A stretch of 64,000 nt of DNA from Flavobacterium okayamense. GTDB lineage: Bacteria > Bacteroidota > Bacteroidia > Flavobacteriales > Flavobacteriaceae. The translations under genes were made by a program, and so were the position numbers. The stretch covers positions 682,001 through 746,000 of the forward strand of contig NZ_AP024749.1 of the NCBI RefSeq assembly GCF_019702945.1. The letters are read 5' to 3'. Shown here piece by piece: positions 1-64,000 of the stretch; within the stretch, counting starts at the first letter, position 1, and each line of letters begins with the position of its first letter. The notes under the pieces are model-generated. The model searched no databases. It saw only the letters and a program-made list of their open reading frames with translations, and was not told where the DNA came from.

Positions 1-1084
1 TGTAATCGGCAGTACGCTTTTTATCAATCAACGTATACAATGGGTGTGCAGCTCTAAAGGTATCCCAAAGTGAAAAAACTGTATAATAATCGAATCCTTC
101 TGCTTGGTGAATTTGGTTGTCTCTACCGCGATATTTTCCATCGATATCTTGTGCGATGTTCGGTTGTATCATCGTATGATATAAAGCCGTATAGAAAATC
201 GCTAATTTGTCTTTGTCATCAGAAGTGACTTCAATTTTAGATAATTCTTTGTTCCAAAGTGCAATAGCTGCTTTATGTGTTTTATCGAAATCCCAATGTT
301 TAATTTCGGAACTATTCAATTTGGCTCCTTCATAACCCGTTGGAGAAAGCGACACTTTTACTAAAATTTTTTCGCCTTTTTTGACTTGTTTTGAAAAACT
401 TAAAGCCAATTCAACGCCTTCATAAACTTTTCCTTCGCTTTTATAATTGGTCTTTTCTTTGTTGATTTTCATTGGAACATTAAACTCAATTCGAGCGTAA
501 ACGTATTGATTGGTTGCCCAAGCTTCGCTTCTTCGAAATACTTCAATGGTTTTATTATCAATGACTCTAATTCTTCCTTCTAATAATTTATCACGATGGT
601 TTAAATCGAGAATAATATTCGCTTGTCCAGCTCTATTAAAAGTATATTCATGAAAACCGACACGAGTTGAAGTGGTTAAACGCACATCGATGTTGTATTT
701 GTCTAATTTCACGCTGTAAAATCCAGTAGAGGCATTTTCATTAGCATGTGAAAATGACGAAGAATACACTTTATTATCGAACGAAGGTTCGCCCATGGTT
801 GGCATTAACATAATATCGCCATAATCGGAAACGCCTGTTCCGTTTAAATGCGTATGAGAAAACCCATAAATCACAGTATCGGAATAATGATAACCCGAAC
901 AACCATCCCAACTACCATCTATACGTGTATCTGGAGATAATTGTACCATTCCGTAAGGCACTGTTGCGCCAGGAAACGTATGGCCGTGACCGCCTGTTCC
1001 AATAAATGGATTAACGTGTTTGGCAAAGTCTTGTGCAAAAAGAAAACTTGATGAAAAAAATAGTATATAGAAAAACTTCTTCAT
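1..1084 (-). CDS. GH92 family alpha-mannosidase, N-terminal part (cut by window edge)
   Basis: Reading the minus strand from the ATG at 1084 gives an open frame of 361 residues that runs off the window. Residues 1-18 are a signal peptide ending in LFAQ. The mature part begins with VNPFIGTGGHGHTFPGA and continues with VPYGMVQLSPDTR, GCSGYHYSD, GFSHTHLNGTG and, near the edge, YTVFSLWDTFRAAHP. These are hallmark blocks of glycoside hydrolase family 92, calcium-dependent exo-acting alpha-mannosidases. Family members are usually about 750 residues, so roughly half is visible and the catalytic acid and base region is probably outside. It is expected to be periplasmic or surface-exposed and to trim mannose from glycans. 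The family is certain; the linkage cleaved (often alpha-1,2) is inferred only. Confidence 0.95.
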   Translation of the reverse strand, partial: MKKFFYILFFSSSFLFAQDFAKHVNPFIGTGGHGHTFPGATVPYGMVQLSPDTRIDGSWDGCSGYHYSDTVIYGFSHTHLNGTGVSDYGDIMLMPTMGEPSFDNKVYSSSFSHANENASTGFYSVKLDKYNIDVRLTTSTRVGFHEYTFNRAGQANIILDLNHRDKLLEGRIRVIDNKTIEVFRRSEAWATNQYVYARIEFNVPMKINKEKTNYKSEGKVYEGVELALSFSKQVKKGEKILVKVSLSPTGYEGAKLNSSEIKHWDFDKTHKAAIALWNKELSKIEVTSDDKDKLAIFYTALYHTMIQPNIAQDIDGKYRGRDNQIHQAEGFDYYTVFSLWDTFRAAHPLYTLIDKKRTADY

Positions 1085-1181
1085 TTTACAGTTTTTTAGA
1101 AACTATAAAATTGGTGATTTTCTGTAAAGATTACAATTAACTGGGATAAAATAATTGTATTTGTGATGAAATGAATTCAAT

Positions 1182-1248
1182 AATGAGACTTCTCGACTTC
1201 GCTCGAAGTGACACAAAGTATTTCAAAATTTTTGTTCGGAATGACAAT
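1182..1248. repeat. Dispersed intergenic repeat, TGTCATTCCGA/TCGAGCGAAG type, copy 1
   Basis: The segment reads GAGACTTCTCGACTTCGCTC followed by GAAGTGACA, then after a short AT-rich stretch TTCGGAATGACAAT. It abuts the stop codon of the next minus-strand gene at 1248. Related words recur at 8541-8590, 13049-13081 and 53218-53308. Repeats of this kind are familiar in flavobacterial intergenic DNA, in my experience, but have no agreed function. Confidence 0.6.
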
Positions 1249-1655
1249 TACACAGCTAAAACTCCACGACGAGCGATAACCGGCAAATCGGTTTGGGCTT
1301 TTTCGTTGATGCTATTGGTTTTGAAAAGGAATTTTTTATCGTACAATTTCCCATCAAGGAAATACGTAACCATAAATTCATTGTTCAATTGTAAAACATT
1401 GTTTTCTAGCAATTCCACTTTTACAGCTGTTTGCGGTGCAACTTCTTTAAAAGCGTGACGAAAGGTTGCTGTTTTACGATTTTCACCATTAATTAATCCG
1501 TATGCGCGTGAAACTACCATTGCCATTTCCAATGTTTGTTCGGTTTCATTCAATAAATAGGCATACCAAGAGTTTTCCTGAAAATCATCGTTCCACTCTT
1601 GTATAGCAACGATTTGAACACCTTCTACTTTAGGAATAATAATATCTTTTTTCAT
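1248..1655 (-). CDS. Conserved hypothetical protein, 135 aa
   Basis: I cannot name this protein. The frame can extend to 1673, but the extra six residues are encoded by the heptad repeat at 1661, so the ATG at 1655 (MKKDIIIPKVEG) is the likelier start. It has no signal peptide or membrane segment and looks like a small soluble beta-rich protein, with alternating hydrophobic stretches such as FMVTYFLDGKLYDKKFLF. It lies downstream of pheS in the same direction, with a palindromic repeat in the gap, so it may be co-transcribed. It is flanked on both sides by two different repeat families. Confidence 0.75.
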   Translation of the reverse strand: MKKDIIIPKVEGVQIVAIQEWNDDFQENSWYAYLLNETEQTLEMAMVVSRAYGLINGENRKTATFRHAFKEVAPQTAVKVELLENNVLQLNNEFMVTYFLDGKLYDKKFLFKTNSINEKAQTDLPVIARRGVLAV

Positions 1656-1660
1656 ATATA

Positions 1661-1729
1661 AGTCGAAAGTCAAATGTCAAAAGTTATAAAGTAATCTTGA
1701 AACTTTAAAACTTTCAACTTTAGACTAAA
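1661..1729. repeat. Heptad-period palindromic element A
   Basis: AGT triplets start at 1661, 1668, 1682 and 1690, with TGT at 1675; ACT triplets start at 1702, 1710, 1717 and 1724. The left arm is made of words such as AGTCGAA and AGTCAAA, the right arm of ACTTTCA and ACTTTAG, so the arms are inverted copies. The element fills the gap between the end of pheS and the start of the next co-directional gene. The same words form the two halves of the split element at 41997-42448. Confidence 0.75.
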
Positions 1730-1732
1730 AAA

Positions 1733-2752
1733 TTATAAACTTGATTTAAATTGCTCTAAGAAACGTACATCGTTTTCATAGAACATACGAATATCACCAA
1801 TTTGGTACAACAACATTGCAATACGTTCGATTCCCATACCAAAAGCAAAACCTGTATATTCATCTGGATTGATGCCGCAGTTTTTCAAAACATTAGGATC
1901 TACCATTCCACAACCCATAATTTCTAACCAACCTGTTCCTTTTGTGATTCGGTAATCGATCTCATTGTTCAATCCCCAATAAATATCCACCTCAGCACTT
2001 GGCTCCGTAAAAGGAAAATAAGACGGACGTAAACGAATTTTAGATTTACCGAACATTTCTTTAGTGAAATACAATAATGTCTGCTTTAAATCGGCAAAAG
2101 AAACGTCTTTATCAATGTATAAACCTTCTACTTGGTGGAAAATACAGTGCGAACGCGATGAAATATCTTCATTACGGAAAACTCTTCCTGGAGAAATCGT
2201 ACGAATAGGCGGTTGATTATTTTCCATATAACGCACTTGTACAGATGATGTGTGTGTACGCAATAAAATATCAGGATTGGTTTGAATAAAAAACGTATCC
2301 TGCATATCTCTCGCTGGATGATATTCAGGTAAATTTAATGCGGTAAAATTGTGCCAATCGTCTTCAATTTCTGGACCTTCCGACACGTTGAAACCAACAT
2401 TTGAAAAAATATCGATGATTTGATTTTTAACAATCGAAATTGGATGACGAGAACCTAAATTTAAAGGTTCACCCGGACGCGTTACATCGCCGTAAATTCC
2501 TTTAGCAACTTCTTTGCTTTCTAATTGCTCTTGCAAAGCAGAAACTTTTTCTTCAGCTGAAGTTTTTAACTGATTAATTACTTGTCCAAATTCTTTTTTC
2601 ATTTCATTTGGAACATTCTTAAAGTCAGCAAAAAGATCTCTTAAAACTCCTTTGCTTCCCAAGTATTTAATACGGAATTCTTCTACTTTCTCTTTGTTGT
2701 CGGCATGAAAAGCTTTTACTTCCTCAATATGACTTTTAATCTTATCTATCAT
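1733..2752 (-). CDS. pheS: Phenylalanine--tRNA ligase alpha subunit
   Basis: This is the catalytic subunit of the cytosolic (alpha-beta)2 enzyme that charges tRNA-Phe. The start is placed at the ATG at 2752 (MIDKIKSHIEEVKAF), giving 339 residues, the usual length in this group. The frame is open to 2797, but those 15 extra residues run into the neighbouring repeat. An N-terminal coiled-coil arm of about 100 residues precedes the class II core, with FHQVEGLYID (motif 2 region), GSRHPI, a tract containing FPFTEPSAEVDI, and the C-terminal motif 3 FAFGMGIERIAML. The beta subunit is not in the window, so pheS and pheT are unlinked here, as is common in Bacteroidota. Confidence 0.97.
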   Translation of the reverse strand: MIDKIKSHIEEVKAFHADNKEKVEEFRIKYLGSKGVLRDLFADFKNVPNEMKKEFGQVINQLKTSAEEKVSALQEQLESKEVAKGIYGDVTRPGEPLNLGSRHPISIVKNQIIDIFSNVGFNVSEGPEIEDDWHNFTALNLPEYHPARDMQDTFFIQTNPDILLRTHTSSVQVRYMENNQPPIRTISPGRVFRNEDISSRSHCIFHQVEGLYIDKDVSFADLKQTLLYFTKEMFGKSKIRLRPSYFPFTEPSAEVDIYWGLNNEIDYRITKGTGWLEIMGCGMVDPNVLKNCGINPDEYTGFAFGMGIERIAMLLYQIGDIRMFYENDVRFLEQFKSSL

Positions 2753-2794
2753 GACATTCGTTCTGAAAGGTGCAAATTTAATCTTTTTTAGTGA

Positions 2795-2880
2795 CAAGTA
2801 AAAAGTAATTAGTGATTAGCATAAAGTGTTTAAACGAAAAGCTAATTACTTATCACTCTTCACTAATTACTTTTTACTTG
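2795..2880. repeat. Heptad-period palindromic element B
   Basis: AGT or AGC starts at 2797, 2804, 2811, 2818 and 2825; ACT starts at 2848, 2855, 2862, 2869 and 2876, with GCT at 2841. Every step is exactly 7 nt and the two series are mirror images. The outer 21 nt on each side (2795-2815 and 2860-2880) are perfect reverse complements, so DNA or RNA could form a long hairpin. The right arm contains the stop codon (2874-2876) of the upstream minus-strand gene. The element ends about 40 nt before the pheS start. Confidence 0.85.
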
Positions 2881-3230
2881 ATTAACTCTTTTTCAAGGAA
2901 ATAATTTACAATGGCTTCTTTCATTAAAATGGTTTGTTCACCAGCTTTTAAAGGTGGTAATTCCTCTTTAACTTTGTAATGTGGCCAACCGTCGTTATCG
3001 AAAAAATCAAATTCGTAATAACCATAAGGTTCCAATAATCGGCAAATGGCAATGTGCATTAAATTGACTTTTTCGTCTTTTTTAAATGCTTGTTTGAATT
3101 TTCCTAGTTCTTGAATTCCGATTAAATAGATAATGCCATCTAAATCGAGTTCATCACCATCGGCAAATTTTTCTGAAAGTATTTTGACCACGCTTTCCCA
3201 GCGCTCTTTTAATTGTTCGTCTCTAGACAT
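2874..3230 (-). CDS. Conserved hypothetical protein, 118 aa
   Basis: A small, acidic, soluble protein starting MSRDEQLKERWESVVKIL, with no signal peptide or membrane segment. I do not recognise a named domain, but its arrangement next to cvpA and pheS is, as far as I recall, common in flavobacteria. The middle (FDFFDNDGWPHYKV) is rich in aromatic and acidic residues. Its last codons and stop lie inside palindromic element B, so the very C-terminus is encoded by repeat DNA. It is divergent from cvpA. A TATCTTTG -7-like box on the minus strand at 3298-3291 could drive it. Confidence 0.8.
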   Translation of the reverse strand: MSRDEQLKERWESVVKILSEKFADGDELDLDGIIYLIGIQELGKFKQAFKKDEKVNLMHIAICRLLEPYGYYEFDFFDNDGWPHYKVKEELPPLKAGEQTILMKEAIVNYFLEKELIK

Positions 3231-3237
3231 TTTATAA

Positions 3238-3271
3238 AATTATGAATTATGAATTATGAGTTTTGAGTTCA
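3238..3271. repeat. Heptad tandem repeat C (AATTATG words)
   Basis: Three exact AATTATG heptamers (3238-3258) are followed by AGTTTTG and AGTTC, keeping the 7-nt register. It starts 8 nt upstream of the minus-strand ATG at 3230, in the divergent gap before cvpA. It differs in sequence from elements A, B and E but shares their period. Confidence 0.7.
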
Positions 3272-3317
3272 TTATTCAAAAAATGAACTGCAAAGATACG
3301 TTTGAAATTTCAAGTTG

Positions 3318-3357
3318 AAAAAAACTTTTACCTTTGGACTTTTACCTTTTAACTTAA
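3318..3357. repeat. Heptad-period arm D (CTTTT words)
   Basis: CT dinucleotides recur at 3325, 3332, 3339, 3346 and 3353, exactly 7 nt apart, within words such as ACTTTT, ACCTTTGG and ACCTTTT. The tract ends 3 nt before the cvpA ATG. It resembles the ACT arm of the palindromic elements without an obvious matching left arm; repeat C in the same gap may be its partner. Confidence 0.6.
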
Positions 3358-3360
3358 TTT

Positions 3361-3912
3361 ATGAGTTTTATCGATATCATTTTTGCTGTTTTATTGTGTA
3401 TTGCCTTGTATAAAGGAATTAAAAATGGACTTTTTGTTGAACTGGCTTCTTTAGTTGCTTTAGTAGTTGGAATTTTTGTAGCGATTAAATTCTCCTATTT
3501 AATAAAAGAAATATTAGAAACCAAAGTAAGTTGGGAGCCTAAATACATTGAAATAACCGCTTTTGCTTTAACTTTTTTGATTGTGGTAGTTGTCATTCAT
3601 CTTTCGGCTAAGTTATTGACTAAAATAGCTGATTTTGCGTATTTAGGCTGGTTAAACAAATTAGCTGGTGCGGTTTTTAGCTGTTTAAAAACAATTCTAA
3701 TGTTGAGCATTGTGATTCTTTTTTTTGAAAAGATAAACCTCAACAATATGTTGGTAAAGAAAGAAACGCTAGACGAATCTATTTTTTATAATCCAACAAA
3801 AGAAATCTCGTCTTTTTTATATCCAAAGATTGAGGAATGGTATACGGATATAAGTGAAAAGGCAAAAGGTGAAAGTGAAAAGGATGAAGTTGAAAACACT
3901 GAAAAACTATAA
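3361..3912 (+). CDS. CvpA family membrane protein
   Basis: The 183-residue protein has four predicted membrane helices (about residues 3-20, 25-48, 63-85, 100-122) and a charged, E/K-rich cytoplasmic tail. The opening SFIDIIFAVLLCIALYKGIK and the later GWLNKLAGAVFSCLKT match the CvpA (colicin V production) family of inner-membrane proteins. CvpA proteins support envelope homeostasis, but the biochemical role is unsettled. The next gene starts 15 nt after the stop, so the two may be co-transcribed. The start codon lies directly after repeat D. Confidence 0.88.
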   Translation: MSFIDIIFAVLLCIALYKGIKNGLFVELASLVALVVGIFVAIKFSYLIKEILETKVSWEPKYIEITAFALTFLIVVVVIHLSAKLLTKIADFAYLGWLNKLAGAVFSCLKTILMLSIVILFFEKINLNNMLVKKETLDESIFYNPTKEISSFLYPKIEEWYTDISEKAKGESEKDEVENTEKL

Positions 3913-3927
3913 TTGAAAATTATCATA

Positions 3928-4389
3928 ATGAGAACAAATAAATACTCATCTTGTCAAATAATTGTATCTGTAATCAGTATTGCTATTTTAATTTGTTCTT
4001 TTACTCAGCCCGCTTTTTATATTGATAGACAAGGGAGTCAAGATGCTTGGTCTAACAGTTTATTTTTATTTTTTTTAGGTTGGCTATTTCTACTAGGAGG
4101 AGGCTTGATACCCTTTTTAATTTGGCTTGCAAACCCTATATATTTTTTGTCATTAGCTTTATCACTTAAAGGCAAAAAAATCGGAATTTACTTAAGTTTA
4201 GTTTCGGTAATACTCGCAATAATTTTTTCTCTATTGGAATCTATAATAACAAGCGAATCTGGTGCTCATTCTAAAATAGTTTCGCTTGAATTAGGATACA
4301 AACTTTGGCTAACAAGTTTTTTGGTCTTGTCGTTTGGGACAATTATCTGTAAATATTTTAATGACGATTCTAATTCTCAAAATCTTTAA
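3928..4389 (+). CDS. Hypothetical membrane protein, 153 aa
   Basis: Four hydrophobic segments are visible (roughly ending at residues 30, 75, 100 and 140), with a short loop containing YIDRQGSQDAWSNS after the first. The frame is open from a TTG at 3913, but the ATG at 3928 (MRTNKYSS) is the more likely start. No family is recognised; it is presumably an inner-membrane protein. It follows cvpA closely, and its 3' end overlaps the convergent gene on the other strand by 4 nt, so no terminator separates them. Confidence 0.7.
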   Translation: MRTNKYSSCQIIVSVISIAILICSFTQPAFYIDRQGSQDAWSNSLFLFFLGWLFLLGGGLIPFLIWLANPIYFLSLALSLKGKKIGIYLSLVSVILAIIFSLLESIITSESGAHSKIVSLELGYKLWLTSFLVLSFGTIICKYFNDDSNSQNL

Positions 4390-5756
4390 TCACCGCCACA
4401 ACCACCACATCCGCCGCCGCATGAACTACCGCATGAACTACAACTAGATCCGCAGGTAGAATGTTGGATGTTGTTATTTACATGCATATAGTTTTTAGCC
4501 ATTTCTAAAAAAGTCACAGATAATAATGAAGTCCCTAAAAGAAAATAATTCCAATTCCATGAAGAATATTCAGATTTATTCTTTGAAATAATTTGTTTTT
4601 TATAATAATTCGGAATTAGACTTGATGTCATTTTATTTTTTAAAACTGTTAAAAAAATATATGAAATTACTACTATAATTATAGTTATCACTAAAAGTAA
4701 AATGATTTGCTTTCCTCTAGTTAAACCAATTATAATTCTTGATAATGCAAGTGAAATAAAAAAACCTAAAACACACAAATTAATTATAAATAACTTCATA
4801 AAACTAGTAGACTTTTCGACTACATCCTTTATGCTTAGCACACTTCTTGAGACACAATTTAAAATAGGCTTACTTAATAAATTATCTAACAATAACTTAT
4901 AATTTATACTTCTATATTCTTTAACTGTATTTAAAACTATTTTTGCAATTATATCATTAGTCTCTAAATTATCATCTACAAATTCAATAGTTTCATTTTT
5001 TCCTGTTTTTAAGTTTTTACTCACAATCATATAATTTACATAACCATGTATTACAAATTTTAATTGATTGTAATCCATAAAAACAAGTTCGTTTGATGAA
5101 AGGTTTTGAATAATAAAATTGTCCTTTATTCTGTTTAAAATATCATCTAGTTTTTTATTATTAAATATATTTAATAGAATAATCGATATTACAAACAAAC
5201 TAATAAGTACAATTAAGAAATATGGGTTGTTTATTGAGATAAATATTTTTTTAAAAAAAAGAACATTAAATACCGTTAAAATAAATATACCTAAAACACC
5301 ATAAATTAAACTTAATTGAAAATTATATTTCGAAGCTTTTAAATCAAAAATCTGATCAATTGAATTATATTCCCAAAATTCTTTAGGTTGCTCTCCAAAA
5401 TTTTGCTCGTAAAGCTCTTTTGTTTTTTTTCTAGCAGATGAAAATATTTCGTTTTCTTCTTTTTTATGAGTAGATGGTATATGATTTATCTGTTTTCCTA
5501 GAATTTTACAAAAGTCAGTGTATGATTCTGTAAAAATTAAATGCTGATGCCATACAATATCAACAATTTCGGAAGGAGAAACCATAACGCCTGAAGTTGC
5601 AGCCAAAAACATAAATTTCTTATATTCTTCGATTGCCTTTTTGGTGTAAGCTTCAGTCCAATAATTTTCATAAGCTAAACGAGTTGAAAAACTATATTCA
5701 GACAAAGGAAAGTCAAAATCAAATTTTTCAATTTCATGCCACAAAGTTGTGTTCAT
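4386..5756 (-). CDS. GRDP-like / TIGR04222-like membrane protein with Cys-Gly tail
   Basis: The N-terminal 130 residues (LAYENYWTEAYTKKAIEEYK, then VDIVWHQHLIFTESYTDFC) resemble the conserved block of glycine-rich-domain-containing (GRDP-like) proteins, with the WHQH motif. Two hydrophobic segments (about 148-168 and 178-198) follow, then a soluble domain containing FVIHGYVNYMIV, two further membrane segments around residues 320-370, and one more near 405-425. The C-terminus is a run of Cys, Ser and Gly ending CGGGCGGCGGD. That tail and the central domain resemble TIGR04222 membrane proteins. Cys-Gly tails may bind metal or be modified; the function is unknown. The gene stands alone and ends tail-to-tail with its neighbour. 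Confidence 0.75.
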   Translation of the reverse strand: MNTTLWHEIEKFDFDFPLSEYSFSTRLAYENYWTEAYTKKAIEEYKKFMFLAATSGVMVSPSEIVDIVWHQHLIFTESYTDFCKILGKQINHIPSTHKKEENEIFSSARKKTKELYEQNFGEQPKEFWEYNSIDQIFDLKASKYNFQLSLIYGVLGIFILTVFNVLFFKKIFISINNPYFLIVLISLFVISIILLNIFNNKKLDDILNRIKDNFIIQNLSSNELVFMDYNQLKFVIHGYVNYMIVSKNLKTGKNETIEFVDDNLETNDIIAKIVLNTVKEYRSINYKLLLDNLLSKPILNCVSRSVLSIKDVVEKSTSFMKLFIINLCVLGFFISLALSRIIIGLTRGKQIILLLVITIIIVVISYIFLTVLKNKMTSSLIPNYYKKQIISKNKSEYSSWNWNYFLLGTSLLSVTFLEMAKNYMHVNNNIQHSTCGSSCSSCGSSCGGGCGGCGGD

Positions 5757-5788
5757 TTAGATAATTTTATTATCAAAAGTAGAAAAAA

Positions 5789-6553
5789 TTACTCCTTCAA
5801 TTCTTTAATCGCATCTTTTTTAATCCAACCTTCGGTTTTATCGGTTAGCTGAATGCGTTTCCAGTTATCGAGTTCTTCTTTTACAAACACTTTTGTTCCT
5901 TCGTGTAGTTCAAAAGCATTTTCAGCACTGTTTTTAGGTTCTGCTTTTACAAATGTGCTTTCAGCGAAAACAATAGCTGGACGAATATTGGTATCAAATC
6001 GTTTTTGTAAATATGCTGAAAATATACTTACAAGTAAAACAGTCAACAAAACAAACATTCCCACAAAAAATGTACGCTTGATATTGGTATATGATGAGAA
6101 ATAATAGCCAATAAAAAACAACAAAAAAGTAATCGCGCAACCAACGCTTGTCCACGCCCAAGCATCATACGAAAGCATAGAAGTGAAATTGTAAACTAAT
6201 TTCGAAAAGCCAACTTCTGGAACTACTTTAATATCGTCAATTGCCATTTTTTGAGCAAAATGTAAATTGGTTTGAATGGCTTCATCATCAGGATTTAACA
6301 ACAACGCTTTTTCTAAGTTAAAGATAGCTGGAGCAACTTTTCCTAATTTGTAATAAGCGTTTCCAAGATTATAATACAATTCTGCAGAGGCTACTTTTTG
6401 ATTTTCTAAAATCGATTCGTATTGAGAAGCTGCTAATTCAAATTTTTCTTGACGATAATTTTCATTTGCTTTTTCAAAAAGAATTTGTGAAGCATCTTGT
6501 GCCCAAATAATTTGGGTTATTATTAATACTATGTAAGTAACTATTTTGTTCAT
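5789..6553 (-). CDS. batE: BatE-like TPR protein with SH3-like C-terminus
   Basis: This is the last gene of the aerotolerance operon. The start is the ATG at 6553 (MNKIVTYIVLIITQ), which opens a signal peptide ending in WAQ. The upstream frame extension encodes repeat sequence and is rejected. TPR units lie at about residues 20-95 (ELYYNLGNAYYKLGKVAPAI), two membrane helices at about 130-185, and a C-terminal SH3b-like domain ends KRIQLTDKTEGWIKKDAI. BatE is known as a TPR partner in the Bacteroides and Leptospira Bat complexes; the biochemical role is unsettled. It is separated from batD by a 200-nt gap holding dispersed repeat DNA. Confidence 0.85.
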   Translation of the reverse strand: MNKIVTYIVLIITQIIWAQDASQILFEKANENYRQEKFELAASQYESILENQKVASAELYYNLGNAYYKLGKVAPAIFNLEKALLLNPDDEAIQTNLHFAQKMAIDDIKVVPEVGFSKLVYNFTSMLSYDAWAWTSVGCAITFLLFFIGYYFSSYTNIKRTFFVGMFVLLTVLLVSIFSAYLQKRFDTNIRPAIVFAESTFVKAEPKNSAENAFELHEGTKVFVKEELDNWKRIQLTDKTEGWIKKDAIKELKE

Positions 6554-6570
6554 AATAATTTGTTTTCTTT

Positions 6571-6751
6571 GATGTTCGTTTTTGTCTTGACACAAAAACG
6601 AACCAAAAAAGTCAAGAAGGTTTTAAGGAAATTTTTTCGAATTAAAATTCTCAAAACCTAAGTCAAATCTGCTCTTCATGCTCTTTTCGATTTCATCGAA
6701 ACGCAATTTCGATTGATTTGCTTCTATTTCTGAAAAACCTTCGTTTTTCAT
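6571..6751. repeat. Dispersed repeat with small-ORF remnant and nested palindromes
   Basis: This fills the gap between batD and batE. A 12-bp perfect inverted repeat (GTTCGTTTTTGT at 6574-6585 against ACAAAAACGAAC at 6592-6603) overlaps a second one (TCTTGAC at 6585-6591 against GTCAAGA at 6611-6617). On the minus strand a 42-codon open frame (6751-6623) contains RFDLGFENFNSKKFP; beyond its stop the same frame continues as NLLDFFGSFLCQDKNEH. I recall these phrases from many short hypothetical proteins of flavobacteria, which suggests a dispersed repeat rather than a gene. Confidence 0.55.
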
Positions 6752-6756
6752 TATTC

Positions 6757-8514
6757 TTACAACTGTTTTTCTAAATCAGATATTAAAGTAACGGCTCTAT
6801 CGTAATCTTTTTGCATCGCAACATCAGAAGATGGTGTATATCGAGCAAATTCGCAATCATTCATTAGTGCAATAAATTCTGAAACAATTTCACTGTTGGC
6901 ATTTTTAGCTAACAATAATTCTTGAATGTTTTCTTTACTCATTTCAGAAGTTTCCAAATGCAATTTTGCCTTCAAAAAGTTGTGCATTGCTTTTTCCATT
7001 GCCATATAAAAAGGCACTTTATTACCCAATTGTTTTTTAGCTTCGGAAAGGAATTTTTTAGCCAATTTCGTATTTCTACGAATTTTGTTTCCAACCACAT
7101 CGGCATCAATTGCTTCTTTTTTCTTCTTCGCTAAAATGATTATTGGAATTAACAAAAATGGAGCAAAAAGCAACATGTAAAATTTACTACTTCCAAAGAA
7201 ATCTTCTTTAGCTAACGCCTGAAATTCCGAATTTAATTTGATGAATTGAAATGTATTGTACTTTTCAACTTTTTGCTTGTTAGCCGAATTATTTTCATTT
7301 GAAGCTACATTTTCTTTTCCTTGTAAAACATTAATTTCAATGGCTTCTGAAGTAATTGTTTTATATGATTTTGTAGCTATATCAAAATAGGAAAACTCGA
7401 TAGGTTTTATTGTATATTTACCTTTTACTTGAGGAATAAGTGTATATGTATCTGAAATTTTTCCTGTCATTCCAGAAAGTGGTGTTTGTACTTGCTCTTG
7501 ATGTTGCGGATCGAAAACTTCGAAAGCACTTGCAAATTCAGGTTTAGGTAAGTTGAATAATTTTAAGTTTCCATCACCAGAAACACTAATTTCTAAATCG
7601 AGTGACTCTCCGCTTTTTAATTCTGTTTTTGATGGTTTTACTTTGAAATCGAAATTTCCGACAGCACCTTTAAAACTTGATGGTTTTCCTTCTTCTGGTA
7701 ATGGTTTTACTGTAATTGATTTAGCACCAGCAGACACTGTTTTTGAAACGTTTTCATAATCGCGAACCGTAAAAAATCCGCCCATATTTTTTTGAACTGG
7801 AACCAATACGTCCAAATCAATTTTCAATGGTTCTAGTTCTTTAACTCCAGTTTCTTGTGGATACAATAATACTTTTCGCCAAACCACCATTGCATAATCT
7901 TGTCCGTTATAGGTTCCTGGAACAGCTTCTAACTTAGCAATATCTATATGCTGACTCCAAAAGCCATTGTATTTAGGGTTTTCAACTTCACGAACATTTT
8001 GTACCGTAAATCGTGGATCGAAGTATAATTTGTAAACAACTGTAATAGGTTCGTTTAAATATGGGTTTCCTTTGGAAACCTCAGCAACTAAATGAATTCC
8101 TTCTCCGGCTTTATAATCTGGACTATTTGGATCTTTAGGCATTTCAACAGCGTTAGTAACCGTAATTTTAATAGGTTGGGTTTTATACGTTTCACCATCG
8201 TATTCTATTGTAGCCGATTTTATCGTTAACGTCCCTTTTTGTCTAGGCTGTAAAACATAAGAATAACTTCTGTTAAACGATTTTACACCGTTAACCCAAG
8301 AAAAATTGGTCGACTGAAAAGGTCCGCCAACAACTTTAAATCCTTCAAAATTTGGTGGTGAAAAATTATCTCCATCTTGATTTATAGCAAAAGAAACTTG
8401 AAGTTTTTCATTTAAACCTAAAGCAGACTTGCTAACTTTTGCTTCAAATTTTACTTCTTGAGCAAAGGTTAATGTTGTGATTAAAAATACTATGTAGAAA
8501 TATATTTTATTCAT
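6757..8514 (-). CDS. batD: BatD family protein
   Basis: The 585-residue protein starts at the ATG at 8514 (MNKIYFYIVFLITTLTFAQ, a signal peptide); the frame upstream of that is repeat DNA. A long periplasmic region of beta-sandwich type (SKSALGLNEKLQVSFAIN at the start) makes up the first 430 residues. One membrane helix lies near residues 445-462 (FYMLLFAPFLLIPIIIL), followed by a cytoplasmic helical tail. This layout is that of BatD (oxygen tolerance) proteins, partners of the VWA proteins BatA and BatB. It sits between the BatC-like TPR gene and batE on the same strand, with repeat elements on both sides. Confidence 0.9.
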   Translation of the reverse strand: MNKIYFYIVFLITTLTFAQEVKFEAKVSKSALGLNEKLQVSFAINQDGDNFSPPNFEGFKVVGGPFQSTNFSWVNGVKSFNRSYSYVLQPRQKGTLTIKSATIEYDGETYKTQPIKITVTNAVEMPKDPNSPDYKAGEGIHLVAEVSKGNPYLNEPITVVYKLYFDPRFTVQNVREVENPKYNGFWSQHIDIAKLEAVPGTYNGQDYAMVVWRKVLLYPQETGVKELEPLKIDLDVLVPVQKNMGGFFTVRDYENVSKTVSAGAKSITVKPLPEEGKPSSFKGAVGNFDFKVKPSKTELKSGESLDLEISVSGDGNLKLFNLPKPEFASAFEVFDPQHQEQVQTPLSGMTGKISDTYTLIPQVKGKYTIKPIEFSYFDIATKSYKTITSEAIEINVLQGKENVASNENNSANKQKVEKYNTFQFIKLNSEFQALAKEDFFGSSKFYMLLFAPFLLIPIIILAKKKKEAIDADVVGNKIRRNTKLAKKFLSEAKKQLGNKVPFYMAMEKAMHNFLKAKLHLETSEMSKENIQELLLAKNANSEIVSEFIALMNDCEFARYTPSSDVAMQKDYDRAVTLISDLEKQL

Positions 8515-8540
8515 TTTATTTAGACTCATCACTTCGTTTT

Positions 8541-8590
8541 GAGATTCCGAAATTAACGATTCAGCTTAGCTAAACGAGTTCGGAATAACA
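8541..8590. repeat. Dispersed intergenic repeat, TTCCGA type, copy 2
   Basis: The tract GAGATTCCGAAAT ... GAGTTCGGAATAACA is an imperfect palindrome occupying most of the gap between the BatC-like gene and batD. Its minus-strand reading (TGTTATTCCGAACTCG ... GGAATCTCA) matches the TGTCATTCCGA family seen at 1234 and 53218. Confidence 0.55.
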
Positions 8591-8599
8591 AAAAATGTG

Positions 8600-9406
8600 T
8601 TACCAATCTTTATCGTTTGTTGCGGGTTGTGCTTTTACTTTTTGGGCATTTATTTTATCTTGAATTTTCTTTTCGGCATTGTTTACTGCTTCCAATAAAT
8701 TCTCTATTTGTTGTTTATTGGCTCCACTAGGTTTTGGTTGAGGCTTTTGTTGGTCTTCTTTGTCATCGCCTTTCCCTTTATCTTCTTTATCCTTTCCGTC
8801 TTCTTTTTTATCCTTTTCGTTATCCCCTTTGTCGTTTTCTTTTTTATCTTGATCTTTCCCTTTATCTTGCTTGTCTTTATTGTCTCCTTTATCCTTGTCT
8901 TGATTCTGTTTTTGGTTTTGTTGGTCGTTTTTATCGTTTCCACCTTTTTTGTCTTTGTCATTATTCCCTTGAGGCGGATTTTCTTTTAATTTTTGTTTCG
9001 CTAAAGCATAATTGTAACGCGTTTCTTCATCATAAGGATTATTGCGCAATGCATTTTTATAAGCCGTTACCGCATCTTGATAATTTTCTTCCAACATAAA
9101 TGCATTACCTAAATTATGATACGCACGATGTTTTTCTTCTTTAGTTTTTGCAACTTCAACTGCGTTGTAAAATTTATACTTGGCTTCACCAGGATTGTTT
9201 TGGCGATAAATACTGTTTCCTAGATTATATTCTGCAGTTGCTTTTTGTTCTTTATTTTTAGATTGCGAAATTCGGAAATCAGATTCTGATTGAATGTAAT
9301 TTTTTTCATCAAAAGAAACTACTCCATCATATAACTTTTGATCTTTGTTTTGTGCAAAAACCAATGATGAAATTAAAATTGCTATTCCTACTATAATCTT
9401 CTCCAT
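8600..9406 (-). CDS. batC: BatC-like TPR protein with long charged linker
   Basis: A signal peptide (ends VFAQ, residue 19) is followed by TPR units at about residues 20-140 (AEYNLGNSIYRQNNPGEAKYKF, HNLGNAFMLEENYQDAVTAYKNAL). Then comes about 80 residues made almost only of K, D, Q, E, G and N, and a short C-terminal helix. The order next to batB and batD identifies it as the BatC-type TPR component. The linker is unusually long and repetitive at the DNA level, producing long open frames in other phases that are not genes. It is probably periplasmic and tethered to the other Bat proteins. One base separates it from batB. Confidence 0.85.
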   Translation of the reverse strand: MEKIIVGIAILISSLVFAQNKDQKLYDGVVSFDEKNYIQSESDFRISQSKNKEQKATAEYNLGNSIYRQNNPGEAKYKFYNAVEVAKTKEEKHRAYHNLGNAFMLEENYQDAVTAYKNALRNNPYDEETRYNYALAKQKLKENPPQGNNDKDKKGGNDKNDQQNQKQNQDKDKGDNKDKQDKGKDQDKKENDKGDNEKDKKEDGKDKEDKGKGDDKEDQQKPQPKPSGANKQQIENLLEAVNNAEKKIQDKINAQKVKAQPATNDKDW

Positions 9407-9407
9407 A

Positions 9408-10442
9408 CTATCTCTCGTTGAATAAATTCAATTTTTGTAACCAACTTGTTTTACGTTCTAAAAAGAATATATCTAATAACAATAACACAAAAGCTATTCC
9501 AATAAACCATTGATATTGCGTTTGATATTCTGCTATTTGTTGGGTTTCAAATTCTGTTTTTTCAATATTATCTAAGGCATTTTTAATTTGGTTTACCACG
9601 TCTTTTGTCGAATTTCCAGAAACATATCCGCCACTAGCGTTTTCAGCAATAGTTTCTAAAGTTTCTTGGTTCAACTTAGTGATAACTACTTCGCCTTCTT
9701 TATCTTTTTTATATTCAGTAACTTGACCGTTGTATCCTTTAATTGGAATTGGTCCACCATTAGGAGTTCCAACACCAATTGTAATGATTTTTATACCTAA
9801 TTCTTCGGCAATTAAGCTGGCGTCTTCTGCTCCATCTCCATGATCTTCCCCATCTGAAATTAAAACAATTAGTTTGCTTGTTTCATCAGAATCGAAAAAC
9901 TGAGTCGCCATACGAATCGCATCGTTTAACGCTGTTCCTTGCGATGAAACCATATCAGTATTCATGTTTTGCAAGTACATTTTTGCAATGCTGTAATCGG
10001 TCGTCATTGGTAAAACTGGATAAGCACTTCCAGCATAACCTACAATTCCAATTCGGTCGTTTCCTAAATTATTAATGATTTGGCTAACCAATTGTTTTGC
10101 TTTTTCTAAACGGTTTGGCGCAACATCTTCGGCCAACATACTTTTTGAAATATCTACTGCAAAAACAATATCTATACCTTGTCGCTTTACAGTTTCCATT
10201 TTGGTTCCGATTTTTGGATTAACCAAAGCAATAATTAAAGCAACTAAAGCTAAAGCAACGGTAACAAACTTTAAAATTGGTTTAAACGTAGAAGTATCAG
10301 GTGCTAATTTGCGCAATAAATCGTCATTAGCGAATTCGCGTTGCTTTCTTCGTTTCCAAATTAATTGAAACAAAAACAAAGCTACGAGTATGCCTACCAG
10401 CGCTAAAAGATATAAATATTTTGGTTCTTCTAATTGATACAT
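9408..10442 (-). CDS. batB: BatB, VWA-domain membrane protein
   Basis: The 344-residue protein has two N-terminal membrane helices (about residues 9-28 and 56-76), a von Willebrand factor A domain (about 90-290) and a C-terminal helix (about 312-330). The MIDAS metal site is intact: D97, S99 and S101 in AVDISKSM, then the TT motif around GTALNDA and D in VLISDGEDHGDG. BatA and BatB are paired VWA proteins of the aerotolerance operon, thought to form an inner-membrane complex with TPR partners and a MoxR ATPase. It is packed tightly against batA (3 nt) and batC (1 nt), so it belongs to the same transcript. Confidence 0.92.
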   Translation of the reverse strand: MYQLEEPKYLYLLALVGILVALFLFQLIWKRRKQREFANDDLLRKLAPDTSTFKPILKFVTVALALVALIIALVNPKIGTKMETVKRQGIDIVFAVDISKSMLAEDVAPNRLEKAKQLVSQIINNLGNDRIGIVGYAGSAYPVLPMTTDYSIAKMYLQNMNTDMVSSQGTALNDAIRMATQFFDSDETSKLIVLISDGEDHGDGAEDASLIAEELGIKIITIGVGTPNGGPIPIKGYNGQVTEYKKDKEGEVVITKLNQETLETIAENASGGYVSGNSTKDVVNQIKNALDNIEKTEFETQQIAEYQTQYQWFIGIAFVLLLLDIFFLERKTSWLQKLNLFNER

Positions 10443-10445
10443 TTC

Positions 10446-11450
10446 TTATAAAAATCCTCTAAAAACAGTATTTTTTAATAGTAATTCTAATGCTAATAAT
10501 AACAATGCTAAACCAACAAATGGTTTAAATTTTTCGTCGTAATTAAAATACTTTTGTTCTTGAATTTCTGTTGTTTCAAGCTTATTAATTTCGTTATAAA
10601 TTTCTTCCAATTTTTTATTTGTTGTTGCTCTAAAATATTTCCCTTCAGTCGTTTTTGCAATCTCTTTCATTAAAGCTTCATCAATTTCCACAGGCATATT
10701 TCGGAACAAAAACTGACCTGTTCTTGGGTCTTTTGCATAAGGAAAAGGCGCATTACCATTTGTTCCAATTCCAATCGTGTATACTTTAATTCCATACTCT
10801 TTTGCAATATCAGCCGCCATACGAGGATCGATAGTTCCTGCATTATTTACACCATCGGTTAATAAAATAACAATTCTACTCTTTGCTTTGCTATCTTTTA
10901 ATCGGTTAATGGCTGTAGCTAAACCAACACCAATTCCAGTTCCATCGGCTAAAATTGAATCGTCGTACTCGATAGTCTTTAAAGATTGTAAAACCATTTC
11001 TTTATCAGAAGTAACTGGAGTTCTCGTATAACTTTCTCCTGCGTAAACAACCAATCCAATTCTATCGTTAATTCGGTCTTGAATGAAAGTGGAAGCAACT
11101 CGTTTTAGCGCTTCTAATCGATTTGGTTTTAAATCTCTAGCTAACATACTTCCGGAAACATCAATTGTCATTACAATATCGATTCCTTTGGTAACTCGAG
11201 ATTTAGCTGAAACATCTACGCTTCTTGGACGAGCCAACGCAACAATTATTGAACTTAATGCTAACAATCGTAAAACAAATAAAAAGGGATATAGTTTTGA
11301 TAAAAAAGTTCCATTTTTAAAGGTTTCGGTTGAACTAATTTTTAAAGTTGCATTTAGCTTGTTTCTTTTGAACCAATACCAAACTATTGCTAATGGCAAA
11401 GCCAAAAACAACCAGAAAAATTCAGGATGTAAAAAAGTTACATTATTCAT
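10446..11450 (-). CDS. batA: BatA, VWA-domain membrane protein
   Basis: The 334-residue protein has membrane helices at about residues 10-27 and 55-72, a VWA domain (about 88-290) and a C-terminal helix near 312-325. The MIDAS residues D97, S99 and S101 are present in TIDVSGSM, with the acidic motif in ILLTDGVNNAG. It resembles BatB in layout, and the two probably pair. Its start overlaps the end of the upstream gene by 8 nt (11443-11450), pointing to translational coupling. Confidence 0.93.
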   Translation of the reverse strand: MNNVTFLHPEFFWLFLALPLAIVWYWFKRNKLNATLKISSTETFKNGTFLSKLYPFLFVLRLLALSSIIVALARPRSVDVSAKSRVTKGIDIVMTIDVSGSMLARDLKPNRLEALKRVASTFIQDRINDRIGLVVYAGESYTRTPVTSDKEMVLQSLKTIEYDDSILADGTGIGVGLATAINRLKDSKAKSRIVILLTDGVNNAGTIDPRMAADIAKEYGIKVYTIGIGTNGNAPFPYAKDPRTGQFLFRNMPVEIDEALMKEIAKTTEGKYFRATTNKKLEEIYNEINKLETTEIQEQKYFNYDEKFKPFVGLALLLLALELLLKNTVFRGFL

Positions 11451-13128
11451 TTGGTATTGCTTTTTTCAGTTCAATAGAATCTAAAACTCGTTTCATTATT
11501 TCGATTGCATATTCATCATCTTCCTTACAAACCAACCATAATTCTTGTCCACCGCCACTTTGCGCAAAAACCAATACTTGGTAAACCATTTTAGCCGTTT
11601 CTTTAGTAATTGGATTTATAGCTACAAATGTTCCTTCCGCTTTTTTACCCGTTAAACCTTTTGGGTCTTCAAAATCATCGGTTTTAACAATTAAATTGTT
11701 AGCGCCCATTAATTCCAATTGCTTTAAATTATTTTCTAAAGCAAAGTCTAAATCAACTTTAGTCGTATCTTTAAAAGCAACCGTTTTTAAAACAATTGAA
11801 AAATTATCGGTTAAACTTCCGTACATGAAGTTTGCCGTTGATTTTACGTTGGCTGGCAAATTGTTTTGAACTTTTTCGTCGATATATCTTTTTAAAACTT
11901 TAGGTGTAGAAACCGTTATTGCAGGATCTCCGTAATCGGATGTAATCCATTCTTCGTTTAATAATGATTTGGCATTGTGACCTAAAAAGTTTTCTCTGGC
12001 AAATTCAGTTCCTTTGGTAACTAAAAAGAATACACCTACAATACCTAATAACATAACTACAGTTGTAATAGGAATCCAGATTCTTTGTAATTTTTGTTTA
12101 CGGTCTTTTTTGCGTTTTAATTCTTCTGCAAACAAATCTTGCGTTTCGTCTTCTGTTCTAGGAATAGCCTTATCTAAAGACATTAAGAACGTATCGATTG
12201 TTTTTTTATCGTTTTCAATTTCGAAATCAAGCGGTTTAGATTTCGCGAACTTAACTAAATCAGCATTAGACATTACTTTTTTGAATTGTTCTAATGTTTC
12301 TCTGCTCAGTTTGATTTTTTTATTTCGAATGGCAACCACTAAAGCATCGTATAATTCTGTAGAAGTACTTTCCATGGCAGGAACATCTACCGCCTCTTCG
12401 ATATAAGTTCGTGTTATATCTGTTAGTTCAGAATAATATGCTTTGGTTTCACCATGTTGCCACAATTCTTTTTCCTCTAATTGCTGTAATTGTGCTAAAG
12501 CTTTTTCTATTGGTGATGCATATAAAACCGCTTCTTTTTCATTTTGTTTCGTTTGTCTTTTCTTTATAAAATAATACAAACCATAACCTAATGCGCAAGC
12601 AGCTAAGACAAATAACAACAACCATAACCACCAATAACTCGTAGGCTCTTCAACTTTAACAATTGGTTTAATATCAAACATTTGTTGTTTTATAGTATCG
12701 ACTACAACATTGTTTACAACAATTGGGAATGAATCGGTTTTTATAGCTTTTTCGTTAATGATAACATTTAATGGTGGAACCACATATCGACCGGAATCGA
12801 ATTGTGTTAATCCGTATTTTTTTATCAATTCGAATTTCCCTTCAAGCTTTATTGTATCTACAGGATTTGATTCTAAAACTTCTAAAGCACCAAACATTTG
12901 TCCTTCAGGAAAAACCACTCTATCGGTTGGTTTAACATTCGCTTTTATGGTTAAATTAAATTGAGAACCAATTTTAATCTCTGTTGAATCAATTGAAGAT
13001 GTTATCGATTGAGAGAATGAAAATGAAGTTGCTAAGAATAATAAAATTATGAGACATCTCAACTTCGCTCGATATGACAAAATCGTGTTATTTAGAATAC
13101 TACTATTGAAATCTTTATTTAGTTTCAT
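11443..13128 (-). CDS. BatD-like/DUF4381-like membrane protein of the Bat operon
   Basis: The 561-residue protein carries a hydrophobic export signal ending SFSFSQ (residue 40), a periplasmic beta domain (about 41-165, SSIDSTEIKIGSQFNLTIKAN), a membrane helix (about 170-190) and a cytoplasmic helical region. A second helix (about 352-372) precedes a C-terminal domain. Position between DUF58 and BatA is the usual place of such proteins in flavobacterial Bat operons. The N-terminal 25 codons overlap a dispersed repeat (13049-13081), which in this frame encodes SYRAKLRCLI. A TTG within that stretch could also start translation and leave a normal-length signal peptide, so the start is uncertain. 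Confidence 0.8.
   Translation of the reverse strand: MKLNKDFNSSILNNTILSYRAKLRCLIILLFLATSFSFSQSITSSIDSTEIKIGSQFNLTIKANVKPTDRVVFPEGQMFGALEVLESNPVDTIKLEGKFELIKKYGLTQFDSGRYVVPPLNVIINEKAIKTDSFPIVVNNVVVDTIKQQMFDIKPIVKVEEPTSYWWLWLLLFVLAACALGYGLYYFIKKRQTKQNEKEAVLYASPIEKALAQLQQLEEKELWQHGETKAYYSELTDITRTYIEEAVDVPAMESTSTELYDALVVAIRNKKIKLSRETLEQFKKVMSNADLVKFAKSKPLDFEIENDKKTIDTFLMSLDKAIPRTEDETQDLFAEELKRKKDRKQKLQRIWIPITTVVMLLGIVGVFFLVTKGTEFARENFLGHNAKSLLNEEWITSDYGDPAITVSTPKVLKRYIDEKVQNNLPANVKSTANFMYGSLTDNFSIVLKTVAFKDTTKVDLDFALENNLKQLELMGANNLIVKTDDFEDPKGLTGKKAEGTFVAINPITKETAKMVYQVLVFAQSGGGQELWLVCKEDDEYAIEIMKRVLDSIELKKAIPNE
13049..13081. repeat. Dispersed repeat copy 3, inside a signal-peptide coding region
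   Basis: The plus strand reads ATGAGACATCTC then AACTTCGCTCGATATGACA, closely matching copy 1 at 1184-1213 (GAGACTTCTCGACTTCGCTC, GAAGTGACA). Here it is not intergenic but lies within codons of the N-terminus of the 561-residue Bat-operon protein. Confidence 0.65.
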
Positions 13129-13141
13129 TGTCTTTCTTCTT

Positions 13142-13172
13142 CTTTTTTCTATTCTCTAAAGTCTAATTTCTT
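13142..13172. repeat. Heptad-period arm H (CTATTCT words)
   Basis: CT recurs at 13142, 13149, 13156, 13163 and 13170, a strict 7-nt step, in words CTATTCT, CTAAAGT and CTAATTT. The stop codon of the DUF58 gene (13163-13165) lies inside it. The same words, TTCTATTCTCTA, open the arm at 24269. Confidence 0.6.
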
Positions 13173-14029
13173 GCTTTAAAATATCCTAAAAGTTTTGTTA
13201 CATAACTTTCATCAACCCTTGAACTTACTGCTCCGGCGCCACACTTTGAAAAAATACTTGTAAAATAATTTACATTTGTGCGGTAATTTATCTCGTAGTT
13301 TTGGCGTAACTTTTTAGATGAAGTATCAACCAACATTGTTTTACCCGATTCGGCATCTAACATGTTTACTAAACCTAAATTGGGTAGGCTTTCCTCACGT
13401 TTGTCAAAAACTCTAATTCCTGTTACATCGTGTTTTTTTGATGCAATTTTCAAAGTATGTTCGTAATCTTTCGACATAAAATCGGAAATCATAAACACAA
13501 TTGCTTTTTTCTTCATGACACTTGACAAGAATTTTAAAGCTTGAGCAATATCTGTTTTTTTACTTTTTGGTTGAAATTCTATCAATTCACGAATGATCCT
13601 CAACACATGAGATTTTCCTTTTTTAGGCGGAATAAATAATTCAATTTCATCTGAAAATAGAATTAAACCTACTTTATCATTATTTTGAGTAGAAGAAAAA
13701 GCTAAAGTTGCTGCAATTTCAGTAACCACTTCACTTTTTAATTGATTTTGCGTTCCAAAACTCTCCGAACCACTACAATCGACCATTAACATCATGGTTA
13801 ATTCTCTTTCTTCTTCAAAAACTTTTATATAAGGTTCATTGTAACGAGCAGTTACATTCCAATCAATAGCTCTAACATCGTCTCCGTATTGATATTGGCG
13901 TACTTCAGAAAAAGTCATCCCGCGTCCTTTAAAAGACGTATGGTATTCTCCCGAAAAGATATGATCGCTCAATCTTCGGGTTTTTATTTCAATCTTACGT
14001 ACTTTTTTAAGAATTTCTTTAGTATCCAT
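13163..14029 (-). CDS. DUF58 domain-containing protein
   Basis: The 288-residue soluble protein contains the DUF58 signature in GDDVRAIDWNVTARYNEPYIK followed by a VWA-like fold with MLMVDCSGSESFG and IVFMISDFMS. DUF58 proteins are usually encoded directly after a MoxR AAA ATPase, as here, and are thought to act with it in assembling or activating membrane complexes. The gap to the MoxR gene is completely filled by palindromic element E; the ATG is 6 nt from it. The stop codon lies in repeat arm H. Confidence 0.93.
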   Translation of the reverse strand: MDTKEILKKVRKIEIKTRRLSDHIFSGEYHTSFKGRGMTFSEVRQYQYGDDVRAIDWNVTARYNEPYIKVFEEERELTMMLMVDCSGSESFGTQNQLKSEVVTEIAATLAFSSTQNNDKVGLILFSDEIELFIPPKKGKSHVLRIIRELIEFQPKSKKTDIAQALKFLSSVMKKKAIVFMISDFMSKDYEHTLKIASKKHDVTGIRVFDKREESLPNLGLVNMLDAESGKTMLVDTSSKKLRQNYEINYRTNVNYFTSIFSKCGAGAVSSRVDESYVTKLLGYFKARN

Positions 14030-14034
14030 TTTTT

Positions 14035-14106
14035 AGTGTTCAGTGTTCAGTTTAAAGTGTTCAGTTGGCCAAAACTTCCAACTAATTACTGTTTACTGCC
14101 AACTAG
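14035..14106. repeat. Heptad-period palindromic element E
   Basis: AGT starts at 14035, 14042, 14049, 14056 and 14063; ACT starts at 14074, 14081, 14088, 14095 and 14102. All steps are exactly 7 nt and the two series mirror each other around 14069.5. The left arm uses the word AGTGTTC three times; the right arm uses ACTGTTT, ACTGCCA and ACTAATT. AGTTGG (14063-14068) and CCAACT (14079-14084) pair near the centre. It fills the whole gap between the MoxR stop (14108) and the DUF58 start (14029). Confidence 0.88.
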
Positions 14107-14107
14107 T

Positions 14108-15112
14108 TTATGGCACTTCTACTTGATTCACAATTTTGTTAATAATTTCAACTGAAGTGATATTTTCAGCTTCGGCTTCGTAAGTAATCCCAATTCTGTG
14201 ACGTAATACATCGTGGACTACTGCACGAACATCTTCTGGAATTACATAACCTCTACGCTTGATGAATGCATAACATTTAGCAGCTGTTGCTAAATTAATA
14301 CTTCCACGTGGAGAAGCTCCGAAACTAATTAATGGTTTTAGACTTTCTAAATTGTATTTTTCTGGATAACGAGTTGCGAAAATAATGTCTAAAATGTATT
14401 TTTCGATTTTTTCGTCCATGTAAACCTCTCGAACCGCTTGTTGTGCTCTTAAAATTTGTTCTAAAGAAACCACTTGGTTTACTTTTTCGAAACTTCCTGC
14501 CAAATTTTGACGAATTACTAAACGTTCGTCTTCCATTTTAGGGTAATCGATAACCACTTTCAACATAAAACGGTCAACTTGCGCTTCAGGTAACGGATAA
14601 GTTCCTTCTTGCTCAACAGGGTTTTGAGTTGCCATTACTAAAAACGGTTTATCTAACTTAAACGTTTCATCACCAATGGTTACTTGTTTTTCTTGCATGG
14701 CTTCTAACAATGCAGATTGTACTTTTGCTGGAGCACGGTTAATTTCATCGGCTAAAACGAAATTGGCAAAAATAGGTCCTTTCTTTATCGAGAAATCGTT
14801 GGCTTTAATGTTGTAAATCATCGTTCCTACAACATCGGCAGGTAATAAATCGGGTGTAAACTGAATTCGGCTAAACGTACCGTGAACCGCTTGTGATAAT
14901 GTATTAATTGCTAAAGTTTTTGCCAAACCAGGAACACCTTCTAACAAAATATGTCCTTGGCCTAACAAACCAATTAATAATCTTTCTATCATTTGTTTCT
15001 GCCCAACAATAACTTTATTCATTTCCATTGTTAGCAAATCAACAAATGCACTTTCTCTTTCTATTTTTTCATTTATTGCACGAATGTCTAAAGTAGCAGT
15101 ATTCTCTTCCAT
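14108..15112 (-). CDS. MoxR family AAA+ ATPase
   Basis: The 334-residue AAA+ protein has Walker A GVPGLAKT (residues 59-66), Walker B FVLADEINRAP (D122, E123), sensor 1 in MATQNPVEQEGTYPLPEAQ and a C-terminal lid ending RHRIGITYEAEA. MoxR ATPases act as chaperones for VWA-protein complexes; this one heads the Bat operon and most likely works on BatA and BatB. The 179-nt gap upstream, divergent from the aldo/keto reductase, should hold the operon promoter. No perfect TTG/TAnnTTTG pair is evident there. Confidence 0.95.
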   Translation of the reverse strand: MEENTATLDIRAINEKIERESAFVDLLTMEMNKVIVGQKQMIERLLIGLLGQGHILLEGVPGLAKTLAINTLSQAVHGTFSRIQFTPDLLPADVVGTMIYNIKANDFSIKKGPIFANFVLADEINRAPAKVQSALLEAMQEKQVTIGDETFKLDKPFLVMATQNPVEQEGTYPLPEAQVDRFMLKVVIDYPKMEDERLVIRQNLAGSFEKVNQVVSLEQILRAQQAVREVYMDEKIEKYILDIIFATRYPEKYNLESLKPLISFGASPRGSINLATAAKCYAFIKRRGYVIPEDVRAVVHDVLRHRIGITYEAEAENITSVEIINKIVNQVEVP

Positions 15113-15291
15113 TTCTTAAATTTTTAGCGTGTCAAAAATTCAAAATATTTTTAACATTTCAAAATTGAAAATTTATTTAGGACTACGATGTTAACATAGC
15201 GTTAAAAAAAGCACTAAGAGAAGCCATCTTGTTATTATTTATGATTTTCTTTTTATACTTTTAAGAAAATATTTAAAAAAAGCGCAAAAAA

Positions 15292-16155
15292 ATGAAGTTT
15301 ACACCAATAATCGCTGGCGTTATGAATTGGGGGGTTTGGGATAAAAACCTAGACATAAAATCAATGGAAAAACTGATTCATACTTTTATGAATCAAAATA
15401 TTACCAGTTTTGATCATGCTGATATTTATGGTGGTTATACAACTGAAGAAAGTTTCGGGAAAGCCTTTAAAAGTTCTGGAATTCAAAGAGAAGCTGTTCA
15501 ATTAATTTCAAAATGTGGAATTAAATATTTATCTGAAAAACGAAGTTATCAAATAAAACATTACGATTACTCCAAAGAATATATCTTATGGAGTGTTGAT
15601 GAATCGTTAAAAAATTTACAAACCGACTATTTAGATTTACTTTTATTACATAGACCTAGTCCACTTCTAAAACCTGAAGAAGTTGCGGAAGCCGTTTCAA
15701 TTTTAAAAGAGAGAGGGAAAATAAAGCACTTTGGATTATCTAATTTTTTACCTCATCAAACCGACTTAGTAAAGCAATATGTTGATGTAGAAGTAAATCA
15801 AATTCAATTTTCTGCAACCCATCATTTTCCTTTAACTGATGGACAGTTAGATTATATGCTTTTAAATCAAATAAAACCGATGGCTTGGAATCCTTTAGGA
15901 AGTGTTTTTAAAGAAAATAATGAACAAACTTTATGTCTTAAAAATTTACTTGCCGATTTAATTATTAAATATGAAGTATCTGCTGACATTATTCTTTTAA
16001 GATGGATTTTACAACATCCTTCTCAAGTAATTCCGGTTATTGGTACTGCCAATCATGATAGAATTGAGAATCTAAAGAAGTTAGATTCATTTCAATTAGA
16101 GACTGAAGATTGGTTTAAAATTTGGACTACGAGTTTGGGACACAAAGTTCCCTAA
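15292..16155 (+). CDS. Aldo/keto reductase family oxidoreductase (YdhF-like)
   Basis: The 287-residue NADPH-dependent barrel enzyme carries the catalytic tetrad D41, Y46 (DHADIYGG), K74 (ISKCG) and H120 (LLLLHRPSP). The cofactor-site region HPSQVIPVIGTANHDRIE lies near the C-terminus. The arrangement of motifs fits the YdhF-like branch, whose substrates are poorly known. It is divergent from the Bat operon and followed after 18 nt by the AlbA_2-domain gene, so those two may share a transcript. Substrate cannot be read from sequence. Confidence 0.92.
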   Translation: MKFTPIIAGVMNWGVWDKNLDIKSMEKLIHTFMNQNITSFDHADIYGGYTTEESFGKAFKSSGIQREAVQLISKCGIKYLSEKRSYQIKHYDYSKEYILWSVDESLKNLQTDYLDLLLLHRPSPLLKPEEVAEAVSILKERGKIKHFGLSNFLPHQTDLVKQYVDVEVNQIQFSATHHFPLTDGQLDYMLLNQIKPMAWNPLGSVFKENNEQTLCLKNLLADLIIKYEVSADIILLRWILQHPSQVIPVIGTANHDRIENLKKLDSFQLETEDWFKIWTTSLGHKVP

Positions 16156-16173
16156 TTTTCAGAAGATTGGAAT

Positions 16174-17313
16174 ATGATAAACAAGCGCTTACTTATCAAA
16201 AATTTATTAGCTCACAATGATGAGAATTCCTTTTATGATAAAAAGCGTCAATTGAATCTTCACACAAAAGAAGGTAAAGCAAAGTTTTTAAAACATATTT
16301 GTGCTTTATCAAACTCTAATCCAGTAAATAATTCCTATATTTTAGTTGGCGTAGAAGATGAAACTAATGAAATTGTAGGTGATGATTTTTTTGATGATAG
16401 TCGTATTCAAAATTTAGTAAATGCTTATTTAGAAAATCCTCCAAAAATTCAATACGAAAACATTCCTTTTCCAAATTTAGACAAATCTAAAGTTGTGGGT
16501 TTAATAACCATTAAACCTAAAAGTAAAACATCTTATTTTAAAAAAGGAATTTACACTATTCCTGCAAAAACACACTTTGTTAGGGTTGGTAGTAACTCTA
16601 TGCCAACAGAAGATAAAATTCCGTTTTCAAAATTAAATACAGAAACTGTTATCAGTATCGAAAATAATTCAAGAAACAGCATTGAACACACTTTAGATGG
16701 TGTATTAGATTTTATAAATAATAGACATAACGATCTACATCATAAATACAAGGTTTTTAAGGAGCTTTTTGTTGTATGTTGGGCAGGAAACAAACGAAAG
16801 GTTCGCGATAAAATTTTTTATTCTAGAGTAGATATTGAATTAATAAATGAGCAAGTAAAATTATTTTATTCGGCTCAAGACGATGTTGTAATTGAATATG
16901 ATGAAACGTCTTTTACAACTATTGAATATGTTCCGCTTGGTATAAATGATAAAACCAGTTATTATCCTTTGGAAAAAGTAACCATTACATTTTTTGACAA
17001 TGGTTATTATAAAATTGAAAACGAAATGCTTTTTGAACCGCCTCAATACAATAGAAAATTACTGCATCATATTTACAATGCTAATCTGAGTTTGTTAAAA
17101 AAACTTGAAAATGGTTTAAGTCTCACTCCAAGAGAAGCTTCTGACTTACTAATTTTACCTTCGACTTTGATGATTTGCTATTTAAATGGATTTGATGAAG
17201 CGAAGCAAAAACTAATTGAGGCAAAAAGAGTTTTAAAGGAATTAGAAAATCAAGAAGCTTACATTGCCTTTAAAGAGGCTATGAGAGTGTTGCGAAAAAT
17301 GAAATATAACTAA
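16174..17313 (+). CDS. AlbA_2 (Schlafen AlbA_2-like) domain protein
   Basis: The first 150 residues carry the AlbA_2 pattern: a charged opening helix, FLKHICALSNSNPVNNSYILVGVEDETNEIVG, and a strand series ending FVRVGSNSMP. This domain is annotated as putative nucleic-acid-binding or ATP-binding in many bacterial proteins, often transcriptional regulators or defence proteins. The remaining 230 residues have no family I recognise and end in a helical stretch (LENQEAYIAFKEAMRVLRKM). No helix-turn-helix or ATPase motif is visible. Role unknown. Its last 4 nt overlap a convergent small gene. Confidence 0.75.
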   Translation: MINKRLLIKNLLAHNDENSFYDKKRQLNLHTKEGKAKFLKHICALSNSNPVNNSYILVGVEDETNEIVGDDFFDDSRIQNLVNAYLENPPKIQYENIPFPNLDKSKVVGLITIKPKSKTSYFKKGIYTIPAKTHFVRVGSNSMPTEDKIPFSKLNTETVISIENNSRNSIEHTLDGVLDFINNRHNDLHHKYKVFKELFVVCWAGNKRKVRDKIFYSRVDIELINEQVKLFYSAQDDVVIEYDETSFTTIEYVPLGINDKTSYYPLEKVTITFFDNGYYKIENEMLFEPPQYNRKLLHHIYNANLSLLKKLENGLSLTPREASDLLILPSTLMICYLNGFDEAKQKLIEAKRVLKELENQEAYIAFKEAMRVLRKMKYN

Positions 17314-17534
17314 AAAAAATTATTAAACTTTTGTGAAATTAACATATAGGCATAACTAACAAATAATATTATACCTGAAGCATAAATTACTTTAAACTGA
17401 ATCGCTACGTTTTTAAAAAGCAACTTTGATTCATTATCAAAATCAAGATAAAAACTTGCTGCATTCATAATAATTCCTAACCAAATTAATGTAAGAACTA
17501 TTAGTGCCGAAATTACAATTACAAATCGTTTCAT
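17310..17534 (-). CDS. Small two-helix membrane protein, 74 aa, with a shared-element promoter
   Basis: Two hydrophobic segments (about residues 4-24 and 49-67) flank a short loop with FYLDFDNESKLLF. No family is recognised. It lies directly downstream of the LuxR-type regulator gene on the same strand but has its own promoter at 17574-17635, built like those at 20923 and 62591. That makes the gene more credible than its size alone would and places it in the candidate regulon of the neighbouring two-component system. It ends by overlapping the convergent AlbA_2 gene by 4 nt. Confidence 0.7.
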   Translation of the reverse strand: MKRFVIVISALIVLTLIWLGIIMNAASFYLDFDNESKLLFKNVAIQFKVIYASGIILFVSYAYMLISQKFNNFF

Positions 17535-17573
17535 GTCTTCTCATTATTAAAGTTAACCTCATTCCTAATAATG

Positions 17574-17635
17574 TAAAGTTACGGCAAGATAGTAATTGAG
17601 TGGATACAGGTTTTCTGTATATTTTGTTAAAGTTT
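17574..17635 (-). promoter_or_regulatory. Shared-element promoter 1, upstream of the 74-aa gene
   Basis: On the plus strand 17601-17635 starts TGGATACAGG and ends TTGTTAAAGTTT; its core ATACAG-GTTTT-CTGTAT is a perfect inverted repeat. After exactly 19 nt (17582-17600) the minus strand has TAACTTTA (17581-17574), one base off the Bacteroidota -7 consensus TAnnTTTG. No -33 TTG is visible; the element occupies that position. The ATG follows about 40 nt downstream. Copies with the same layout occur at 20923-20984 and 62591-62652. Confidence 0.8.
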
Positions 17636-17648
17636 AGATACAGAAATA

Positions 17649-18326
17649 CTAGATGAAACCGTGCTTTTTAGCTTCTCTTACTATATCTTCATCACTTCCG
17701 CCTACGATAGAAAAGCATTCTTTTATTTGTGCTTTTCGTTTATCAACAGCACTTTGACCAAGATTTAAATACTGTGGAATATTTTTAGTTAAAACACCTT
17801 GAGATAGTAATCTAATTATTTCTCTGTTTTGCTCATCTAAAAGTACATTATTTGATCCTGTTGAAAGAATCTCATTTATACCTTCAGAAACCGTTTTACT
17901 TTCATAAATTTTACCTTGGATAATATGCTCAAATGCAGACAAAAGTTCTTCTGCAGAGAAATCACTTTTAACCAAAAGTCCGTTAGGTTTTATTTTTTTC
18001 TTTAAATCATAAAGCATAAACGCTTCAGCATGAGAAGTAAGTATTATTATTTTAGTTTCAGGAAGTTTCTGTTTTATGATTGCCGCTAAATCTTCACCCG
18101 AAAGTATTTTCTCTTCTTCATATGGTGGTAGGCTTAAATCAAGAAAGACAACATCAAAAGTAGAAATCGTAGATTTTTGAAGAACTTGATAAGCTTCTTT
18201 ACAGGAAAAAGCAGTTGTGTAATTAAATGTTAACCCCATTTCATTAAAAGATAATATACTTTTATAACCCTCAATTATCATGGGGTGATCGTCAATCATA
18301 AAAATATTTAACTTGTTTTCTTCCAT
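17649..18326 (-). CDS. LuxR/NarL-type response regulator
   Basis: The 225-residue protein has a receiver domain (residues 6-135) with acidic pocket D12-D13, phosphoacceptor D63 (VVFLDLSLP), T97 and K120. A C-terminal helix-turn-helix (about 157-205, REIIRLLSQGVLTKNIPQYL, then GQSAVDKRKAQIKECF) completes it. It starts 2 nt before the end of the kinase gene and is surely its partner. LuxR-type dimers commonly bind inverted repeats, so it is the natural candidate to bind the TACAG/CTGTA elements upstream of its own operon (20950) and next to its 3' end (17601). Confidence 0.95.
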   Translation of the reverse strand: MEENKLNIFMIDDHPMIIEGYKSILSFNEMGLTFNYTTAFSCKEAYQVLQKSTISTFDVVFLDLSLPPYEEEKILSGEDLAAIIKQKLPETKIIILTSHAEAFMLYDLKKKIKPNGLLVKSDFSAEELLSAFEHIIQGKIYESKTVSEGINEILSTGSNNVLLDEQNREIIRLLSQGVLTKNIPQYLNLGQSAVDKRKAQIKECFSIVGGSDEDIVREAKKHGFI

Positions 18327-18328
18327 AA

Positions 18329-20335
18329 CTAATATATCTTATTTAAAACTAACGAAATTTGTGTGCCTTTATTGGGTCCTGATTTTAATTTAAATTCTGC
18401 ATTTATATCATCGGCTCTTTCCTGCATGTTTTTAATACCAATTCCTTTTTTCTTTTTAGAAGTATCAAAACCCTTTCCATCATCACTTATATTGACCAGT
18501 AAAGAATTTTCATTCTTAATGAATTCTATAGAAATATTTTTGGCTTCGGCATATTTGTTTGTATTAAAAAGAGCTTCTTGTAAAATTCTATATAAGTTCA
18601 TTTTAATTTTAGTCTCAATAGTTTCCCATGGAATGTTTTCATCAATATTATATACTAAATTTGATTCCGTTAGTGGTTTCTGTTTTTCAAGGAAATCAAC
18701 TAAAATATTTTTAAAGTTATTATTTGTATATGATTCGGCTGTTAATTCGTGAGCTATACTTCTTACTTCTTTTTCTATATTTTGAATTTCGTTAATATGT
18801 GGTAAACATTTTTGGATTGTTTCTTCGTCAGTTCTTTTATTTAAAACAAATAAATTTAGTCTTGTACTGGCTAATTTATTCATAACTCCATCATGTAATT
18901 CTCTTGCAATTCTCTTCTTCTCTGAATTTCTAGCTTCGTCTATTTTTACTTGTTGCTCAATCATCATTTGATAGATCTTCTCGTTTGCTTGTTGTTGTTG
19001 ATGTGCAAAAACTAATTGCTTTTGTCTGCTTCTTAAATAAAGAACTATGTATAGTAATGATCCTATGGAAAACAACACAAGAAAAACTAGTACAATTGTA
19101 GAAAGCTTATTAGTAATCGCTTCTTTTTCAATTATAATTTGATCGGTTTCAAATTCAATTCGCGCTAATTTATTTCGAGTATTTCTCTCTTGTTCTTGTA
19201 AACTGTCGCTAAGTTTTATGTATTCTTGGGCGTATTGTAAGCCTTTTTTGGGCTCTATTTTGGTAAAAAAATCTAAAGTAGTTAAGACTTCTTTGTTGTA
19301 GTTAGATTCTTTGGCGAGTTGATAAGCCTCTTGGTTTAATTTTTTGGCATTAAGGGTATCTTTTTTTTCTAAATAATATTCTGTAAGGTGGATACGGCTG
19401 TTGATTTTTCCTGCAACATCGTTAATACTATCTCTAATTTTTAATGCTTCATTAAAGTCATTTATAGCATCTTTTTTTAATTTAAAATTTGTATAGGCAT
19501 ATAAACTAAGAACAGATGCATATAGTCCTGGATGTAACTCTTTTGTTTCTTTAACCTCTAAAGCCTTGTTGTATATATTCAAAGCTCTGTTATAGGATTT
19601 TGCATTTAAATATACATGACCAATATTATTATAAGCTTGAACTTCTAAAAGACCTGTATTTATGTTTTTATCTGATTTTTTTAATTCTTCAAGTGATTTA
19701 AAATAATACTCAATTGATTTTTCATAATTTTTTTGACCTTCTAGAACTCTACCTAAATTATCATAACATTGATGAATTATTTCATTGTCATTTATTTCTT
19801 GAGCAATTTTTAAAGCGTTAATTGTTTCAATTTCACTTCCTAAAAAATCTTTTTCAAATAATAAGACTCTTGCAATATGTAAGGTCGTTATTGCTAAATT
19901 GTATTTATCAGTCTTTTTTTCATATTTATCTTTAGCTCTTAGATAATAATAATATGCACTATCATTTTTAAAATTATAAAAATAATAATCTCCTATATAA
20001 TATTCTGCTTTAGCAATTTGAAGAGTGTCTTTTAAGGCTTTAGATAAACTTAAAGCCTCTTTTGATACTTTAAAATAATTATCATATTCTAACAAAGTAA
20101 AATACCTGTTAGCTACTTTAAAAATATTTTTTAATTGTAAAGAATCTCTTTCATTTTTATTGTTAACAATTGAATAAGCTGAATCAACATGCTTAATTCT
20201 ATCGTCTCTATTTAATTCAAGATTGTATGCTTCAATAAAATGATTTTCTAATTTACTTGAATTGGGTAAATTATTTTCATCTCTTTTACATGAAAAGAAA
20301 ATTAATACTAGGGTAAAAGCTAATAAATATTTCAA
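18329..20335 (-). CDS. TPR-containing sensor histidine kinase (HisKA_3), lipoprotein-type N-terminus
   Basis: The 668-residue kinase begins with a signal sequence ending in a lipobox-like IFFSC (C16). TPR repeats (about residues 35-380, e.g. YDNLGRVLEGQKNYEKSIEY) follow, then a membrane helix (411-434), a coiled coil and a HisKA_3 dimerisation domain with H481 in ARELHDGV. The HATPase domain has the N box in ILQEALFNTNKYAEA and G boxes DDGKGFD and GIGIKNMQERA. TPRs lie outside the cytoplasm, so the ligand is presumably a periplasmic protein or peptide. It is translated just before the response regulator and downstream of two small exported proteins. Confidence 0.93.
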   Translation of the reverse strand: MKYLLAFTLVLIFFSCKRDENNLPNSSKLENHFIEAYNLELNRDDRIKHVDSAYSIVNNKNERDSLQLKNIFKVANRYFTLLEYDNYFKVSKEALSLSKALKDTLQIAKAEYYIGDYYFYNFKNDSAYYYYLRAKDKYEKKTDKYNLAITTLHIARVLLFEKDFLGSEIETINALKIAQEINDNEIIHQCYDNLGRVLEGQKNYEKSIEYYFKSLEELKKSDKNINTGLLEVQAYNNIGHVYLNAKSYNRALNIYNKALEVKETKELHPGLYASVLSLYAYTNFKLKKDAINDFNEALKIRDSINDVAGKINSRIHLTEYYLEKKDTLNAKKLNQEAYQLAKESNYNKEVLTTLDFFTKIEPKKGLQYAQEYIKLSDSLQEQERNTRNKLARIEFETDQIIIEKEAITNKLSTIVLVFLVLFSIGSLLYIVLYLRSRQKQLVFAHQQQQANEKIYQMMIEQQVKIDEARNSEKKRIARELHDGVMNKLASTRLNLFVLNKRTDEETIQKCLPHINEIQNIEKEVRSIAHELTAESYTNNNFKNILVDFLEKQKPLTESNLVYNIDENIPWETIETKIKMNLYRILQEALFNTNKYAEAKNISIEFIKNENSLLVNISDDGKGFDTSKKKKGIGIKNMQERADDINAEFKLKSGPNKGTQISLVLNKIY

Positions 20336-20371
20336 ATCAGATCCTTTTCACAAAGCTAAACAAAATTACCA

Positions 20372-20551
20372 TTAATCTCTTTTTATACTGATAATTGGTA
20401 ATTGCTCTCCTGAATGAATAGATGAATTTACTGTTTTAAACTCTTTTTCAAAATAAATTTCATTTTTTGGTTGTTTCATAACTTCTTTAGAAATCATTGA
20501 TAATAGAGTAATTAATATTACTAATCCAAATAAAACTGTTGAATTTTTCAT
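20372..20551 (-). CDS. Small single-helix exported peptide, 59 aa
   Basis: The minus-strand frame from the ATG at 20551 to the TAA at 20372 encodes MKNSTVLFGLVILITLLSMI, then a mature part of about 38 residues rich in K, E and polar residues and ending in PIISIKRD. The hydrophobic stretch (residues 5-20) is either an uncleaved anchor or a signal peptide. It lies between the small lipoprotein and the histidine kinase, 22 nt and 36 nt away, all on one strand, so an operon is likely. No homologue is recognised. It could be a ligand or accessory of the kinase, which is inference from position alone. Confidence 0.6.
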   Translation of the reverse strand: MKNSTVLFGLVILITLLSMISKEVMKQPKNEIYFEKEFKTVNSSIHSGEQLPIISIKRD

Positions 20552-20573
20552 GTTTTTGTATTTTTATATTCTA

Positions 20574-20831
20574 TTAATCTTTTTTTGGTGGTACTAAAAC
20601 TGGTTCTGTGTTGTCTGACGAACCTGTTGTATCCTCTTCTCCATCTTTAGCTGCCCAATTAGATTCGTTGTCATCTATTGGTAAAATGTCATCATAAATA
20701 AGGTTTAATTGTTCATTCATTCTGTGAACCTTTAATTCTTCTGTGTCTGGCATGTCATAAGCATCTGTTGAACACGACACAGATACCAATACTAAGCTAA
20801 CTAAGCTTAGAGCAAAAATTACTTTTTTCAT
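20574..20831 (-). CDS. Small lipoprotein, 85 aa, first gene of the two-component operon
   Basis: A signal sequence (MKKVIFALSLVSLVLVSVSC) ends in a lipobox with C20. The mature part is short, acidic and low in structure (DTEELKVHRMNEQLNLIYDD, then a tail of E, D, T, S and P). It would be lipid-anchored in the periplasm or on the surface. It is the first gene behind the promoter at 20923-20984 and is followed by the 59-residue peptide, the TPR kinase and the regulator. No family is recognised. A sensory-accessory or ligand role for the kinase is inferred from linkage only. Confidence 0.75.
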   Translation of the reverse strand: MKKVIFALSLVSLVLVSVSCSTDAYDMPDTEELKVHRMNEQLNLIYDDILPIDDNESNWAAKDGEEDTTGSSDNTEPVLVPPKKD

Positions 20832-20922
20832 AATATTTAATATTGGGTTATTTTGTATTTTTGATTTCCTTAAAACTCAAATAAATTATAATTATTTGAT
20901 AATCAAATAATTCGACTAGAAA

Positions 20923-20984
20923 CAAAGTTAAGAAAGAAAGAGTTTTAGTTGGATACAGATTTTCTGTAAAAATTGTTAAAGTTT
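20923..20984 (-). promoter_or_regulatory. Shared-element promoter 2, upstream of lipoprotein-peptide-kinase-regulator operon
   Basis: The plus-strand element 20950-20984 starts TGGATACAG and ends TTGTTAAAGTTT, with inverted repeat TACAG-ATTTT-CTGTA. After exactly 19 nt (20931-20949) the minus strand has TAACTTTG (20930-20923), a perfect TAnnTTTG -7 box. The leader to the ATG at 20831 is about 85 nt. The far end of the element is 4 nt from the plus-strand ATG of the phosphatase gene, so a bound regulator could also affect that gene. Confidence 0.85.
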
Positions 20985-20988
20985 CTCT

Positions 20989-21714
20989 ATGCGTAAATTA
21001 GTTGTTGGTGATGTTCATGGAGGTTTAAAAGCCTTAAAACAAACTCTTGAAAGGGCAAAAGTGACTCCAAATGATCTTATTATTTTCTTAGGTGATTATG
21101 TTGATGGTTGGAGTGAGTCGTCTAAGGTGATTGATTTTTTAATCCATTTTCAGTCGACACATAATTGTATTTGTTTATTAGGAAATCACGACGAATTACT
21201 ATTAGAATGGTTGGAAACTGGTGAAGAAAATTTGGTTTGGCTTCAACATGGAGGACAAGTTACTGTAAATGAATATCAACTATTAAGTCCTGATAAAATT
21301 CAGCAGCATATCAAGTTTATTAAGTCTTTGCCAACTTTTCATTTGGATGATAAAAACAGATTGTTTCTTCATGCCGGTTTTACGAGTTATAAAGGAATTG
21401 AATTCGAATATTATAAAAAGCTTTTTTATTGGGACCGAACACTTTGGGAAACAGCTTTGGCTTTAGATTCAAATCTTTCTAAAGACGATTTATTTTATCC
21501 TAAAAGATTCAATTTGTATAACGAAATTTACATTGGCCACACACCAGTTACCCAAATTAATGAAACAATTCCGGTTAACAAAGCTTGTATTTGGAATATA
21601 GATACTGGTGCTGCATTTAAAGGAAAACTAACAATTATGGATGTAGACACCAAAGAATTTTGGCAAAGTGATGTTTTACCTGAATTATATCCAAACGAAA
21701 AAGGTCGGAATTAA
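20989..21714 (+). CDS. PPP-family metallophosphatase
   Basis: The 241-residue protein carries the PPP-family metal-binding motifs: GDVHG (D8, H10), GDYVDG (D36), GNHD (N66, H67, D68), and later histidines in FLHAGF and YIGHTP. These bind a two-metal centre that hydrolyses phosphomonoesters. Bacterial relatives act on phosphoproteins or on small molecules such as diadenosine tetraphosphate; the substrate here is not readable. It is divergent from the two-component operon, and its ATG is only 5 nt past the shared promoter element. There is little room for a separate promoter, so it may be transcribed leaderless or be affected by regulator binding. Confidence 0.92.
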   Translation: MRKLVVGDVHGGLKALKQTLERAKVTPNDLIIFLGDYVDGWSESSKVIDFLIHFQSTHNCICLLGNHDELLLEWLETGEENLVWLQHGGQVTVNEYQLLSPDKIQQHIKFIKSLPTFHLDDKNRLFLHAGFTSYKGIEFEYYKKLFYWDRTLWETALALDSNLSKDDLFYPKRFNLYNEIYIGHTPVTQINETIPVNKACIWNIDTGAAFKGKLTIMDVDTKEFWQSDVLPELYPNEKGRN

Positions 21715-21748
21715 GCCTATTCCTTATCTTTGTTCAAAATTTACAATA

Positions 21749-22240
21749 ATGAAAAAAATAGTTTTTATACTTACTTTTTTTTCTGCTTTTGCTCAAGGGC
21801 AAGTTTTTAGTGGAAAAGGAGATCAAAAATTTCAAATTGGCGCTAATTTTCAAGATCACGGAAATGGTATTATTGGCACTTATGATCATGGTTTAGGAAA
21901 AAACTTTTCAATTGGAGGAGTAGCATGCTATTTGTTAGGAGTTGAAGAAGTTTTAGGAGATAAACCAAATTTTGAAGATCGTTTTGATTTAAAAGCCCGT
22001 TTTAGTGCTCATATTGCAGATATATTTGATATTGAAGAAAAGTTTGATTTTTACCCTGGTTTAGATATTGGTTTAAAAAACTTTGGTGCACATTTAGGTG
22101 CTCGTTATTTCTTTACCGATGGAATAGGAATTTATTCGGAAGTACAATTCCCAATTGCGCAATATGATACCGATGTTGTGGGATTTGAAAATTATAATAA
22201 TCAATTTAACTTCTCAATTGGAGCAAGTTTTAATTTATAG
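21749..22240 (+). CDS. DUF6646-like outer-membrane beta-barrel protein
   Basis: The start is taken at the ATG at 21749 (MKKIVFILTFFSAFAQGQ, a signal peptide). The frame open to 21668 overlaps the preceding gene and is not credible. The mature 145 residues alternate polar and hydrophobic residues with Gly turns (GANFQDHGNGIIGTYDHGLG, AHLGARYFFTDGIGIY) and end in ASFNL, a typical C-terminal beta-signal. This fits a small eight-strand outer-membrane barrel. Function unknown. The next gene follows after 3 nt. Confidence 0.8.
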   Translation: MKKIVFILTFFSAFAQGQVFSGKGDQKFQIGANFQDHGNGIIGTYDHGLGKNFSIGGVACYLLGVEEVLGDKPNFEDRFDLKARFSAHIADIFDIEEKFDFYPGLDIGLKNFGAHLGARYFFTDGIGIYSEVQFPIAQYDTDVVGFENYNNQFNFSIGASFNL

Positions 22241-22243
22241 AAA

Positions 22244-22819
22244 ATGAGTATAGTTACAGAAAAAAGATTAAAAGATAGAAGCGGTTCGGTTTGTGAAATT
22301 AGTGGAAGCGATGAAAACTTAGTGGTTTATTTAGTAGAACCAAAAACAGAAGATATTCCTGAAAATTGCATTTTAATTACAAAGTCGTTAAAAGAGCAAA
22401 TCGAAAACAAAGAATTGATGAATCCTAATGATTGGAGAGGTTTATCAGATAGTATGTGGAATGAAAATTTACCCGTACAAATCGTTTCTTGGCGAATGTT
22501 AGCTCGTTTAAAAAATTATGATTTATTAGACATGATGTATCTTGATGAAGAGGCATTAGAATGGGCAAAAGCAACTGGGGAAGACGAAGATGAGGAAGGT
22601 AAAATTGTACATAAGGATTCTAATGGAAACATTTTACAAGATGGCGACTCGGTAGTTTTAATTAAAGATTTAGACGTAAAAGGTGCCAACTTTACCGCAA
22701 AACGAGGCGCCCCTGTTCATAACATCAAATTAGTTTGGGACAATGCCGAACAAATTGAAGGTCGTGTGGAAGGCCAACATATCGTTATTTTAACGCAATA
22801 CGTAAAGAAAACGAAGTAA
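22244..22819 (+). CDS. PhnA-domain protein
   Basis: The last 70 residues hold the PhnA domain (DSNGNILQDGDSVVLIKDLDVKG, then KRGAPVHNIKLV, IEGRVEGQHIVILTQYVKK), a small SH3-like fold. The N-terminal 100 residues correspond to the longer Bacteroidota form and contain one Cys pair too sparse for the zinc ribbon of the E. coli form. Despite the name, PhnA is not needed for phosphonate use and its role is unclear. It lies 3 nt after the outer-membrane protein gene and 5 nt before the next, so these probably form one transcript. Confidence 0.88.
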   Translation: MSIVTEKRLKDRSGSVCEISGSDENLVVYLVEPKTEDIPENCILITKSLKEQIENKELMNPNDWRGLSDSMWNENLPVQIVSWRMLARLKNYDLLDMMYLDEEALEWAKATGEDEDEEGKIVHKDSNGNILQDGDSVVLIKDLDVKGANFTAKRGAPVHNIKLVWDNAEQIEGRVEGQHIVILTQYVKKTK

Positions 22820-22824
22820 AAAAG

Positions 22825-24237
22825 ATGAGGAAGTTTATATTACTATTAATCCTAATGGGTGTAAATTTTGGTTTTGCCACAGAGTTTTTTAGTGTTTCAT
22901 TAAACGAAAATGAAAAGCTTGAAGGATCAATGTCTAATAATTTTAGCAATAATGAAAGTTCTCATTTTATAATTATTAGAAACACACAATCAAGTAAATA
23001 TATTGTTAGATCATTTTTAATTAATAATGAGAAAAAAGTAATTCAGTTGGAGGATGCTATTTTTAATGAAATGCCTAATATTCTCTCTCAACATAAAAAT
23101 GAAAACACGTTAACCTTTACTAATTATAGTAAAAGAAACAAAACACTTTTCATAATAGATTTAGATACAAAAACAGGCAAAAAGAGCTTTGATAAAATTG
23201 AAAATATTGAAAATCCAGATTTAATTTTTACTGAATCTAATTTTTCTATAGCAATAAATTTAGATCCTTCCGGAAAAAGTATAACGGTTCAAAAAATAGA
23301 ATCTAGCGCGCTAAAAACAAATAAAACTATTTATGTTCCTGAAGAGTTGATTAAAGAGTTTAAAACTATTGTTAAAAATACTCCTGATGCAATTAATCAA
23401 AATGAATTTGTAAAAAATGGCTCTATAAACCCATTTAAAGCTTATTGTATAAACGAAAATATTTTTTTTACCGACAATTCAAATAGAGAATTTAGTAATG
23501 TTTTTCAATTAAATTCTAACTCACAAAATCCTATTACTAAATACAAATTCAAAACTAATTTTGACAAAGAATTAAAGGATATAAATAGTTATGTAGTAGA
23601 TAACACATTTGTGGTTTTAGGAAGTGGAAAGGAAGATTTTAGTGTTAATGCTTTTAACTTAGATAATCAACAATTTATAAATAAGATTTCCTTTTTAAAT
23701 GACTTAAAAGAAAACTTCAATTCAAATGAATTAGATATTTTTCTTAAAGAAGCCAAAAAATCGATTTTAAAATCGACAATTACTATTAATAAAACTTTAA
23801 ACAACAACTTAAAAGTAAGAATAGATAAAGTTAATAAAAATACTTATCAATACAATTATAACTGGTGGTTTCATACATGGTTTATGCAACAACAACAAAT
23901 AATGATGCAACATATGATGATACATAATCAAATTAGAGCTGGAGGTTTTGGTCCATCAGATAAATTTGATGCTTACTTCGATTTTATATTAAGTCTTAAA
24001 GATGATAAATACCAATCTTTGGAGTTTGTAGTAAATCCAACTGATTTCAAAATTATTACATCCTCTAATGAGGAAACTATATTTAAAAACGTAGATAAAG
24101 AAGCCTTATTAAGCCCTTACGAAGAAAACAACAACTTTAAAGAGTTTTCTTGTGCATTCACCGATACAGAATATCACCTTATCTACTTCAACAAGAAATC
24201 TAAAAAGGTTCATATCGAAGTAAAAAACATAAATTAA
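22825..24237 (+). CDS. Secreted protein of unknown function, 470 aa
   Basis: A signal peptide (residues 1-18, ending GFAT) leads into a long Asn- and Lys-rich, probably beta-sheet protein with no family I recognise. Repeated patterns of the type F.I..LDTKTGK and VVLGSGKEDFSVNAFNLDNQQ suggest a propeller-like fold. Near residues 347-375 there is a striking patch of W, M, Q and H (WWFHTWFMQQQQIMMQHMM). Such a cluster could bind copper or other soft metals, but this is inference. A strong bidirectional terminator follows immediately. Confidence 0.7.
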   Translation: MRKFILLLILMGVNFGFATEFFSVSLNENEKLEGSMSNNFSNNESSHFIIIRNTQSSKYIVRSFLINNEKKVIQLEDAIFNEMPNILSQHKNENTLTFTNYSKRNKTLFIIDLDTKTGKKSFDKIENIENPDLIFTESNFSIAINLDPSGKSITVQKIESSALKTNKTIYVPEELIKEFKTIVKNTPDAINQNEFVKNGSINPFKAYCINENIFFTDNSNREFSNVFQLNSNSQNPITKYKFKTNFDKELKDINSYVVDNTFVVLGSGKEDFSVNAFNLDNQQFINKISFLNDLKENFNSNELDIFLKEAKKSILKSTITINKTLNNNLKVRIDKVNKNTYQYNYNWWFHTWFMQQQQIMMQHMMIHNQIRAGGFGPSDKFDAYFDFILSLKDDKYQSLEFVVNPTDFKIITSSNEETIFKNVDKEALLSPYEENNNFKEFSCAFTDTEYHLIYFNKKSKKVHIEVKNIN

Positions 24238-24239
24238 AC

Positions 24240-24268
24240 AAAAAATCCCGCCAAAAGCGGGATTTTTT
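24240..24268. terminator. Bidirectional terminator
   Basis: The stem AAATCCCGC with loop CAAAA and GCGGGATTT is flanked by A and T runs on both sides. It serves the plus-strand secreted-protein gene and the convergent ALDH gene. Confidence 0.92.
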
Positions 24269-24302
24269 CTATTCTCTATATTCTATTTTCTTTAATCTAA
24301 AG
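24269..24302. repeat. Heptad-period arm G (CTATTCT words)
   Basis: CT recurs at 24269, 24276, 24283, 24290 and 24297, always 7 nt apart, in words CTATTCT, CTATATT, CTATTTT and CTTTAAT. It lies between the terminator hairpin and the ALDH stop codon (24307). It shares TTCTATTCTCTA with arm H at 13147. Confidence 0.65.
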
Positions 24303-24306
24303 AAAA

Positions 24307-25875
24307 TTATAAATCAAACTTAATTCCTTGTGCTAAAGGTAATTGGTCAGAATAGTTAACCGTGTTCGTTTGTCTTCTCATGTAAACTTTCCAAGCATCT
24401 GAACCTGACTCACGTCCACCACCAGTTTCTTTTTCACCACCAAATGCACCACCAATTTCAGCACCAGAAGTTCCAATGTTTACATTGGCAATACCACAAT
24501 CTGAACCGGCAAATGATAAGAATTTTTCAGCTTCTTTCATACTGTTAGTCATGATTGAAGACGATAATCCTTGCGCAACTCCATTTTGAATTTCAATTGC
24601 ATTTTCAACTTCTCCGCTATATTTCATTAAGTATAAAATTGGTGCGAAAGTTTCATGTTGTACAATTTCAAAATGATTTTCAGCTTCGATAATCGCAGGT
24701 TTTACATAACAACCACTTTCGTATCCTTCGCCTTCTAAAACGCCACCTTCAACTAATACTTTTCCACCTTCAGCTTTTGCTTTTTCAATAGCCGATAAAT
24801 ACGTGTTTACTGCATCTTTATCGATAAGTGGACCAACATGGTTTTTCTCATCTAAAGGATTTCCTAATTTAATTTGTTTGTATGCACCAACAATTGCATC
24901 GCGAACTGTATCATAAACTGATTCATGAATAATCAAACGACGCGTTGAAGTACAACGTTGTCCGCAAGTACCTACTGCTCCGAAAACTGCTCCAGGAACA
25001 ACTACTTTTAAATCTGCTGTTGGTGTAATGATAATTGCGTTGTTTCCACCTAATTCTAATAATGATTTTCCGAAACGTTCTGCAACCTTAGCACCTACAA
25101 TTCTACCCATTCTTGTAGAACCTGTAGCTGATACTAAAGGAATACGAGTATCCGTAGTAATCATTTCTCCTACTCTATAATCTCCGTTAACAATACAAGA
25201 AATACCTTCTGGTAAACCGTTTGCTTTTAAGATATCAGCAATTATATTTTGACAAGCTATTGAACATAAAGGTGCTTTTTCTGAAGCTTTCCACACACAA
25301 ACATCACCACAAATCCATGCTAAAGCTGTATTCCAAGACCAAACAGCAACTGGGAAGTTAAATGCAGAAATGATTCCAACAACACCAATTGGGTGCCATT
25401 GCTCACGCATTACGTGACCTGGGCGCTCAGATGGAATTACTTGTCCGTTTAACTGACGAGATAAACCAACTGCAAAATCACAGATGTCAATCATTTCTTG
25501 AACCTCTCCGTAACCTTCTTGTAAAGATTTCCCCATTTCATAAGAAACTAATTTCCCTAGAGGTTCTTTTAATTCTCTTAACTTATTTCCAAACTGACGA
25601 ACAATTTCTCCACGTTGTGGCGCTGGCATAGCTCTGAAAGTTTTAAAAGCTTCAGTTGCTTTTTGCATTACTCTCTCGTAATCTTCCGCAGTTGTCGCTT
25701 TAACTTTTCCAATTAATTGTCCATCTACAGGAGAATAACTTTCGATAATTTCTCCGTTAGAAAACCACTCACTTCCTGTTGAAGTCCCTTCATTTATTTC
25801 TTTTACGCCTAAAACTTGTAATGCTTCTTTCATTCCAAATTGCTCGGCAACTGTTGATTGTGCTATTGTTGACAT
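24307..25875 (-). CDS. ALDH7-like aldehyde dehydrogenase
   Basis: The 522-residue NAD(P)-dependent enzyme has catalytic C308 (GQRCTSTRRL), E275 (LLELGGNN), oxyanion N174 (AFNFPVAVWS) and the NAD-binding stretch VSATGSTRMG. Length and motifs fit the ALDH7 / alpha-aminoadipic or piperideine-6-carboxylate semialdehyde dehydrogenase branch, which oxidises a lysine-derived semialdehyde. The upstream neighbour on the same strand is 3-hydroxyanthranilate dioxygenase of the kynurenine route, so oxidation of an aminomuconate-type semialdehyde is an alternative. An AT-rich gap of 84 nt with TAAATTTG (minus strand, 25918-25911) may hold its own promoter. Confidence 0.9.
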   Translation of the reverse strand: MSTIAQSTVAEQFGMKEALQVLGVKEINEGTSTGSEWFSNGEIIESYSPVDGQLIGKVKATTAEDYERVMQKATEAFKTFRAMPAPQRGEIVRQFGNKLRELKEPLGKLVSYEMGKSLQEGYGEVQEMIDICDFAVGLSRQLNGQVIPSERPGHVMREQWHPIGVVGIISAFNFPVAVWSWNTALAWICGDVCVWKASEKAPLCSIACQNIIADILKANGLPEGISCIVNGDYRVGEMITTDTRIPLVSATGSTRMGRIVGAKVAERFGKSLLELGGNNAIIITPTADLKVVVPGAVFGAVGTCGQRCTSTRRLIIHESVYDTVRDAIVGAYKQIKLGNPLDEKNHVGPLIDKDAVNTYLSAIEKAKAEGGKVLVEGGVLEGEGYESGCYVKPAIIEAENHFEIVQHETFAPILYLMKYSGEVENAIEIQNGVAQGLSSSIMTNSMKEAEKFLSFAGSDCGIANVNIGTSGAEIGGAFGGEKETGGGRESGSDAWKVYMRRQTNTVNYSDQLPLAQGIKFDL

Positions 25876-25959
25876 TTTTAACTTTTTTACGTGTTTTGGT
25901 TAAATTTTTGCAAATTTAAGAATTTAATTTGACTCTTATTTTAAAGATTATGTAATTAA

Positions 25960-26493
25960 TTATTTTGTAAATCTTTTGTCTGATTCCATAATTGTTCCAC
26001 ATTTATCGCAGGTTCTTAATTTTTCTGAACCATAAAAATCTTTAAAGTGTGGCAAAAAGTCTTTTTCTATATCATGCAACTCGAAAAAAACTTCATGCAA
26101 TTTATGATTACAATTATCGCAATACCATAGCAAGCCATCAGTAAACCCTTTTCCTGCTCTTTTTCGTTCAATTACTAAACCTACAGAGCCCTCTGTTCGA
26201 GCTGGCGAATGAGGAACTTTTGCAGGGTGTAAATACATATCTCCTGCCTTTAATTTCATTGCTTTTTTCTTTCCCTTTTCTTGAATAAAAACTGTAATTT
26301 CTCCCTCTAACTGATAAAACAGTTCTTCAGTCTCGTTGTAATGGTAATCTTTTCGGGCATTAGGTCCGCCAACTATCATTACAATGTAGTCCTCAGAATC
26401 TACATATAAGTTTTTATTTCCAACGGGTGGCTGAAGAAGATGTTTGTTTTCTTCAATCCACTTATTCAGATTAAAAGGTTTTGCAATTGCCAT
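25960..26493 (-). CDS. nbaC: 3-hydroxyanthranilate 3,4-dioxygenase
   Basis: This cupin enzyme opens the ring of 3-hydroxyanthranilate in the kynurenine pathway, giving a product that leads to quinolinate (NAD synthesis) or is degraded. Iron ligands H51, E57 and H95 and substrate-binding R47 and R99 are all present (ARKDYHYNETEELFYQ, KVPHSPART). The bacterial C-terminal rubredoxin-like site is intact with C125, C128, C162 and C165. Length (177) is standard. No other kynurenine genes are in the window, so the rest must lie elsewhere. Confidence 0.96.
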   Translation of the reverse strand: MAIAKPFNLNKWIEENKHLLQPPVGNKNLYVDSEDYIVMIVGGPNARKDYHYNETEELFYQLEGEITVFIQEKGKKKAMKLKAGDMYLHPAKVPHSPARTEGSVGLVIERKRAGKGFTDGLLWYCDNCNHKLHEVFFELHDIEKDFLPHFKDFYGSEKLRTCDKCGTIMESDKRFTK

Positions 26494-26527
26494 AAATTAT
26501 ACTTTTTGTAAAGTTACTAAAAAGAAA

Positions 26528-26570
26528 AAAGGTTAGTTGTAATTTTTGTTACGAACTAACCTTTCTATTA
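26528..26570. terminator. Terminator hairpin
   Basis: The stem AAAGGTTAGTT (26528-26538) pairs with AACTAACCTTT (26554-26564) across a 15-nt loop. It lies just after the nuclease-fold gene (minus strand, stop at 26578), with an A run on the far side giving a T run on the minus strand. Confidence 0.8.
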
Positions 26571-26577
26571 ATTTAAA

Positions 26578-27696
26578 TTATTTTGCCTGCTTAATCAAAT
26601 ACACATAAACTGCAAAGTGATCACTATAACCAGGGATACCATTTGAATTACGTTTAGGATAACCTTTCCATTGTCCTTCATTTTGGATTAAATAAGGTTT
26701 AATAAAACGTCCTACTTTCCAATATGTCCACGTAGAAAAATCATTTTTCTCATACTTCTCTTTTCTTACCAAGGGTTCAGAAAGAATTATTTGGTCAAAT
26801 AAATTCCAAGCATCGCGATAGCCAAGGGTTCCTTCTCCATTTTTGTAAAGTTTTTCCATCGGATTATACATTCCAAATGGTTCAATATCTTCTTTATGTG
26901 AAACAGTCCCCACTTCTTTTTTAACACTTTTATTAACTGGATCGTCATTCAAGTCGCCCATAGTGATAATATTAGCATTAGGATTTAACTTGTATAAAGA
27001 ATCAATAATTTTTCTATTTAGTTTTCCTGCAGCTTCACGATAAGGACTACTTCTTTTTTCTCCGCCTGAACGTGATGGCCAGTGATTAACAATAAAGCTA
27101 ATTTCTTCACCATCAAGTAAACCAGTAACTAATAATTGGTCACGCGTATAAACTCTATTTGAACCTTCTTCAGCTATTGATTTGTCGTCAGTATCAATAT
27201 CGTCCTCTTTTTTAGACTTTTTATTGTCCAACATATCTTTACTAATCATTAAAGGAATATTAGTATAGCTTGTTGGAGTAAAATATTTAGATTGGTATAA
27301 AAACCCAGTATCGATACCTCTTTTATCTGGAGAATCAAAATGGATGATACTATATCCTAAGTTTGCTAATTTTGGATGATTTACTAAATCTTCAAGCACT
27401 CTTCTATTCTCAATTTCACAAGTACCAATTACAACTGGCGGATTCTTTTGCATATCACTAGTACCCAATTCAGAAATCACTCTAGCTAAATTGTCTAATT
27501 TTTTGTTATAGTTTTTTGAAGTCCAACCTCTTGAAGGAGTATATTCCTCATCATAATTTACAGGATCTTTTATAGTATCAAATAAATTTTCAAAATTGTA
27601 AAAAGCGACTGTGTGTAGCTTAAATTGTTTTTGTTGAGCTATTGAATTAATCGCAATAAAAGTGGCCAAAAACAGGCATAATTGTTTAAATTTCAT
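26578..27696 (-). CDS. Secreted endonuclease/exonuclease/phosphatase family protein
   Basis: A signal peptide (residues 1-20, ending NSIAQQ) precedes an EEP-fold domain: VAFYNFENLFDT (metal-binding N and E), IGTCEIENRRVLEDL, FIVNHWPSRSGG (catalytic H), NIITMGDLNDDP and C-terminal GYSDHFAVYV. This fold cleaves phosphodiesters in nucleic acids, lipids or sugar phosphates. The divergent genes encode a SusC-like receptor and two lipoproteins, one with a DUF5689 domain that in related bacteria neighbours nucleases. An extracellular nucleic-acid or phosphate-acquisition role is therefore plausible but unproven. A minus-strand TAACTTTG at 27749-27742 may be its -7 box. Confidence 0.9.
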   Translation of the reverse strand: MKFKQLCLFLATFIAINSIAQQKQFKLHTVAFYNFENLFDTIKDPVNYDEEYTPSRGWTSKNYNKKLDNLARVISELGTSDMQKNPPVVIGTCEIENRRVLEDLVNHPKLANLGYSIIHFDSPDKRGIDTGFLYQSKYFTPTSYTNIPLMISKDMLDNKKSKKEDDIDTDDKSIAEEGSNRVYTRDQLLVTGLLDGEEISFIVNHWPSRSGGEKRSSPYREAAGKLNRKIIDSLYKLNPNANIITMGDLNDDPVNKSVKKEVGTVSHKEDIEPFGMYNPMEKLYKNGEGTLGYRDAWNLFDQIILSEPLVRKEKYEKNDFSTWTYWKVGRFIKPYLIQNEGQWKGYPKRNSNGIPGYSDHFAVYVYLIKQAK

Positions 27697-27835
27697 AATT
27701 AGAATGTTATGTTATTGTCAATTTTAAAACAAATTGGGTGCCAAAGTTATTAAATTATGTCAAAAGTTGTACATTTGTGGGCTGTTAAGTTTTTAACGCT
27801 TAACCTTTAAATTATTATTAATTATAACTTAGTTT

Positions 27836-30622
27836 ATGAAAAAACTTTTATTTAGTGCTGTTTTGTGCTTATTAGGCTTTATTATGCATGCACAACAAAA
27901 CCCTGCTCTAAAAGGTAAAGTAGTTGATTCTAAATCACAAAAACCACTACAAAATGTTGTTGCTACATTAGTTAGTACAAACGTTTCTGTTGTATCTGGT
28001 GTAGATGGTACTTTTGTTTTTCAAACTTTACCAAGTAATGAACCTGTTTTAGAAATTTCTACTACTGGTTACAAAACACAAACATTTGTTCTAGAGCCTG
28101 TTGAAGGAGAAACTTTAGATTTAGGTGTAATTGCTCTTGAAGAAGATATTACTTCTGAACTACAATTAAGTTTAGTAACAATTACAGAAAATGATTTAGG
28201 AGATGAAAATACTGGTTCTGAAAGTACTTCAGGATTATTACAAGCTTCTAGAGATACATACCAACAAGCTGCTGCCTTTAACTGGGGACAAGCTCGTTTT
28301 AGAATTCGTGGTTTAGATAATCAATATGGTACTACAATGATTAATGGTATCGTAATGAATAAATTATATGATGGTAGACCACAATGGAGTAACTGGGGAG
28401 GATTAAATGATGCTACTCGTAATCAAGAATTTACTATGGGTTCTGCTCCTTCAGATTATACTTTTGGGGGCATTTTAGGTACTCAAGAGATTAACACTCG
28501 TGCTTCACATTATAGACCAGGAACACGTTTAACTTTCTCTGGAACAAATACAAACTACAGTTGGAGAGCAATGGCTACTCACGCTTCTGGTTTGAATAAA
28601 AAAGGATGGGCTTTTGTAGTTTCTGCTTCAAGAAGATGGGCACAAGAAGGTCATTTCGAAGGAACAGATTATAGTGCAAATTCACTTTTTGCTTCAATTG
28701 AAAAGAAATTTAATGATAAGCACAGCTTAAACTTTACATCAATTTATGCTGAAAACAGTAGAGGTAAATCTTCTCCAAACACTAAAGAAGTTACCGATAT
28801 TATGGGTATAAAATACAACTCTTATTGGGGTTGGCAAGATGGTCAAAAACGTAATTCAAGAGATAAAGATATTGCTGAGCCAATTAACATGTTATCGCAT
28901 TATTGGAAAATTAGTGAAAAAACTTCATTAAATACTAATGTTGCCTATCAAACTGGATCAATTGGAAATTCTAGAATTGATTTCCAAAATGCAAACAATC
29001 CTGATCCTACATATTATAGAAACTTACCTAGTTACTATTTAAATCAATTTTCTGGTGATACTTGGACTCCAGATTATGTAGGTGCTGCTAACGCATTAAC
29101 TTATTTTGAAGCAAACCCTCAAATAAACTGGAATGCAATGTATGTTGCAAATCAAAATTCTTCAACTCCTGGAAGAAGTGTATATGTTTTATATGAAGAT
29201 AGAACTGATGATACTCAATGGAGTGCAAATTCAATATTAAATTCTAGTTTGTCTGATAATATTTCAATGAATGCTGGCGCTAGTTTCAAAAGACTAAAAT
29301 CACATAATTTTCAAAACTTACTAGACTTAATGGGTGGTCAGTTTTTCTCTGACATTGATCCATTCTTCATAGGAGATACTTCTCAATCTGATTTAAATAA
29401 TCCTGATCGACAAGTTGTTGAAGGAGATACTTATGGTTATAATTATAATTTATATGCTACTGTATTTGATGGTTTCACTCAATTTAAATTCAATTACAAG
29501 AAAATTAATGCATATTTAGCACAAAGTTTCTCTAGAACTGAATACCAAAGAGAAGGTTTATATAGAAACGGAATTTATGCAAATAATTCTTACGGTAAGA
29601 GCGATAAAGTTACTTATGAAAACTTTGGTTTTAAAGGTGGTTTAACTTACAGAATCAACGGAAGACACATGTTAGACTTTAATGGTTTATACATGACAAA
29701 AGCACCTATTATGAGAAATGTTTTCTCTAATGCTAGATTAAACAATAATATCACTCCAAATTTAACAGACGAAAATATTATAGCTACCGATGCAAGTTAT
29801 ATTATTAAAGCTCCTAAATTTAAAGCTCGTTTAACAGGTTTCTTTAATAAGATACAAAACAGTTCAGAAATTTCTTTCTATTATGCTGAAAGTATCGGAG
29901 ATGCTGATGGTGAAGAAGATTCATTTGTTAGTGAAATTGTTACTGGTTTAGATAAACAATCTTTAGGGGGAGAATTAGGATTAGAATATCAAATTACTTC
30001 TACAATTAAAGTTAATGCTTCTGCTTCATATGGTCAATACATTTATTCAGATAATGCTAAACTTATAACTAACGATGATAATAGAGCAGCTGCAGGTCTT
30101 AATCCACTTCGTGATTTTGGAACTGTTTATATTAAAGATTATCGTCAACCAGGAATGCCACAACAAGCCTATTCATTTGGTTTAGAATATCGTGATCCAC
30201 ATTTCTGGTGGGTAGGAGCAAATATTAATTATCTTGCAGATAGTTATGTGGATGTTTCAAGTATTTTAAGAACAGATAACTTCACGATTGATCCTTCAAC
30301 AGGAGTAAATTATGATGGTGCAACTGAGTCTTCAGTGAGAGATATATTAAGACAAGAAAAATTTGATAGCTTTATGTTATTGAACTTAATTGGTGGTAAA
30401 TCATGGAGAATTAGCTCGAAAAACAGAAATACTTTTGGATTCTTTGCTTCAATAAATAATTTATTGGATGTTGAATATATTACTGGAGGTTTCGAACAAT
30501 CTAGAAAAGCAACTTATCCTGATTTAGCAAACGACCAAATAAATGGAACGCCATCATTCGGTTCAAAATATTTCTATGGTTATGGAAGAACATATTTTGT
30601 TAACTTCTATATTAATTTCTAA
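27836..30622 (+). CDS. TonB-dependent outer-membrane receptor with CarboxypepD_reg-like N-terminus
   Basis: The 928-residue protein has a signal peptide (ends MHAQ), a carboxypeptidase-regulatory-like domain (about 22-110: LKGKVVDSKSQKPLQNVVATL), a plug (about 115-240, with RIRGLDNQYGTTMINGI) and a long 22-strand-type barrel ending FYINF. It is the SusC-type uptake channel of a small gene cluster; the two lipoprotein genes follow after 11 and 3 nt. No SusD gene is present, so the lipoproteins may take the capture role. A TACATTTG -7-like box at 27770-27777 lies upstream. The substrate is not known; see the divergent nuclease. Confidence 0.93.
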   Translation: MKKLLFSAVLCLLGFIMHAQQNPALKGKVVDSKSQKPLQNVVATLVSTNVSVVSGVDGTFVFQTLPSNEPVLEISTTGYKTQTFVLEPVEGETLDLGVIALEEDITSELQLSLVTITENDLGDENTGSESTSGLLQASRDTYQQAAAFNWGQARFRIRGLDNQYGTTMINGIVMNKLYDGRPQWSNWGGLNDATRNQEFTMGSAPSDYTFGGILGTQEINTRASHYRPGTRLTFSGTNTNYSWRAMATHASGLNKKGWAFVVSASRRWAQEGHFEGTDYSANSLFASIEKKFNDKHSLNFTSIYAENSRGKSSPNTKEVTDIMGIKYNSYWGWQDGQKRNSRDKDIAEPINMLSHYWKISEKTSLNTNVAYQTGSIGNSRIDFQNANNPDPTYYRNLPSYYLNQFSGDTWTPDYVGAANALTYFEANPQINWNAMYVANQNSSTPGRSVYVLYEDRTDDTQWSANSILNSSLSDNISMNAGASFKRLKSHNFQNLLDLMGGQFFSDIDPFFIGDTSQSDLNNPDRQVVEGDTYGYNYNLYATVFDGFTQFKFNYKKINAYLAQSFSRTEYQREGLYRNGIYANNSYGKSDKVTYENFGFKGGLTYRINGRHMLDFNGLYMTKAPIMRNVFSNARLNNNITPNLTDENIIATDASYIIKAPKFKARLTGFFNKIQNSSEISFYYAESIGDADGEEDSFVSEIVTGLDKQSLGGELGLEYQITSTIKVNASASYGQYIYSDNAKLITNDDNRAAAGLNPLRDFGTVYIKDYRQPGMPQQAYSFGLEYRDPHFWWVGANINYLADSYVDVSSILRTDNFTIDPSTGVNYDGATESSVRDILRQEKFDSFMLLNLIGGKSWRISSKNRNTFGFFASINNLLDVEYITGGFEQSRKATYPDLANDQINGTPSFGSKYFYGYGRTYFVNFYINF

Positions 30623-30633
30623 AAAATTGCTTT

Positions 30634-31272
30634 ATGAAAAAAATAGTTAAAACTTTAATCATTACCATGTCTTCAGCACTTGTGTTAACAAGTTGTGTTA
30701 AAGATGATGATTATGCAATTCCAACACTTAGAGAAGTTTTCTTTTTAGAAAACTTTGAGAGCATCCCAGATGCAAATACTGGAAACAATCAATTTATATC
30801 GCTTACTGGTTGGTCTAATGTTTCTTTAAATAGTGGAAGTGAATTATGGGAAGCAAGAATGTTTGACGGTGAAAAATATGCTCAACTTTCAGCATTTGGG
30901 ACAGGTGAGCCAAACATGGATACATGGTTAATATCACCAGCTATAAACCTAGATAATACTTCAAATGAAGCATTTTCATTTAGTTATAAGGCTGCATATT
31001 ATAATGGTCAAGCGGTATCTGCTTTAATATCTACAGACTATGATGGAAGTGGAACTATTACAGCAGTAAATAATGCAACATGGACAGATCTTGATGTTAC
31101 ATTATCTGATTATTTAACTTCAGGATATCCAAGTAACTTTTCAAACTCTGGGGCTCTTGATATTTCTGGTTATAATGGTGATGTTTATATTGCTTTAAGA
31201 TACGTAGGTGGTTCATCTGGTGTTACTACTACATACCAAATTGATAATTTTAAATTATTTGAAAATAATTAA
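30634..31272 (+). CDS. Surface lipoprotein with choice-of-anchor-J-like domain
   Basis: A lipobox (VLTSC, C21) is followed by one beta-sandwich domain: FLENFESIPDANTG, LWEARMFDGEKYAQLSAFG, MDTWLISPAINLD and a C-terminal VTTTYQIDNFKLF. This is the pattern of choice-of-anchor J / DUF5017-like domains found in Bacteroidota surface proteins, often binding polymers. The same domain is repeated at the C-terminus of the next protein. The gene lies 11 nt after the TonB receptor gene, and the product is probably its surface partner. Confidence 0.85.
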   Translation: MKKIVKTLIITMSSALVLTSCVKDDDYAIPTLREVFFLENFESIPDANTGNNQFISLTGWSNVSLNSGSELWEARMFDGEKYAQLSAFGTGEPNMDTWLISPAINLDNTSNEAFSFSYKAAYYNGQAVSALISTDYDGSGTITAVNNATWTDLDVTLSDYLTSGYPSNFSNSGALDISGYNGDVYIALRYVGGSSGVTTTYQIDNFKLFENN

Positions 31273-31275
31273 GCT

Positions 31276-32646
31276 ATGAAAAACATAAAATTATTATTAT
31301 CGACTGCTATTCTTACATCTCTTACTGCATGTGTGAATGGCGATGACTACAACACTCCAGATTTAACTGGAGAGTGTGTAACAATGACAAGCACAATTGA
31401 TGTACAAGACGTTACTTCTGTCGCTTCATCAACTCCTACTCAATATATATCTAATGATGTAATTGAGGCATATGTTACTTCAAGTGATGAAGGAGGAAAT
31501 TTTTACAAATCAATTTCATTGGTTTCAACTGATGAGCAACAAGGTTTCACTATTCCTGTTGATTCATATAATTTATATACAAAATTTGAGCCAGGAAGAT
31601 TAGTTTATATTAATATGGAAAATTTATACTATGCATATGATTCTCAAACGAGTTCATATGAAATAGGAAATTTATACGAAGGAACTCAAATTGGTAGACT
31701 TTCAGGTGTTGAGTTTGAAAATATTATCTTAAGAAGTTGTACTAAGGTTGATGAAGAGGATATAATGGTTTCAAATATGAGTATCAATGACATTACTGCA
31801 AATAATTCTTATATGCATAAATTAATTGAATTGGACAATGTTCAATTTACGGATGCATCACTAGGAATGACATATTATGATACGGATTTAAATAGTTTTG
31901 GTGGTGCTACAAATCATGAAATAACTGATGAGTTTGGAAATACTATTATAGTTCGCGTAAGTGAATTTGCAACTTTTGCTGGAAATGAAATTCCTTCAGG
32001 AAGTGGTAAAATAAGAGGTGTTTTAACCAAATATAACAGTGATTTCCAATTTATGGTTCGTACTTTAAACGATATTGATTTAAACAATACGAGAATGGAT
32101 ATCGATTTTTACCCTCCTCTAGTAGGAAGTTCAGTGTCATATGTTAGTACTCTAAATGAACCTTTTACTTCTTATAGTACAAACACTCAGAATTTCCCAG
32201 CATATATTAATGACGCAGCTATTGGTAGTAGATATTGGCAAGTAAGGGCATTTAGTGGTAATCAATATATTCAAATGTCCTCTTTTGGTGGTACTCCAGA
32301 AGAAAACCGTTCTTTGTTTATTGTACCTGTTGATATGACTGCAGCAAGCACTCTTTCATTTAAAACTAAAGCTGGTTTTAACAATGGTGCTCCTCTAAAG
32401 GTATATTATTCAACCGATTATGTTATCGGAACCCAAATTACTACAGCTACTTTAGTTGATATTACTTCAAATTTCACTATTGATGCTGGCCCAACAAGTG
32501 GATATTCTACTAATTTTGTAAATAGTGGAGTTTATAATATCCCAGCTGGAATAACTGGAAATGGTGTATTTATTTTTGAATATACTGGAAATGGTAATGG
32601 TGGAGTTACTACAACAATGCAAATTGATGATATTTTAATCAATTAA
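31276..32646 (+). CDS. DUF5689 lipoprotein with C-terminal choice-of-anchor-J-like domain
   Basis: The lipobox LTSLTAC (C19) leads to a DUF5689 region (about 30-270) with ISNDVIEAYVTSSDEGGNFYKS, an OB-fold-like pattern, and GSGKIRGVLTKYNSDFQFMVR. A C-terminal domain (about 290-456) repeats that of the preceding lipoprotein (YWQVRAFSGNQYIQMSSFGG, VTTTMQIDDILIN). DUF5689 proteins are typically encoded beside TonB receptors and EEP-fold nucleases, as here. OB folds often bind nucleic acid, so capture of nucleic acid at the surface is a reasonable guess. Confidence 0.87.
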   Translation: MKNIKLLLSTAILTSLTACVNGDDYNTPDLTGECVTMTSTIDVQDVTSVASSTPTQYISNDVIEAYVTSSDEGGNFYKSISLVSTDEQQGFTIPVDSYNLYTKFEPGRLVYINMENLYYAYDSQTSSYEIGNLYEGTQIGRLSGVEFENIILRSCTKVDEEDIMVSNMSINDITANNSYMHKLIELDNVQFTDASLGMTYYDTDLNSFGGATNHEITDEFGNTIIVRVSEFATFAGNEIPSGSGKIRGVLTKYNSDFQFMVRTLNDIDLNNTRMDIDFYPPLVGSSVSYVSTLNEPFTSYSTNTQNFPAYINDAAIGSRYWQVRAFSGNQYIQMSSFGGTPEENRSLFIVPVDMTAASTLSFKTKAGFNNGAPLKVYYSTDYVIGTQITTATLVDITSNFTIDAGPTSGYSTNFVNSGVYNIPAGITGNGVFIFEYTGNGNGGVTTTMQIDDILIN

Positions 32647-32662
32647 TGTATATAATTAAAAT

Positions 32663-32695
32663 AAAAAAACGCCTTCAGATTGAGGGCGTTTTTTT
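32663..32695 (+). terminator. Rho-independent terminator after the receptor cluster
   Basis: AAAAAAACGCC and GGCGTTTTTTT enclose an 11-nt loop, 17 nt after the DUF5689 lipoprotein stop codon. Confidence 0.92.
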
Positions 32696-32735
32696 ATTTC
32701 AAATAATTGTACTTTTGTAATGATAAAGTAAGACT

Positions 32736-33965
32736 ATGTTAGAAAAAGAAAATCACGTATTTGAAAAAACAATTGTTGTTGGTATCGTAACTCAAAATCA
32801 AGATGAAGATAAATTAAACGAATATCTTGACGAGTTAGAGTTCTTAACTTTTACTGCTGGAGGGGAAGTTGTGAAAAGGTTTTGGCAAAAAATGGACAAA
32901 CCCAATCCAAAAACTTTTGTGGGAACAGGAAAACTTGACGAAATTAAATATTACGTTAAGGATAATGATATTACAACCGTAATTTTCGATGATGAATTAT
33001 CTCCTTCACAACAAAAAAATATCAATAGAGAGCTTGGTGAAGATTGTAAAGTACTAGACAGAACCAACCTTATTTTAGACATTTTTGCGCAACGCGCTCA
33101 AACCTCTTATGCAAGAACTCAAGTTGAACTAGCACAATATCAATATTTATTACCACGATTAACAGGAATGTGGACACACTTAGAACGCCAAAGAGGTGGA
33201 ATTGGTATGCGTGGTCCTGGTGAAACGGAAATTGAGACTGATAGACGTATAGTAAGAGATAGAATTGCCTTGTTAAAGGATAAAATCAAGACTATTGATA
33301 AGCAAATGGCAATTCAACGAAGCAATCGTGGTGCTTTAGTTCGTGTGGCTTTAGTTGGTTATACTAATGTTGGAAAATCAACATTAATGAATGCAATAGG
33401 TAAAAGTGAAGTCTTTGTTGAAAATAAACTATTTGCTACTCTTGATACTACAGTCCGAAAAGTGGTTATTAAAAACCTTCCTTTTTTATTAAGTGATACA
33501 GTAGGTTTTATTAGAAAATTACCTACCCAACTTGTTGAATCATTTAAAAGTACATTAGATGAAGTCCGTGAAGCTGATTTGTTACTTCACGTGGTTGATA
33601 TATCTCATCCTGATTTTGAAGATCATATTTCTTCTGTAAATGATATTTTAAAAGAAATTAAAAGTGATGATAAACCTACAATAATGGTTTTTAATAAAAT
33701 TGATGCTTATCAACCGGTTTATTTTGATGAAAATGATTTGTCAGTTGAAAAAACGTCTAAACATTTTACACTTGACGAATGGAAAGAAACTTGGATGAGT
33801 AAAATGGGTGAAAATAATGCATTATTTATTTCAGCAACAGACAAGCTAAACTTTGAAGAATTTAGAGAGAAAGTTTATGAAGCTGTTCGAGAAATTCATA
33901 TTACTCGTTTCCCATATAATAACTTTTTATATCCAGAATACAAAGAAGCTCAAGATAACGAATAA
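32736..33965 (+). CDS. hflX: GTPase HflX
   Basis: The 409-residue ribosome-associated GTPase has the HflX N-terminal domain (FVGTGKLDEIKYYV, SPSQQKNINRELG), the Gly-rich linker GGIGMRGPGETEIETDRR and the G domain: G1 GYTNVGKS (208-215), G3 DTVGF, G4 NKID. HflX splits stalled or hibernating 70S ribosomes. A TACTTTTG -7 box (32710-32717) lies 18 nt before the start, so the leader is very short. The gene is bounded by terminators on both sides and is monocistronic. Confidence 0.96.
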   Translation: MLEKENHVFEKTIVVGIVTQNQDEDKLNEYLDELEFLTFTAGGEVVKRFWQKMDKPNPKTFVGTGKLDEIKYYVKDNDITTVIFDDELSPSQQKNINRELGEDCKVLDRTNLILDIFAQRAQTSYARTQVELAQYQYLLPRLTGMWTHLERQRGGIGMRGPGETEIETDRRIVRDRIALLKDKIKTIDKQMAIQRSNRGALVRVALVGYTNVGKSTLMNAIGKSEVFVENKLFATLDTTVRKVVIKNLPFLLSDTVGFIRKLPTQLVESFKSTLDEVREADLLLHVVDISHPDFEDHISSVNDILKEIKSDDKPTIMVFNKIDAYQPVYFDENDLSVEKTSKHFTLDEWKETWMSKMGENNALFISATDKLNFEEFREKVYEAVREIHITRFPYNNFLYPEYKEAQDNE

Positions 33966-33994
33966 AAAAACGCCTCAAATTGAGGCGTTTTTTT
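33964..33994. terminator. Bidirectional terminator
   Basis: AAAAAAACGCCTCAA pairs with TTGAGGCGTTTTTTT. It overlaps the last base pairs of the hflX stop codon and serves the convergent DUF3078 gene too. Confidence 0.93.
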
Positions 33995-34013
33995 GATTTC
34001 TATAAAAGTTGTA

Positions 34014-34856
34014 TTAAAAAGTGGCGTTAAATCCAACTCCAATAACTTGACGTGTTTGAAAGCCTCTAAATGCGTTATCGTCGTAAATTGTTTGGAATGC
34101 AAAATTTGTAGATAAATATTTATTGATTTTCATAACGATGTTCAATTGATAATCTAAATCAACATTTTGTGGGTCTTCTGAGTAATTAGAATATAAATTT
34201 AAAATATTCTCAACAGAAACATTTTCCATTACATTAAATTTATAGTAACCATTTAAAGCAAAACCAAGTTCATATCGAGAGGTATCTCCTTGATCTACAC
34301 CAAAGGAAGGGCCAAATTCTGTAAAGTGATCGTGAACTATAATTAATTTTGAAGTTGCTGGTGCAATATTGACTTTTAAATTATCACTTTTTTTCCATAA
34401 CATCCCAGGTCCAAATTGAAAATATGCTGGGGAAAAGAAATGAGAAATTTTAACTGTTTGTGTTTCGGGATCAAAACCAGAATCCATTTGGGTTTTAAAG
34501 TTGAAAAAAGCAGAGTAAAACCAATTTCCTGATGCTTTTTTACCTAATAATGAGTTAAATTCGATTCTATCATCAGTTTTTTGAGTATCTGCTCCCTTAA
34601 TCTTAGTTAAACCATAAGCGGCAATTAATTTGTTATCCCAATTCCAATCGCCATTCTTATAATTAAAATCGTAGTTTATACCTGCATTTCCTGCAAAGTT
34701 ATTTTGCCCACCCGCTAACCAATTGTTGAAAGAAGATTGGTTTGCTAAAACTGTAAATGTTCCTTTTTTTGTCCAGTGACTTGTAGAGTCTACCACTTGC
34801 TCTTGAGCGAAAGCACTTAAAGTAACAAAACTTAATACTAGTAAAATTCTTTTCAT
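34014..34856 (-). CDS. DUF3078 domain protein (outer-membrane barrel)
   Basis: The start is the ATG at 34856 (MKRILLVLSFVTLSAFAQ, signal peptide). The mature part has the DUF3078 signature (WTKKGTFTVLANQSSFNNWLAGGQN, then GNAGINYDFNYKNGDW) and ends in a barrel-type strand VGFNATF. The family is restricted to Bacteroidota and of unknown function. It is the last gene downstream of the sufS-sufE-DUF59-DUF2480 run, 76 nt from DUF2480, and is followed by a terminator. It may simply be co-transcribed. Confidence 0.9.
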   Translation of the reverse strand: MKRILLVLSFVTLSAFAQEQVVDSTSHWTKKGTFTVLANQSSFNNWLAGGQNNFAGNAGINYDFNYKNGDWNWDNKLIAAYGLTKIKGADTQKTDDRIEFNSLLGKKASGNWFYSAFFNFKTQMDSGFDPETQTVKISHFFSPAYFQFGPGMLWKKSDNLKVNIAPATSKLIIVHDHFTEFGPSFGVDQGDTSRYELGFALNGYYKFNVMENVSVENILNLYSNYSEDPQNVDLDYQLNIVMKINKYLSTNFAFQTIYDDNAFRGFQTRQVIGVGFNATF

Positions 34857-34931
34857 CTTTATTAAATTAAATTTTAACAAAGATAAAGAACTTAGTTATA
34901 ATTCCACTTTAAAATAAAAACTCTAAGAAAA

Positions 34932-35435
34932 TTATTTCCTTTTATACAATGGAACTGCGGAACAAGCTTCACCAAACATTATACTTTTAGCATGAGGCAT
35001 TAATTTTTGTATGGCTAATGTATAAACTTCTTGCGGAACTTGCTTTTTTGAACAACCCTTCAAAATAACTGGTTTATCTTTATAAGTTGAATAATCTACT
35101 TTTGAAAGTATATCTTCATACCAAACAATAGTTATCGCTTCTAAATTTCCATTAATAACTTTTAAGGCTACAGGGTTTAAATATACCGCAACTAAAGAAA
35201 ATGCCCAAGCAGGCAAAACCGCTTCGGTAGAACAGTATATACCAACATATTTATCTTTATAAATTGTCCAATCAAAATTCTTTAGCTGTTCTCTAAAATC
35301 TTTCTCTTTTAATAAAAATCCTTCAAACAACCATTGTGAAATATCTAATTGAACTACATGTTCATCTGGAAAGTAATCTTCTAAATCGAAAACTTCCAGA
35401 GAACTTTGTGCTACTTTATTAATAATTTCATCCAT
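34932..35435 (-). CDS. DUF2480 family protein
   Basis: The 167-residue soluble protein contains the conserved stretches LDISQWLFEGFLLKEKDFRE, YCSTEAVLPAWAFSLV and ILKGCSKKQVPQEVY, and a C-terminal FGEACSAVPLYKRK. These define DUF2480, found beside SUF genes in Bacteroidota. Conserved cysteines suggest an iron-sulfur or sulfur-handling role, not shown experimentally as far as I know. It starts 2 nt after the DUF59 gene and is part of the operon. Confidence 0.9.
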   Translation of the reverse strand: MDEIINKVAQSSLEVFDLEDYFPDEHVVQLDISQWLFEGFLLKEKDFREQLKNFDWTIYKDKYVGIYCSTEAVLPAWAFSLVAVYLNPVALKVINGNLEAITIVWYEDILSKVDYSTYKDKPVILKGCSKKQVPQEVYTLAIQKLMPHAKSIMFGEACSAVPLYKRK

Positions 35436-35437
35436 AA

Positions 35438-35761
35438 TTAAAGCATTCCTAGCTCTAATTTAGCTTCTTCACTCATTAAATCTTTACTCCAAGGTGGATC
35501 GAATGTAATTTCAACTTCACAAGATTTTACCTCATCTATAGATTTTATTTTCTCTTCCACTTCTTGAGGCAATGTTTCAGCCACAGGACAATTTGGTGAT
35601 GTTAATGTCATTAGGATTTTTACATCATTATCTTCATTAATCATTACGTCATATATTAAACCTAATTCATAGATGTCTACAGGTATTTCAGGATCAAAAA
35701 TTCCTTTTAAAACCTTTACTACGTTTTCACCTAAATTTATTGTATCGTTATAATCTTCCAT
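35438..35761 (-). CDS. SUF-associated DUF59 (MIP18-like) iron-sulfur assembly protein
   Basis: The 107-residue DUF59 protein has the motif GIFDPEIPVDIYELGLIYD and C58 in TSPNCPVAETLP. It is the type found in SUF loci (SufT/PaaD-like) and helps in iron-sulfur cluster maturation or delivery to targets. It lies 4 nt after sufE. Confidence 0.93.
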   Translation of the reverse strand: MEDYNDTINLGENVVKVLKGIFDPEIPVDIYELGLIYDVMINEDNDVKILMTLTSPNCPVAETLPQEVEEKIKSIDEVKSCEVEITFDPPWSKDLMSEEAKLELGML

Positions 35762-35765
35762 TTTC

Positions 35766-36185
35766 TTAATTTTTAGCTTGAAATGCTAAGGCATACATTT
35801 TAATTTGCTTAATCATTGAAACCAATCCATTTGCACGAGTTGGCGACAAATGCTCTTTTAATCCAATTTCATCAATAAAATCAGTATTTGCTTCTAAAAT
35901 TTCTTTTGGTGAATGATTCGAAAAAGTACGAATTAAAATTGCGATAATCCCTTTTGTTAGTATAGCGTCACTATCAGCTGTAAAAACAACATTTCCATCT
36001 TTTTCTTCTGCATGCACCCAAACTTTAGATTGGCAACCTTTGATTATGTTTTCTTCTGTTTTGTATTTTTCGTCAATTAAAGGTAGAGATTTCCCCAGCT
36101 CGATAATGTATTCGTAGCGCTGCATCCAATCGTCGAACATTGAAAATTCATCTACAATTTCTTCTTGAATTTCTTCTATTCTCAT
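35766..36185 (-). CDS. sufE: SufE, cysteine desulfurase activator
   Basis: The 139-residue protein carries the sulfur-accepting C51 in IIKGCQSKVWVHA and the core DWMQRYEYIIELGKSLP. SufE takes the persulfide from SufS and passes it to SufB. It overlaps the upstream lipoprotein gene by 4 nt (36182-36185), so translation is probably coupled. Confidence 0.95.
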   Translation of the reverse strand: MRIEEIQEEIVDEFSMFDDWMQRYEYIIELGKSLPLIDEKYKTEENIIKGCQSKVWVHAEEKDGNVVFTADSDAILTKGIIAILIRTFSNHSPKEILEANTDFIDEIGLKEHLSPTRANGLVSMIKQIKMYALAFQAKN

Positions 36186-36658
36186 TTTACTTCTTTCTGA
36201 GTAACTTCAATTACTTTTTCTACAATTTCTTTAATTTCAGCTGGTGGAAATCCTCCATCAAAATCAACTGTTTGGTATTCTTTATCTCCCTCAACAATTT
36301 TAAAATGAGCTATTGGAGCACCATCATAAAAACGTTTTTGAGTAGGATCTTTTAAGTCTTTTAAACCTTCTTTATTAACTGCAGCATATAATTTAGCTAA
36401 AATTTCAAAATCTTCTTCAGAAATATCAAAGGCTATAGGTTTAGAATCTCTACCAGCTGTTAAAACAGCTCTGTTTTTTTCAATTACAATTTTTCTATAT
36501 ATACCACGCGACATCTCTTCGTACTCTAAAACGGGCGCTTCTTGACTTTGTTTCATTGTTTCCGTTGTAACTAAATTTGACTTTTCTGTTGTAACTTTTT
36601 GACAATTACAACTTACTAAAGCAACTATTCCTATAAATGTATAAAATAAAGTTTTCAT
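36182..36658 (-). CDS. Hypothetical lipoprotein inside the suf cluster
   Basis: A signal sequence ends in the lipobox IVALVSC (C17); the mature 140 residues have no family I can name. Central motifs are YEEMSRGIYRKIVIEKNRAVL and QTVDFDGGFPPAEIKEIVEKV. It lies between sufS (12 nt) and sufE (4-nt overlap), so it is made with the sulfur-transfer pair, yet it is exported. That mismatch suggests operon membership for regulation (for example, oxidative or iron stress) rather than direct cluster assembly. Confidence 0.8.
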   Translation of the reverse strand: MKTLFYTFIGIVALVSCNCQKVTTEKSNLVTTETMKQSQEAPVLEYEEMSRGIYRKIVIEKNRAVLTAGRDSKPIAFDISEEDFEILAKLYAAVNKEGLKDLKDPTQKRFYDGAPIAHFKIVEGDKEYQTVDFDGGFPPAEIKEIVEKVIEVTQKEVK

Positions 36659-36670
36659 AATCTTCCGATT

Positions 36671-37885
36671 TTAGGTTAACATCATTTGAGCTTTTTTAAC
36701 CGCTTCTACAAATATATCAATTTCTTCTTTGGTATTGTAAAAAGCAAAGCTTGCTCTTATAGTTCCTGGAATATTGAAATATTGCATAATAGGTTGTGCG
36801 CAGTGGTGACCTGTTCGCACTGCTATACCTAATTTATCTATAATCGTGCCAATGTCGTACGGATGAATTCCTTCTATATTAAAAGAAATTACAGAAGCTT
36901 TGTTTTCACTTGTCCCATAAATGCGTAATCCTTCAATTTGTAACAATTTTTCGGTAGCATAATCAAGTAATTCTTGCTCATAAGCGGCTATATTATCGAA
37001 GCCGATTTCATTCAAATAATCAATTGCAGTTCCTAATACAATTCCTCCAACAATATTTGGTGTTCCGGCTTCAAATTTATGTGGTAAATCGGCATAGGTT
37101 GTTTTTTCAAAAGTAACCTCAGCAATCATTTCGCCTCCACCTTGATAAGGAGGTAATTTATGTAACCATTCTTCTTTACCATATAAAATTCCAACACCTG
37201 TTGGTCCGCAAACTTTATGTCCAGAAAACACATAAAAATCGCAATCTAGTACTTGAACATCTGGCTTTAAATGCGGCGTTGCTTGTGCTCCATCTATTAA
37301 AACTGCTGCTCCTACTCCATGTGCTTTTTCAATAATCTCTTTAATTGGATTAATAGTTCCTAATGCATTCGAAATATGATTGACCGCAACTATTTTCGTT
37401 TTGCTAGAAAGTAATCGGTCAAATTCAGCCATCACCAACTCCCCTTTTTCATTCATTGGAATCACAACCAATTTTGCTCCAGTCTTTTCGCATAAAAACT
37501 GCCAAGGCACAATATTGCTATGATGTTCTAAATTTGAAACCATAACCTCATCACCTTCGTTTAATAAAGCAGTGAATCCATTAGCTACTAAATTAATCCC
37601 AAAAGTTGTACCTGAAGTAAAAATAACTTCGTGATTGTGTTTGGCGTTAATATGTTTTTGAATGGTATTACGAGATGCTTCATATGCATCTGTTGCTAAT
37701 TGACTCAACGTGTGAACGCCACGGTGAATATTTGAGTTTATCTCACTGTAATATCTTGAAATAGCATCAATAACCACTTGAGGCTTTTGTGCTGTAGCTC
37801 CGTTATCGAAATATACAAGCTGCTTTCCATTTACTTTTTGGTTAAGAATTGGGAAATCAGCTCTTATTTTTTGAATATCAATCAT
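36671..37885 (-). CDS. sufS: SufS, cysteine desulfurase
   Basis: The 404-residue PLP enzyme releases sulfur from cysteine for iron-sulfur clusters. The PLP lysine is in FSGHKVCGPTGVG (near residue 224) and the active-site cysteine is in RTGHHCAQP (near 364), the group II signature. PLP-contacting residues SNLEHHSNIVPW and VNHISNALGTINPI are present. It heads the run sufS-lipoprotein-sufE-DUF59-DUF2480, separated from sufD by a terminator and three other genes, so it needs its own promoter in or near 37886-37937. Confidence 0.96.
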   Translation of the reverse strand: MIDIQKIRADFPILNQKVNGKQLVYFDNGATAQKPQVVIDAISRYYSEINSNIHRGVHTLSQLATDAYEASRNTIQKHINAKHNHEVIFTSGTTFGINLVANGFTALLNEGDEVMVSNLEHHSNIVPWQFLCEKTGAKLVVIPMNEKGELVMAEFDRLLSSKTKIVAVNHISNALGTINPIKEIIEKAHGVGAAVLIDGAQATPHLKPDVQVLDCDFYVFSGHKVCGPTGVGILYGKEEWLHKLPPYQGGGEMIAEVTFEKTTYADLPHKFEAGTPNIVGGIVLGTAIDYLNEIGFDNIAAYEQELLDYATEKLLQIEGLRIYGTSENKASVISFNIEGIHPYDIGTIIDKLGIAVRTGHHCAQPIMQYFNIPGTIRASFAFYNTKEEIDIFVEAVKKAQMMLT

Positions 37886-37937
37886 GTTGCAAATTTACAA
37901 CTTGATTGTTTATAATAAGAATAAATAAAGGTTAAAA

Positions 37938-38402
37938 TCACTTATATTCCTTTTCTATTTTTCGTCCAAATTTTTCAGTCGCTTTTAATATTACAACCCC
38001 GCATAATCCTTTATTACCATAATATACTGCACTATCAAAATCATTTAAAATTACAACTTTATATATGTTTTTATTATTCAATTTATTGATATAGGATAAA
38101 AGATAAGGTCTTTCTTGTAAGTCTAAGTTATAATGCTTTTCCTTGCTTTCAATAACAATAATTGACTTACATATCATACTGTCGCCACGTTTATTATGTA
38201 AAAAAATCCTTTTTGGGTCTCTACAAAAAAGAGTGTCTGAATAAATTTTTCTTTTAATTAAATATAATTGATCTTGAAGAACTTTCTTACTTTTCAAATG
38301 ATTTATCCATTCAAGATTTTCCTTTTTGGTTTGACAGATTTTTTCTTGACCATAAGCTGAAATTAAGAAAAGACAAAAAATAAGTTTTACATAAAATTTC
38401 AT
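37938..38402 (-). CDS. Secreted protein with a stand-alone TonB-plug-like segment
   Basis: A signal peptide (residues 1-18, ending SAYGQ) is followed by 135 residues. The end, NIYKVVILNDFDSAVYYGNK then GLCGVVILKATEK, matches the plug consensus of SusC-type receptors (I..I.VLKD..A.YG.RGANGVI.ITTK). No barrel or carboxypeptidase-like domain is present. Cysteines at C23, C60 and C77, and in GLCGV, are plentiful. It could be a small plug-fold protein that interacts with TonB systems, or a degenerate fragment of a receptor that evolved independently. It is not obviously linked to the flanking suf genes. Confidence 0.7.
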   Translation of the reverse strand: MKFYVKLIFCLFLISAYGQEKICQTKKENLEWINHLKSKKVLQDQLYLIKRKIYSDTLFCRDPKRIFLHNKRGDSMICKSIIVIESKEKHYNLDLQERPYLLSYINKLNNKNIYKVVILNDFDSAVYYGNKGLCGVVILKATEKFGRKIEKEYK

Positions 38403-38452
38403 ATATGCGTGTTTCTATATATAGAGTACATTTTTTGTAAAAAGGTTGGAAT

Positions 38453-39610
38453 TTAAAACTTTTCTCCTGCTCCACCGCCACTAAAGCCTCCTCCTCCAAA
38501 TTCCATTGCACTACTTTGAGTAGGGGCTGGTGTTGTTGCATTTGCTAAGGCCATCACTGCTTGTGCATTGAAAAATATGGAATTATCAGCATCTCTATCA
38601 GGTTGAAAAGTAACCCCTTCTGCTCTGCATTTTAATTTCTGAATTATTAAATATGCCATTCCAAAAAGTAAAATACCACTCACAACCATTACAAATTCAA
38701 TAGGGAAAAAATGATAATAATATCGAATGGATGAAAATCCAATAATTAACGTCAAAACCCCTGTATACAAAACCAATTTATCTTTCCATTTTATTCCTAA
38801 GAACAAATAAAACAAAGGAATCAAGAAGGTGAAAACATAAAAAACTACAGCAAACGGAATATCTGAATCTTTGGTAACTGTTATTTCCATTAAAGATTCT
38901 GACAACTCTCTAACCACATAATAGTTCATTGATAGATAGCCTAAAAGTAAACTTACAATTTTAAGCGTTTCAAAAGTTTTAAAATAAGGATATAAGTTTT
39001 GATTTTTAGCCATGTTAACGACTAAAAAATAAACTAAAATTGCCAAGAGTAATCCAATAAACGGTAAATATACTTTAGATAAAAAATTGTGTTCAACAAT
39101 ACTATTAAATAAAAAAGCAACTAAGCCTGAATATGCGATTAAAGCCGATATTGTATGTATAAATCGAACTGCGAAATAAATTCCTAAAACAAACATAGCA
39201 AGGAAAACGGGAAAAACTGATTCTGTGAGGATTCCTATTCCTATAAAAAAAGAAACTTGAGAAGTAAGGATAAAAGCATCATCTAATCCGTGTCGGAAAA
39301 ATTTCATTTTAACCAAAACCTCTGTTCCGATATATGCGACAATTGCGTACAAAAAGAAAATGATTTGATAATCGTGCGTAATAATTTGCATTAAAATAAC
39401 AGCTATAGCACTTACTACAGTAGAGAATAAAAAATTTCCTAAAAGGAAAAATCCAATTCGGAAAAAAATATTAGCGTTACATTTCAATTGCACCAATTGA
39501 GAACTTATAGCACTTAATTGTTCTTTGCTCAAAAACTTCTTTTTGTAGAGATTTTTAGCTTCTTCAGCCAAGAAATAATTCTCAATATCTATTTTATCGT
39601 GTGCTTGCAT
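38453..39610 (-). CDS. Multi-pass membrane protein, DUF4401/DUF2157-like
   Basis: The 385-residue protein has a short cytoplasmic N-terminus (LSKEQLSAISSQLVQLKCN), about ten membrane helices, and a C-terminal tail ending FGGGGFSGGGAGEKF. It resembles the DUF2157/DUF4401 membrane family, typically encoded as a pair with no known function. Its start overlaps the end of the partner gene by 17 nt, so the two are co-translated. The Gly-Ser tail is reminiscent of Gly-rich tails in TPM and TIGR04222 proteins. Confidence 0.75.
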   Translation of the reverse strand: MQAHDKIDIENYFLAEEAKNLYKKKFLSKEQLSAISSQLVQLKCNANIFFRIGFFLLGNFLFSTVVSAIAVILMQIITHDYQIIFFLYAIVAYIGTEVLVKMKFFRHGLDDAFILTSQVSFFIGIGILTESVFPVFLAMFVLGIYFAVRFIHTISALIAYSGLVAFLFNSIVEHNFLSKVYLPFIGLLLAILVYFLVVNMAKNQNLYPYFKTFETLKIVSLLLGYLSMNYYVVRELSESLMEITVTKDSDIPFAVVFYVFTFLIPLFYLFLGIKWKDKLVLYTGVLTLIIGFSSIRYYYHFFPIEFVMVVSGILLFGMAYLIIQKLKCRAEGVTFQPDRDADNSIFFNAQAVMALANATTPAPTQSSAMEFGGGGFSGGGAGEKF

Positions 39611-40598
39611 TTTTTTCAGAATTAAATTGTTTAACTAAACGAATGAATAAATAGATACTTGCTATTACATAAAAGGGAGATAACACAATTAAGAGTTGTA
39701 GAAAAGTATCTATTATTCTTAATAATTCTATTACTTTTCCCATTAAAACATTAAACCCAAAATAACTATACAACAGCATAAAAGCAAAAATTGAAGTTGC
39801 CATAGCTTTATAACTAAACCTATAGAAATAATAAGCAAAACCTATTAAAATGGGAATAAAAAAGAACCAATGCTGTGAAAGTAATCCCGATAAAACACAA
39901 ACGCCCAATAAATGCAAAGCGAATGTGGCAAACACAAAATGGAAGTGAGCTTTTATTTTATTTTTAAAAGTATATTCCATCCATACCAGCAAACCAATTC
40001 CTAAAACCAATCCTGAATAAGTCAATTGCATATTAGAATAAACCTCATTTTCAAATACTGTTTTTGGAGTTATTGTTATTCCAATAAAAGTTGCTAAACT
40101 GGTAATTGCTATAGAAAGTACAATTCTATTGTCGAAATAATAGGCTACAAAAAAACAAAACAATGCCGATATCAACGAAACATAAGCATACGATTCATCA
40201 AAAATGTGGTATTGAAAATTAATATATCCTAAAAAGATACAAGCCAGTAAACTACCTGTTAAGACTAAATAATCATACAATGGATTATCGAATAAAACTT
40301 CTTCATTAGAATAACCTTTCGCCTTTTTAAAACTAAAATAAAAACAAGCAATCATTAATAGAAAATTCGCTGAAATTATAGCTAAATGCCCAATTGAATC
40401 GATATTATTATAAATGATAATGCCTATTCCAGAAGTAAATACAATTACTGAAAAATAAATTACTAGAAGTAATTCACTACGTAACGAAAAAATGCCTTTC
40501 TTTTGATATTCAGCAATTTCTTCTAGGTTATTGTAATTCAAAAATTCTTTTTGATATAATTTTTGAAGCAAAATCTCTGAAAAATTCGATTTCCCCAT
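39594..40598 (-). CDS. DUF2157-like multi-pass membrane protein
   Basis: The 334-residue protein opens with the DUF2157-like segment LQKLYQKEFLNYNNLEEIAEYQ and has about ten membrane helices, beginning LLLVIYFSVIVFTSGIGIIIY. It is paired with the following gene, which resembles it in layout. Both sit between the sufD terminator and the sufS group, so they split the suf locus into two transcription units. Function unknown. Confidence 0.8.
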   Translation of the reverse strand: MGKSNFSEILLQKLYQKEFLNYNNLEEIAEYQKKGIFSLRSELLLVIYFSVIVFTSGIGIIIYNNIDSIGHLAIISANFLLMIACFYFSFKKAKGYSNEEVLFDNPLYDYLVLTGSLLACIFLGYINFQYHIFDESYAYVSLISALFCFFVAYYFDNRIVLSIAITSLATFIGITITPKTVFENEVYSNMQLTYSGLVLGIGLLVWMEYTFKNKIKAHFHFVFATFALHLLGVCVLSGLLSQHWFFFIPILIGFAYYFYRFSYKAMATSIFAFMLLYSYFGFNVLMGKVIELLRIIDTFLQLLIVLSPFYVIASIYLFIRLVKQFNSEKNASTR

Positions 40599-40644
40599 GA
40601 ATTAAAGTTTAACTAAAGGTAAGTAAATTATAATTTATCAACAT

Positions 40645-40673
40645 AAAAAAACCGCTTAAATAGCGGTTTTTTT
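40645..40673 (-). terminator. Terminator after sufD
   Basis: AAAAAACCGCT and AGCGGTTTTTT form a perfect hairpin with a 5-nt loop, immediately after the sufD stop (40675). Confidence 0.93.
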
Positions 40674-40674
40674 A

Positions 40675-41991
40675 TTATAAATCAAATCCTAAATTAACAC
40701 CAAGTTTGTTGGCGATTATCTTTGTAATTCGTTGTTTTAATTCAGGAATTTTAACGCTTTCCATAACCTCATCTGTAAAGGCATACATTAACAATGCTCG
40801 TGCTTCTTTTTTCGGAATTCCACGTTGTTGCATATAAAACATAGCACTTTCATCTAACTGACCAATCGTACAACCATGCGAACATTTTACATCATCTGCA
40901 AAGATTTCTAATTGTGGTTTTGCATTAATGGTCGCTTTTTCGCTTACTAAAATGTTATTGTTTTGTTGGAATGCATCTGTTTTTTGTGCTTCTTTTTCTA
41001 CAAATATTTTCCCATTGAAAACTCCAGTTGCACTATCGCCATAAATTCCTTTGTAATTTTGGTGGCTTTCACAATTTGGCTGCGCGTGATGCACTAATGT
41101 ATAATGATCTACGTGTTGTTTATCGCCAATGATTGTAATTCCTTTCAAAGTAGAATCGATACGTTCACCTTGATGATAAAAATTCAAATTATTACGTGTA
41201 ATATTTCCTCCAAATGAAAACGTGTGTACCGCTACTCTACTTTCTTGCTTTTGAGCAATATATGTATTGTCGATTAAGTTTGCCGATTGCACATCGTTTT
41301 GAATTTTATAATAATCGCAAATTGCTCTTTTTTGAGCAAAAATTTCGGTAACACTATTTGTTAAAACTGGATTTTCATTCAAACTTTGATGACGCTCAAT
41401 AATTTGTACGTGTGCATTTTCACCCACAACAATCAAACTTCTTGGCTGCAGCATAATAGCCGATTCATTTCCAGTAGAAAAGTGAATAATTTCAATCGGT
41501 TTGTCTGCAACTTTACCTTTAGGAATATTTACAAATGCTCCTTCTTTTGCAAAAGCTGTATTTAACGTAGTTAATGATTCTTCTTTACTTGCTACTTGGT
41601 TAAAATAAGTGTCTAATACCAATTTGTATTTTGGCTTATTTAAAACCGAAGACATTAAACAAACGTCAATACCATCATGTGTAGTTTGCGATAAAAACGA
41701 ACTGAATTTTCCATCGATAAACACTAATTTATAAGTATCGACATCATGTAAAAAGTATTTTTTTACATCTTTAAATTCAATTGCATTTTCAGTCTTAGGA
41801 AAAACCGAAAAATCATTCTTTAAAACCGCATTTAAGGAAGTATATTTCCAAGCTTCCTCTTTTTTTGAAGGGAAACCTTTACTTTCAAAGTTTTTTATAG
41901 CTTGATTTCGTAATTCATGCAAGTTTGAGTTTTCATCAATCTTTTCCTCAAATGCCATGTAAGACGAAAGTAATTTATCTTTTAAATCCAT
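40675..41991 (-). CDS. sufD: SufD, Fe-S scaffold complex subunit
   Basis: The 438-residue beta-helix protein has the SUF signature in its C-terminal third (HHAQPNCESHQNYKGIY, DDVKCSHGCTIGQLD, FYMQQRGIPKKEARALL). SufD forms the SufBC2D scaffold complex and helps iron acquisition; H and C residues typical of the SufB-SufD interface are present. It follows sufC, but the two are separated by the four-helix-bundle gene and repeat arms. Its ATG lies 6 nt from the left arm of the split repeat. Confidence 0.96.
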   Translation of the reverse strand: MDLKDKLLSSYMAFEEKIDENSNLHELRNQAIKNFESKGFPSKKEEAWKYTSLNAVLKNDFSVFPKTENAIEFKDVKKYFLHDVDTYKLVFIDGKFSSFLSQTTHDGIDVCLMSSVLNKPKYKLVLDTYFNQVASKEESLTTLNTAFAKEGAFVNIPKGKVADKPIEIIHFSTGNESAIMLQPRSLIVVGENAHVQIIERHQSLNENPVLTNSVTEIFAQKRAICDYYKIQNDVQSANLIDNTYIAQKQESRVAVHTFSFGGNITRNNLNFYHQGERIDSTLKGITIIGDKQHVDHYTLVHHAQPNCESHQNYKGIYGDSATGVFNGKIFVEKEAQKTDAFQQNNNILVSEKATINAKPQLEIFADDVKCSHGCTIGQLDESAMFYMQQRGIPKKEARALLMYAFTDEVMESVKIPELKQRITKIIANKLGVNLGFDL

Positions 41992-41996
41992 ATTTC

Positions 41997-42028
41997 AGTC
42001 GAAAGTCGAAAGTCGAAAGTCAAAAAGA
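41997..42028. repeat. Split heptad element F, left (AGT) arm
   Basis: AGT starts at 41997, 42004, 42011 and 42018, exactly 7 nt apart, with the word AGTCGAA repeated three times followed by AGTCAAA. The same words open element A at 1661. The arm lies between the sufD start and the four-helix-bundle gene. Confidence 0.85.
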
Positions 42029-42045
42029 CAATCATGTTTCGACGT

Positions 42046-42408
42046 TTATTTTTGTAAATATTTTATAAATCCACTAATTAATTTAGAAATCTCTGTAATT
42101 GATGAAAGTAAATTTTCAAATTCTTTTTGAGATAAATATTCTAAATCAAATGCAATATATAATTGTGAACGAACTTCTCCAGCTGATGCTTTTGCAATGT
42201 GCAAAAAATGAATAAACTCTTTATCTGTGTTTCTTTCAAATCCTTCAGCTATATTTGAAGAAATTGAAATTGAAGCTCTTCTTATTTGTCTTGTTAAATC
42301 AATATCTTTTTTAAAAGTTTCTTTGTTGGTAATTAAATAAATGCTTTTATTGAATTCTCTTGCTTTTTGCCAAGATAAAATTTCTTCGAAAGATTTAAAA
42401 CTACTCAT
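42046..42408 (-). CDS. Four-helix-bundle (23S rRNA IVP / Avd-like) protein inserted in the suf operon
   Basis: The 120-residue protein has the family signatures SFEEILSWQKAREFNKSIY, LTRQIRRASISISSNIAEGF, FIHFLHIAKASAGEVRSQL and EFENLLSSITEISKLISGFI. It belongs to the four helix bundle family first seen in intervening sequences of 23S rRNA genes and related to Avd of diversity-generating retroelements. No reverse transcriptase is in the window. It sits between sufC and sufD, where related genomes have no gene, and is bracketed by inverted heptad-repeat arms. It is therefore probably a mobile cargo. Its activity is unknown; the fold binds nucleic acid in Avd. Confidence 0.92.
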   Translation of the reverse strand: MSSFKSFEEILSWQKAREFNKSIYLITNKETFKKDIDLTRQIRRASISISSNIAEGFERNTDKEFIHFLHIAKASAGEVRSQLYIAFDLEYLSQKEFENLLSSITEISKLISGFIKYLQK

Positions 42409-42414
42409 TCTTCT

Positions 42415-42448
42415 ACTTTCAAACTTTAGACATTTGACTTTAGACTAA
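42415..42448. repeat. Split heptad element F, right (ACT) arm
   Basis: ACT starts at 42415, 42423, 42437 and 42444, with ACA at 42430, in words ACTTTCA, ACTTTAG and GACTTTAG. The single 8-nt step before the 7-nt steps is also found in the right arm of element A (1702, 1710, 1717, 1724). The sufC stop codon (42440-42442) lies inside this arm. Confidence 0.82.
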
Positions 42449-43189
42449 CTCGTTTTTTATCCAATCGTATCCTTTTTCTTCTAATTCAAGAGCAAGTTCT
42501 TTTCCTCCCGATTTAACAATTTTTCCATCCATTAAAACGTGAACGAAATCAGGCACAATATAATCTAATAAACGTTGGTAGTGCGTAATTACAACTACAG
42601 CGTTATCAGCGGATTTTAATTTGTTAACTCCGTTTGCAACAATACGTAAAGCATCAATATCTAAACCAGAATCAGTTTCGTCAAGAATAGCAACTTTTGG
42701 TTCTAACATTGCCATTTGGAAAATCTCGTTACGTTTCTTTTCGCCACCAGAAAATCCTTCGTTTAAAGAACGAGATAAGAACTTCTTATCCATTTCTAAT
42801 AATTCAGACTTTTCACGAATTTTCTTCAACATCTCGTTAGCAGGCATTTCTTCTTGTCCTTTTGCTTTACGACTTTCGTTGATAGCCGTTTTAATGAAAT
42901 TAGTAACCGAAACTCCTGGGATTTCAACAGGATATTGAAATGAAAGAAAAACACCAGCGTGAGCTCTTTCTTCAGGAGCTAATTCAGCAATATCTTCACC
43001 GTCAAGGATGATTTCTCCTTCAGTTACTTCGTAATTTTCATTTCCAGCGATAATTGAAGCTAATGTGCTTTTTCCAGCACCATTTGGCCCCATGATAGCA
43101 TGTACTTCACCCGCTTTAATTTCTAAACTTAATCCTTTTAAAATTTCTTTATCTTCTACAGAAGCGTGTAAATTTTTTATTGTTAACAT
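42440..43189 (-). CDS. sufC: SufC, Fe-S assembly ABC-type ATPase
   Basis: The 249-residue ATPase has Walker [10 protein letters not shown], the SufC-type signature [15 protein letters not shown], Walker [13 protein letters not shown] and the switch histidine in [11 protein letters not shown]. SufC drives conformational change in the SufBC2D scaffold. Its stop codon falls in the right arm of the split repeat, so the C-terminal residues ENELV are encoded next to or in repeat DNA. It starts 31 nt after sufB. Confidence 0.97.
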
Positions 43190-43220
43190 TGTTTAAATGT
43201 GTTTTTATTCTTCTTTATGA

Positions 43221-44669
43221 TTATCCTACAGAACCTTCTAATGAAATCTCTAATAATTTTTGAGCTTCCACTGCAAATTCCATTGGTAATTTATTCAATA
43301 CTTCTTTGCTGAACCCGTTTACGATTAATGCAATTGCTTTTTCCGTTGGAATTCCTCTTTGGTTACAGTAAAACACTTGATCTTCTCCAATTTTTGAAGT
43401 GGTTGCTTCGTGTTCAATTTTTGCAGATGCATTTTTACTTTCTATGTAAGGAAAAGTATGTGCACCACACTCGTTACCCATTAACAAAGAATCACATTGT
43501 GAAAAGTTACGTGCATTTTCAGCTCTTGATGAAATTTGAACCAATCCTCTATAACTGTTTTGTGATTTTCCAGCAGAAATACCTTTAGAAATGATTGTCG
43601 ATTTGGTGTTTTTACCCAAATGAATCATTTTCGTTCCTGTATCGGCTTGTTGGAAATTATTGGTAACGGCAATCGAATAGAATTCACCAATTGAATTATC
43701 ACCTTTCAAAACACATGAAGGATATTTCCATGTTACTGCCGAACCTGTTTCTACTTGTGTCCAAGAAATTTTTGCATTTTTCTCACACAAACCTCTTTTG
43801 GTTACAAAATTGTAAACGCCTCCTTTACCTTCTTTATTTCCTGGATACCAGTTTTGTACTGTTGAATATTTTATTTCAGCATTATCTAAAGCAATTAACT
43901 CTACAACAGCTGCGTGTAATTGGTTTTCATCGCGACTTGGAGCTGTACAACCTTCTAAATACGAAACGTAACTTCCTTCATCTGCAATTACTAAGGTTCT
44001 TTCAAACTGACCTGTTCCACCTTGATTGATTCGGAAATACGTTGATAATTCCATTGGACAACGAACGCCTTTTGGAATATAACAAAAACTTCCATCTGAA
44101 AATACTGCTGAATTTAAAGCAGCGTAAAAATTATCTTGTTGTGGCACAACAGTCCCTAAATGTTTACGAACTAATTCGGGATGATTTTGAATCGCTTCAG
44201 AAATCGAACAGAAAATAATCCCTTTTTCGGCTAAGGTTTTCTTAAAAGTAGTTGCTACAGAAACTGAATCCATTACAATATCCACAGCAACACCTGCTAA
44301 TTTCTTTTGTTCATCAATAGAAATACCCAATTTTTTGAATGTTTCTAACAATTCTGGATCTACCTCATCTAAACTTTCGTACTTATCTTTTTTCTTGGGT
44401 GCAGAATAATAAGAAACCGCTTGAAAATCTGGTTTTTCATAATGAACATTTGCCCATTCTGGTTCTGTCATTTCGTTCCAAATACGGAATGCTTCTAAAC
44501 GCCACTCGGTCATCCATTCGGGTTCGTTTTTCTTTTTTGAAATAGCACGAACAATTTCTTCATTTAGACCCGCAGGAAACGTCTCCGATTCTATATCAGT
44601 ATAAAATCCGTATTCGTATTCTTTTGAAGCTAATTCTTCTTTTAAATGTTCTTCTGTATATTTTGACAT
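43221..44669 (-). CDS. sufB: SufB, Fe-S scaffold protein
   Basis: The 482-residue protein is the main scaffold for building clusters. It shows [66 protein letters not shown] and the C-terminal [21 protein letters not shown]. Cysteines and the core glutamate needed for sulfur transfer and cluster binding are in place. Length is standard. It lies 13 nt after the A-type carrier gene. Confidence 0.97.
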
Positions 44670-44682
44670 TATAATCTAATAT

Positions 44683-45012
44683 TTATAGTGAAAACGATTC
44701 ACCGCAACCACAAGTTCTGTTCGCATTTGGGTTGTTAAAAACAAATCCTTTTCCATTTAAACCACCTGAATACTCAAGTGTGGTTCCAATCAAGTATAAA
44801 AAGCTTTTTTTGTCGACTAAAATTTTTACACCATTATCTTCAAAAAGTTTATCTTCATCTTTTTGCTGGTTATCAAACTTTAGTTCATAAGACAAGCCAC
44901 TACAACCACCACTTTTAACCCCTACGCGAATAAAATCGATAGTTGCATCAAATCCATCATCCGTCATTAACTCAATGGCTTTCTTTTTTGCCGAATCTGA
45001 CACTTTAATCAT
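44683..45012 (-). CDS. sufA: A-type iron-sulfur carrier protein (SufA/IscA/HesB family)
   Basis: The 109-residue protein has the three cluster-binding cysteines C37 (GGCSGL), C101 and C103 (RTCGCGESF). It carries clusters from the SUF scaffold to targets. It is the first gene of the sufABCD unit and follows a strong promoter at 45122-45151. Assignment to SufA rather than ErpA rests on its position. Confidence 0.93.
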   Translation of the reverse strand: MIKVSDSAKKKAIELMTDDGFDATIDFIRVGVKSGGCSGLSYELKFDNQQKDEDKLFEDNGVKILVDKKSFLYLIGTTLEYSGGLNGKGFVFNNPNANRTCGCGESFSL

Positions 45013-45121
45013 AACCTCTTTGTTATTTATTTTTAATCGGTGTTATGTAATTCGCAATAAAAAAATTAATTCTTCTTATTGCTAATTTCATAGCTAATTT
45101 TGATTTTGTCTAAATTAACCG

Positions 45122-45151
45122 CAAAGATAGTTTATAAAATACGAAATGCAA
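45122..45151 (-). promoter_or_regulatory. Promoter of the sufABCD operon (TTG-N19-TATCTTTG)
   Basis: On the minus strand TTG (45151-45149) is followed after 19 nt by TATCTTTG (45129-45122), a perfect match to the Bacteroidota housekeeping promoter. The leader to the sufA ATG (45012) is about 105 nt, long enough for further control, though no riboswitch or repressor site is recognised. Confidence 0.8.
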
Positions 45152-45244
45152 TGAATCGTAACATTTTTATAACTTATTGTAGCATAAAAAGAACTTATAG
45201 TAAATGCTATACAAAATTTGTAACTTGCAGAAAATTTAATTCAA

Positions 45245-46105
45245 ATGAAAATTTACCCTATTGAAGCTGGAAATTTTAAGTTAGATGGAGGCGCGATGTT
45301 TGGTGTTGTACCTAAATCTATTTGGAATAGAACTAATCCCGCCGACAGCAATAATTTAATTGATATTGCGGCTCGTTGCATGTTAATTGAAGATGGTAAC
45401 CGATTAATTTTGATTGATACTGGAATGGGTAATAAACAATCAGATAAATTTTTTGGTTATTATTCACTTTGGGGAGATTTCTCTTTAGAAAAATCACTTA
45501 AAGAAAAAGGATTTCATCCAGATGATATAACCGATGTTTTTATGACGCACTTGCACTTCGACCATTGTGGCGGTAGTGTGAATTGGAATAAAGACAGAAC
45601 GGGTTATGAAGTTGCGTTTAAAAATGCACGTTATTGGACAAATGAAAATCATTGGGAATGGGCAACTATTCCTAATGCTCGTGAAAAAGCTTCTTTTTTA
45701 CATGAGAACATAATTCCTATGCAAGAAAGTGGTCATTTGCATTTTATTTCAAGACCCGAAAGTGGTTTTTCTGAAACTTCTGAACTTGATCTTGGCATTT
45801 TCTTTGCAGATGGACATACTGAAAAGCAAATGTTGCCACATGTAAACTACAAAGGTAAAACGATAGTTTTTTGTGCTGATATGTTGCCAACAGCAGGGCA
45901 TATTCCTATTCCATATGTAACTGGTTATGATACAAGACCTTTATTGTCTATGTCAGAGAAAGAAATTTTTTTAAAAATCGCAGCAGATAATAATTACTAT
46001 TTATGGTTAGAGCACGATGCTCACAATCAAATTATAACCGTTCAAAACAGAGAAAAAGGAGTTCGTTTAAACGAAGTATTTACTTGCGATGAAATCCTAA
46101 ATTAG
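45245..46105 (+). CDS. MBL-fold metallohydrolase
   Basis: The 286-residue protein has the metallo-beta-lactamase signature THLHFDHCGG, with earlier IDTGMG, and later histidine and aspartate ligands in FFADGHT, CADMLPT and WLEHDAH. These bind a two-zinc centre. It resembles quorum-quenching lactonase-like and other soluble MBL hydrolases, but the substrate cannot be told. There is no signal peptide. It is divergent from the suf operon and ends 79 nt before the S8 peptidase gene. Confidence 0.92.
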   Translation: MKIYPIEAGNFKLDGGAMFGVVPKSIWNRTNPADSNNLIDIAARCMLIEDGNRLILIDTGMGNKQSDKFFGYYSLWGDFSLEKSLKEKGFHPDDITDVFMTHLHFDHCGGSVNWNKDRTGYEVAFKNARYWTNENHWEWATIPNAREKASFLHENIIPMQESGHLHFISRPESGFSETSELDLGIFFADGHTEKQMLPHVNYKGKTIVFCADMLPTAGHIPIPYVTGYDTRPLLSMSEKEIFLKIAADNNYYLWLEHDAHNQIITVQNREKGVRLNEVFTCDEILN

Positions 46106-46184
46106 TGTTAAATAGTAAATATAGTGTAACAAAATAAAAGCATATTTGTCAAATTAAATTAGTTATAAACATAAAACTTTATAA

Positions 46185-47774
46185 ATGAGAACTTTAAAAC
46201 CTATTTACATTTCTGCAGTTGCTGCTTTAGTCTTATCTAGCTGTGGATCTTCAAAAATGATTTCAACACCAATTGAAAATGTTGATAATCAACCGTTAAA
46301 AATTACTCCTTTAGCTGAAAATGATTTAAAAAGATGGAGTCATTTAGATCTTGTTAAAGATACTGTTCCTGGAATGAGCGTTGATAAAGCTTATGCAGAA
46401 TTATTGAAAGGAAAAAAATCAACAACGGTTATTGTTGGTATTGTAGATTCTGGAGTAGATATTCGTCATGAAGATTTACAAGGCCAGATTTGGACAAACT
46501 CTAAAGAAATTGCGAACAACGGAAAAGATGATGATAACAATGGTTACATCGATGACATTCATGGTTGGAATTTCCTTGGAGATAGTAATGATGAACAATT
46601 AGAAAAAACTCGTATTGTTGCTAAAGGACCTGGAACTCCAGATTATGATAAAGCAAAAGCAGAACTTGATGAAGATATTGCTGGGGTAATGCAAACAAAA
46701 CAACAAATCGATATGATTGTTGCCGCTGACAAAGCAATCAAAGAACATTTAAAGAAAGACAACTTTACTTTAGAAGATGTTAAGGGAATTCAAACTGAAG
46801 ATCCTACTTTGTCTCAATACAAAGCTATGTTTACTCAAATTTTAAGTAGTACTACAAAAGAAGCTTTCGATAAAAGAATTCAAAGTGGCGTAGATTATGT
46901 TTACGATCAATTAAACTACAACTTAAATGTTAATTTTAATGGACGTAAAATTGTAGGTGATAACCCTAACGATATTAACGATACTAAATATGGTAACAAC
47001 AACGTAATTGGTCCAGATGCTGAAGATGCAAAACACGGAACTCACGTTGCTGGAATTGTTGCTCAAGTAAGAGGAAACGGAAAAGGTGGAGATGGTGTTG
47101 CTAAAAATGTTAAAATTATGGCAATTAGAGCGGTTCCAAATGGCGATGAGTATGATAAAGATATTGCATTAGGAATTCGTTATGCTGTAGATAATGGAGC
47201 AAAAGTAATTAATGGTTCATTTGGTAAATACTTCTCTCCAAATAAAGAATGGGTTCAAGACGCTTTAAAATATGCTGCTGAAAAAGATGTATTAGTAATT
47301 TTTGCAGCTGGTAACGATTCTAAAGATTTAGATGTAGTAAACAAATACCCAAGTGATTCTTACGATGGTGCTCCTGAAATTTCTAACAATGTGTTAATTG
47401 TAGGTGCATTAAATGTTGAATACGGTTCTAAAATGGTAGCTCCTTTTTCAAACTACGGAAAGAAAAACGTTGATGTTTTTGCTCCTGGTATGAAAATTTA
47501 TGCTACAACACCTAATCAATCTTATGAGTATCTACAAGGAACTTCTATGGCTTCTCCTAATGTTGCTGGTGTTGCAGCTTTAATTCGTTCATATTATCCT
47601 AATTTAACTGCTGCTCAAGTGAAGCAAATCATTATGGATAGTGGTTTACCACTTAAAAATGACGTAAAAGTTGGTGAAGATCAACATAAAGCTAATTTCT
47701 CAGAAGTATCAAAAACAGGTAAAATTGTTAATGCTTACAATGCTATTATAATGGCAGAGAAAATGTCTAAATAA
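46185..47774 (+). CDS. S8 (subtilisin) family serine peptidase, lipoprotein
   Basis: A lipobox (ALVLSSC, C20) anchors the 529-residue enzyme. The catalytic triad is D88 (GIVDSGVDIRHEDL), H in DAKHGTHVAGIV (near 284) and S in QGTSMASPNVAG (near 461); the oxyanion N is in FAAGND. A large insertion of about 185 residues, mostly helical, separates D and H. Such inserted S8 lipoproteins are common in flavobacteria. It is followed by an intrinsic terminator. Confidence 0.94.
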   Translation: MRTLKPIYISAVAALVLSSCGSSKMISTPIENVDNQPLKITPLAENDLKRWSHLDLVKDTVPGMSVDKAYAELLKGKKSTTVIVGIVDSGVDIRHEDLQGQIWTNSKEIANNGKDDDNNGYIDDIHGWNFLGDSNDEQLEKTRIVAKGPGTPDYDKAKAELDEDIAGVMQTKQQIDMIVAADKAIKEHLKKDNFTLEDVKGIQTEDPTLSQYKAMFTQILSSTTKEAFDKRIQSGVDYVYDQLNYNLNVNFNGRKIVGDNPNDINDTKYGNNNVIGPDAEDAKHGTHVAGIVAQVRGNGKGGDGVAKNVKIMAIRAVPNGDEYDKDIALGIRYAVDNGAKVINGSFGKYFSPNKEWVQDALKYAAEKDVLVIFAAGNDSKDLDVVNKYPSDSYDGAPEISNNVLIVGALNVEYGSKMVAPFSNYGKKNVDVFAPGMKIYATTPNQSYEYLQGTSMASPNVAGVAALIRSYYPNLTAAQVKQIIMDSGLPLKNDVKVGEDQHKANFSEVSKTGKIVNAYNAIIMAEKMSK

Positions 47775-47795
47775 TTCAATTTTTTACAATAAACT

Positions 47796-47840
47796 AACCA
47801 CAAAATCGATTTATATAAAAAAAACGGTTTTGTGGTTTTT
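47796..47840 (+). terminator. Terminator after the S8 peptidase gene
   Basis: AACCACAAAATCG (47796-47808) pairs with CGGTTTTGTGGTT (47825-47837), with one G-T pair, followed by a T run. Confidence 0.8.
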
Positions 47841-47851
47841 AATTTATAGCA

Positions 47852-49729
47852 ATGAAGAAATTATTAATTATTACTTTGTTTTCGACTATAGGATTTAGTC
47901 AAAACAATCCAAATTCTGGTTATTGGCAACAACATGTCGACTACAAAATGGATGTTGATATGAATGTTAAAAATTACCAATATAAAGGACATCAAGAATT
48001 AGTTTATACTAACCATTCTCCAGATACACTAAAAAAAGTTTATTATCATTTGTACCCTAATGCCTTTCAACCTGGAAGTGCTATGGATGTTCGTTTACAA
48101 ACTATTGCCGATCCTGATAAAAGAATGGTACGATCTTTTAAAAAAGGAAATGAAGATGTTACTGAAAGTAGAATTAGCACATTACAACCAAATGAAATTG
48201 GCTATTTGAAAATTTCAAACTTTACTCAAAATGGTAAACCTGCTTCTACTAAAGTTGTTGGAACTGTTATGGAAGTTGAGTTAAACGAACCTATTTTACC
48301 TCATCAAAAAACAACTTTTGTTTTAGATTTTGATGGACAAGTTCCTTTACAGGTTCGTCGTTCAGGTAGAAATTCAGAAGAAGGTGTAGCGCTTTCAATG
48401 ACACAATGGTATCCTAAAATGGCTGAATATGATTTTGAAGGTTGGCATGCCGATCCATACATTGGAAGAGAATTTCATGGTGTTTGGGGAAATTTCGATG
48501 TAAAAATTACACTTGATAAAGAATATACTATTGGCGGTACAGGATATTTACAAAACAAAAATGAAATAGGTCACGGCTATCAAGATAAGAGTGTAGAAGT
48601 AAAGCTTCCTAAGAAAGCAAAAACATTAACTTGGCATTTTGTTGCGCCAAATGTTCACGATTTTGCTTGGGGTGCTGATAATGAATACCTTCACGATATG
48701 GTTTTAGGACCAAATAATGTAGAATTACATTTCTTCTATAAAAACAAGAAAGAAAATATAGAAAACTGGAAAAAACTTCAACCCAAAACTGTTGAATTAT
48801 TGGCGTTTTTCAATAAAGCTGTTGGTGAATATCCTTACAAACAATATTCTATTGTACAAGGTGGCGATGGTGGAATGGAATATGCGATGTGTACATTAAT
48901 AACTGGAAACAGAAGTTATGGAAGCTTAGTCGGTGTAACGGCACACGAATTTGCGCATTCTTGGTTCCAACATATTTTAGCATCAAACGAGAGTAAACAT
49001 GAATGGATGGATGAAGGTTTTACTTCATTTATTTCAGATTTAGCTATGGAACAAGTTTTACCATCTAAAACTAAAGACGGCGAAGAAGTTAACCCTTTCG
49101 AAGGAGCCTACCAAGGTTATCGTTATTTAGCTAAAAGTGGTAAAGAACAACCGCTTTCTACCCATGCAGATCGTTATGATTTTAATATGACATATGGAAT
49201 TGGAGCTTATAGTAAAGGTGAAATCTTTTTATCGCAATTAGGATATGTTATTGGGGTAGAAAACTTAATGAAAACTTTAAAACGTTATTACAACGATTAT
49301 AAGTTTACACATCCAACTCCAAATGATATTAAAAGAACTGCCGAAAAAGTTTCTGGAGCTAATTTAGATTGGTATTTAGTAGATTGGACACAAACTACCA
49401 ATACAATTGATTATGGAATAAAAAATGTTTCCGAAGAAAATAATATGAGTAAAGTAACTCTTGAAAGAATTGGAAGAATGCCTATGCCAATAGATTTATT
49501 GGTTGTTTATGAAGATGGAACTCAAGATACTTTTTACATTCCAAATACTTTAATGCGTTGGGAAAAACCAAATCCTTTTCCAATAGAAAGAACTGTTTTA
49601 GAAGGTTGGGATTGGGCATACCCTACATTTAGTTTTACAACTAAAAAAGGTATAAAAGCAATTGTTATCGACCCTAGCGGCTTAATGGCTGACGTTGATT
49701 TAAACAACAATACTTGGGAGAAAAAATAA
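47852..49729 (+). CDS. M1 family metallopeptidase (aminopeptidase N-like)
   Basis: The 625-residue secreted protein (signal peptide ends IGFSQ) has the zinc site HEFAHSWFQH, with the third ligand E in HEWMDEGFTSF, and the exopeptidase motif GGDGGMEYAM (a variant of GAMEN). Tyr for the transition state is probably in YGIGAYSKGE. It lacks the long C-terminal ERAP-like domain of E. coli PepN and matches the shorter Bacteroidota form. It is expected to digest peptides in the periplasm or outside. Confidence 0.94.
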   Translation: MKKLLIITLFSTIGFSQNNPNSGYWQQHVDYKMDVDMNVKNYQYKGHQELVYTNHSPDTLKKVYYHLYPNAFQPGSAMDVRLQTIADPDKRMVRSFKKGNEDVTESRISTLQPNEIGYLKISNFTQNGKPASTKVVGTVMEVELNEPILPHQKTTFVLDFDGQVPLQVRRSGRNSEEGVALSMTQWYPKMAEYDFEGWHADPYIGREFHGVWGNFDVKITLDKEYTIGGTGYLQNKNEIGHGYQDKSVEVKLPKKAKTLTWHFVAPNVHDFAWGADNEYLHDMVLGPNNVELHFFYKNKKENIENWKKLQPKTVELLAFFNKAVGEYPYKQYSIVQGGDGGMEYAMCTLITGNRSYGSLVGVTAHEFAHSWFQHILASNESKHEWMDEGFTSFISDLAMEQVLPSKTKDGEEVNPFEGAYQGYRYLAKSGKEQPLSTHADRYDFNMTYGIGAYSKGEIFLSQLGYVIGVENLMKTLKRYYNDYKFTHPTPNDIKRTAEKVSGANLDWYLVDWTQTTNTIDYGIKNVSEENNMSKVTLERIGRMPMPIDLLVVYEDGTQDTFYIPNTLMRWEKPNPFPIERTVLEGWDWAYPTFSFTTKKGIKAIVIDPSGLMADVDLNNNTWEKK

Positions 49730-49750
49730 TTTAATTTCCTCATAAAAACA

Positions 49751-49777
49751 AAAGCCATCGTTTAGATGGCTTTTTTT
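49751..49777 (+). terminator. Terminator between the M1 peptidase gene and rnpA
   Basis: AAAGCCATC and GATGGCTTT pair across a 5-nt loop and are followed by a T run. Confidence 0.88.
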
Positions 49778-49791
49778 ATACCTTTGCCTCA

Positions 49792-50163
49792 ATGAAATTT
49801 ACGTATCCCAAACACGAAAAATTAAAAAGTCAAACGGCAATAAATTTACTTTTTTCTGAAGGTAAATCGGTTGCAAAATATCCCTTACGTTTGGTTTATG
49901 TTGAAAATCCAAATGCAGAAGAGAAACTACAAATTGGAGTTTCAGTTTCAAAAAAATATTTTAAAAAAGCTGTAGATAGAAATCTTTTTAAACGCTTACT
50001 CAGAGAATCGTATCGTTTAAATAAAAATTTATTAAAAATTGATTCAGAAAAAAAGTACAGCATGATGCTTTTGTACCAAACAAAAGACCGCTTATCATTT
50101 GAAGAAATTCAAGAAAAGATGATTCTTCTATTCGAAAAATTTCAAAAAGAAACTGAAAAGTAA
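49792..50163 (+). CDS. rnpA: Ribonuclease P protein component
   Basis: The 123-residue basic protein has the RNase P protein signature in GVSVSKKYFKKAVDRNLFKR then LLRESYR. It assists the RNA subunit in 5' maturation of tRNA. rpmH, the usual neighbour elsewhere, is absent here. A TACCTTTG -7-like box (49779-49786) lies only 6 nt before the ATG, pointing to an almost leaderless transcript, or to another start of transcription upstream. Confidence 0.95.
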   Translation: MKFTYPKHEKLKSQTAINLLFSEGKSVAKYPLRLVYVENPNAEEKLQIGVSVSKKYFKKAVDRNLFKRLLRESYRLNKNLLKIDSEKKYSMMLLYQTKDRLSFEEIQEKMILLFEKFQKETEK

Positions 50164-50287
50164 AGTTTGGCTAAATTTTTGTAAACGTATAGTTTTCACA
50201 AAACAATTTTAGGTTTTAAATCAATAATACTTAAATTAGCAGTTAATATATTTAATTCTTAAAGAATTAAGAAAATTTTGGATCAAA

Positions 50288-51910
50288 ATGAGACTACTTA
50301 AAAAACATTATATCATTACAATTTTTTCAGTTGTATTTCTATTTATTGGAGCCAGCTTTCGAAATGACTTTTTCGAAATCGCTAAGCAAATAGAAATTTT
50401 TACAGAAACCTTTAAAACGGTAAACCAAAACTATGTAGATGAAACAAATCCTGGCGAGTTAATGGATGTGGCATTGAAAAGTATGCTTTCAGAATTAGAT
50501 CCGTATACTGTTTTTTTTAACGAACAAGATGTTTTGCGTTTTAAGATTAATAATACTGGAGAATATACAGGAATTGGCGCTTTAGTTCAACGTATTGATG
50601 GACATGTAATTTTAAAAGAAGTCTATAAAGGATTCTCTGCTGATAAAGCTGGACTTAAAGCTGGTGACGAAATTGTCCAAATTGATGACATCAATCTTAA
50701 AGAATACAAAGAAGACGCTTCTCAACTATTAAGAGGCTCTAAAAGTAGTAAAGTAAACATTCAATATTTACGTCTAGGAAAAAAACAAACAACTGAAATT
50801 ATCTTAAACGAAGTAGAAATAAAAGCAGTTCCCTTCTTCAAATTACTAGATGATAATGTTGGGTATATTGTTTTAACTAAATTTACAGAAACAGCTAGCA
50901 AAGAAGTGCGTTCTGCACTGATAGATTTAAAAGGTAAAGGAGCAACAAAAATCATTCTTGATTTAAGAGGAAATCCAGGTGGTTTACTTCATGAAGCAGT
51001 AAATATTTGCAATTTATTTGTTCCTAAAGGGGAAATAATTGTAACTACAAAATCAAAAAATGAAAAACATAACAATACCTATCGTACACAAAATCAGCCT
51101 TTAGATTTAGATATTCCTTTGGCCGTAATTGTAGATGGTAAAAGTGCTTCGGCTTCTGAGATTGTTTCAGGTGCTTTACAAGATTTAGACAGAGCTGTTG
51201 TTTTAGGTAGTCGTAGTTTCGGAAAAGGATTAGTTCAACGTCCTTTAAACTTATCTTACGGCACTCAAGTTAAAGTTACTATTTCACGTTACTATACGCC
51301 TTCAGGACGCTGTATTCAAGCATTAGATTATTCTAGAAAAGATGAAAACGGAAAAGCTATAAAGAAAACGCAAGAAGAATTTAATGCTTTTACTACCAAA
51401 AAAGGAAGAACTGTTTATGATGGCGGAGGAATTCAACCTGATATTGTTATTGCAGAAACTAAAACAAGTTCGATAACTGATGCGTTACTAAAAAACAACG
51501 CAATTTTTGATTTTGCTACGCAAATGTACTATCAAAAGCCAAATAACACTTCAGTTTCAGAAACAGATTTTAACGCTTTTAAAAATTTTGTAAAAAATGA
51601 CAAGTATAAATTAGACACGGAAACAGAACGTGCTTTAGAAGTCCTTTTAGAAAAAGCTAAAAAAGAAAAAATTGATGTGGTAATCGCTACTCAGTATGAA
51701 CAACTAGAACAAAAGATTAAACAAAGCGAAGAAGCAGAAATTGTAAAGTATAAAGCTGAGATTCTTAAACAAATTGAAGAAGAATTGATTATTAGAAATC
51801 ATTATAGAGAAGGGCTTTATTCTTCTTATACTGATAAAAATACTGAAATTAAAAAAGCTAAAGAAGTACTAAATAATTTAGCGCAATATAAATCTATTTT
51901 AAAACAATAA
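50288..51910 (+). CDS. S41 family C-terminal processing peptidase
   Basis: The 540-residue protein starts with a signal or anchor helix (about 5-22), a helical domain (QIEIFTETFKTVNQNYVDET), a PDZ domain (about 85-165, GIGALVQRIDGHVILKEV) and the S41 core. The catalytic Ser is in VDGKSASASEIVSGAL and Lys in GSRSFGKGLVQ. It cleaves C-termini of periplasmic proteins. The C-terminal 110 residues form a charged coiled coil. It is followed after 2 nt by the OmpA gene, so they are probably co-transcribed. Confidence 0.95.
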   Translation: MRLLKKHYIITIFSVVFLFIGASFRNDFFEIAKQIEIFTETFKTVNQNYVDETNPGELMDVALKSMLSELDPYTVFFNEQDVLRFKINNTGEYTGIGALVQRIDGHVILKEVYKGFSADKAGLKAGDEIVQIDDINLKEYKEDASQLLRGSKSSKVNIQYLRLGKKQTTEIILNEVEIKAVPFFKLLDDNVGYIVLTKFTETASKEVRSALIDLKGKGATKIILDLRGNPGGLLHEAVNICNLFVPKGEIIVTTKSKNEKHNNTYRTQNQPLDLDIPLAVIVDGKSASASEIVSGALQDLDRAVVLGSRSFGKGLVQRPLNLSYGTQVKVTISRYYTPSGRCIQALDYSRKDENGKAIKKTQEEFNAFTTKKGRTVYDGGGIQPDIVIAETKTSSITDALLKNNAIFDFATQMYYQKPNNTSVSETDFNAFKNFVKNDKYKLDTETERALEVLLEKAKKEKIDVVIATQYEQLEQKIKQSEEAEIVKYKAEILKQIEEELIIRNHYREGLYSSYTDKNTEIKKAKEVLNNLAQYKSILKQ

Positions 51911-51912
51911 TC

Positions 51913-52734
51913 ATGCGTAAAATTCTACTATTCTTTATTGTAATAATTCCTTTTTTAGGGTTTTCACAACAAGATGAAGAAGTACACTCTATATATTTTG
52001 AATTTGATAAATACAATTTAAAGCCTGAACAAGCTGATGGAGTTGTCAATTTCGTAAAAAAATTAGATACAACCAAAGTTGAATCTATTGAAATATTTGG
52101 ATATTGTGACGATAGAGGTAAAGATGCTTATAATTATAAATTATCGACAAATAGAGCTACTACAGTAAAAAACAAACTTGTTGAAAAAGGCATAAAAAAT
52201 AAAATTATAATTACAATAGAGGGAAAAGGGCGTATTTTAATTGACGAAGATGTATTAGATAATGTTCCTGAAGTCCGTTCAAAAAACCGTCGTGTAGATG
52301 TTGTTGTTAATTACAAGCCTGTAGTTGTGTCGCATTTAGGCATACCACATTTGTATGAACAACTCCCTAAAAATCCTGTTGTTGGTGATCGAATTTATTT
52401 AGACGATGTGTTATTTGAACGAGGTAGTAGTAATCTAACGTTTAAAGCAAAAAAACAATTAGATTTTATTGCAAGACAATTATATCGATTTCCTAAACTT
52501 GAATTTGAAATTCAAGGCCATGTTTGTTGTACACCTTATCATACAGAAGCCATTGATCGTGCTACAAAAAAGCGTGAGTTATCTATTAACAGAGCAGAAC
52601 GTGTTTTTAAATACTTTTCTTCAAAAAAAATTGCTAAATCAAGAATGAAAACTATTGGATTGGGGAACAGTCAACCTCTAGGCAAAGGTTCACAATTTGA
52701 TAGAAGAGTGGAATTAGTTATTACGAAGATTTAA
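51913..52734 (+). CDS. OmpA-family protein with two tandem OmpA-like domains
   Basis: After a signal peptide (ends LGFSQ) two OmpA-like domains follow: residues about 25-135 (IYFEFDKYNLKPEQ, FGYCDDRGKDAYNYKLSTNRA) and about 155-273 (DDVLFERGSSNLTFKAKKQL, then GHVCCTPYHTEAIDRATKK). The first has the peptidoglycan-binding aspartate and arginine in place; the second carries a Cys pair (VCC) where the usual D or G follows GH. No barrel is present. It would tether an outer-membrane or periplasmic partner to the cell wall. Confidence 0.9.
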   Translation: MRKILLFFIVIIPFLGFSQQDEEVHSIYFEFDKYNLKPEQADGVVNFVKKLDTTKVESIEIFGYCDDRGKDAYNYKLSTNRATTVKNKLVEKGIKNKIIITIEGKGRILIDEDVLDNVPEVRSKNRRVDVVVNYKPVVVSHLGIPHLYEQLPKNPVVGDRIYLDDVLFERGSSNLTFKAKKQLDFIARQLYRFPKLEFEIQGHVCCTPYHTEAIDRATKKRELSINRAERVFKYFSSKKIAKSRMKTIGLGNSQPLGKGSQFDRRVELVITKI

Positions 52735-52739
52735 TATAA

Positions 52740-52770
52740 AAAAAGGCTGAAAATATAATCAGCCTTTTTT
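52740..52770. terminator. Bidirectional terminator
   Basis: AAAAAGGCTGA pairs with TCAGCCTTTTT over an 8-nt loop. The stop codon of the convergent GNAT gene (52759-52761) is inside the hairpin. Confidence 0.9.
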
Positions 52771-53205
52771 CATTCTTATATGCGGAATATCGTCTTCTAA
52801 GTACATTTCGCTGATTTTTACAAATCCGTGAGACTCATAAAATTTTTGCAAATATTCTTGAGCTGAAATTTCAATAGTTGTTTCGTTGAAATTTTCTTTT
52901 ATCGCTTCAATAGAAACTCGCATTAAATCGTGTCCGAATTTTTTATCGCGACATTTCTGTTTTACTACCACTCTTCCTATTGAGGTTTCCTCAAAATAAT
53001 ATCCTTTATCAAATAAACGCGAATAAGCCACCAATTCTTCGTTATAATATCCTAAAACGTGAATTGCCTTTGCGTCTTTGCCATCTACATCTTGATAAAC
53101 GCAATTTTGCTCCACCACAAACACTTCTGAACGCAATTGGAGTAAATTATATAGTTCGCTTATAGAAAGCTCGTTAAATCGCTTTATTTTGAATTTAATT
53201 TCCAT
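52759..53205 (-). CDS. GNAT family N-acetyltransferase (ElaA-like)
   Basis: The 148-residue acetyl-CoA-dependent enzyme has the ElaA-type opening (LYNLLQLRSEVFVVEQNCVY) and the acetyl-CoA-binding block IGRVVVKQKCRDKKFGHDLM. Substrate unknown. The 122-nt gap upstream contains a dispersed repeat. Confidence 0.9.
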   Translation of the reverse strand: MEIKFKIKRFNELSISELYNLLQLRSEVFVVEQNCVYQDVDGKDAKAIHVLGYYNEELVAYSRLFDKGYYFEETSIGRVVVKQKCRDKKFGHDLMRVSIEAIKENFNETTIEISAQEYLQKFYESHGFVKISEMYLEDDIPHIRMKKG

Positions 53206-53217
53206 TGTAATAAAATT

Positions 53218-53308
53218 GTCATTCCGATGTTAGGAGGAAACTCATAATACATAGATTTTTCGCTTTGTTCAGACTCGAGGCGTTGCCGAACAGAGCGAAG
53301 CTGATAAC
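53218..53308. repeat. Dispersed intergenic repeat, TGTCATTCCGA type, copy 4
   Basis: GTCATTCCGATGTTAGGAGG and AACTCA form one half, followed by a GC-richer stretch with GTTCAGACTCGAGGCG and GAACAGAGCGAAGCTG. Local base composition is clearly higher in GC than the neighbourhood. It matches the family seen at 1234, 8541 and 13049 and occupies the gap between the GNAT and DUF4837 genes. Confidence 0.6.
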
Positions 53309-53327
53309 AAAAAATATGAAGTTAATA

Positions 53328-54308
53328 TTACTTCAAAAACTTAACCGACTGTATAATCGCTTCGAGTTCGAAAACTAAATCGCGTTTTGCTTTCGACGGA
53401 TTGTAAGTAAATCCTTCAAGAATTAAGTAGCGATTATTTCTAGTATCTTTTATAGCGTAATTTACAAAAGGTCCAGCCATGAAATCGTTCTTCAATTCCC
53501 AGGTTCCTTTTGTTAAGAAAGTTTTTCTACCTTGAATTTTAGTATCAAACAAATACGGCGCATAAGCTTCCTCAGTAATCATCCAAGTATTTGGTAAAAC
53601 TCCATGAATATTTTGTTTACCAATTGAATCACGCATTTTAATGATGTTTCCAATTACTGCACTATCATTTTCAATTTTGTTAATGGGAACCTGATAAACT
53701 AAAATACTGTTATAACCAGATGAAAATTCTTTTCTTATCCATAGAAAATCATCCTTTAACATGTCGTATTTATATCCATATCCAATTTCTAAACTAACAC
53801 CAAAACGATCCTTTATGTTTTTGTCGCTTATTAGTGATTTTCTAATTCTTTTTTGGTTTTCTGTAATTTCAGAAGCTTTTAGAGATTGAATAATTTCAGG
53901 TGTTTTTTCTTCAAGAAGTTTTAAGATTTCTTCATTGTTTTTACCCGAAATAAAAAAAACTTTTTGAGGTTTTGCGTACTGATTGTCTTTTGCAACATAC
54001 GAATTTTGTCCACCTTTTGAGATGTAAACAATGTTTCGACTTTTACGTGCAAAACCTTCAAAAATTTTAGTTGGATACTGATTTAGGTTGAACAATGGCT
54101 CTTCTTGAGGTAATCCATCAACTGGAGCAGCAAATTTCTTACGTATTGAATCGCCAATTTCTCCATTCCATAAATTTTCATCTATAAAAAATGAGACATT
54201 ATTAATTTTCCCGTTCGAGTCAGACAAAACCGCTTTTTTATCGGCTTCGGTTTCTTGGCATGCAATTAAAATTAGGGCACAAACAAAAACTAAAAGAAAT
54301 TTTTTCAT
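53328..54308 (-). CDS. DUF4837 family lipoprotein
   Basis: A lipobox (ALILIAC, C17) leads into a 310-residue protein with conserved stretches FFIDENLWNGEIGDSIRKKF, PVDGLPQEEPLFNLNQYP and TKGTWELKNDFMAGPFVNYA. This is DUF4837, known only in Bacteroidota and of unknown function. It lies 39 nt after the lytic transglycosylase gene on the same strand and is regularly found beside it, so a role in envelope maintenance is likely. Confidence 0.9.
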   Translation of the reverse strand: MKKFLLVFVCALILIACQETEADKKAVLSDSNGKINNVSFFIDENLWNGEIGDSIRKKFAAPVDGLPQEEPLFNLNQYPTKIFEGFARKSRNIVYISKGGQNSYVAKDNQYAKPQKVFFISGKNNEEILKLLEEKTPEIIQSLKASEITENQKRIRKSLISDKNIKDRFGVSLEIGYGYKYDMLKDDFLWIRKEFSSGYNSILVYQVPINKIENDSAVIGNIIKMRDSIGKQNIHGVLPNTWMITEEAYAPYLFDTKIQGRKTFLTKGTWELKNDFMAGPFVNYAIKDTRNNRYLILEGFTYNPSKAKRDLVFELEAIIQSVKFLK

Positions 54309-54347
54309 CAGTAAATTGGTTTTTAAAATTCAAATTTGGGTGTGAAA

Positions 54348-55847
54348 TTAACCATTTGTTTTTAATTTCATTCCCGGTTGAATATTATCACCACTAATAT
54401 CGTTCCATTTTTTTAAATCTTCTGCAGAAATTCCTGGAAATTTTCTAGCAATTGAATATAACGAGTCCCCAGATTGAACAGTATAAGTTCCATTATTACT
54501 AGTATTTTTAGAATTTGAGACTGCCACAGGTTTACTTGAATAAATTTTTAAAGATTTACCTGCGTGTATTGTATTTCCTCTTAGATTATTCCATCTTCTC
54601 AAGTTTGCTATTGAAACATTATACTTATCTGCAATTAACCCAATACTTTCTCCTCTTCTAATTTTATGATAAATCACATTTGAAGATGATGAAGAATTAC
54701 TTACAATAGCTTCTGTTTGAATACCTTCTTTTTTAGTTGCCAAATAATCTACATAAGCATAAACTTTATCTTCATTTGACACAAACAGGCCTAATTTATT
54801 TTTAGGCAAACGTAAATAATGTTGTTTCCCCTCTACAAACGGAATAATATTTAATTTGTAAATAGGATTTAAAAATTCGATTTGCTCAACGGGAATATCT
54901 AATAAATCGGAAACTTGTTGGAACGAGATTTCTCTTTTTACAGCAATTGTATCCGTTTCAAAATAAGAAGCAGTTGCTTTTTGAGGTTGTAAACCATGTT
55001 CTTTTTTGTATTCGAAAATATACATAGTTGCTAAAAATGCTGGAACGTAATTTGCTGTTTCACGTGGAAGGTTTCTGCGAATATTCCAGTAATTTTGACT
55101 TCCACCCGAACGACGGATTGCTTTTGATACATTTCCTGGTCCGGCATTATAAGAAGCTAAAACCAAACTCCAATCACCAAAAATTCCGTATAAATTTGAT
55201 AAATATTGACAAGCAGCTTCTGTTGCTTTTAACGGATCGTAACGTTCGTCTACATAAGAATTTACTTCAAGATTGTATTGTTTCCCTGTTGGATACATAA
55301 ATTGCCATAAACCTGTTGCGCCAACTCTTGAACGTGCTTTAGGATTTAATGCTGATTCTACAATTGCCAAATATTTAATCTCTAACGGAACATCGTATTT
55401 TGCTAAATGTTCTTCAAACATTGGAAAATAATATTCAGAAATTGCCATCAAACGCTCCATTGAACTTTTTCTGTTTTTTAAAAATGCTTTAATCACATTT
55501 TCTAAAGCCGGTGTATGTTCAATATTAAATGGAGACTGTGCGTCTAATTTTGCTAAACGTTTCTTTAGAACTTCAGTAGACAAATCATAATTAACGTTTC
55601 CTAACGAATCGATATCTATTTCGGTAACGTCGTTTTGCATTTCTTCAAAAATTTCTTCATTAGAAAGTTCTGCCATCCATCGTTCATCAATACAATTGCT
55701 TGTATTGTGATTTACAAATGTAGCTTTTAACGAATCGATATATGAAACTTTTGGAAGTTCTAAATTTGGTTCTACTTGTGCTTCTTCTTGAGCAAAGCTT
55801 GCAAAAGAATAGCTTAGTAAAATGGAAGTAATTATATGTTTTTTCAT
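54348..55847 (-). CDS. Lytic transglycosylase with two LysM domains (MltD-like)
   Basis: After a signal peptide (ends ASFAQ) comes an SLT domain (about 140-290) with catalytic Glu in AIVESALNPKARS, then GLWQFMYPTGKQY, YNAGPGNVSKAI and ANYVPAFLATMYI. Two LysM repeats follow at about 392-437 (IRRGESIGLIADKYNVSI) and 454-498 (VQSGDSLYSIARKFPGIS). It cleaves peptidoglycan at MurNAc-GlcNAc bonds with anhydro-product formation. This is the MltD-type architecture. Confidence 0.95.
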   Translation of the reverse strand: MKKHIITSILLSYSFASFAQEEAQVEPNLELPKVSYIDSLKATFVNHNTSNCIDERWMAELSNEEIFEEMQNDVTEIDIDSLGNVNYDLSTEVLKKRLAKLDAQSPFNIEHTPALENVIKAFLKNRKSSMERLMAISEYYFPMFEEHLAKYDVPLEIKYLAIVESALNPKARSRVGATGLWQFMYPTGKQYNLEVNSYVDERYDPLKATEAACQYLSNLYGIFGDWSLVLASYNAGPGNVSKAIRRSGGSQNYWNIRRNLPRETANYVPAFLATMYIFEYKKEHGLQPQKATASYFETDTIAVKREISFQQVSDLLDIPVEQIEFLNPIYKLNIIPFVEGKQHYLRLPKNKLGLFVSNEDKVYAYVDYLATKKEGIQTEAIVSNSSSSSNVIYHKIRRGESIGLIADKYNVSIANLRRWNNLRGNTIHAGKSLKIYSSKPVAVSNSKNTSNNGTYTVQSGDSLYSIARKFPGISAEDLKKWNDISGDNIQPGMKLKTNG

Positions 55848-55947
55848 TAGTATAAAATTTAAATTTGGGGAAATTAAATTATACTATAACTTGTTTATTT
55901 TCAAATTATTGTGCTAATAGTAGCAAATATAACTTTTTATTTTTAAA

Positions 55948-57135
55948 TTAATCTAAAATTGCAGCAATTCCAGGAAGTACTCGTCCTTCTAACATTTCTA
56001 ACATTGCACCACCTCCAGTTGAAACATAACTCATTTTATCTTCAAATCCGAATTGTTTTACTGCAGCAACACTATCGCCACCACCTACAAGTGAAAAAGC
56101 ACCATTTGCAGTTGATTCGGCTATGAAATCACCTAGTTTTATAGTTCCGTTTGCGAAACTTTCCATTTCAAAAACTCCTAAAGGTCCGTTCCAAAGTATC
56201 GTTTTCGAATCTAAAATTAATCTTCTGAAAATTTCTAATGATTTCGGACCTGCGTCTAAACCTTGCCATCCATCAGGAATTTGATTCACATCAATAACTT
56301 GTGTATTGGCATCGTTTGTAAAAGCATCTGCTGCGATAACATCAACAGGTAAGTGAATTTGAACTCCTTTTTCTTTGGCTTTTTTCAAGATTTCAATCGC
56401 TAAATCTAATTTATCATCTTCACAAATCGAATTTCCGATTTTTCCACCTAGCGCTTTGATAAAAGTAAAAGTCATTCCACCACCAATAATCATATGATTA
56501 ACTTTATCTAAGATATTCTCGATAATAGTAATTTTTGAAGACACTTTACTTCCGCCTAAAATAGCCGTTACTGGTTTTTCAGAATCGCTCAATACTTTAT
56601 TAATACTTTCAATTTCTTTGGCTAACAAATAACCAAAACACTTATCTTTTGGATAAAATTGAGCAATAATTGCAGTTGAAGCATGCGCTCTGTGTGCCGT
56701 TCCAAAAGCATCGTTAACATAAATATCACCCAATTTTGCTAATTTTTCAGCAAATGCAACATCCCCTTTTTCTTCTTCGGCATGAAAGCGAAGATTTTCT
56801 AATAATAAAATTTCACCTGCATTTAGACTAGCCGCTGCATTTTCAACTTCTGATCCAATACAATCGTTCACAAATTTTACTTTTTTACCTAAAACTTCTT
56901 CAATTTTATATACGATATGACTTAATGAATATTTTGCTTCAACACCTTTTGGTCTTCCTAAATGACTCATTAAAATAACACTTCCTCCATCATTAAGAAT
57001 TTTATCTATTGTTGGTTTCGCAGCTTCAATTCTTGTAGCGTCAGTTACTTTAAAATTATCATCTAATGGTACATTAAAATCTACACGAATAATAGCTCTT
57101 TTGTTTGAAAAGTTAAAATCATTAAGGGTTTTCAT
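55948..57135 (-). CDS. pgk: Phosphoglycerate kinase
   Basis: The 395-residue glycolytic enzyme transfers phosphate from 1,3-bisphosphoglycerate to ADP. It has the N-terminal [26 protein letters not shown] and the C-terminal nucleotide loop [11 protein letters not shown]. Length is typical. A TATATTTG -7 box lies on the minus strand at 57166-57159, about 25 nt upstream of the ATG. The gene is monocistronic. Confidence 0.97.
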
Positions 57136-57310
57136 GAATTCTATTTTAGGTTATATTGCAAATATAAAATATTGATGCTAATAAAATTATAACATCCCTC
57201 ATATTTGCTAAAAAATTAACCGTTAACGTTTTCGTAATTGAAATTAAGCACTGATTTGTTCTCTTTACGTATATTTACAGCTCTTTTTACACATTTTTAT
57301 GTATTAGCTT

Positions 57311-58456
57311 ATGCTTTTTTCTGAGATTTTAGGACAAGAACATATTAAAAACCATTTAATTAAAAGTGCCAATGCTGGAAGAATTCCGCATGCACAATTA
57401 TTTGTTGGTCCTGAAGGAAGCGGAACTTTACCTATGGCAATTGCTTATGCACAATATATTTTGTGTCAAAATTCAGCAGAAAATAATACAGGTAACGAAG
57501 CTTGTAATTTAAAATTCAATCATTTATCGCACCCTGATTTACATTTTGCTTTTCCCGTTGCTACTAATGATGAGGTTAAGAACAAACCAGTTAGTGCCAA
57601 CTTTTTAACATCGTGGCGAGAATTTGTTTTGGAAAATCCGTATGCGGGATTGTTTGATTGGTACAAAAAAATAGGAGTAGAGAAGAAGCAAGGCCAAATA
57701 GGTGTTGATGAAGCCTCTGAAATAAACAAATCACTTGCCTTAAAAGCTTATGAAGGTGGTTATAAAGTTATGATTATTTGGATGGCTGATAAAATGAATA
57801 CTTCAGCTTCCAATAAATTACTTAAACTAATTGAAGAACCACCTGCAAAGACAATTTTCATTCTTATTACGGAACATTTAGAAGATATTTTACAAACTAT
57901 TTATTCGCGTTGTCAAGTTTTAGATTTTATTGGTTTACCTGAAAGTGAAATAGTAAAAGGATTAGTTTCACGTGAAAATTGTGAAGAAAAAATAGCGCAA
58001 AAAATAGCGCATCAAAGTGAAGGAAACTACAATAAAGCATTACACATTTTAAGAAATGATGCTACTGAATATCCTTTTGAAGAATGGTTTATTCAATGGG
58101 TGAGGAGTGCATTTAGAGCAAAAGGAAATGCAGCTGCAATTCAAGATCTTATCATATGGAGCGAAACTATTGCAGGACTGGGTAGAGAAGTGCAAAAGCA
58201 ATTTTTAAACTATTGTATTTTCTTTTTTAGACAAGCGTTATTACACAATTATCAAACAAAAGAATTGGTCTATTATGAATCAAATGTTTCAAAATTTGAG
58301 CTTGAAAAATTTGCGCCATTTGTAGATGGAAATAATATTTTACCTATATTTAAGGAGCTAGAAGATGCTATTTATCACATCGAAAGAAACGGAAATAGTA
58401 AAATAGTTCTTACCGATTTATCTATTAAATTAACACGACTTATTCATAAAAAATAA
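57311..58456 (+). CDS. holB: DNA polymerase III subunit delta'
   Basis: The 381-residue clamp-loader subunit opens EILGQEHIKNHLIKSANAGR and IPHAQLFVGPEGSGT, where the Walker A loop is degenerate as usual for delta'. It continues with VMIIWMADKMNTSASNKLLK and LIEEPPAKTIFILIT, then SRCQVLDF (sensor 1). The arrangement identifies delta' rather than the tau subunit. It is divergent from pgk and followed after 5 nt by a DoxX gene. Confidence 0.94.
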   Translation: MLFSEILGQEHIKNHLIKSANAGRIPHAQLFVGPEGSGTLPMAIAYAQYILCQNSAENNTGNEACNLKFNHLSHPDLHFAFPVATNDEVKNKPVSANFLTSWREFVLENPYAGLFDWYKKIGVEKKQGQIGVDEASEINKSLALKAYEGGYKVMIIWMADKMNTSASNKLLKLIEEPPAKTIFILITEHLEDILQTIYSRCQVLDFIGLPESEIVKGLVSRENCEEKIAQKIAHQSEGNYNKALHILRNDATEYPFEEWFIQWVRSAFRAKGNAAAIQDLIIWSETIAGLGREVQKQFLNYCIFFFRQALLHNYQTKELVYYESNVSKFELEKFAPFVDGNNILPIFKELEDAIYHIERNGNSKIVLTDLSIKLTRLIHKK

Positions 58457-58461
58457 CTACT

Positions 58462-58848
58462 ATGATTACACAAACGACTCCAATTTTACTTTTAGCTTTA
58501 TTAGCGGTTACTTTTTTACAATCTGGTTATGATAAAATAAAAGATTGGAAAGGAAATGTAGAGTGGCTAAAAGGTCATTTTGCTGAAACTATTTTAGGAA
58601 AACAAGTGCCTATTGCACTTTTTATTATCCTAATTCTTGAGATTTTCTCTGGTGTTTTTTGCGTTGCGGGTATTATCGAATTATTCACGACTAGTGACAC
58701 TATGGTAGGTTACTATGGTGCTGTTTTGTCTTGTATTACACTTATTTTCTTATTATTTGGACAACGAATTGCGAAAGATTATGATGGTGCTCGAACTATT
58801 GTTATTTACTTTGTTCCAGCAATTTTTGCGGTGTTCCTTTTAAGTTAA
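58462..58848 (+). CDS. DoxX family membrane protein
   Basis: The 128-residue protein has four membrane helices (about 6-24, 48-70, 80-100, 108-127). TFLQSGYDKIKDWKGNVEWL is the conserved first-loop motif of DoxX-like proteins. Members of the family have been linked to thiol and redox stress or quinol oxidation, but the role of this one is not known. It is probably co-transcribed with holB. Confidence 0.87.
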   Translation: MITQTTPILLLALLAVTFLQSGYDKIKDWKGNVEWLKGHFAETILGKQVPIALFIILILEIFSGVFCVAGIIELFTTSDTMVGYYGAVLSCITLIFLLFGQRIAKDYDGARTIVIYFVPAIFAVFLLS

Positions 58849-58866
58849 ATATCAATTTTTAAATAG

Positions 58867-58890
58867 AAAGCCTCGCAAATGCGAGGCTTT
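58867..58890. terminator. Bidirectional terminator
   Basis: AAAGCCTCGC pairs with GCGAGGCTTT over a 4-nt loop between the convergent DoxX and outer-membrane receptor genes. Confidence 0.92.
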
Positions 58891-61553
58891 TATAATTTAT
58901 AACTAATCGACAACATTACTATTCTTGGTAAAATATAAGTTGTATTGTTTGAGATTAAGAAATCGGAAAAACTATTGTTTACTTTAGTTCCATTGTTGAG
59001 ATAGTTTTGTGCAGACAATTCAAAACGGAATGGATTGTTTTTCTTTTGATAGCTTAAAAATGCATTGGCAATAGCAAACCTGTTATTTTGATTATTACTA
59101 TTTTTATTAAACGTTACTTCGTAATCGGTTTTAAAGTTGAAATTCTTCAAGAAGTCAATATCTACATCAAATGAAATTCTATCGTTAGTAAAATTCGATT
59201 TTGTTAAACCCGAAAACTGACTAAAATCTTTATTGTAACCAATACTCGCGCTTGGCCATTTCTTGGTAGCTGTTCGCAATTTTAATCCGAAAGATTGATT
59301 GTTTCTATCGTTTGAAGTTGTAGTTCCGTTTAAGGTTTGAACATAATTAAACCAACTTAAATTGGTTGTAAACTGTAAACGAAAGCGATATATTTTCTTC
59401 GAAATATTAGCATTTACACGCCAATTCGTTTCAGGATTATCGGTTAAAATAGGAGTAGAGAATTGATTGATTCCGTCGAGTTCAATAACATTACGAATCG
59501 TTCTTATTTTTTTATTGAAGCTCGCATTTGCAAACAACATTAAACCGCGATACATACTCGATTTTGTGTAACGCAAACTTGCCGAATGAAAACGCTCATT
59601 TTTCAACAATGCATTTCCTTTGTAAACCGAATTATAACTTTGCAAAGTATAACGCTCTAACAAACGAGTAGCATCGGGAAAATCATTACTTAACTTGTAA
59701 TTAAACTTTAAACTTTCCGATTGATTGAATTCGTATTCACTATTAAATTGTGGCTCAAAATAGGTTCTGTTTAACGAATAATCAGAAGTAATTTGTTTGG
59801 TTTTTAAATGATAAAAGTGCGTGTAAATAGCAGGTTTATTAATCCATTTTCCAATTTTAAATTTGTATTCCAATCCTACATAAAAATCATTTAAAACATA
59901 GTCTAAATCGTTACCAAATCCGTTAGCTGCAAAATCATTAACTGAACCATCGGTTAAAAATTGTTTTTCGGAAATCGTTAACTGCGTTGTGCCAAAGTTA
60001 TTTCCAACATTCGTGTACAAATGATTGAAGTTATTCAGAATCCAATAATGTTTAAACAATGCATCAACACTATTGTTTTTTACTTTTTTAACTTGTTGAA
60101 TGTTGTATTCACTATCGTTTTGCAATGGAATTAATCCCGCTAAAAATTCGGTATCGGTTAACCAAGTGTTTTGTGGTTTGTTGTTTTCAAAACTATGATT
60201 TACAACAAAAGTTGTCGTGTGGTTTTTATTTTTAAACTGCTTATGCCATTCTAAAAATTGTTTCCATTGCGAATTATCGGCATTTTGAATATTTTGGAAG
60301 TTATTTTGGCTACCATCACGCACCGAAAGTATTTGATTGGTAATATCATTACTGCTCGCTTGAAATTGGCCGTTATAAAACCATTTCGATTGATTGGTAG
60401 GCGAGAAGTTTAATTTAACGTTTCCGATTCCTAAAAGCGCTTTATTTTGCGTTGTGCTGGTTTTATCTTCGAAAGTAAAGGCACTATTTTGCAAATATTC
60501 ATTTTGAGATTCACTGAATGATGCTGTAAAAAGTTTTGAAAAAATCCCGAAACCTTCGATATCGAGCTTTGAATTAATTTCTTGGCGGAAATTTAAGGCA
60601 GAAAATTGCGATTTATTTTCTACCACATCAGTATTATCGGAAGCAAAGTTATATAAATTCGTTAACGATTTTCTACCTGAAATAAAACTGCTCACACCGC
60701 CTTGAAAACGCATCATGTCTTCAAAAGAAAAGGTTCGTTTTCCGATGTTATTAATATCGCCTATATAACTCACATTGGTTTTGGGTGCGTAATAAAACAA
60801 CCCTGCGTGACCCAGATAAAACCCGTTATCGTTTGCCACTTCAGCACCTGCTTCTACATCGCCAAAAATAAATTTCTTTTTGTCTTCTTTTAGTTTCACG
60901 TTCATCGCTAAATCTTCGCTATCGGAAACTTGTTTTAAAAAGCCTACTTCGTTAAAATTATCAATTACTTCAACTTTATCTAAAGCATCGGCAGGAATAT
61001 TTTCGACAGCTAATTTCGTACCGCCACCAAAGAACGATTTGCCTTCGACCAGCATTTTCGTAACTTTTTTGCCTTGCACCGTAACCGAACCGTCTTTGCT
61101 TACTTCAACACCAGGCATTTTCTCGAGCACTTCTTTCATTTTACGTTCGTTGCCGTTTGCAAATGCTTTTACATCGTAAATAAGCGTGTCTTTTTTTACA
61201 ATAACAGGTTGGTAATCGTAATTGATTACAATTTCTTTGAGTTCTTGCCCTGTTTCTTTGAGTTTAAAAATGTGTTCTCGTATGGTAAAATTAGCGGGAA
61301 GCTGTAAAACTTCTTCTTTAAAACCAAGATAAGAAACCTTAACCTCATAAGGTGTGTCTTTTTCAAGCTCTAACTTGTACCGACCTAGATGATCCGCAAT
61401 AGAAAATTTAAGCCCTGCATTTTCTACTAACGGTTTTGCCATAACATTAGCATTTTGCAACGGATTGCCAATGCTATCTTGTACAACGCCTGTTAGGGTT
61501 TGGGAAAAAGTAAAAAATGGTAATAAAATAAATGTAAATAAGAGATTACGCAT
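58890..61553 (-). CDS. TonB-dependent receptor-like outer-membrane protein, linked to GLPGLI
   Basis: The 887-residue protein has a signal peptide (ends TFSQ), a carboxypeptidase-regulatory-like domain (about 18-105: LTGVVQDSIGNPLQNANVMA), a plug-like region (MKEVLEKMPGVEVSKDG, VEVIDNFNEVGFLK) and a long barrel ending SISYKL. It belongs to the outer-membrane beta-barrel group usually encoded directly after GLPGLI proteins. Its ATG overlaps the GLPGLI stop as TAATG, so the two are translationally coupled. A few percent of the coding region is richer in GC than its surroundings. Ligand unknown. Confidence 0.9.
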   Translation of the reverse strand: MRNLLFTFILLPFFTFSQTLTGVVQDSIGNPLQNANVMAKPLVENAGLKFSIADHLGRYKLELEKDTPYEVKVSYLGFKEEVLQLPANFTIREHIFKLKETGQELKEIVINYDYQPVIVKKDTLIYDVKAFANGNERKMKEVLEKMPGVEVSKDGSVTVQGKKVTKMLVEGKSFFGGGTKLAVENIPADALDKVEVIDNFNEVGFLKQVSDSEDLAMNVKLKEDKKKFIFGDVEAGAEVANDNGFYLGHAGLFYYAPKTNVSYIGDINNIGKRTFSFEDMMRFQGGVSSFISGRKSLTNLYNFASDNTDVVENKSQFSALNFRQEINSKLDIEGFGIFSKLFTASFSESQNEYLQNSAFTFEDKTSTTQNKALLGIGNVKLNFSPTNQSKWFYNGQFQASSNDITNQILSVRDGSQNNFQNIQNADNSQWKQFLEWHKQFKNKNHTTTFVVNHSFENNKPQNTWLTDTEFLAGLIPLQNDSEYNIQQVKKVKNNSVDALFKHYWILNNFNHLYTNVGNNFGTTQLTISEKQFLTDGSVNDFAANGFGNDLDYVLNDFYVGLEYKFKIGKWINKPAIYTHFYHLKTKQITSDYSLNRTYFEPQFNSEYEFNQSESLKFNYKLSNDFPDATRLLERYTLQSYNSVYKGNALLKNERFHSASLRYTKSSMYRGLMLFANASFNKKIRTIRNVIELDGINQFSTPILTDNPETNWRVNANISKKIYRFRLQFTTNLSWFNYVQTLNGTTTSNDRNNQSFGLKLRTATKKWPSASIGYNKDFSQFSGLTKSNFTNDRISFDVDIDFLKNFNFKTDYEVTFNKNSNNQNNRFAIANAFLSYQKKNNPFRFELSAQNYLNNGTKVNNSFSDFLISNNTTYILPRIVMLSISYKL

Positions 61554-62239
61554 TAATTCATTTTAGTTTTTTCAACAAATTCATCTTGAGTAATTACCTT
61601 ATTATTTGGAATGTAGATTTTAATTTCTTCTTTAAAAAATTCTATTTTTTTTGCAACTAACTTTGTTTTATTATATTCTAATTCTAATATTAAACCTGGT
61701 AATCCCATATAACCATTTGGTCCGTAATTAAAATTTATTTGAGGTGTATACCATGCCGTTATCTCTCTTGAACCTGCATTACCATGTCTTGTCGTAAAAT
61801 TAATAGTACACATTGCTTTGTAACAAACATAATTATCTATAGTTTTTGAATCATCTAATAAAATCCAATTAAAATCATTATCAACTTTCAAATTGACATC
61901 ATCAATAGTCCTAAAAAGCTCATTGTTAACCTTTGAGAAATAATAAGAGTTTATTAAATATATAGCATTTGCAAGTTTTTCTATTTTTTCTTGTTTTTCA
62001 TCTTTTTGAATGGTTTTTTCTTCGTTAAAAACAAACCCCTTACTATTTGCTTGAAGTATAAATTTCTTGTCGTTAAAACTTGAATTTATTTTATCTGTTA
62101 ATGCGTTAATTTTTTCATTATCAGAGTTTTTAGTCAACATAGGTTCTACCGAAGTAGAATATTCTACTTTTAAAGATTTGTAGCTCTGTGAGTAAATAGA
62201 ATAGGAAATAAAAAATAAAAACAGTATAGTCTTTTTCAT
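61553..62239 (-). CDS. GLPGLI family protein (first of three)
   Basis: The start is the ATG at 62239 (MKKTILFLFFISYSIYSQS, signal peptide); an upstream ATG at 62266 lies inside a terminator hairpin and is rejected. Family motifs are DNYVCYKAMCTINFTTRHG, ITAWYTPQINFNYGPNGYMG and the defining GLPGLILELE. The family (TIGR01200) occurs widely in Bacteroidota, with unknown function. It is coupled by a 1-nt overlap to the receptor-like gene, so the pair probably works at the outer membrane. Confidence 0.93.
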   Translation of the reverse strand: MKKTILFLFFISYSIYSQSYKSLKVEYSTSVEPMLTKNSDNEKINALTDKINSSFNDKKFILQANSKGFVFNEEKTIQKDEKQEKIEKLANAIYLINSYYFSKVNNELFRTIDDVNLKVDNDFNWILLDDSKTIDNYVCYKAMCTINFTTRHGNAGSREITAWYTPQINFNYGPNGYMGLPGLILELEYNKTKLVAKKIEFFKEEIKIYIPNNKVITQDEFVEKTKMN

Positions 62240-62256
62240 AATTTTATAAATAAAAA

Positions 62257-62281
62257 TCAAGGGCATTTTTCATGCCCTTGA
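62257..62281 (-). terminator. Terminator after the Cys-peptide gene
   Basis: TCAAGGGCAT pairs with ATGCCCTTGA over a 5-nt loop. Read on the minus strand, it is followed by a T-rich tract and lies 11 nt after the peptide stop codon. Confidence 0.88.
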
Positions 62282-62291
62282 TAATAGTTGA

Positions 62292-62513
62292 TTAATTGTC
62301 ACATAAATCGTATGCCGCCAATATAATTTGCCCTGCCTCAACGTCAGAGTATTCACAACCATGTAACGCTTCTAAATCATCTAATACTTGAAAAGAAAAT
62401 GCAATACAAGGATCATTTCTTAAAACTTCAACAGATTCAATTTTTTCATTATTTGCCATACCAGCAAAAGATAAAGTCACAAGTGCAACTGCACTAAACA
62501 TTAATTTCTTCAT
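62292..62513 (-). CDS. Small Cys-containing secreted peptide, 73 aa
   Basis: A clear signal peptide (MKKLMFSAVALVTLSFAGMA) is followed by a mature peptide of about 53 residues with three cysteines, C36, C53 and C71 (NDPCIAF, HGCEYS, YDLCDN). It is acidic and otherwise helical in pattern. It has its own promoter (62591-62652) of the shared-element type and its own terminator, so it is a separate unit within the GLPGLI cluster. No family is named that I can be sure of. It could be a secreted signal or a toxin-like effector; the shared element ties it to the TPR-kinase locus 42 kb away. Confidence 0.8.
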   Translation of the reverse strand: MKKLMFSAVALVTLSFAGMANNEKIESVEVLRNDPCIAFSFQVLDDLEALHGCEYSDVEAGQIILAAYDLCDN

Positions 62514-62590
62514 TTTTTAAAATTTTGTTTTTGAAATTGTTTCTTTTTACGATTTCAATTGTTAAACATTTCATTACTGGTGCACCGTTA

Positions 62591-62652
62591 CAAACTTAAA
62601 AGGTTTTCTTACAAAGTTGGATACAGATTTTCTATACATTTTGTTAAAGTTT
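62591..62652 (-). promoter_or_regulatory. Shared-element promoter 3, upstream of the Cys-peptide gene
   Basis: The plus-strand element 62618-62652 starts TGGATACAG and ends TTGTTAAAGTTT. Its right half-site is CTATAC rather than CTGTAT, so the inverted repeat is weaker here. After exactly 19 nt (62599-62617) the minus strand has TAAGTTTG (62598-62591), a perfect -7 box. The leader to the ATG at 62513 is about 70 nt. Nothing else is recognised in the gap to 62808, which is AT-rich. Confidence 0.83.
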
Positions 62653-62808
62653 CACTTTTTGTAACTTGTTGTTTTACAAAGAAAAAAGAAAATTAAGCGT
62701 TAAAATTATATTGATTTTAATCGTTTTTTGTGTTTTTTAAAACAAAATAAAGTTCATTTTTATTGCATTTAATATTATAAATTAAGTTAAAGAAGTTGCC
62801 TTTTTGTT

Positions 62809-63540
62809 TTAATCTGTCAAAGTATTTTTTAAATCAGCCATTCTTGTTCTAATGATTTCTTGATATTCCTCGTGAGAAATTAATTTCCCTTCTTTACTAA
62901 ATTCGACATTAATATTTTTAGAAAGAACAATTTTATTTGCTATAAACGTCGTATTTCTATCTGTTAATTCTAAAATTAAACCCGGCAAACCAAAATAGCC
63001 TTTTGGTCCAAAAGAATAAGGTAATTCAGGACAAAACCATGCTGTAATCGTTTTTGTTTGAGTTCCTTTGCTTGTTCTATATTCAATTTCTTGTATCGCT
63101 TTATAACATATAAGTTTATCTATAAGCTTAGTTTCATTTAAAAATTTCCAATTGTTTTGAAGACTAGTATAAACTAAAAACTCTTTGTCTTTAAAAACAC
63201 CTAATGAACTTGCAGAATTATTATAATAGCTCTTATTTTCTTTTAAAACAGTTAAAATTTTATTTCTACAGTTTGCCCAAGCTATTGCAAATTTTACCTC
63301 TGAATCTTCAATAGACTCAACCAATGAGAACACTGATTCTTCTTTATTAAAAACTAATTTTAAATTAATTTTATCGCTTCCTGCAATAGCTTTTTGTTGC
63401 ATTAAATCAACTCTAGAAGATTTTTCTTTTAAAGTAGAATCAATTGCAAAAACAACTTTATAATAAACTTCTCCGCCCATTTCTTGTGAATACGAAAGAA
63501 GTTGAAAAACTAGGAAAAATAATACAATCGTTTTTTTCAT
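62809..63540 (-). CDS. GLPGLI family protein (second of three)
   Basis: The 243-residue protein has a signal peptide (ends LLSYSQ) and the family core: LICYKAIQEIEYRTSKGTQ, ITAWFCPELPYSFGPKGYFG and GLPGLILELT. It differs from the first copy in the middle (EYSTSV against YYKVVFAI at the start). It is separated from the third copy by only 21 nt on the same strand and lies upstream of the Cys-peptide promoter, so it may be the end of a separate transcript. Confidence 0.92.
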   Translation of the reverse strand: MKKTIVLFFLVFQLLSYSQEMGGEVYYKVVFAIDSTLKEKSSRVDLMQQKAIAGSDKINLKLVFNKEESVFSLVESIEDSEVKFAIAWANCRNKILTVLKENKSYYNNSASSLGVFKDKEFLVYTSLQNNWKFLNETKLIDKLICYKAIQEIEYRTSKGTQTKTITAWFCPELPYSFGPKGYFGLPGLILELTDRNTTFIANKIVLSKNINVEFSKEGKLISHEEYQEIIRTRMADLKNTLTD

Positions 63541-63561
63541 TTCTATAATACTGAATAAAAG

Positions 63562-64000
63562 TTAATTTCTATCAAATTCTTTCATAAAAGCTTCACCCAC
63601 TTTATTTTGGTAATCTTGATCTGCAATTTTGATTCCTTTAGTTGGTAAAACAATAGGCTCATCTAGAGGTTTAAACTCGATTTTTATTGCGCCAAAAACA
63701 TTATTCCACTCTTGAAGTTCTAGAATTAAACCTGGTAAACCACCATAACCTGCTGGTCCAAATGAATAGGGTAATTCTGGGCAAAACCAAGCAATTACAG
63801 GGTGATGAAACTCTCCCTTTCCATTTATTACAATGTATTCTGAAGTAGCTTTATAACACGTATAATTATCAATTTTTTTAGTTTCATTGGTTAAAACCCA
63901 ATTTTTATTTAACGGCGAAGCTATTAAATATTTATTCTCAGTAAAAACACCTTCCTGATTATTATGATATAAAGTATCATTGTAAATAAACTTAGGTTTT
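63562..64000 (-). CDS. GLPGLI family protein (third of three), cut by window edge
   Basis: The minus-strand frame entering at 64000 continues for 145 codons to the TAA at 63562-63564. It contains DNYTCYKATSEYIVINGKG, VIAWFCPELPYSFGPAGYGG and GLPGLILELQ, the family core. The N-terminus and signal peptide are outside. It lies 21 nt upstream of the second copy, and their strong similarity in FCPELPYSFGP suggests tandem duplication. Confidence 0.93.
   Translation of the reverse strand, partial: KPKFIYNDTLYHNNQEGVFTENKYLIASPLNKNWVLTNETKKIDNYTCYKATSEYIVINGKGEFHHPVIAWFCPELPYSFGPAGYGGLPGLILELQEWNNVFGAIKIEFKPLDEPIVLPTKGIKIADQDYQNKVGEAFMKEFDRN

What the first reader, a model, noticed from the sequence alone, without database searches (positions are those of the whole stretch)
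17574..62652. Three promoters share a 35-bp element at a fixed 19-bp distance from the -7 box
Elements at 17601-17635, 20950-20984 and 62618-62652 have the same length and nearly the same sequence (TGGATACAG ... TTGTTAAAGTTT, with TACAG-N5-CTGTA inside). On the minus strand each is followed by exactly 19 nt and then TAACTTTA, TAACTTTG or TAAGTTTG, all fitting TAnnTTTG. No -33 TTG is visible, so a protein probably binds there to recruit polymerase. All three control small exported or membrane proteins. I found no fourth copy in the window. Three unrelated gaps sharing length, spacing and orientation are unlikely by chance.
Basis: partly seen in the sequence, partly recalled or inferred. Interest (0 to 1): 0.88.

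Follow-up and report, generated by a model that had tools for sequence, protein, structure and literature searches.

The report
Two-component regulon with tandem small RNAs
A Flavobacterium switches on a small set of promoters, for its own signalling genes, exported proteins and small RNAs, probably through one shared binding site for a regulator that is encoded beside two of the copies.

Summary
The element occurs nine times in this 2.78-Mb Flavobacterium genome, each time intergenic, 19 nt before TAnnTTTR and without a -33 TTG. The six copies outside the window precede three related lipoproteins and three tandem ~75-nt small RNAs. The likely binder is the NarL/RcsB-type response regulator at 17649-18326. 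In related species elements flank this kinase/regulator operon; the palindrome arms differ between species but agree within a locus (16 of 17), and a recognition-helix residue follows the arm (31 of 31 rows, but only two switches on the tree). The palindrome centre lies near -42/-43, a class II activator position. The small RNA occurs in 9 of 299 genus genomes, the same nine that have the closest regulator; 29 of its 30 copies follow such a promoter. The operon also encodes tiny exported proteins with variable middles and a shared C-terminal tail; I propose, unproven, that they are peptide signals for the kinase. Binding, transcript ends and small-RNA targets are untested.

The parts
17601..17635 (-). 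Element copy 1 (TTTAACA-N5-TACAGAAAACCTGTA-TCCA), between regulator gene and 74-aa gene
17574..17581 (-). -7 box TAACTTTA of copy 1, 19 nt after the element
17310..17534 (-). 74-aa predicted membrane protein after copy 1; similar 74-75-aa proteins follow the regulator in G331, G367, G455 (similarity by eye)
17649..18326 (-). NarL/RcsB-type response regulator (P0001, 225 aa), proposed binder; D195 lies in helix 191-204 of the model
18329..20335 (-). Sensor histidine kinase (P0002): N-terminal TPR region, one apparent membrane helix (by sequence), HisKA_3 and HATPase_c
20372..20551 (-). 59-aa small exported ORF ending QLPIISIKRD; candidate signal precursor (inference)
20574..20831 (-). 85-aa small lipoprotein ending EPVLVPPKKD; candidate signal precursor (inference)
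20950..20984 (-). Element copy 2, promoter of the lipoprotein/kinase/regulator operon
20923..20930 (-). -7 box TAACTTTG of copy 2
62618..62652 (-). Element copy 3 (palindrome TATAGAAAATCTGTA, one arm pair broken)
62591..62598 (-). -7 box TAAGTTTG of copy 3
62292..62513 (-). 73-aa predicted exported protein after copy 3
61553..62266 (-). GLPGLI family protein (TIGR01200; Pfam Porph_ging) downstream of copy 3

Best explanation
The element is the operator of an autoregulated two-component system. The phosphorylated NarL/RcsB-type regulator (17649-18326) binds the 15-bp palindrome, TAC-nn-W5-nn-GTA in this species, as a dimer. Centred at about -42/-43, it takes the place of the missing -33 box and acts as a class II activator of sigma-A RNA polymerase; the little-varying TTTAACA at about -62 to -56 may be a contact for polymerase or a second protein. 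The regulon has positive feedback (promoter upstream of small lipoprotein, kinase and regulator), a second promoter just after the regulator gene, exported lipoproteins, a GLPGLI operon, and a tandem array of small RNAs ending in intrinsic terminators that presumably act on mRNAs in trans. Shown here: anatomy, spacing, conservation, covariation, co-occurrence. Inferred: binding, activation, phosphorylation, small-RNA action.
For: 9 of 9 copies at one spacing, intergenic, without -33 TTG. Nine of 299 genus genomes (own included) have a regulator at >=62% identity to P0001 (next 59%), and the same nine of 299 hold the exact small-RNA 18-mer. In genus relatives an element sits before the operon and/or just after the regulator gene, 22 or 23 nt from the -7 box. 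The two elements of a locus share inner arm letters in 16 of 17 loci (shuffle mean 7.5, 0 of 20000 shuffles as high; identical pairs collapsed 11 of 12, p=0.0002). Recognition-helix residue D195 (opposite NarL K188; in helix 191-204) is D/N where arm position 4 is A and E where it is G, 31 of 31 rows. In a scan that did not ask for a palindrome, 20 of 21 sites just after the regulator gene have 4-5 of 5 complementary arm pairs (near-copies counted). Of the 30 small-RNA copies in the nine genomes, 29 have TTTAACA (at least 6 of 7 letters), an operator-like 15-mer and a -7 box 22 or 23 nt further on; the 30th lacks the operator. Small-RNA terminator: 6 of 10 consensus pairs with compensatory changes.
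Against: No binding or expression data. The D/E-arm match rests on only two switches on the tree (one independent pair on starred branches), too few for a sign test, and the nine small-RNA genomes may be one clade. In 53 of the 80 regulator loci I accepted no element from the scans; these include close relatives L127-L130 (62-64% identity). Of the 53, L127, L132 and L164 did have weaker sites (3 arm pairs); L164's arms disagree with each other (TACAA/CCGTA, residue E). Further low-scoring places I judged to be chance. In four of the nine small-RNA genomes (12 of 30 copies) the left half-site begins GG rather than TA, so the palindrome is less symmetric there. In G488 the motif is frequent (42 at up to 2 mismatches) but none of the 13 listed places, all fetched, came up with a -7 box at 20-25 nt (two neighbouring palindromes without TTTAACA did), so such palindromes can also be repeats. 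One search's symmetry test used sites partly selected for symmetry.
Confidence: 0.83

Rival explanations
1. Another transcription factor, encoded elsewhere, binds the palindrome; the two-component genes are only regulon members.
For: No binding assay exists; a site near a regulator gene does not prove that this regulator binds it.
Against: Arm letters follow the recognition-helix residue of this regulator (31 of 31 rows, two switches); elements flank this gene in many species; presence of the small RNA follows closeness of this regulator.
Confidence: 0.1
2. The 35-bp element is the recognition site of an alternative sigma factor rather than an activator site.
For: Strict spacing and no -33 TTG.
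Against: TAnnTTTG is the sigma-A -7 box (PMC9723704 section 15, read); the 15-bp palindrome changes letters symmetrically between species while the -7 box stays, which suits a dimeric regulator, not a sigma factor.
Confidence: 0.04
3. The regulator represses these promoters.
For: The site overlaps the -35 region, where repressors also bind.
Against: The promoters lack a -33 box and would be weak without help; the centre is at a class II activator position; a single fixed spacing is not needed for repression.
Confidence: 0.08
4. The copies are relics of a mobile or amplified repeat rather than a regulon.
For: Three copies stand in a 156-bp tandem array, one lipoprotein gene lies beside relaxase-like genes (by eye), and G488 has many box-less copies.
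Against: Flanks differ among the seven loci printed; each own copy keeps spacing and direction to a gene or small RNA.
Confidence: 0.03

Closest known systems
NarL/RcsB/LiaR-type response regulators (RcsB at rprA)
   Same: Same receiver plus LuxR-type HTH fold; an RcsB-rprA DNA complex is among the matches; that RcsB activates the small RNA RprA, and NarL's TAC...GTA-type site, are recalled
   Different: Bacteroidetes sigma-A promoter; conserved TTTAACA half; several tandem copies of one small RNA; sensor with TPR domain
FimS/FimR of Porphyromonas gingivalis
   Same: TPR kinase; P0002 matches the FimS model NF053520 at E 2.3e-14 but at 52.6 bits, far below its cut-off of 600. FimR being a NarL-type regulator is recalled
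   Different: Small-lipoprotein head of operon and small RNAs here; no described FimR operator in the 3 papers listed (listing only)
Qrr small RNAs of Vibrio quorum sensing (recalled)
   Same: Several near-identical small RNAs, each with its own promoter under one response regulator
   Different: Sigma-54/LuxO there, sigma-A/NarL-type here; targets here unknown; sequences not compared
Rfp small RNAs of F. psychrophilum (PMC9723704; outline, passages and section 15 part 1 seen)
   Same: Small RNAs of the genus Flavobacterium
   Different: Their sequences were not seen; identity of this RNA with an Rfp RNA not tested. Rfam has no match to the copies of this genome

Membership tests
NarL/FixJ-type response regulators | Receiver domain with phospho-acceptor Asp | tested here: met
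   PF00072 E 6e-12; D63 invariant in 26 sequences
NarL/FixJ-type response regulators | C-terminal four-helix LuxR-type HTH | tested here: met
   Model helices 165-175, 180-187, 191-204, 212-221; full-length matches to LiaR, RcsB, DesR. Pfam reported no HTH family at E<=0.01
Class II activator-dependent promoters | Activator site centred near -41.5, replacing the -35 region | tested here: met
   Centre at about -42/-43 by sequence, taking the -7 box as -12 to -5; start sites not mapped
Class II activator-dependent promoters | Transcription depends on the activator | not testable with these tools
   needs expression data
Trans-acting small RNAs | Own promoter, no conserved ORF, intrinsic terminator | tested here: met
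   an ATG precedes the core only in some copies, and two copies carry an extra T in the core
Trans-acting small RNAs | Base-pairs with mRNAs | tested here: inconclusive
   RNAduplex on 66 start regions: regulon leaders ranked from 2 (1366-kb lipoprotein) and 5 (73-aa gene) to 60, no clear signal, no shuffles run
Peptide quorum-sensing systems | Small exported precursor beside the receptor | tested here: met
   lipoprotein found in 26 of 35 loci examined, second small ORF in 16 of 35 (simple filter, my count)
Peptide quorum-sensing systems | Released peptide activates the kinase in a density-dependent way | not testable with these tools
   needs experiments

The most novel reading that the evidence does not exclude
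A peptide-signalling (quorum-sensing-like) circuit of Bacteroidetes: one to four small lipoproteins and a second tiny exported protein carry variable middles and a common C-terminal peptide (roughly P-[IVL]3-x-[KR]-[KRN]-[DP]) that is released or displayed, bound by the extracytoplasmic TPR domain of the kinase, and answered by the regulator, which amplifies its own operon and switches on tandem Qrr-like small RNAs, lipoproteins and, in other species, secreted metalloproteases.
Probability: 0.35. Interest if true: 0.92.

Novelty: new variant of a known kind. Interest (0 to 1): 0.74.

Why it matters
Few operators of Bacteroidetes response regulators are known (recalled). Here one regulator, its operator, the residue that probably reads it, the promoter architecture and a small-RNA output are proposed together from sequence and are directly testable. 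If the tails are signals, it would be a peptide-communication system in a phylum for which the rows listed by my paper searches showed none.

Tried and rejected
Sigma-54-like or ECF promoters: rejected, the box is that of sigma-A. Family-wide search: 11 of 199 genomes matched at up to 2 mismatches, one being our own; the other ten hold 11 places, all with 2 mismatches, against 3 control places; I count them as chance but did not inspect them. Genus search: 63 of 299 genomes had a match, mostly 2-mismatch places; by my count 12 genomes had a control match. Small-RNA model: 21 of 299 genomes at E<=0.01; the 12 beyond the nine have E 6e-4 to 0.01, and the 4 of these 12 that I inspected looked like ordinary terminators. 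One-mismatch 18-mers outside the nine: 11 genomes; in 8 of them I inspected one place each, none with the promoter. Target prediction was inconclusive. Viral contigs: 0 matches to the small-RNA core. The loose genus-wide pattern is noisy (267 of 299 genomes match, many with as many control matches); it was used only to pick sites showing a species' own arm letters. Rows: one search kept 80 of 275 relatives; for L125 was dropped as a near-copy of L124; the tree has the window, 26 of the 80 loci, L161 (its site is on the same contig as, not beside, its regulator gene) and L084, L085, L090; L132, L164 and the loci without an accepted element were left out. For the tails I used 24 lipoproteins (window, L098, 22 of the 26 loci; L136, L138, L154, L173 left out) and 9 of 17 second ORFs; the ending pattern was written after seeing the sequences. 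In 9 of 35 loci (L140, L145, L149, L155, L159, L160, L163, L166, L172) the filter found no lipoprotein.
Full report
Observation. On the minus strand each is followed by 19 nt and a TAnnTTTR box. A search of the whole genome (one contig, 2,781,077 bases) finds nine copies, none in the reversed control, each with the same distance to the box. None is overlapped by an ATG ORF of 80 aa or more in its ~3-kb locus, and none has TTG at the -33 position.

What the copies precede. Copy 2 precedes an 85-aa lipoprotein, a 59-aa exported protein, a TPR histidine kinase and a response regulator; copy 1 follows the regulator gene and precedes a 74-aa membrane protein; copy 3 precedes a 73-aa exported protein and a GLPGLI gene. 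Outside the window, three copies precede lipoproteins with related N-terminal parts and different C-terminal parts (one has an in-frame stop), and three stand in a 156-bp tandem array at 917 kb. Each unit of that array is element, box, and about 75 nt ending in a GC-rich hairpin and T-run, without a conserved ORF.

Small RNA. Sixteen copies from five genomes share a nearly invariant GGTTAATAGCAGTAATTTTATTTCTTA followed by a variable terminator hairpin; 6 of 10 consensus pairs have compensatory changes. A search of seven loci of this genome against Rfam gave one chance hit outside the RNA, to a microRNA model at E 0.51. The exact 18-mer GGTTAATAGCAGTAATTT occurs in 9 of 299 genus genomes, 30 copies in all, several of them in tandem. 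All 30 have a TAnnTTTR box 22 or 23 nt after a 15-mer that is preceded by TTTAACA (at least 6 of 7 letters); in 29 the 15-mer looks like the operator, one G367 copy lacks it; in G258, G346, G429 and G475 (12 copies) its left half begins GG instead of TA. In six of the nine genomes (G000, G258, G346, G367, G429, G475) a copy lies just after the same M23/EnvC-like gene.

The regulator. P0001 is a receiver plus a LuxR-type HTH. Among 299 genus genomes (272 with a match at E<=1e-20) the nine with the closest regulator (62-100% identity; next 59%) are the same nine that carry the small RNA. These may be one clade, so this may be one or few events. In named relatives (80 loci kept of 275) I accepted an element before the operon and/or just after the regulator gene in 27 of 80, 22 or 23 nt from the box. 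The arms differ between species: TACAG/CTGTA, TACGG/CCGTA, TACAC/GTGTA, TGCAG/CTACA, TGAGG/CCTCA. The two elements of one locus share inner arm letters in 16 of 17 loci including the window. A scan that did not ask for a palindrome found 20 of 21 sites with 4-5 complementary arm pairs. Residue D195, opposite NarL K188 (that K188 contacts bases is recalled) and in the third HTH helix of the model, is D or N with arm position 4 = A (16 rows) and E with G (15 rows), 31 of 31; the tree needs only two changes of each, so the support is real but thin. Elements were not found or only weakly in 53 of 80 loci, some with close regulators.

Mechanism. Taking the sigma-A box as -12 to -5 (PMC9723704, section 15), the palindrome spans about -50 to -36 and is centred at -42/-43, where class II activators bind (recalled). 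TTTAACA lies at about -62 to -56 and does not vary with the arms, so another partner, perhaps polymerase itself, probably reads it. I infer activation: the promoters lack a -33 box and keep one spacing.

Signal. The head of the operon encodes one to four small lipoproteins (found in 26 of 35 loci examined) and often a second small exported ORF (16 of 35). Over 24 lipoproteins the last eight residues are more alike (mean pairwise identity 0.35) than the stretch just after the lipid-bearing Cys (0.25) and the middle (0.11-0.12), and the first and second ORFs, otherwise unlike, share the tail; in L153 both end in KP instead of KD. The kinase has its TPR region before a membrane helix, so probably outside the cytoplasm (by sequence). 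A peptide signal read by the TPR domain is the boldest reading; an accessory lipoprotein that touches the kinase is the plain one.

Wider regulon. From the noisy list I fetched 18 regions with a species' own arm letters; of 19 sites in them, 13 have an ATG ORF of 45 aa or more within 500 nt and 6 have none. Of the 13, seven were scanned against Pfam: M43 (L305, L311) and M4/Por_Secre_tail (L315, cut by the locus end) metalloproteases, PAS or sensor kinases (L313, L318), and two without a family, one of which (L308) is related to the lipoproteins here. In G367 an M12B-type protease (L096, cut by the locus end) and lipoproteins related to ours follow elements.

Literature. The rows listed (listings and abstract beginnings only) show no description of this operator, small RNA or tail; the library lacks most subscription papers. 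Of PMC9723704 I saw the outline, passages and section 15 part 1; its supplementary RNA tables were not read, so identity with an Rfp RNA is not excluded.

Noticed in passing
L267:3158-4861 (G000:C1 ~917.7-919.4 kb): AIPR/AbiU-like abortive-infection gene directly after the small-RNA array.
   Followed up: partly
L266:4780-8499 (G000:C1 ~1369-1373 kb): LmuA/LmuB (Lamassu-like) defence genes near an element-preceded lipoprotein that also lies beside relaxase-like genes (relaxase by eye).
   Followed up: no
L264:2566-4281: Element-preceded lipoprotein gene interrupted by an in-frame stop; relatives without such a stop exist in the same genome.
   Followed up: partly
G488, e.g. L112-L122: 42 matches to TAACA-N5-TACAG-N5-CTGTATCC at up to 2 mismatches; the 13 listed ones lack a promoter box at the right distance; looks like a dispersed repeat.
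   Followed up: partly
L306 and L309 (G361), leaders: Leaders of two element-preceded genes hold GCAGTAAT stretches reminiscent of the small-RNA core.
   Followed up: no
L264, L265, L266, lipoprotein leaders: The three lipoprotein leaders share a block CCAACCTTTT near the expected start.
   Followed up: no
L127-L130, L152, L173: The small-lipoprotein gene stands in two to four tandem copies ahead of the kinase.
   Followed up: partly
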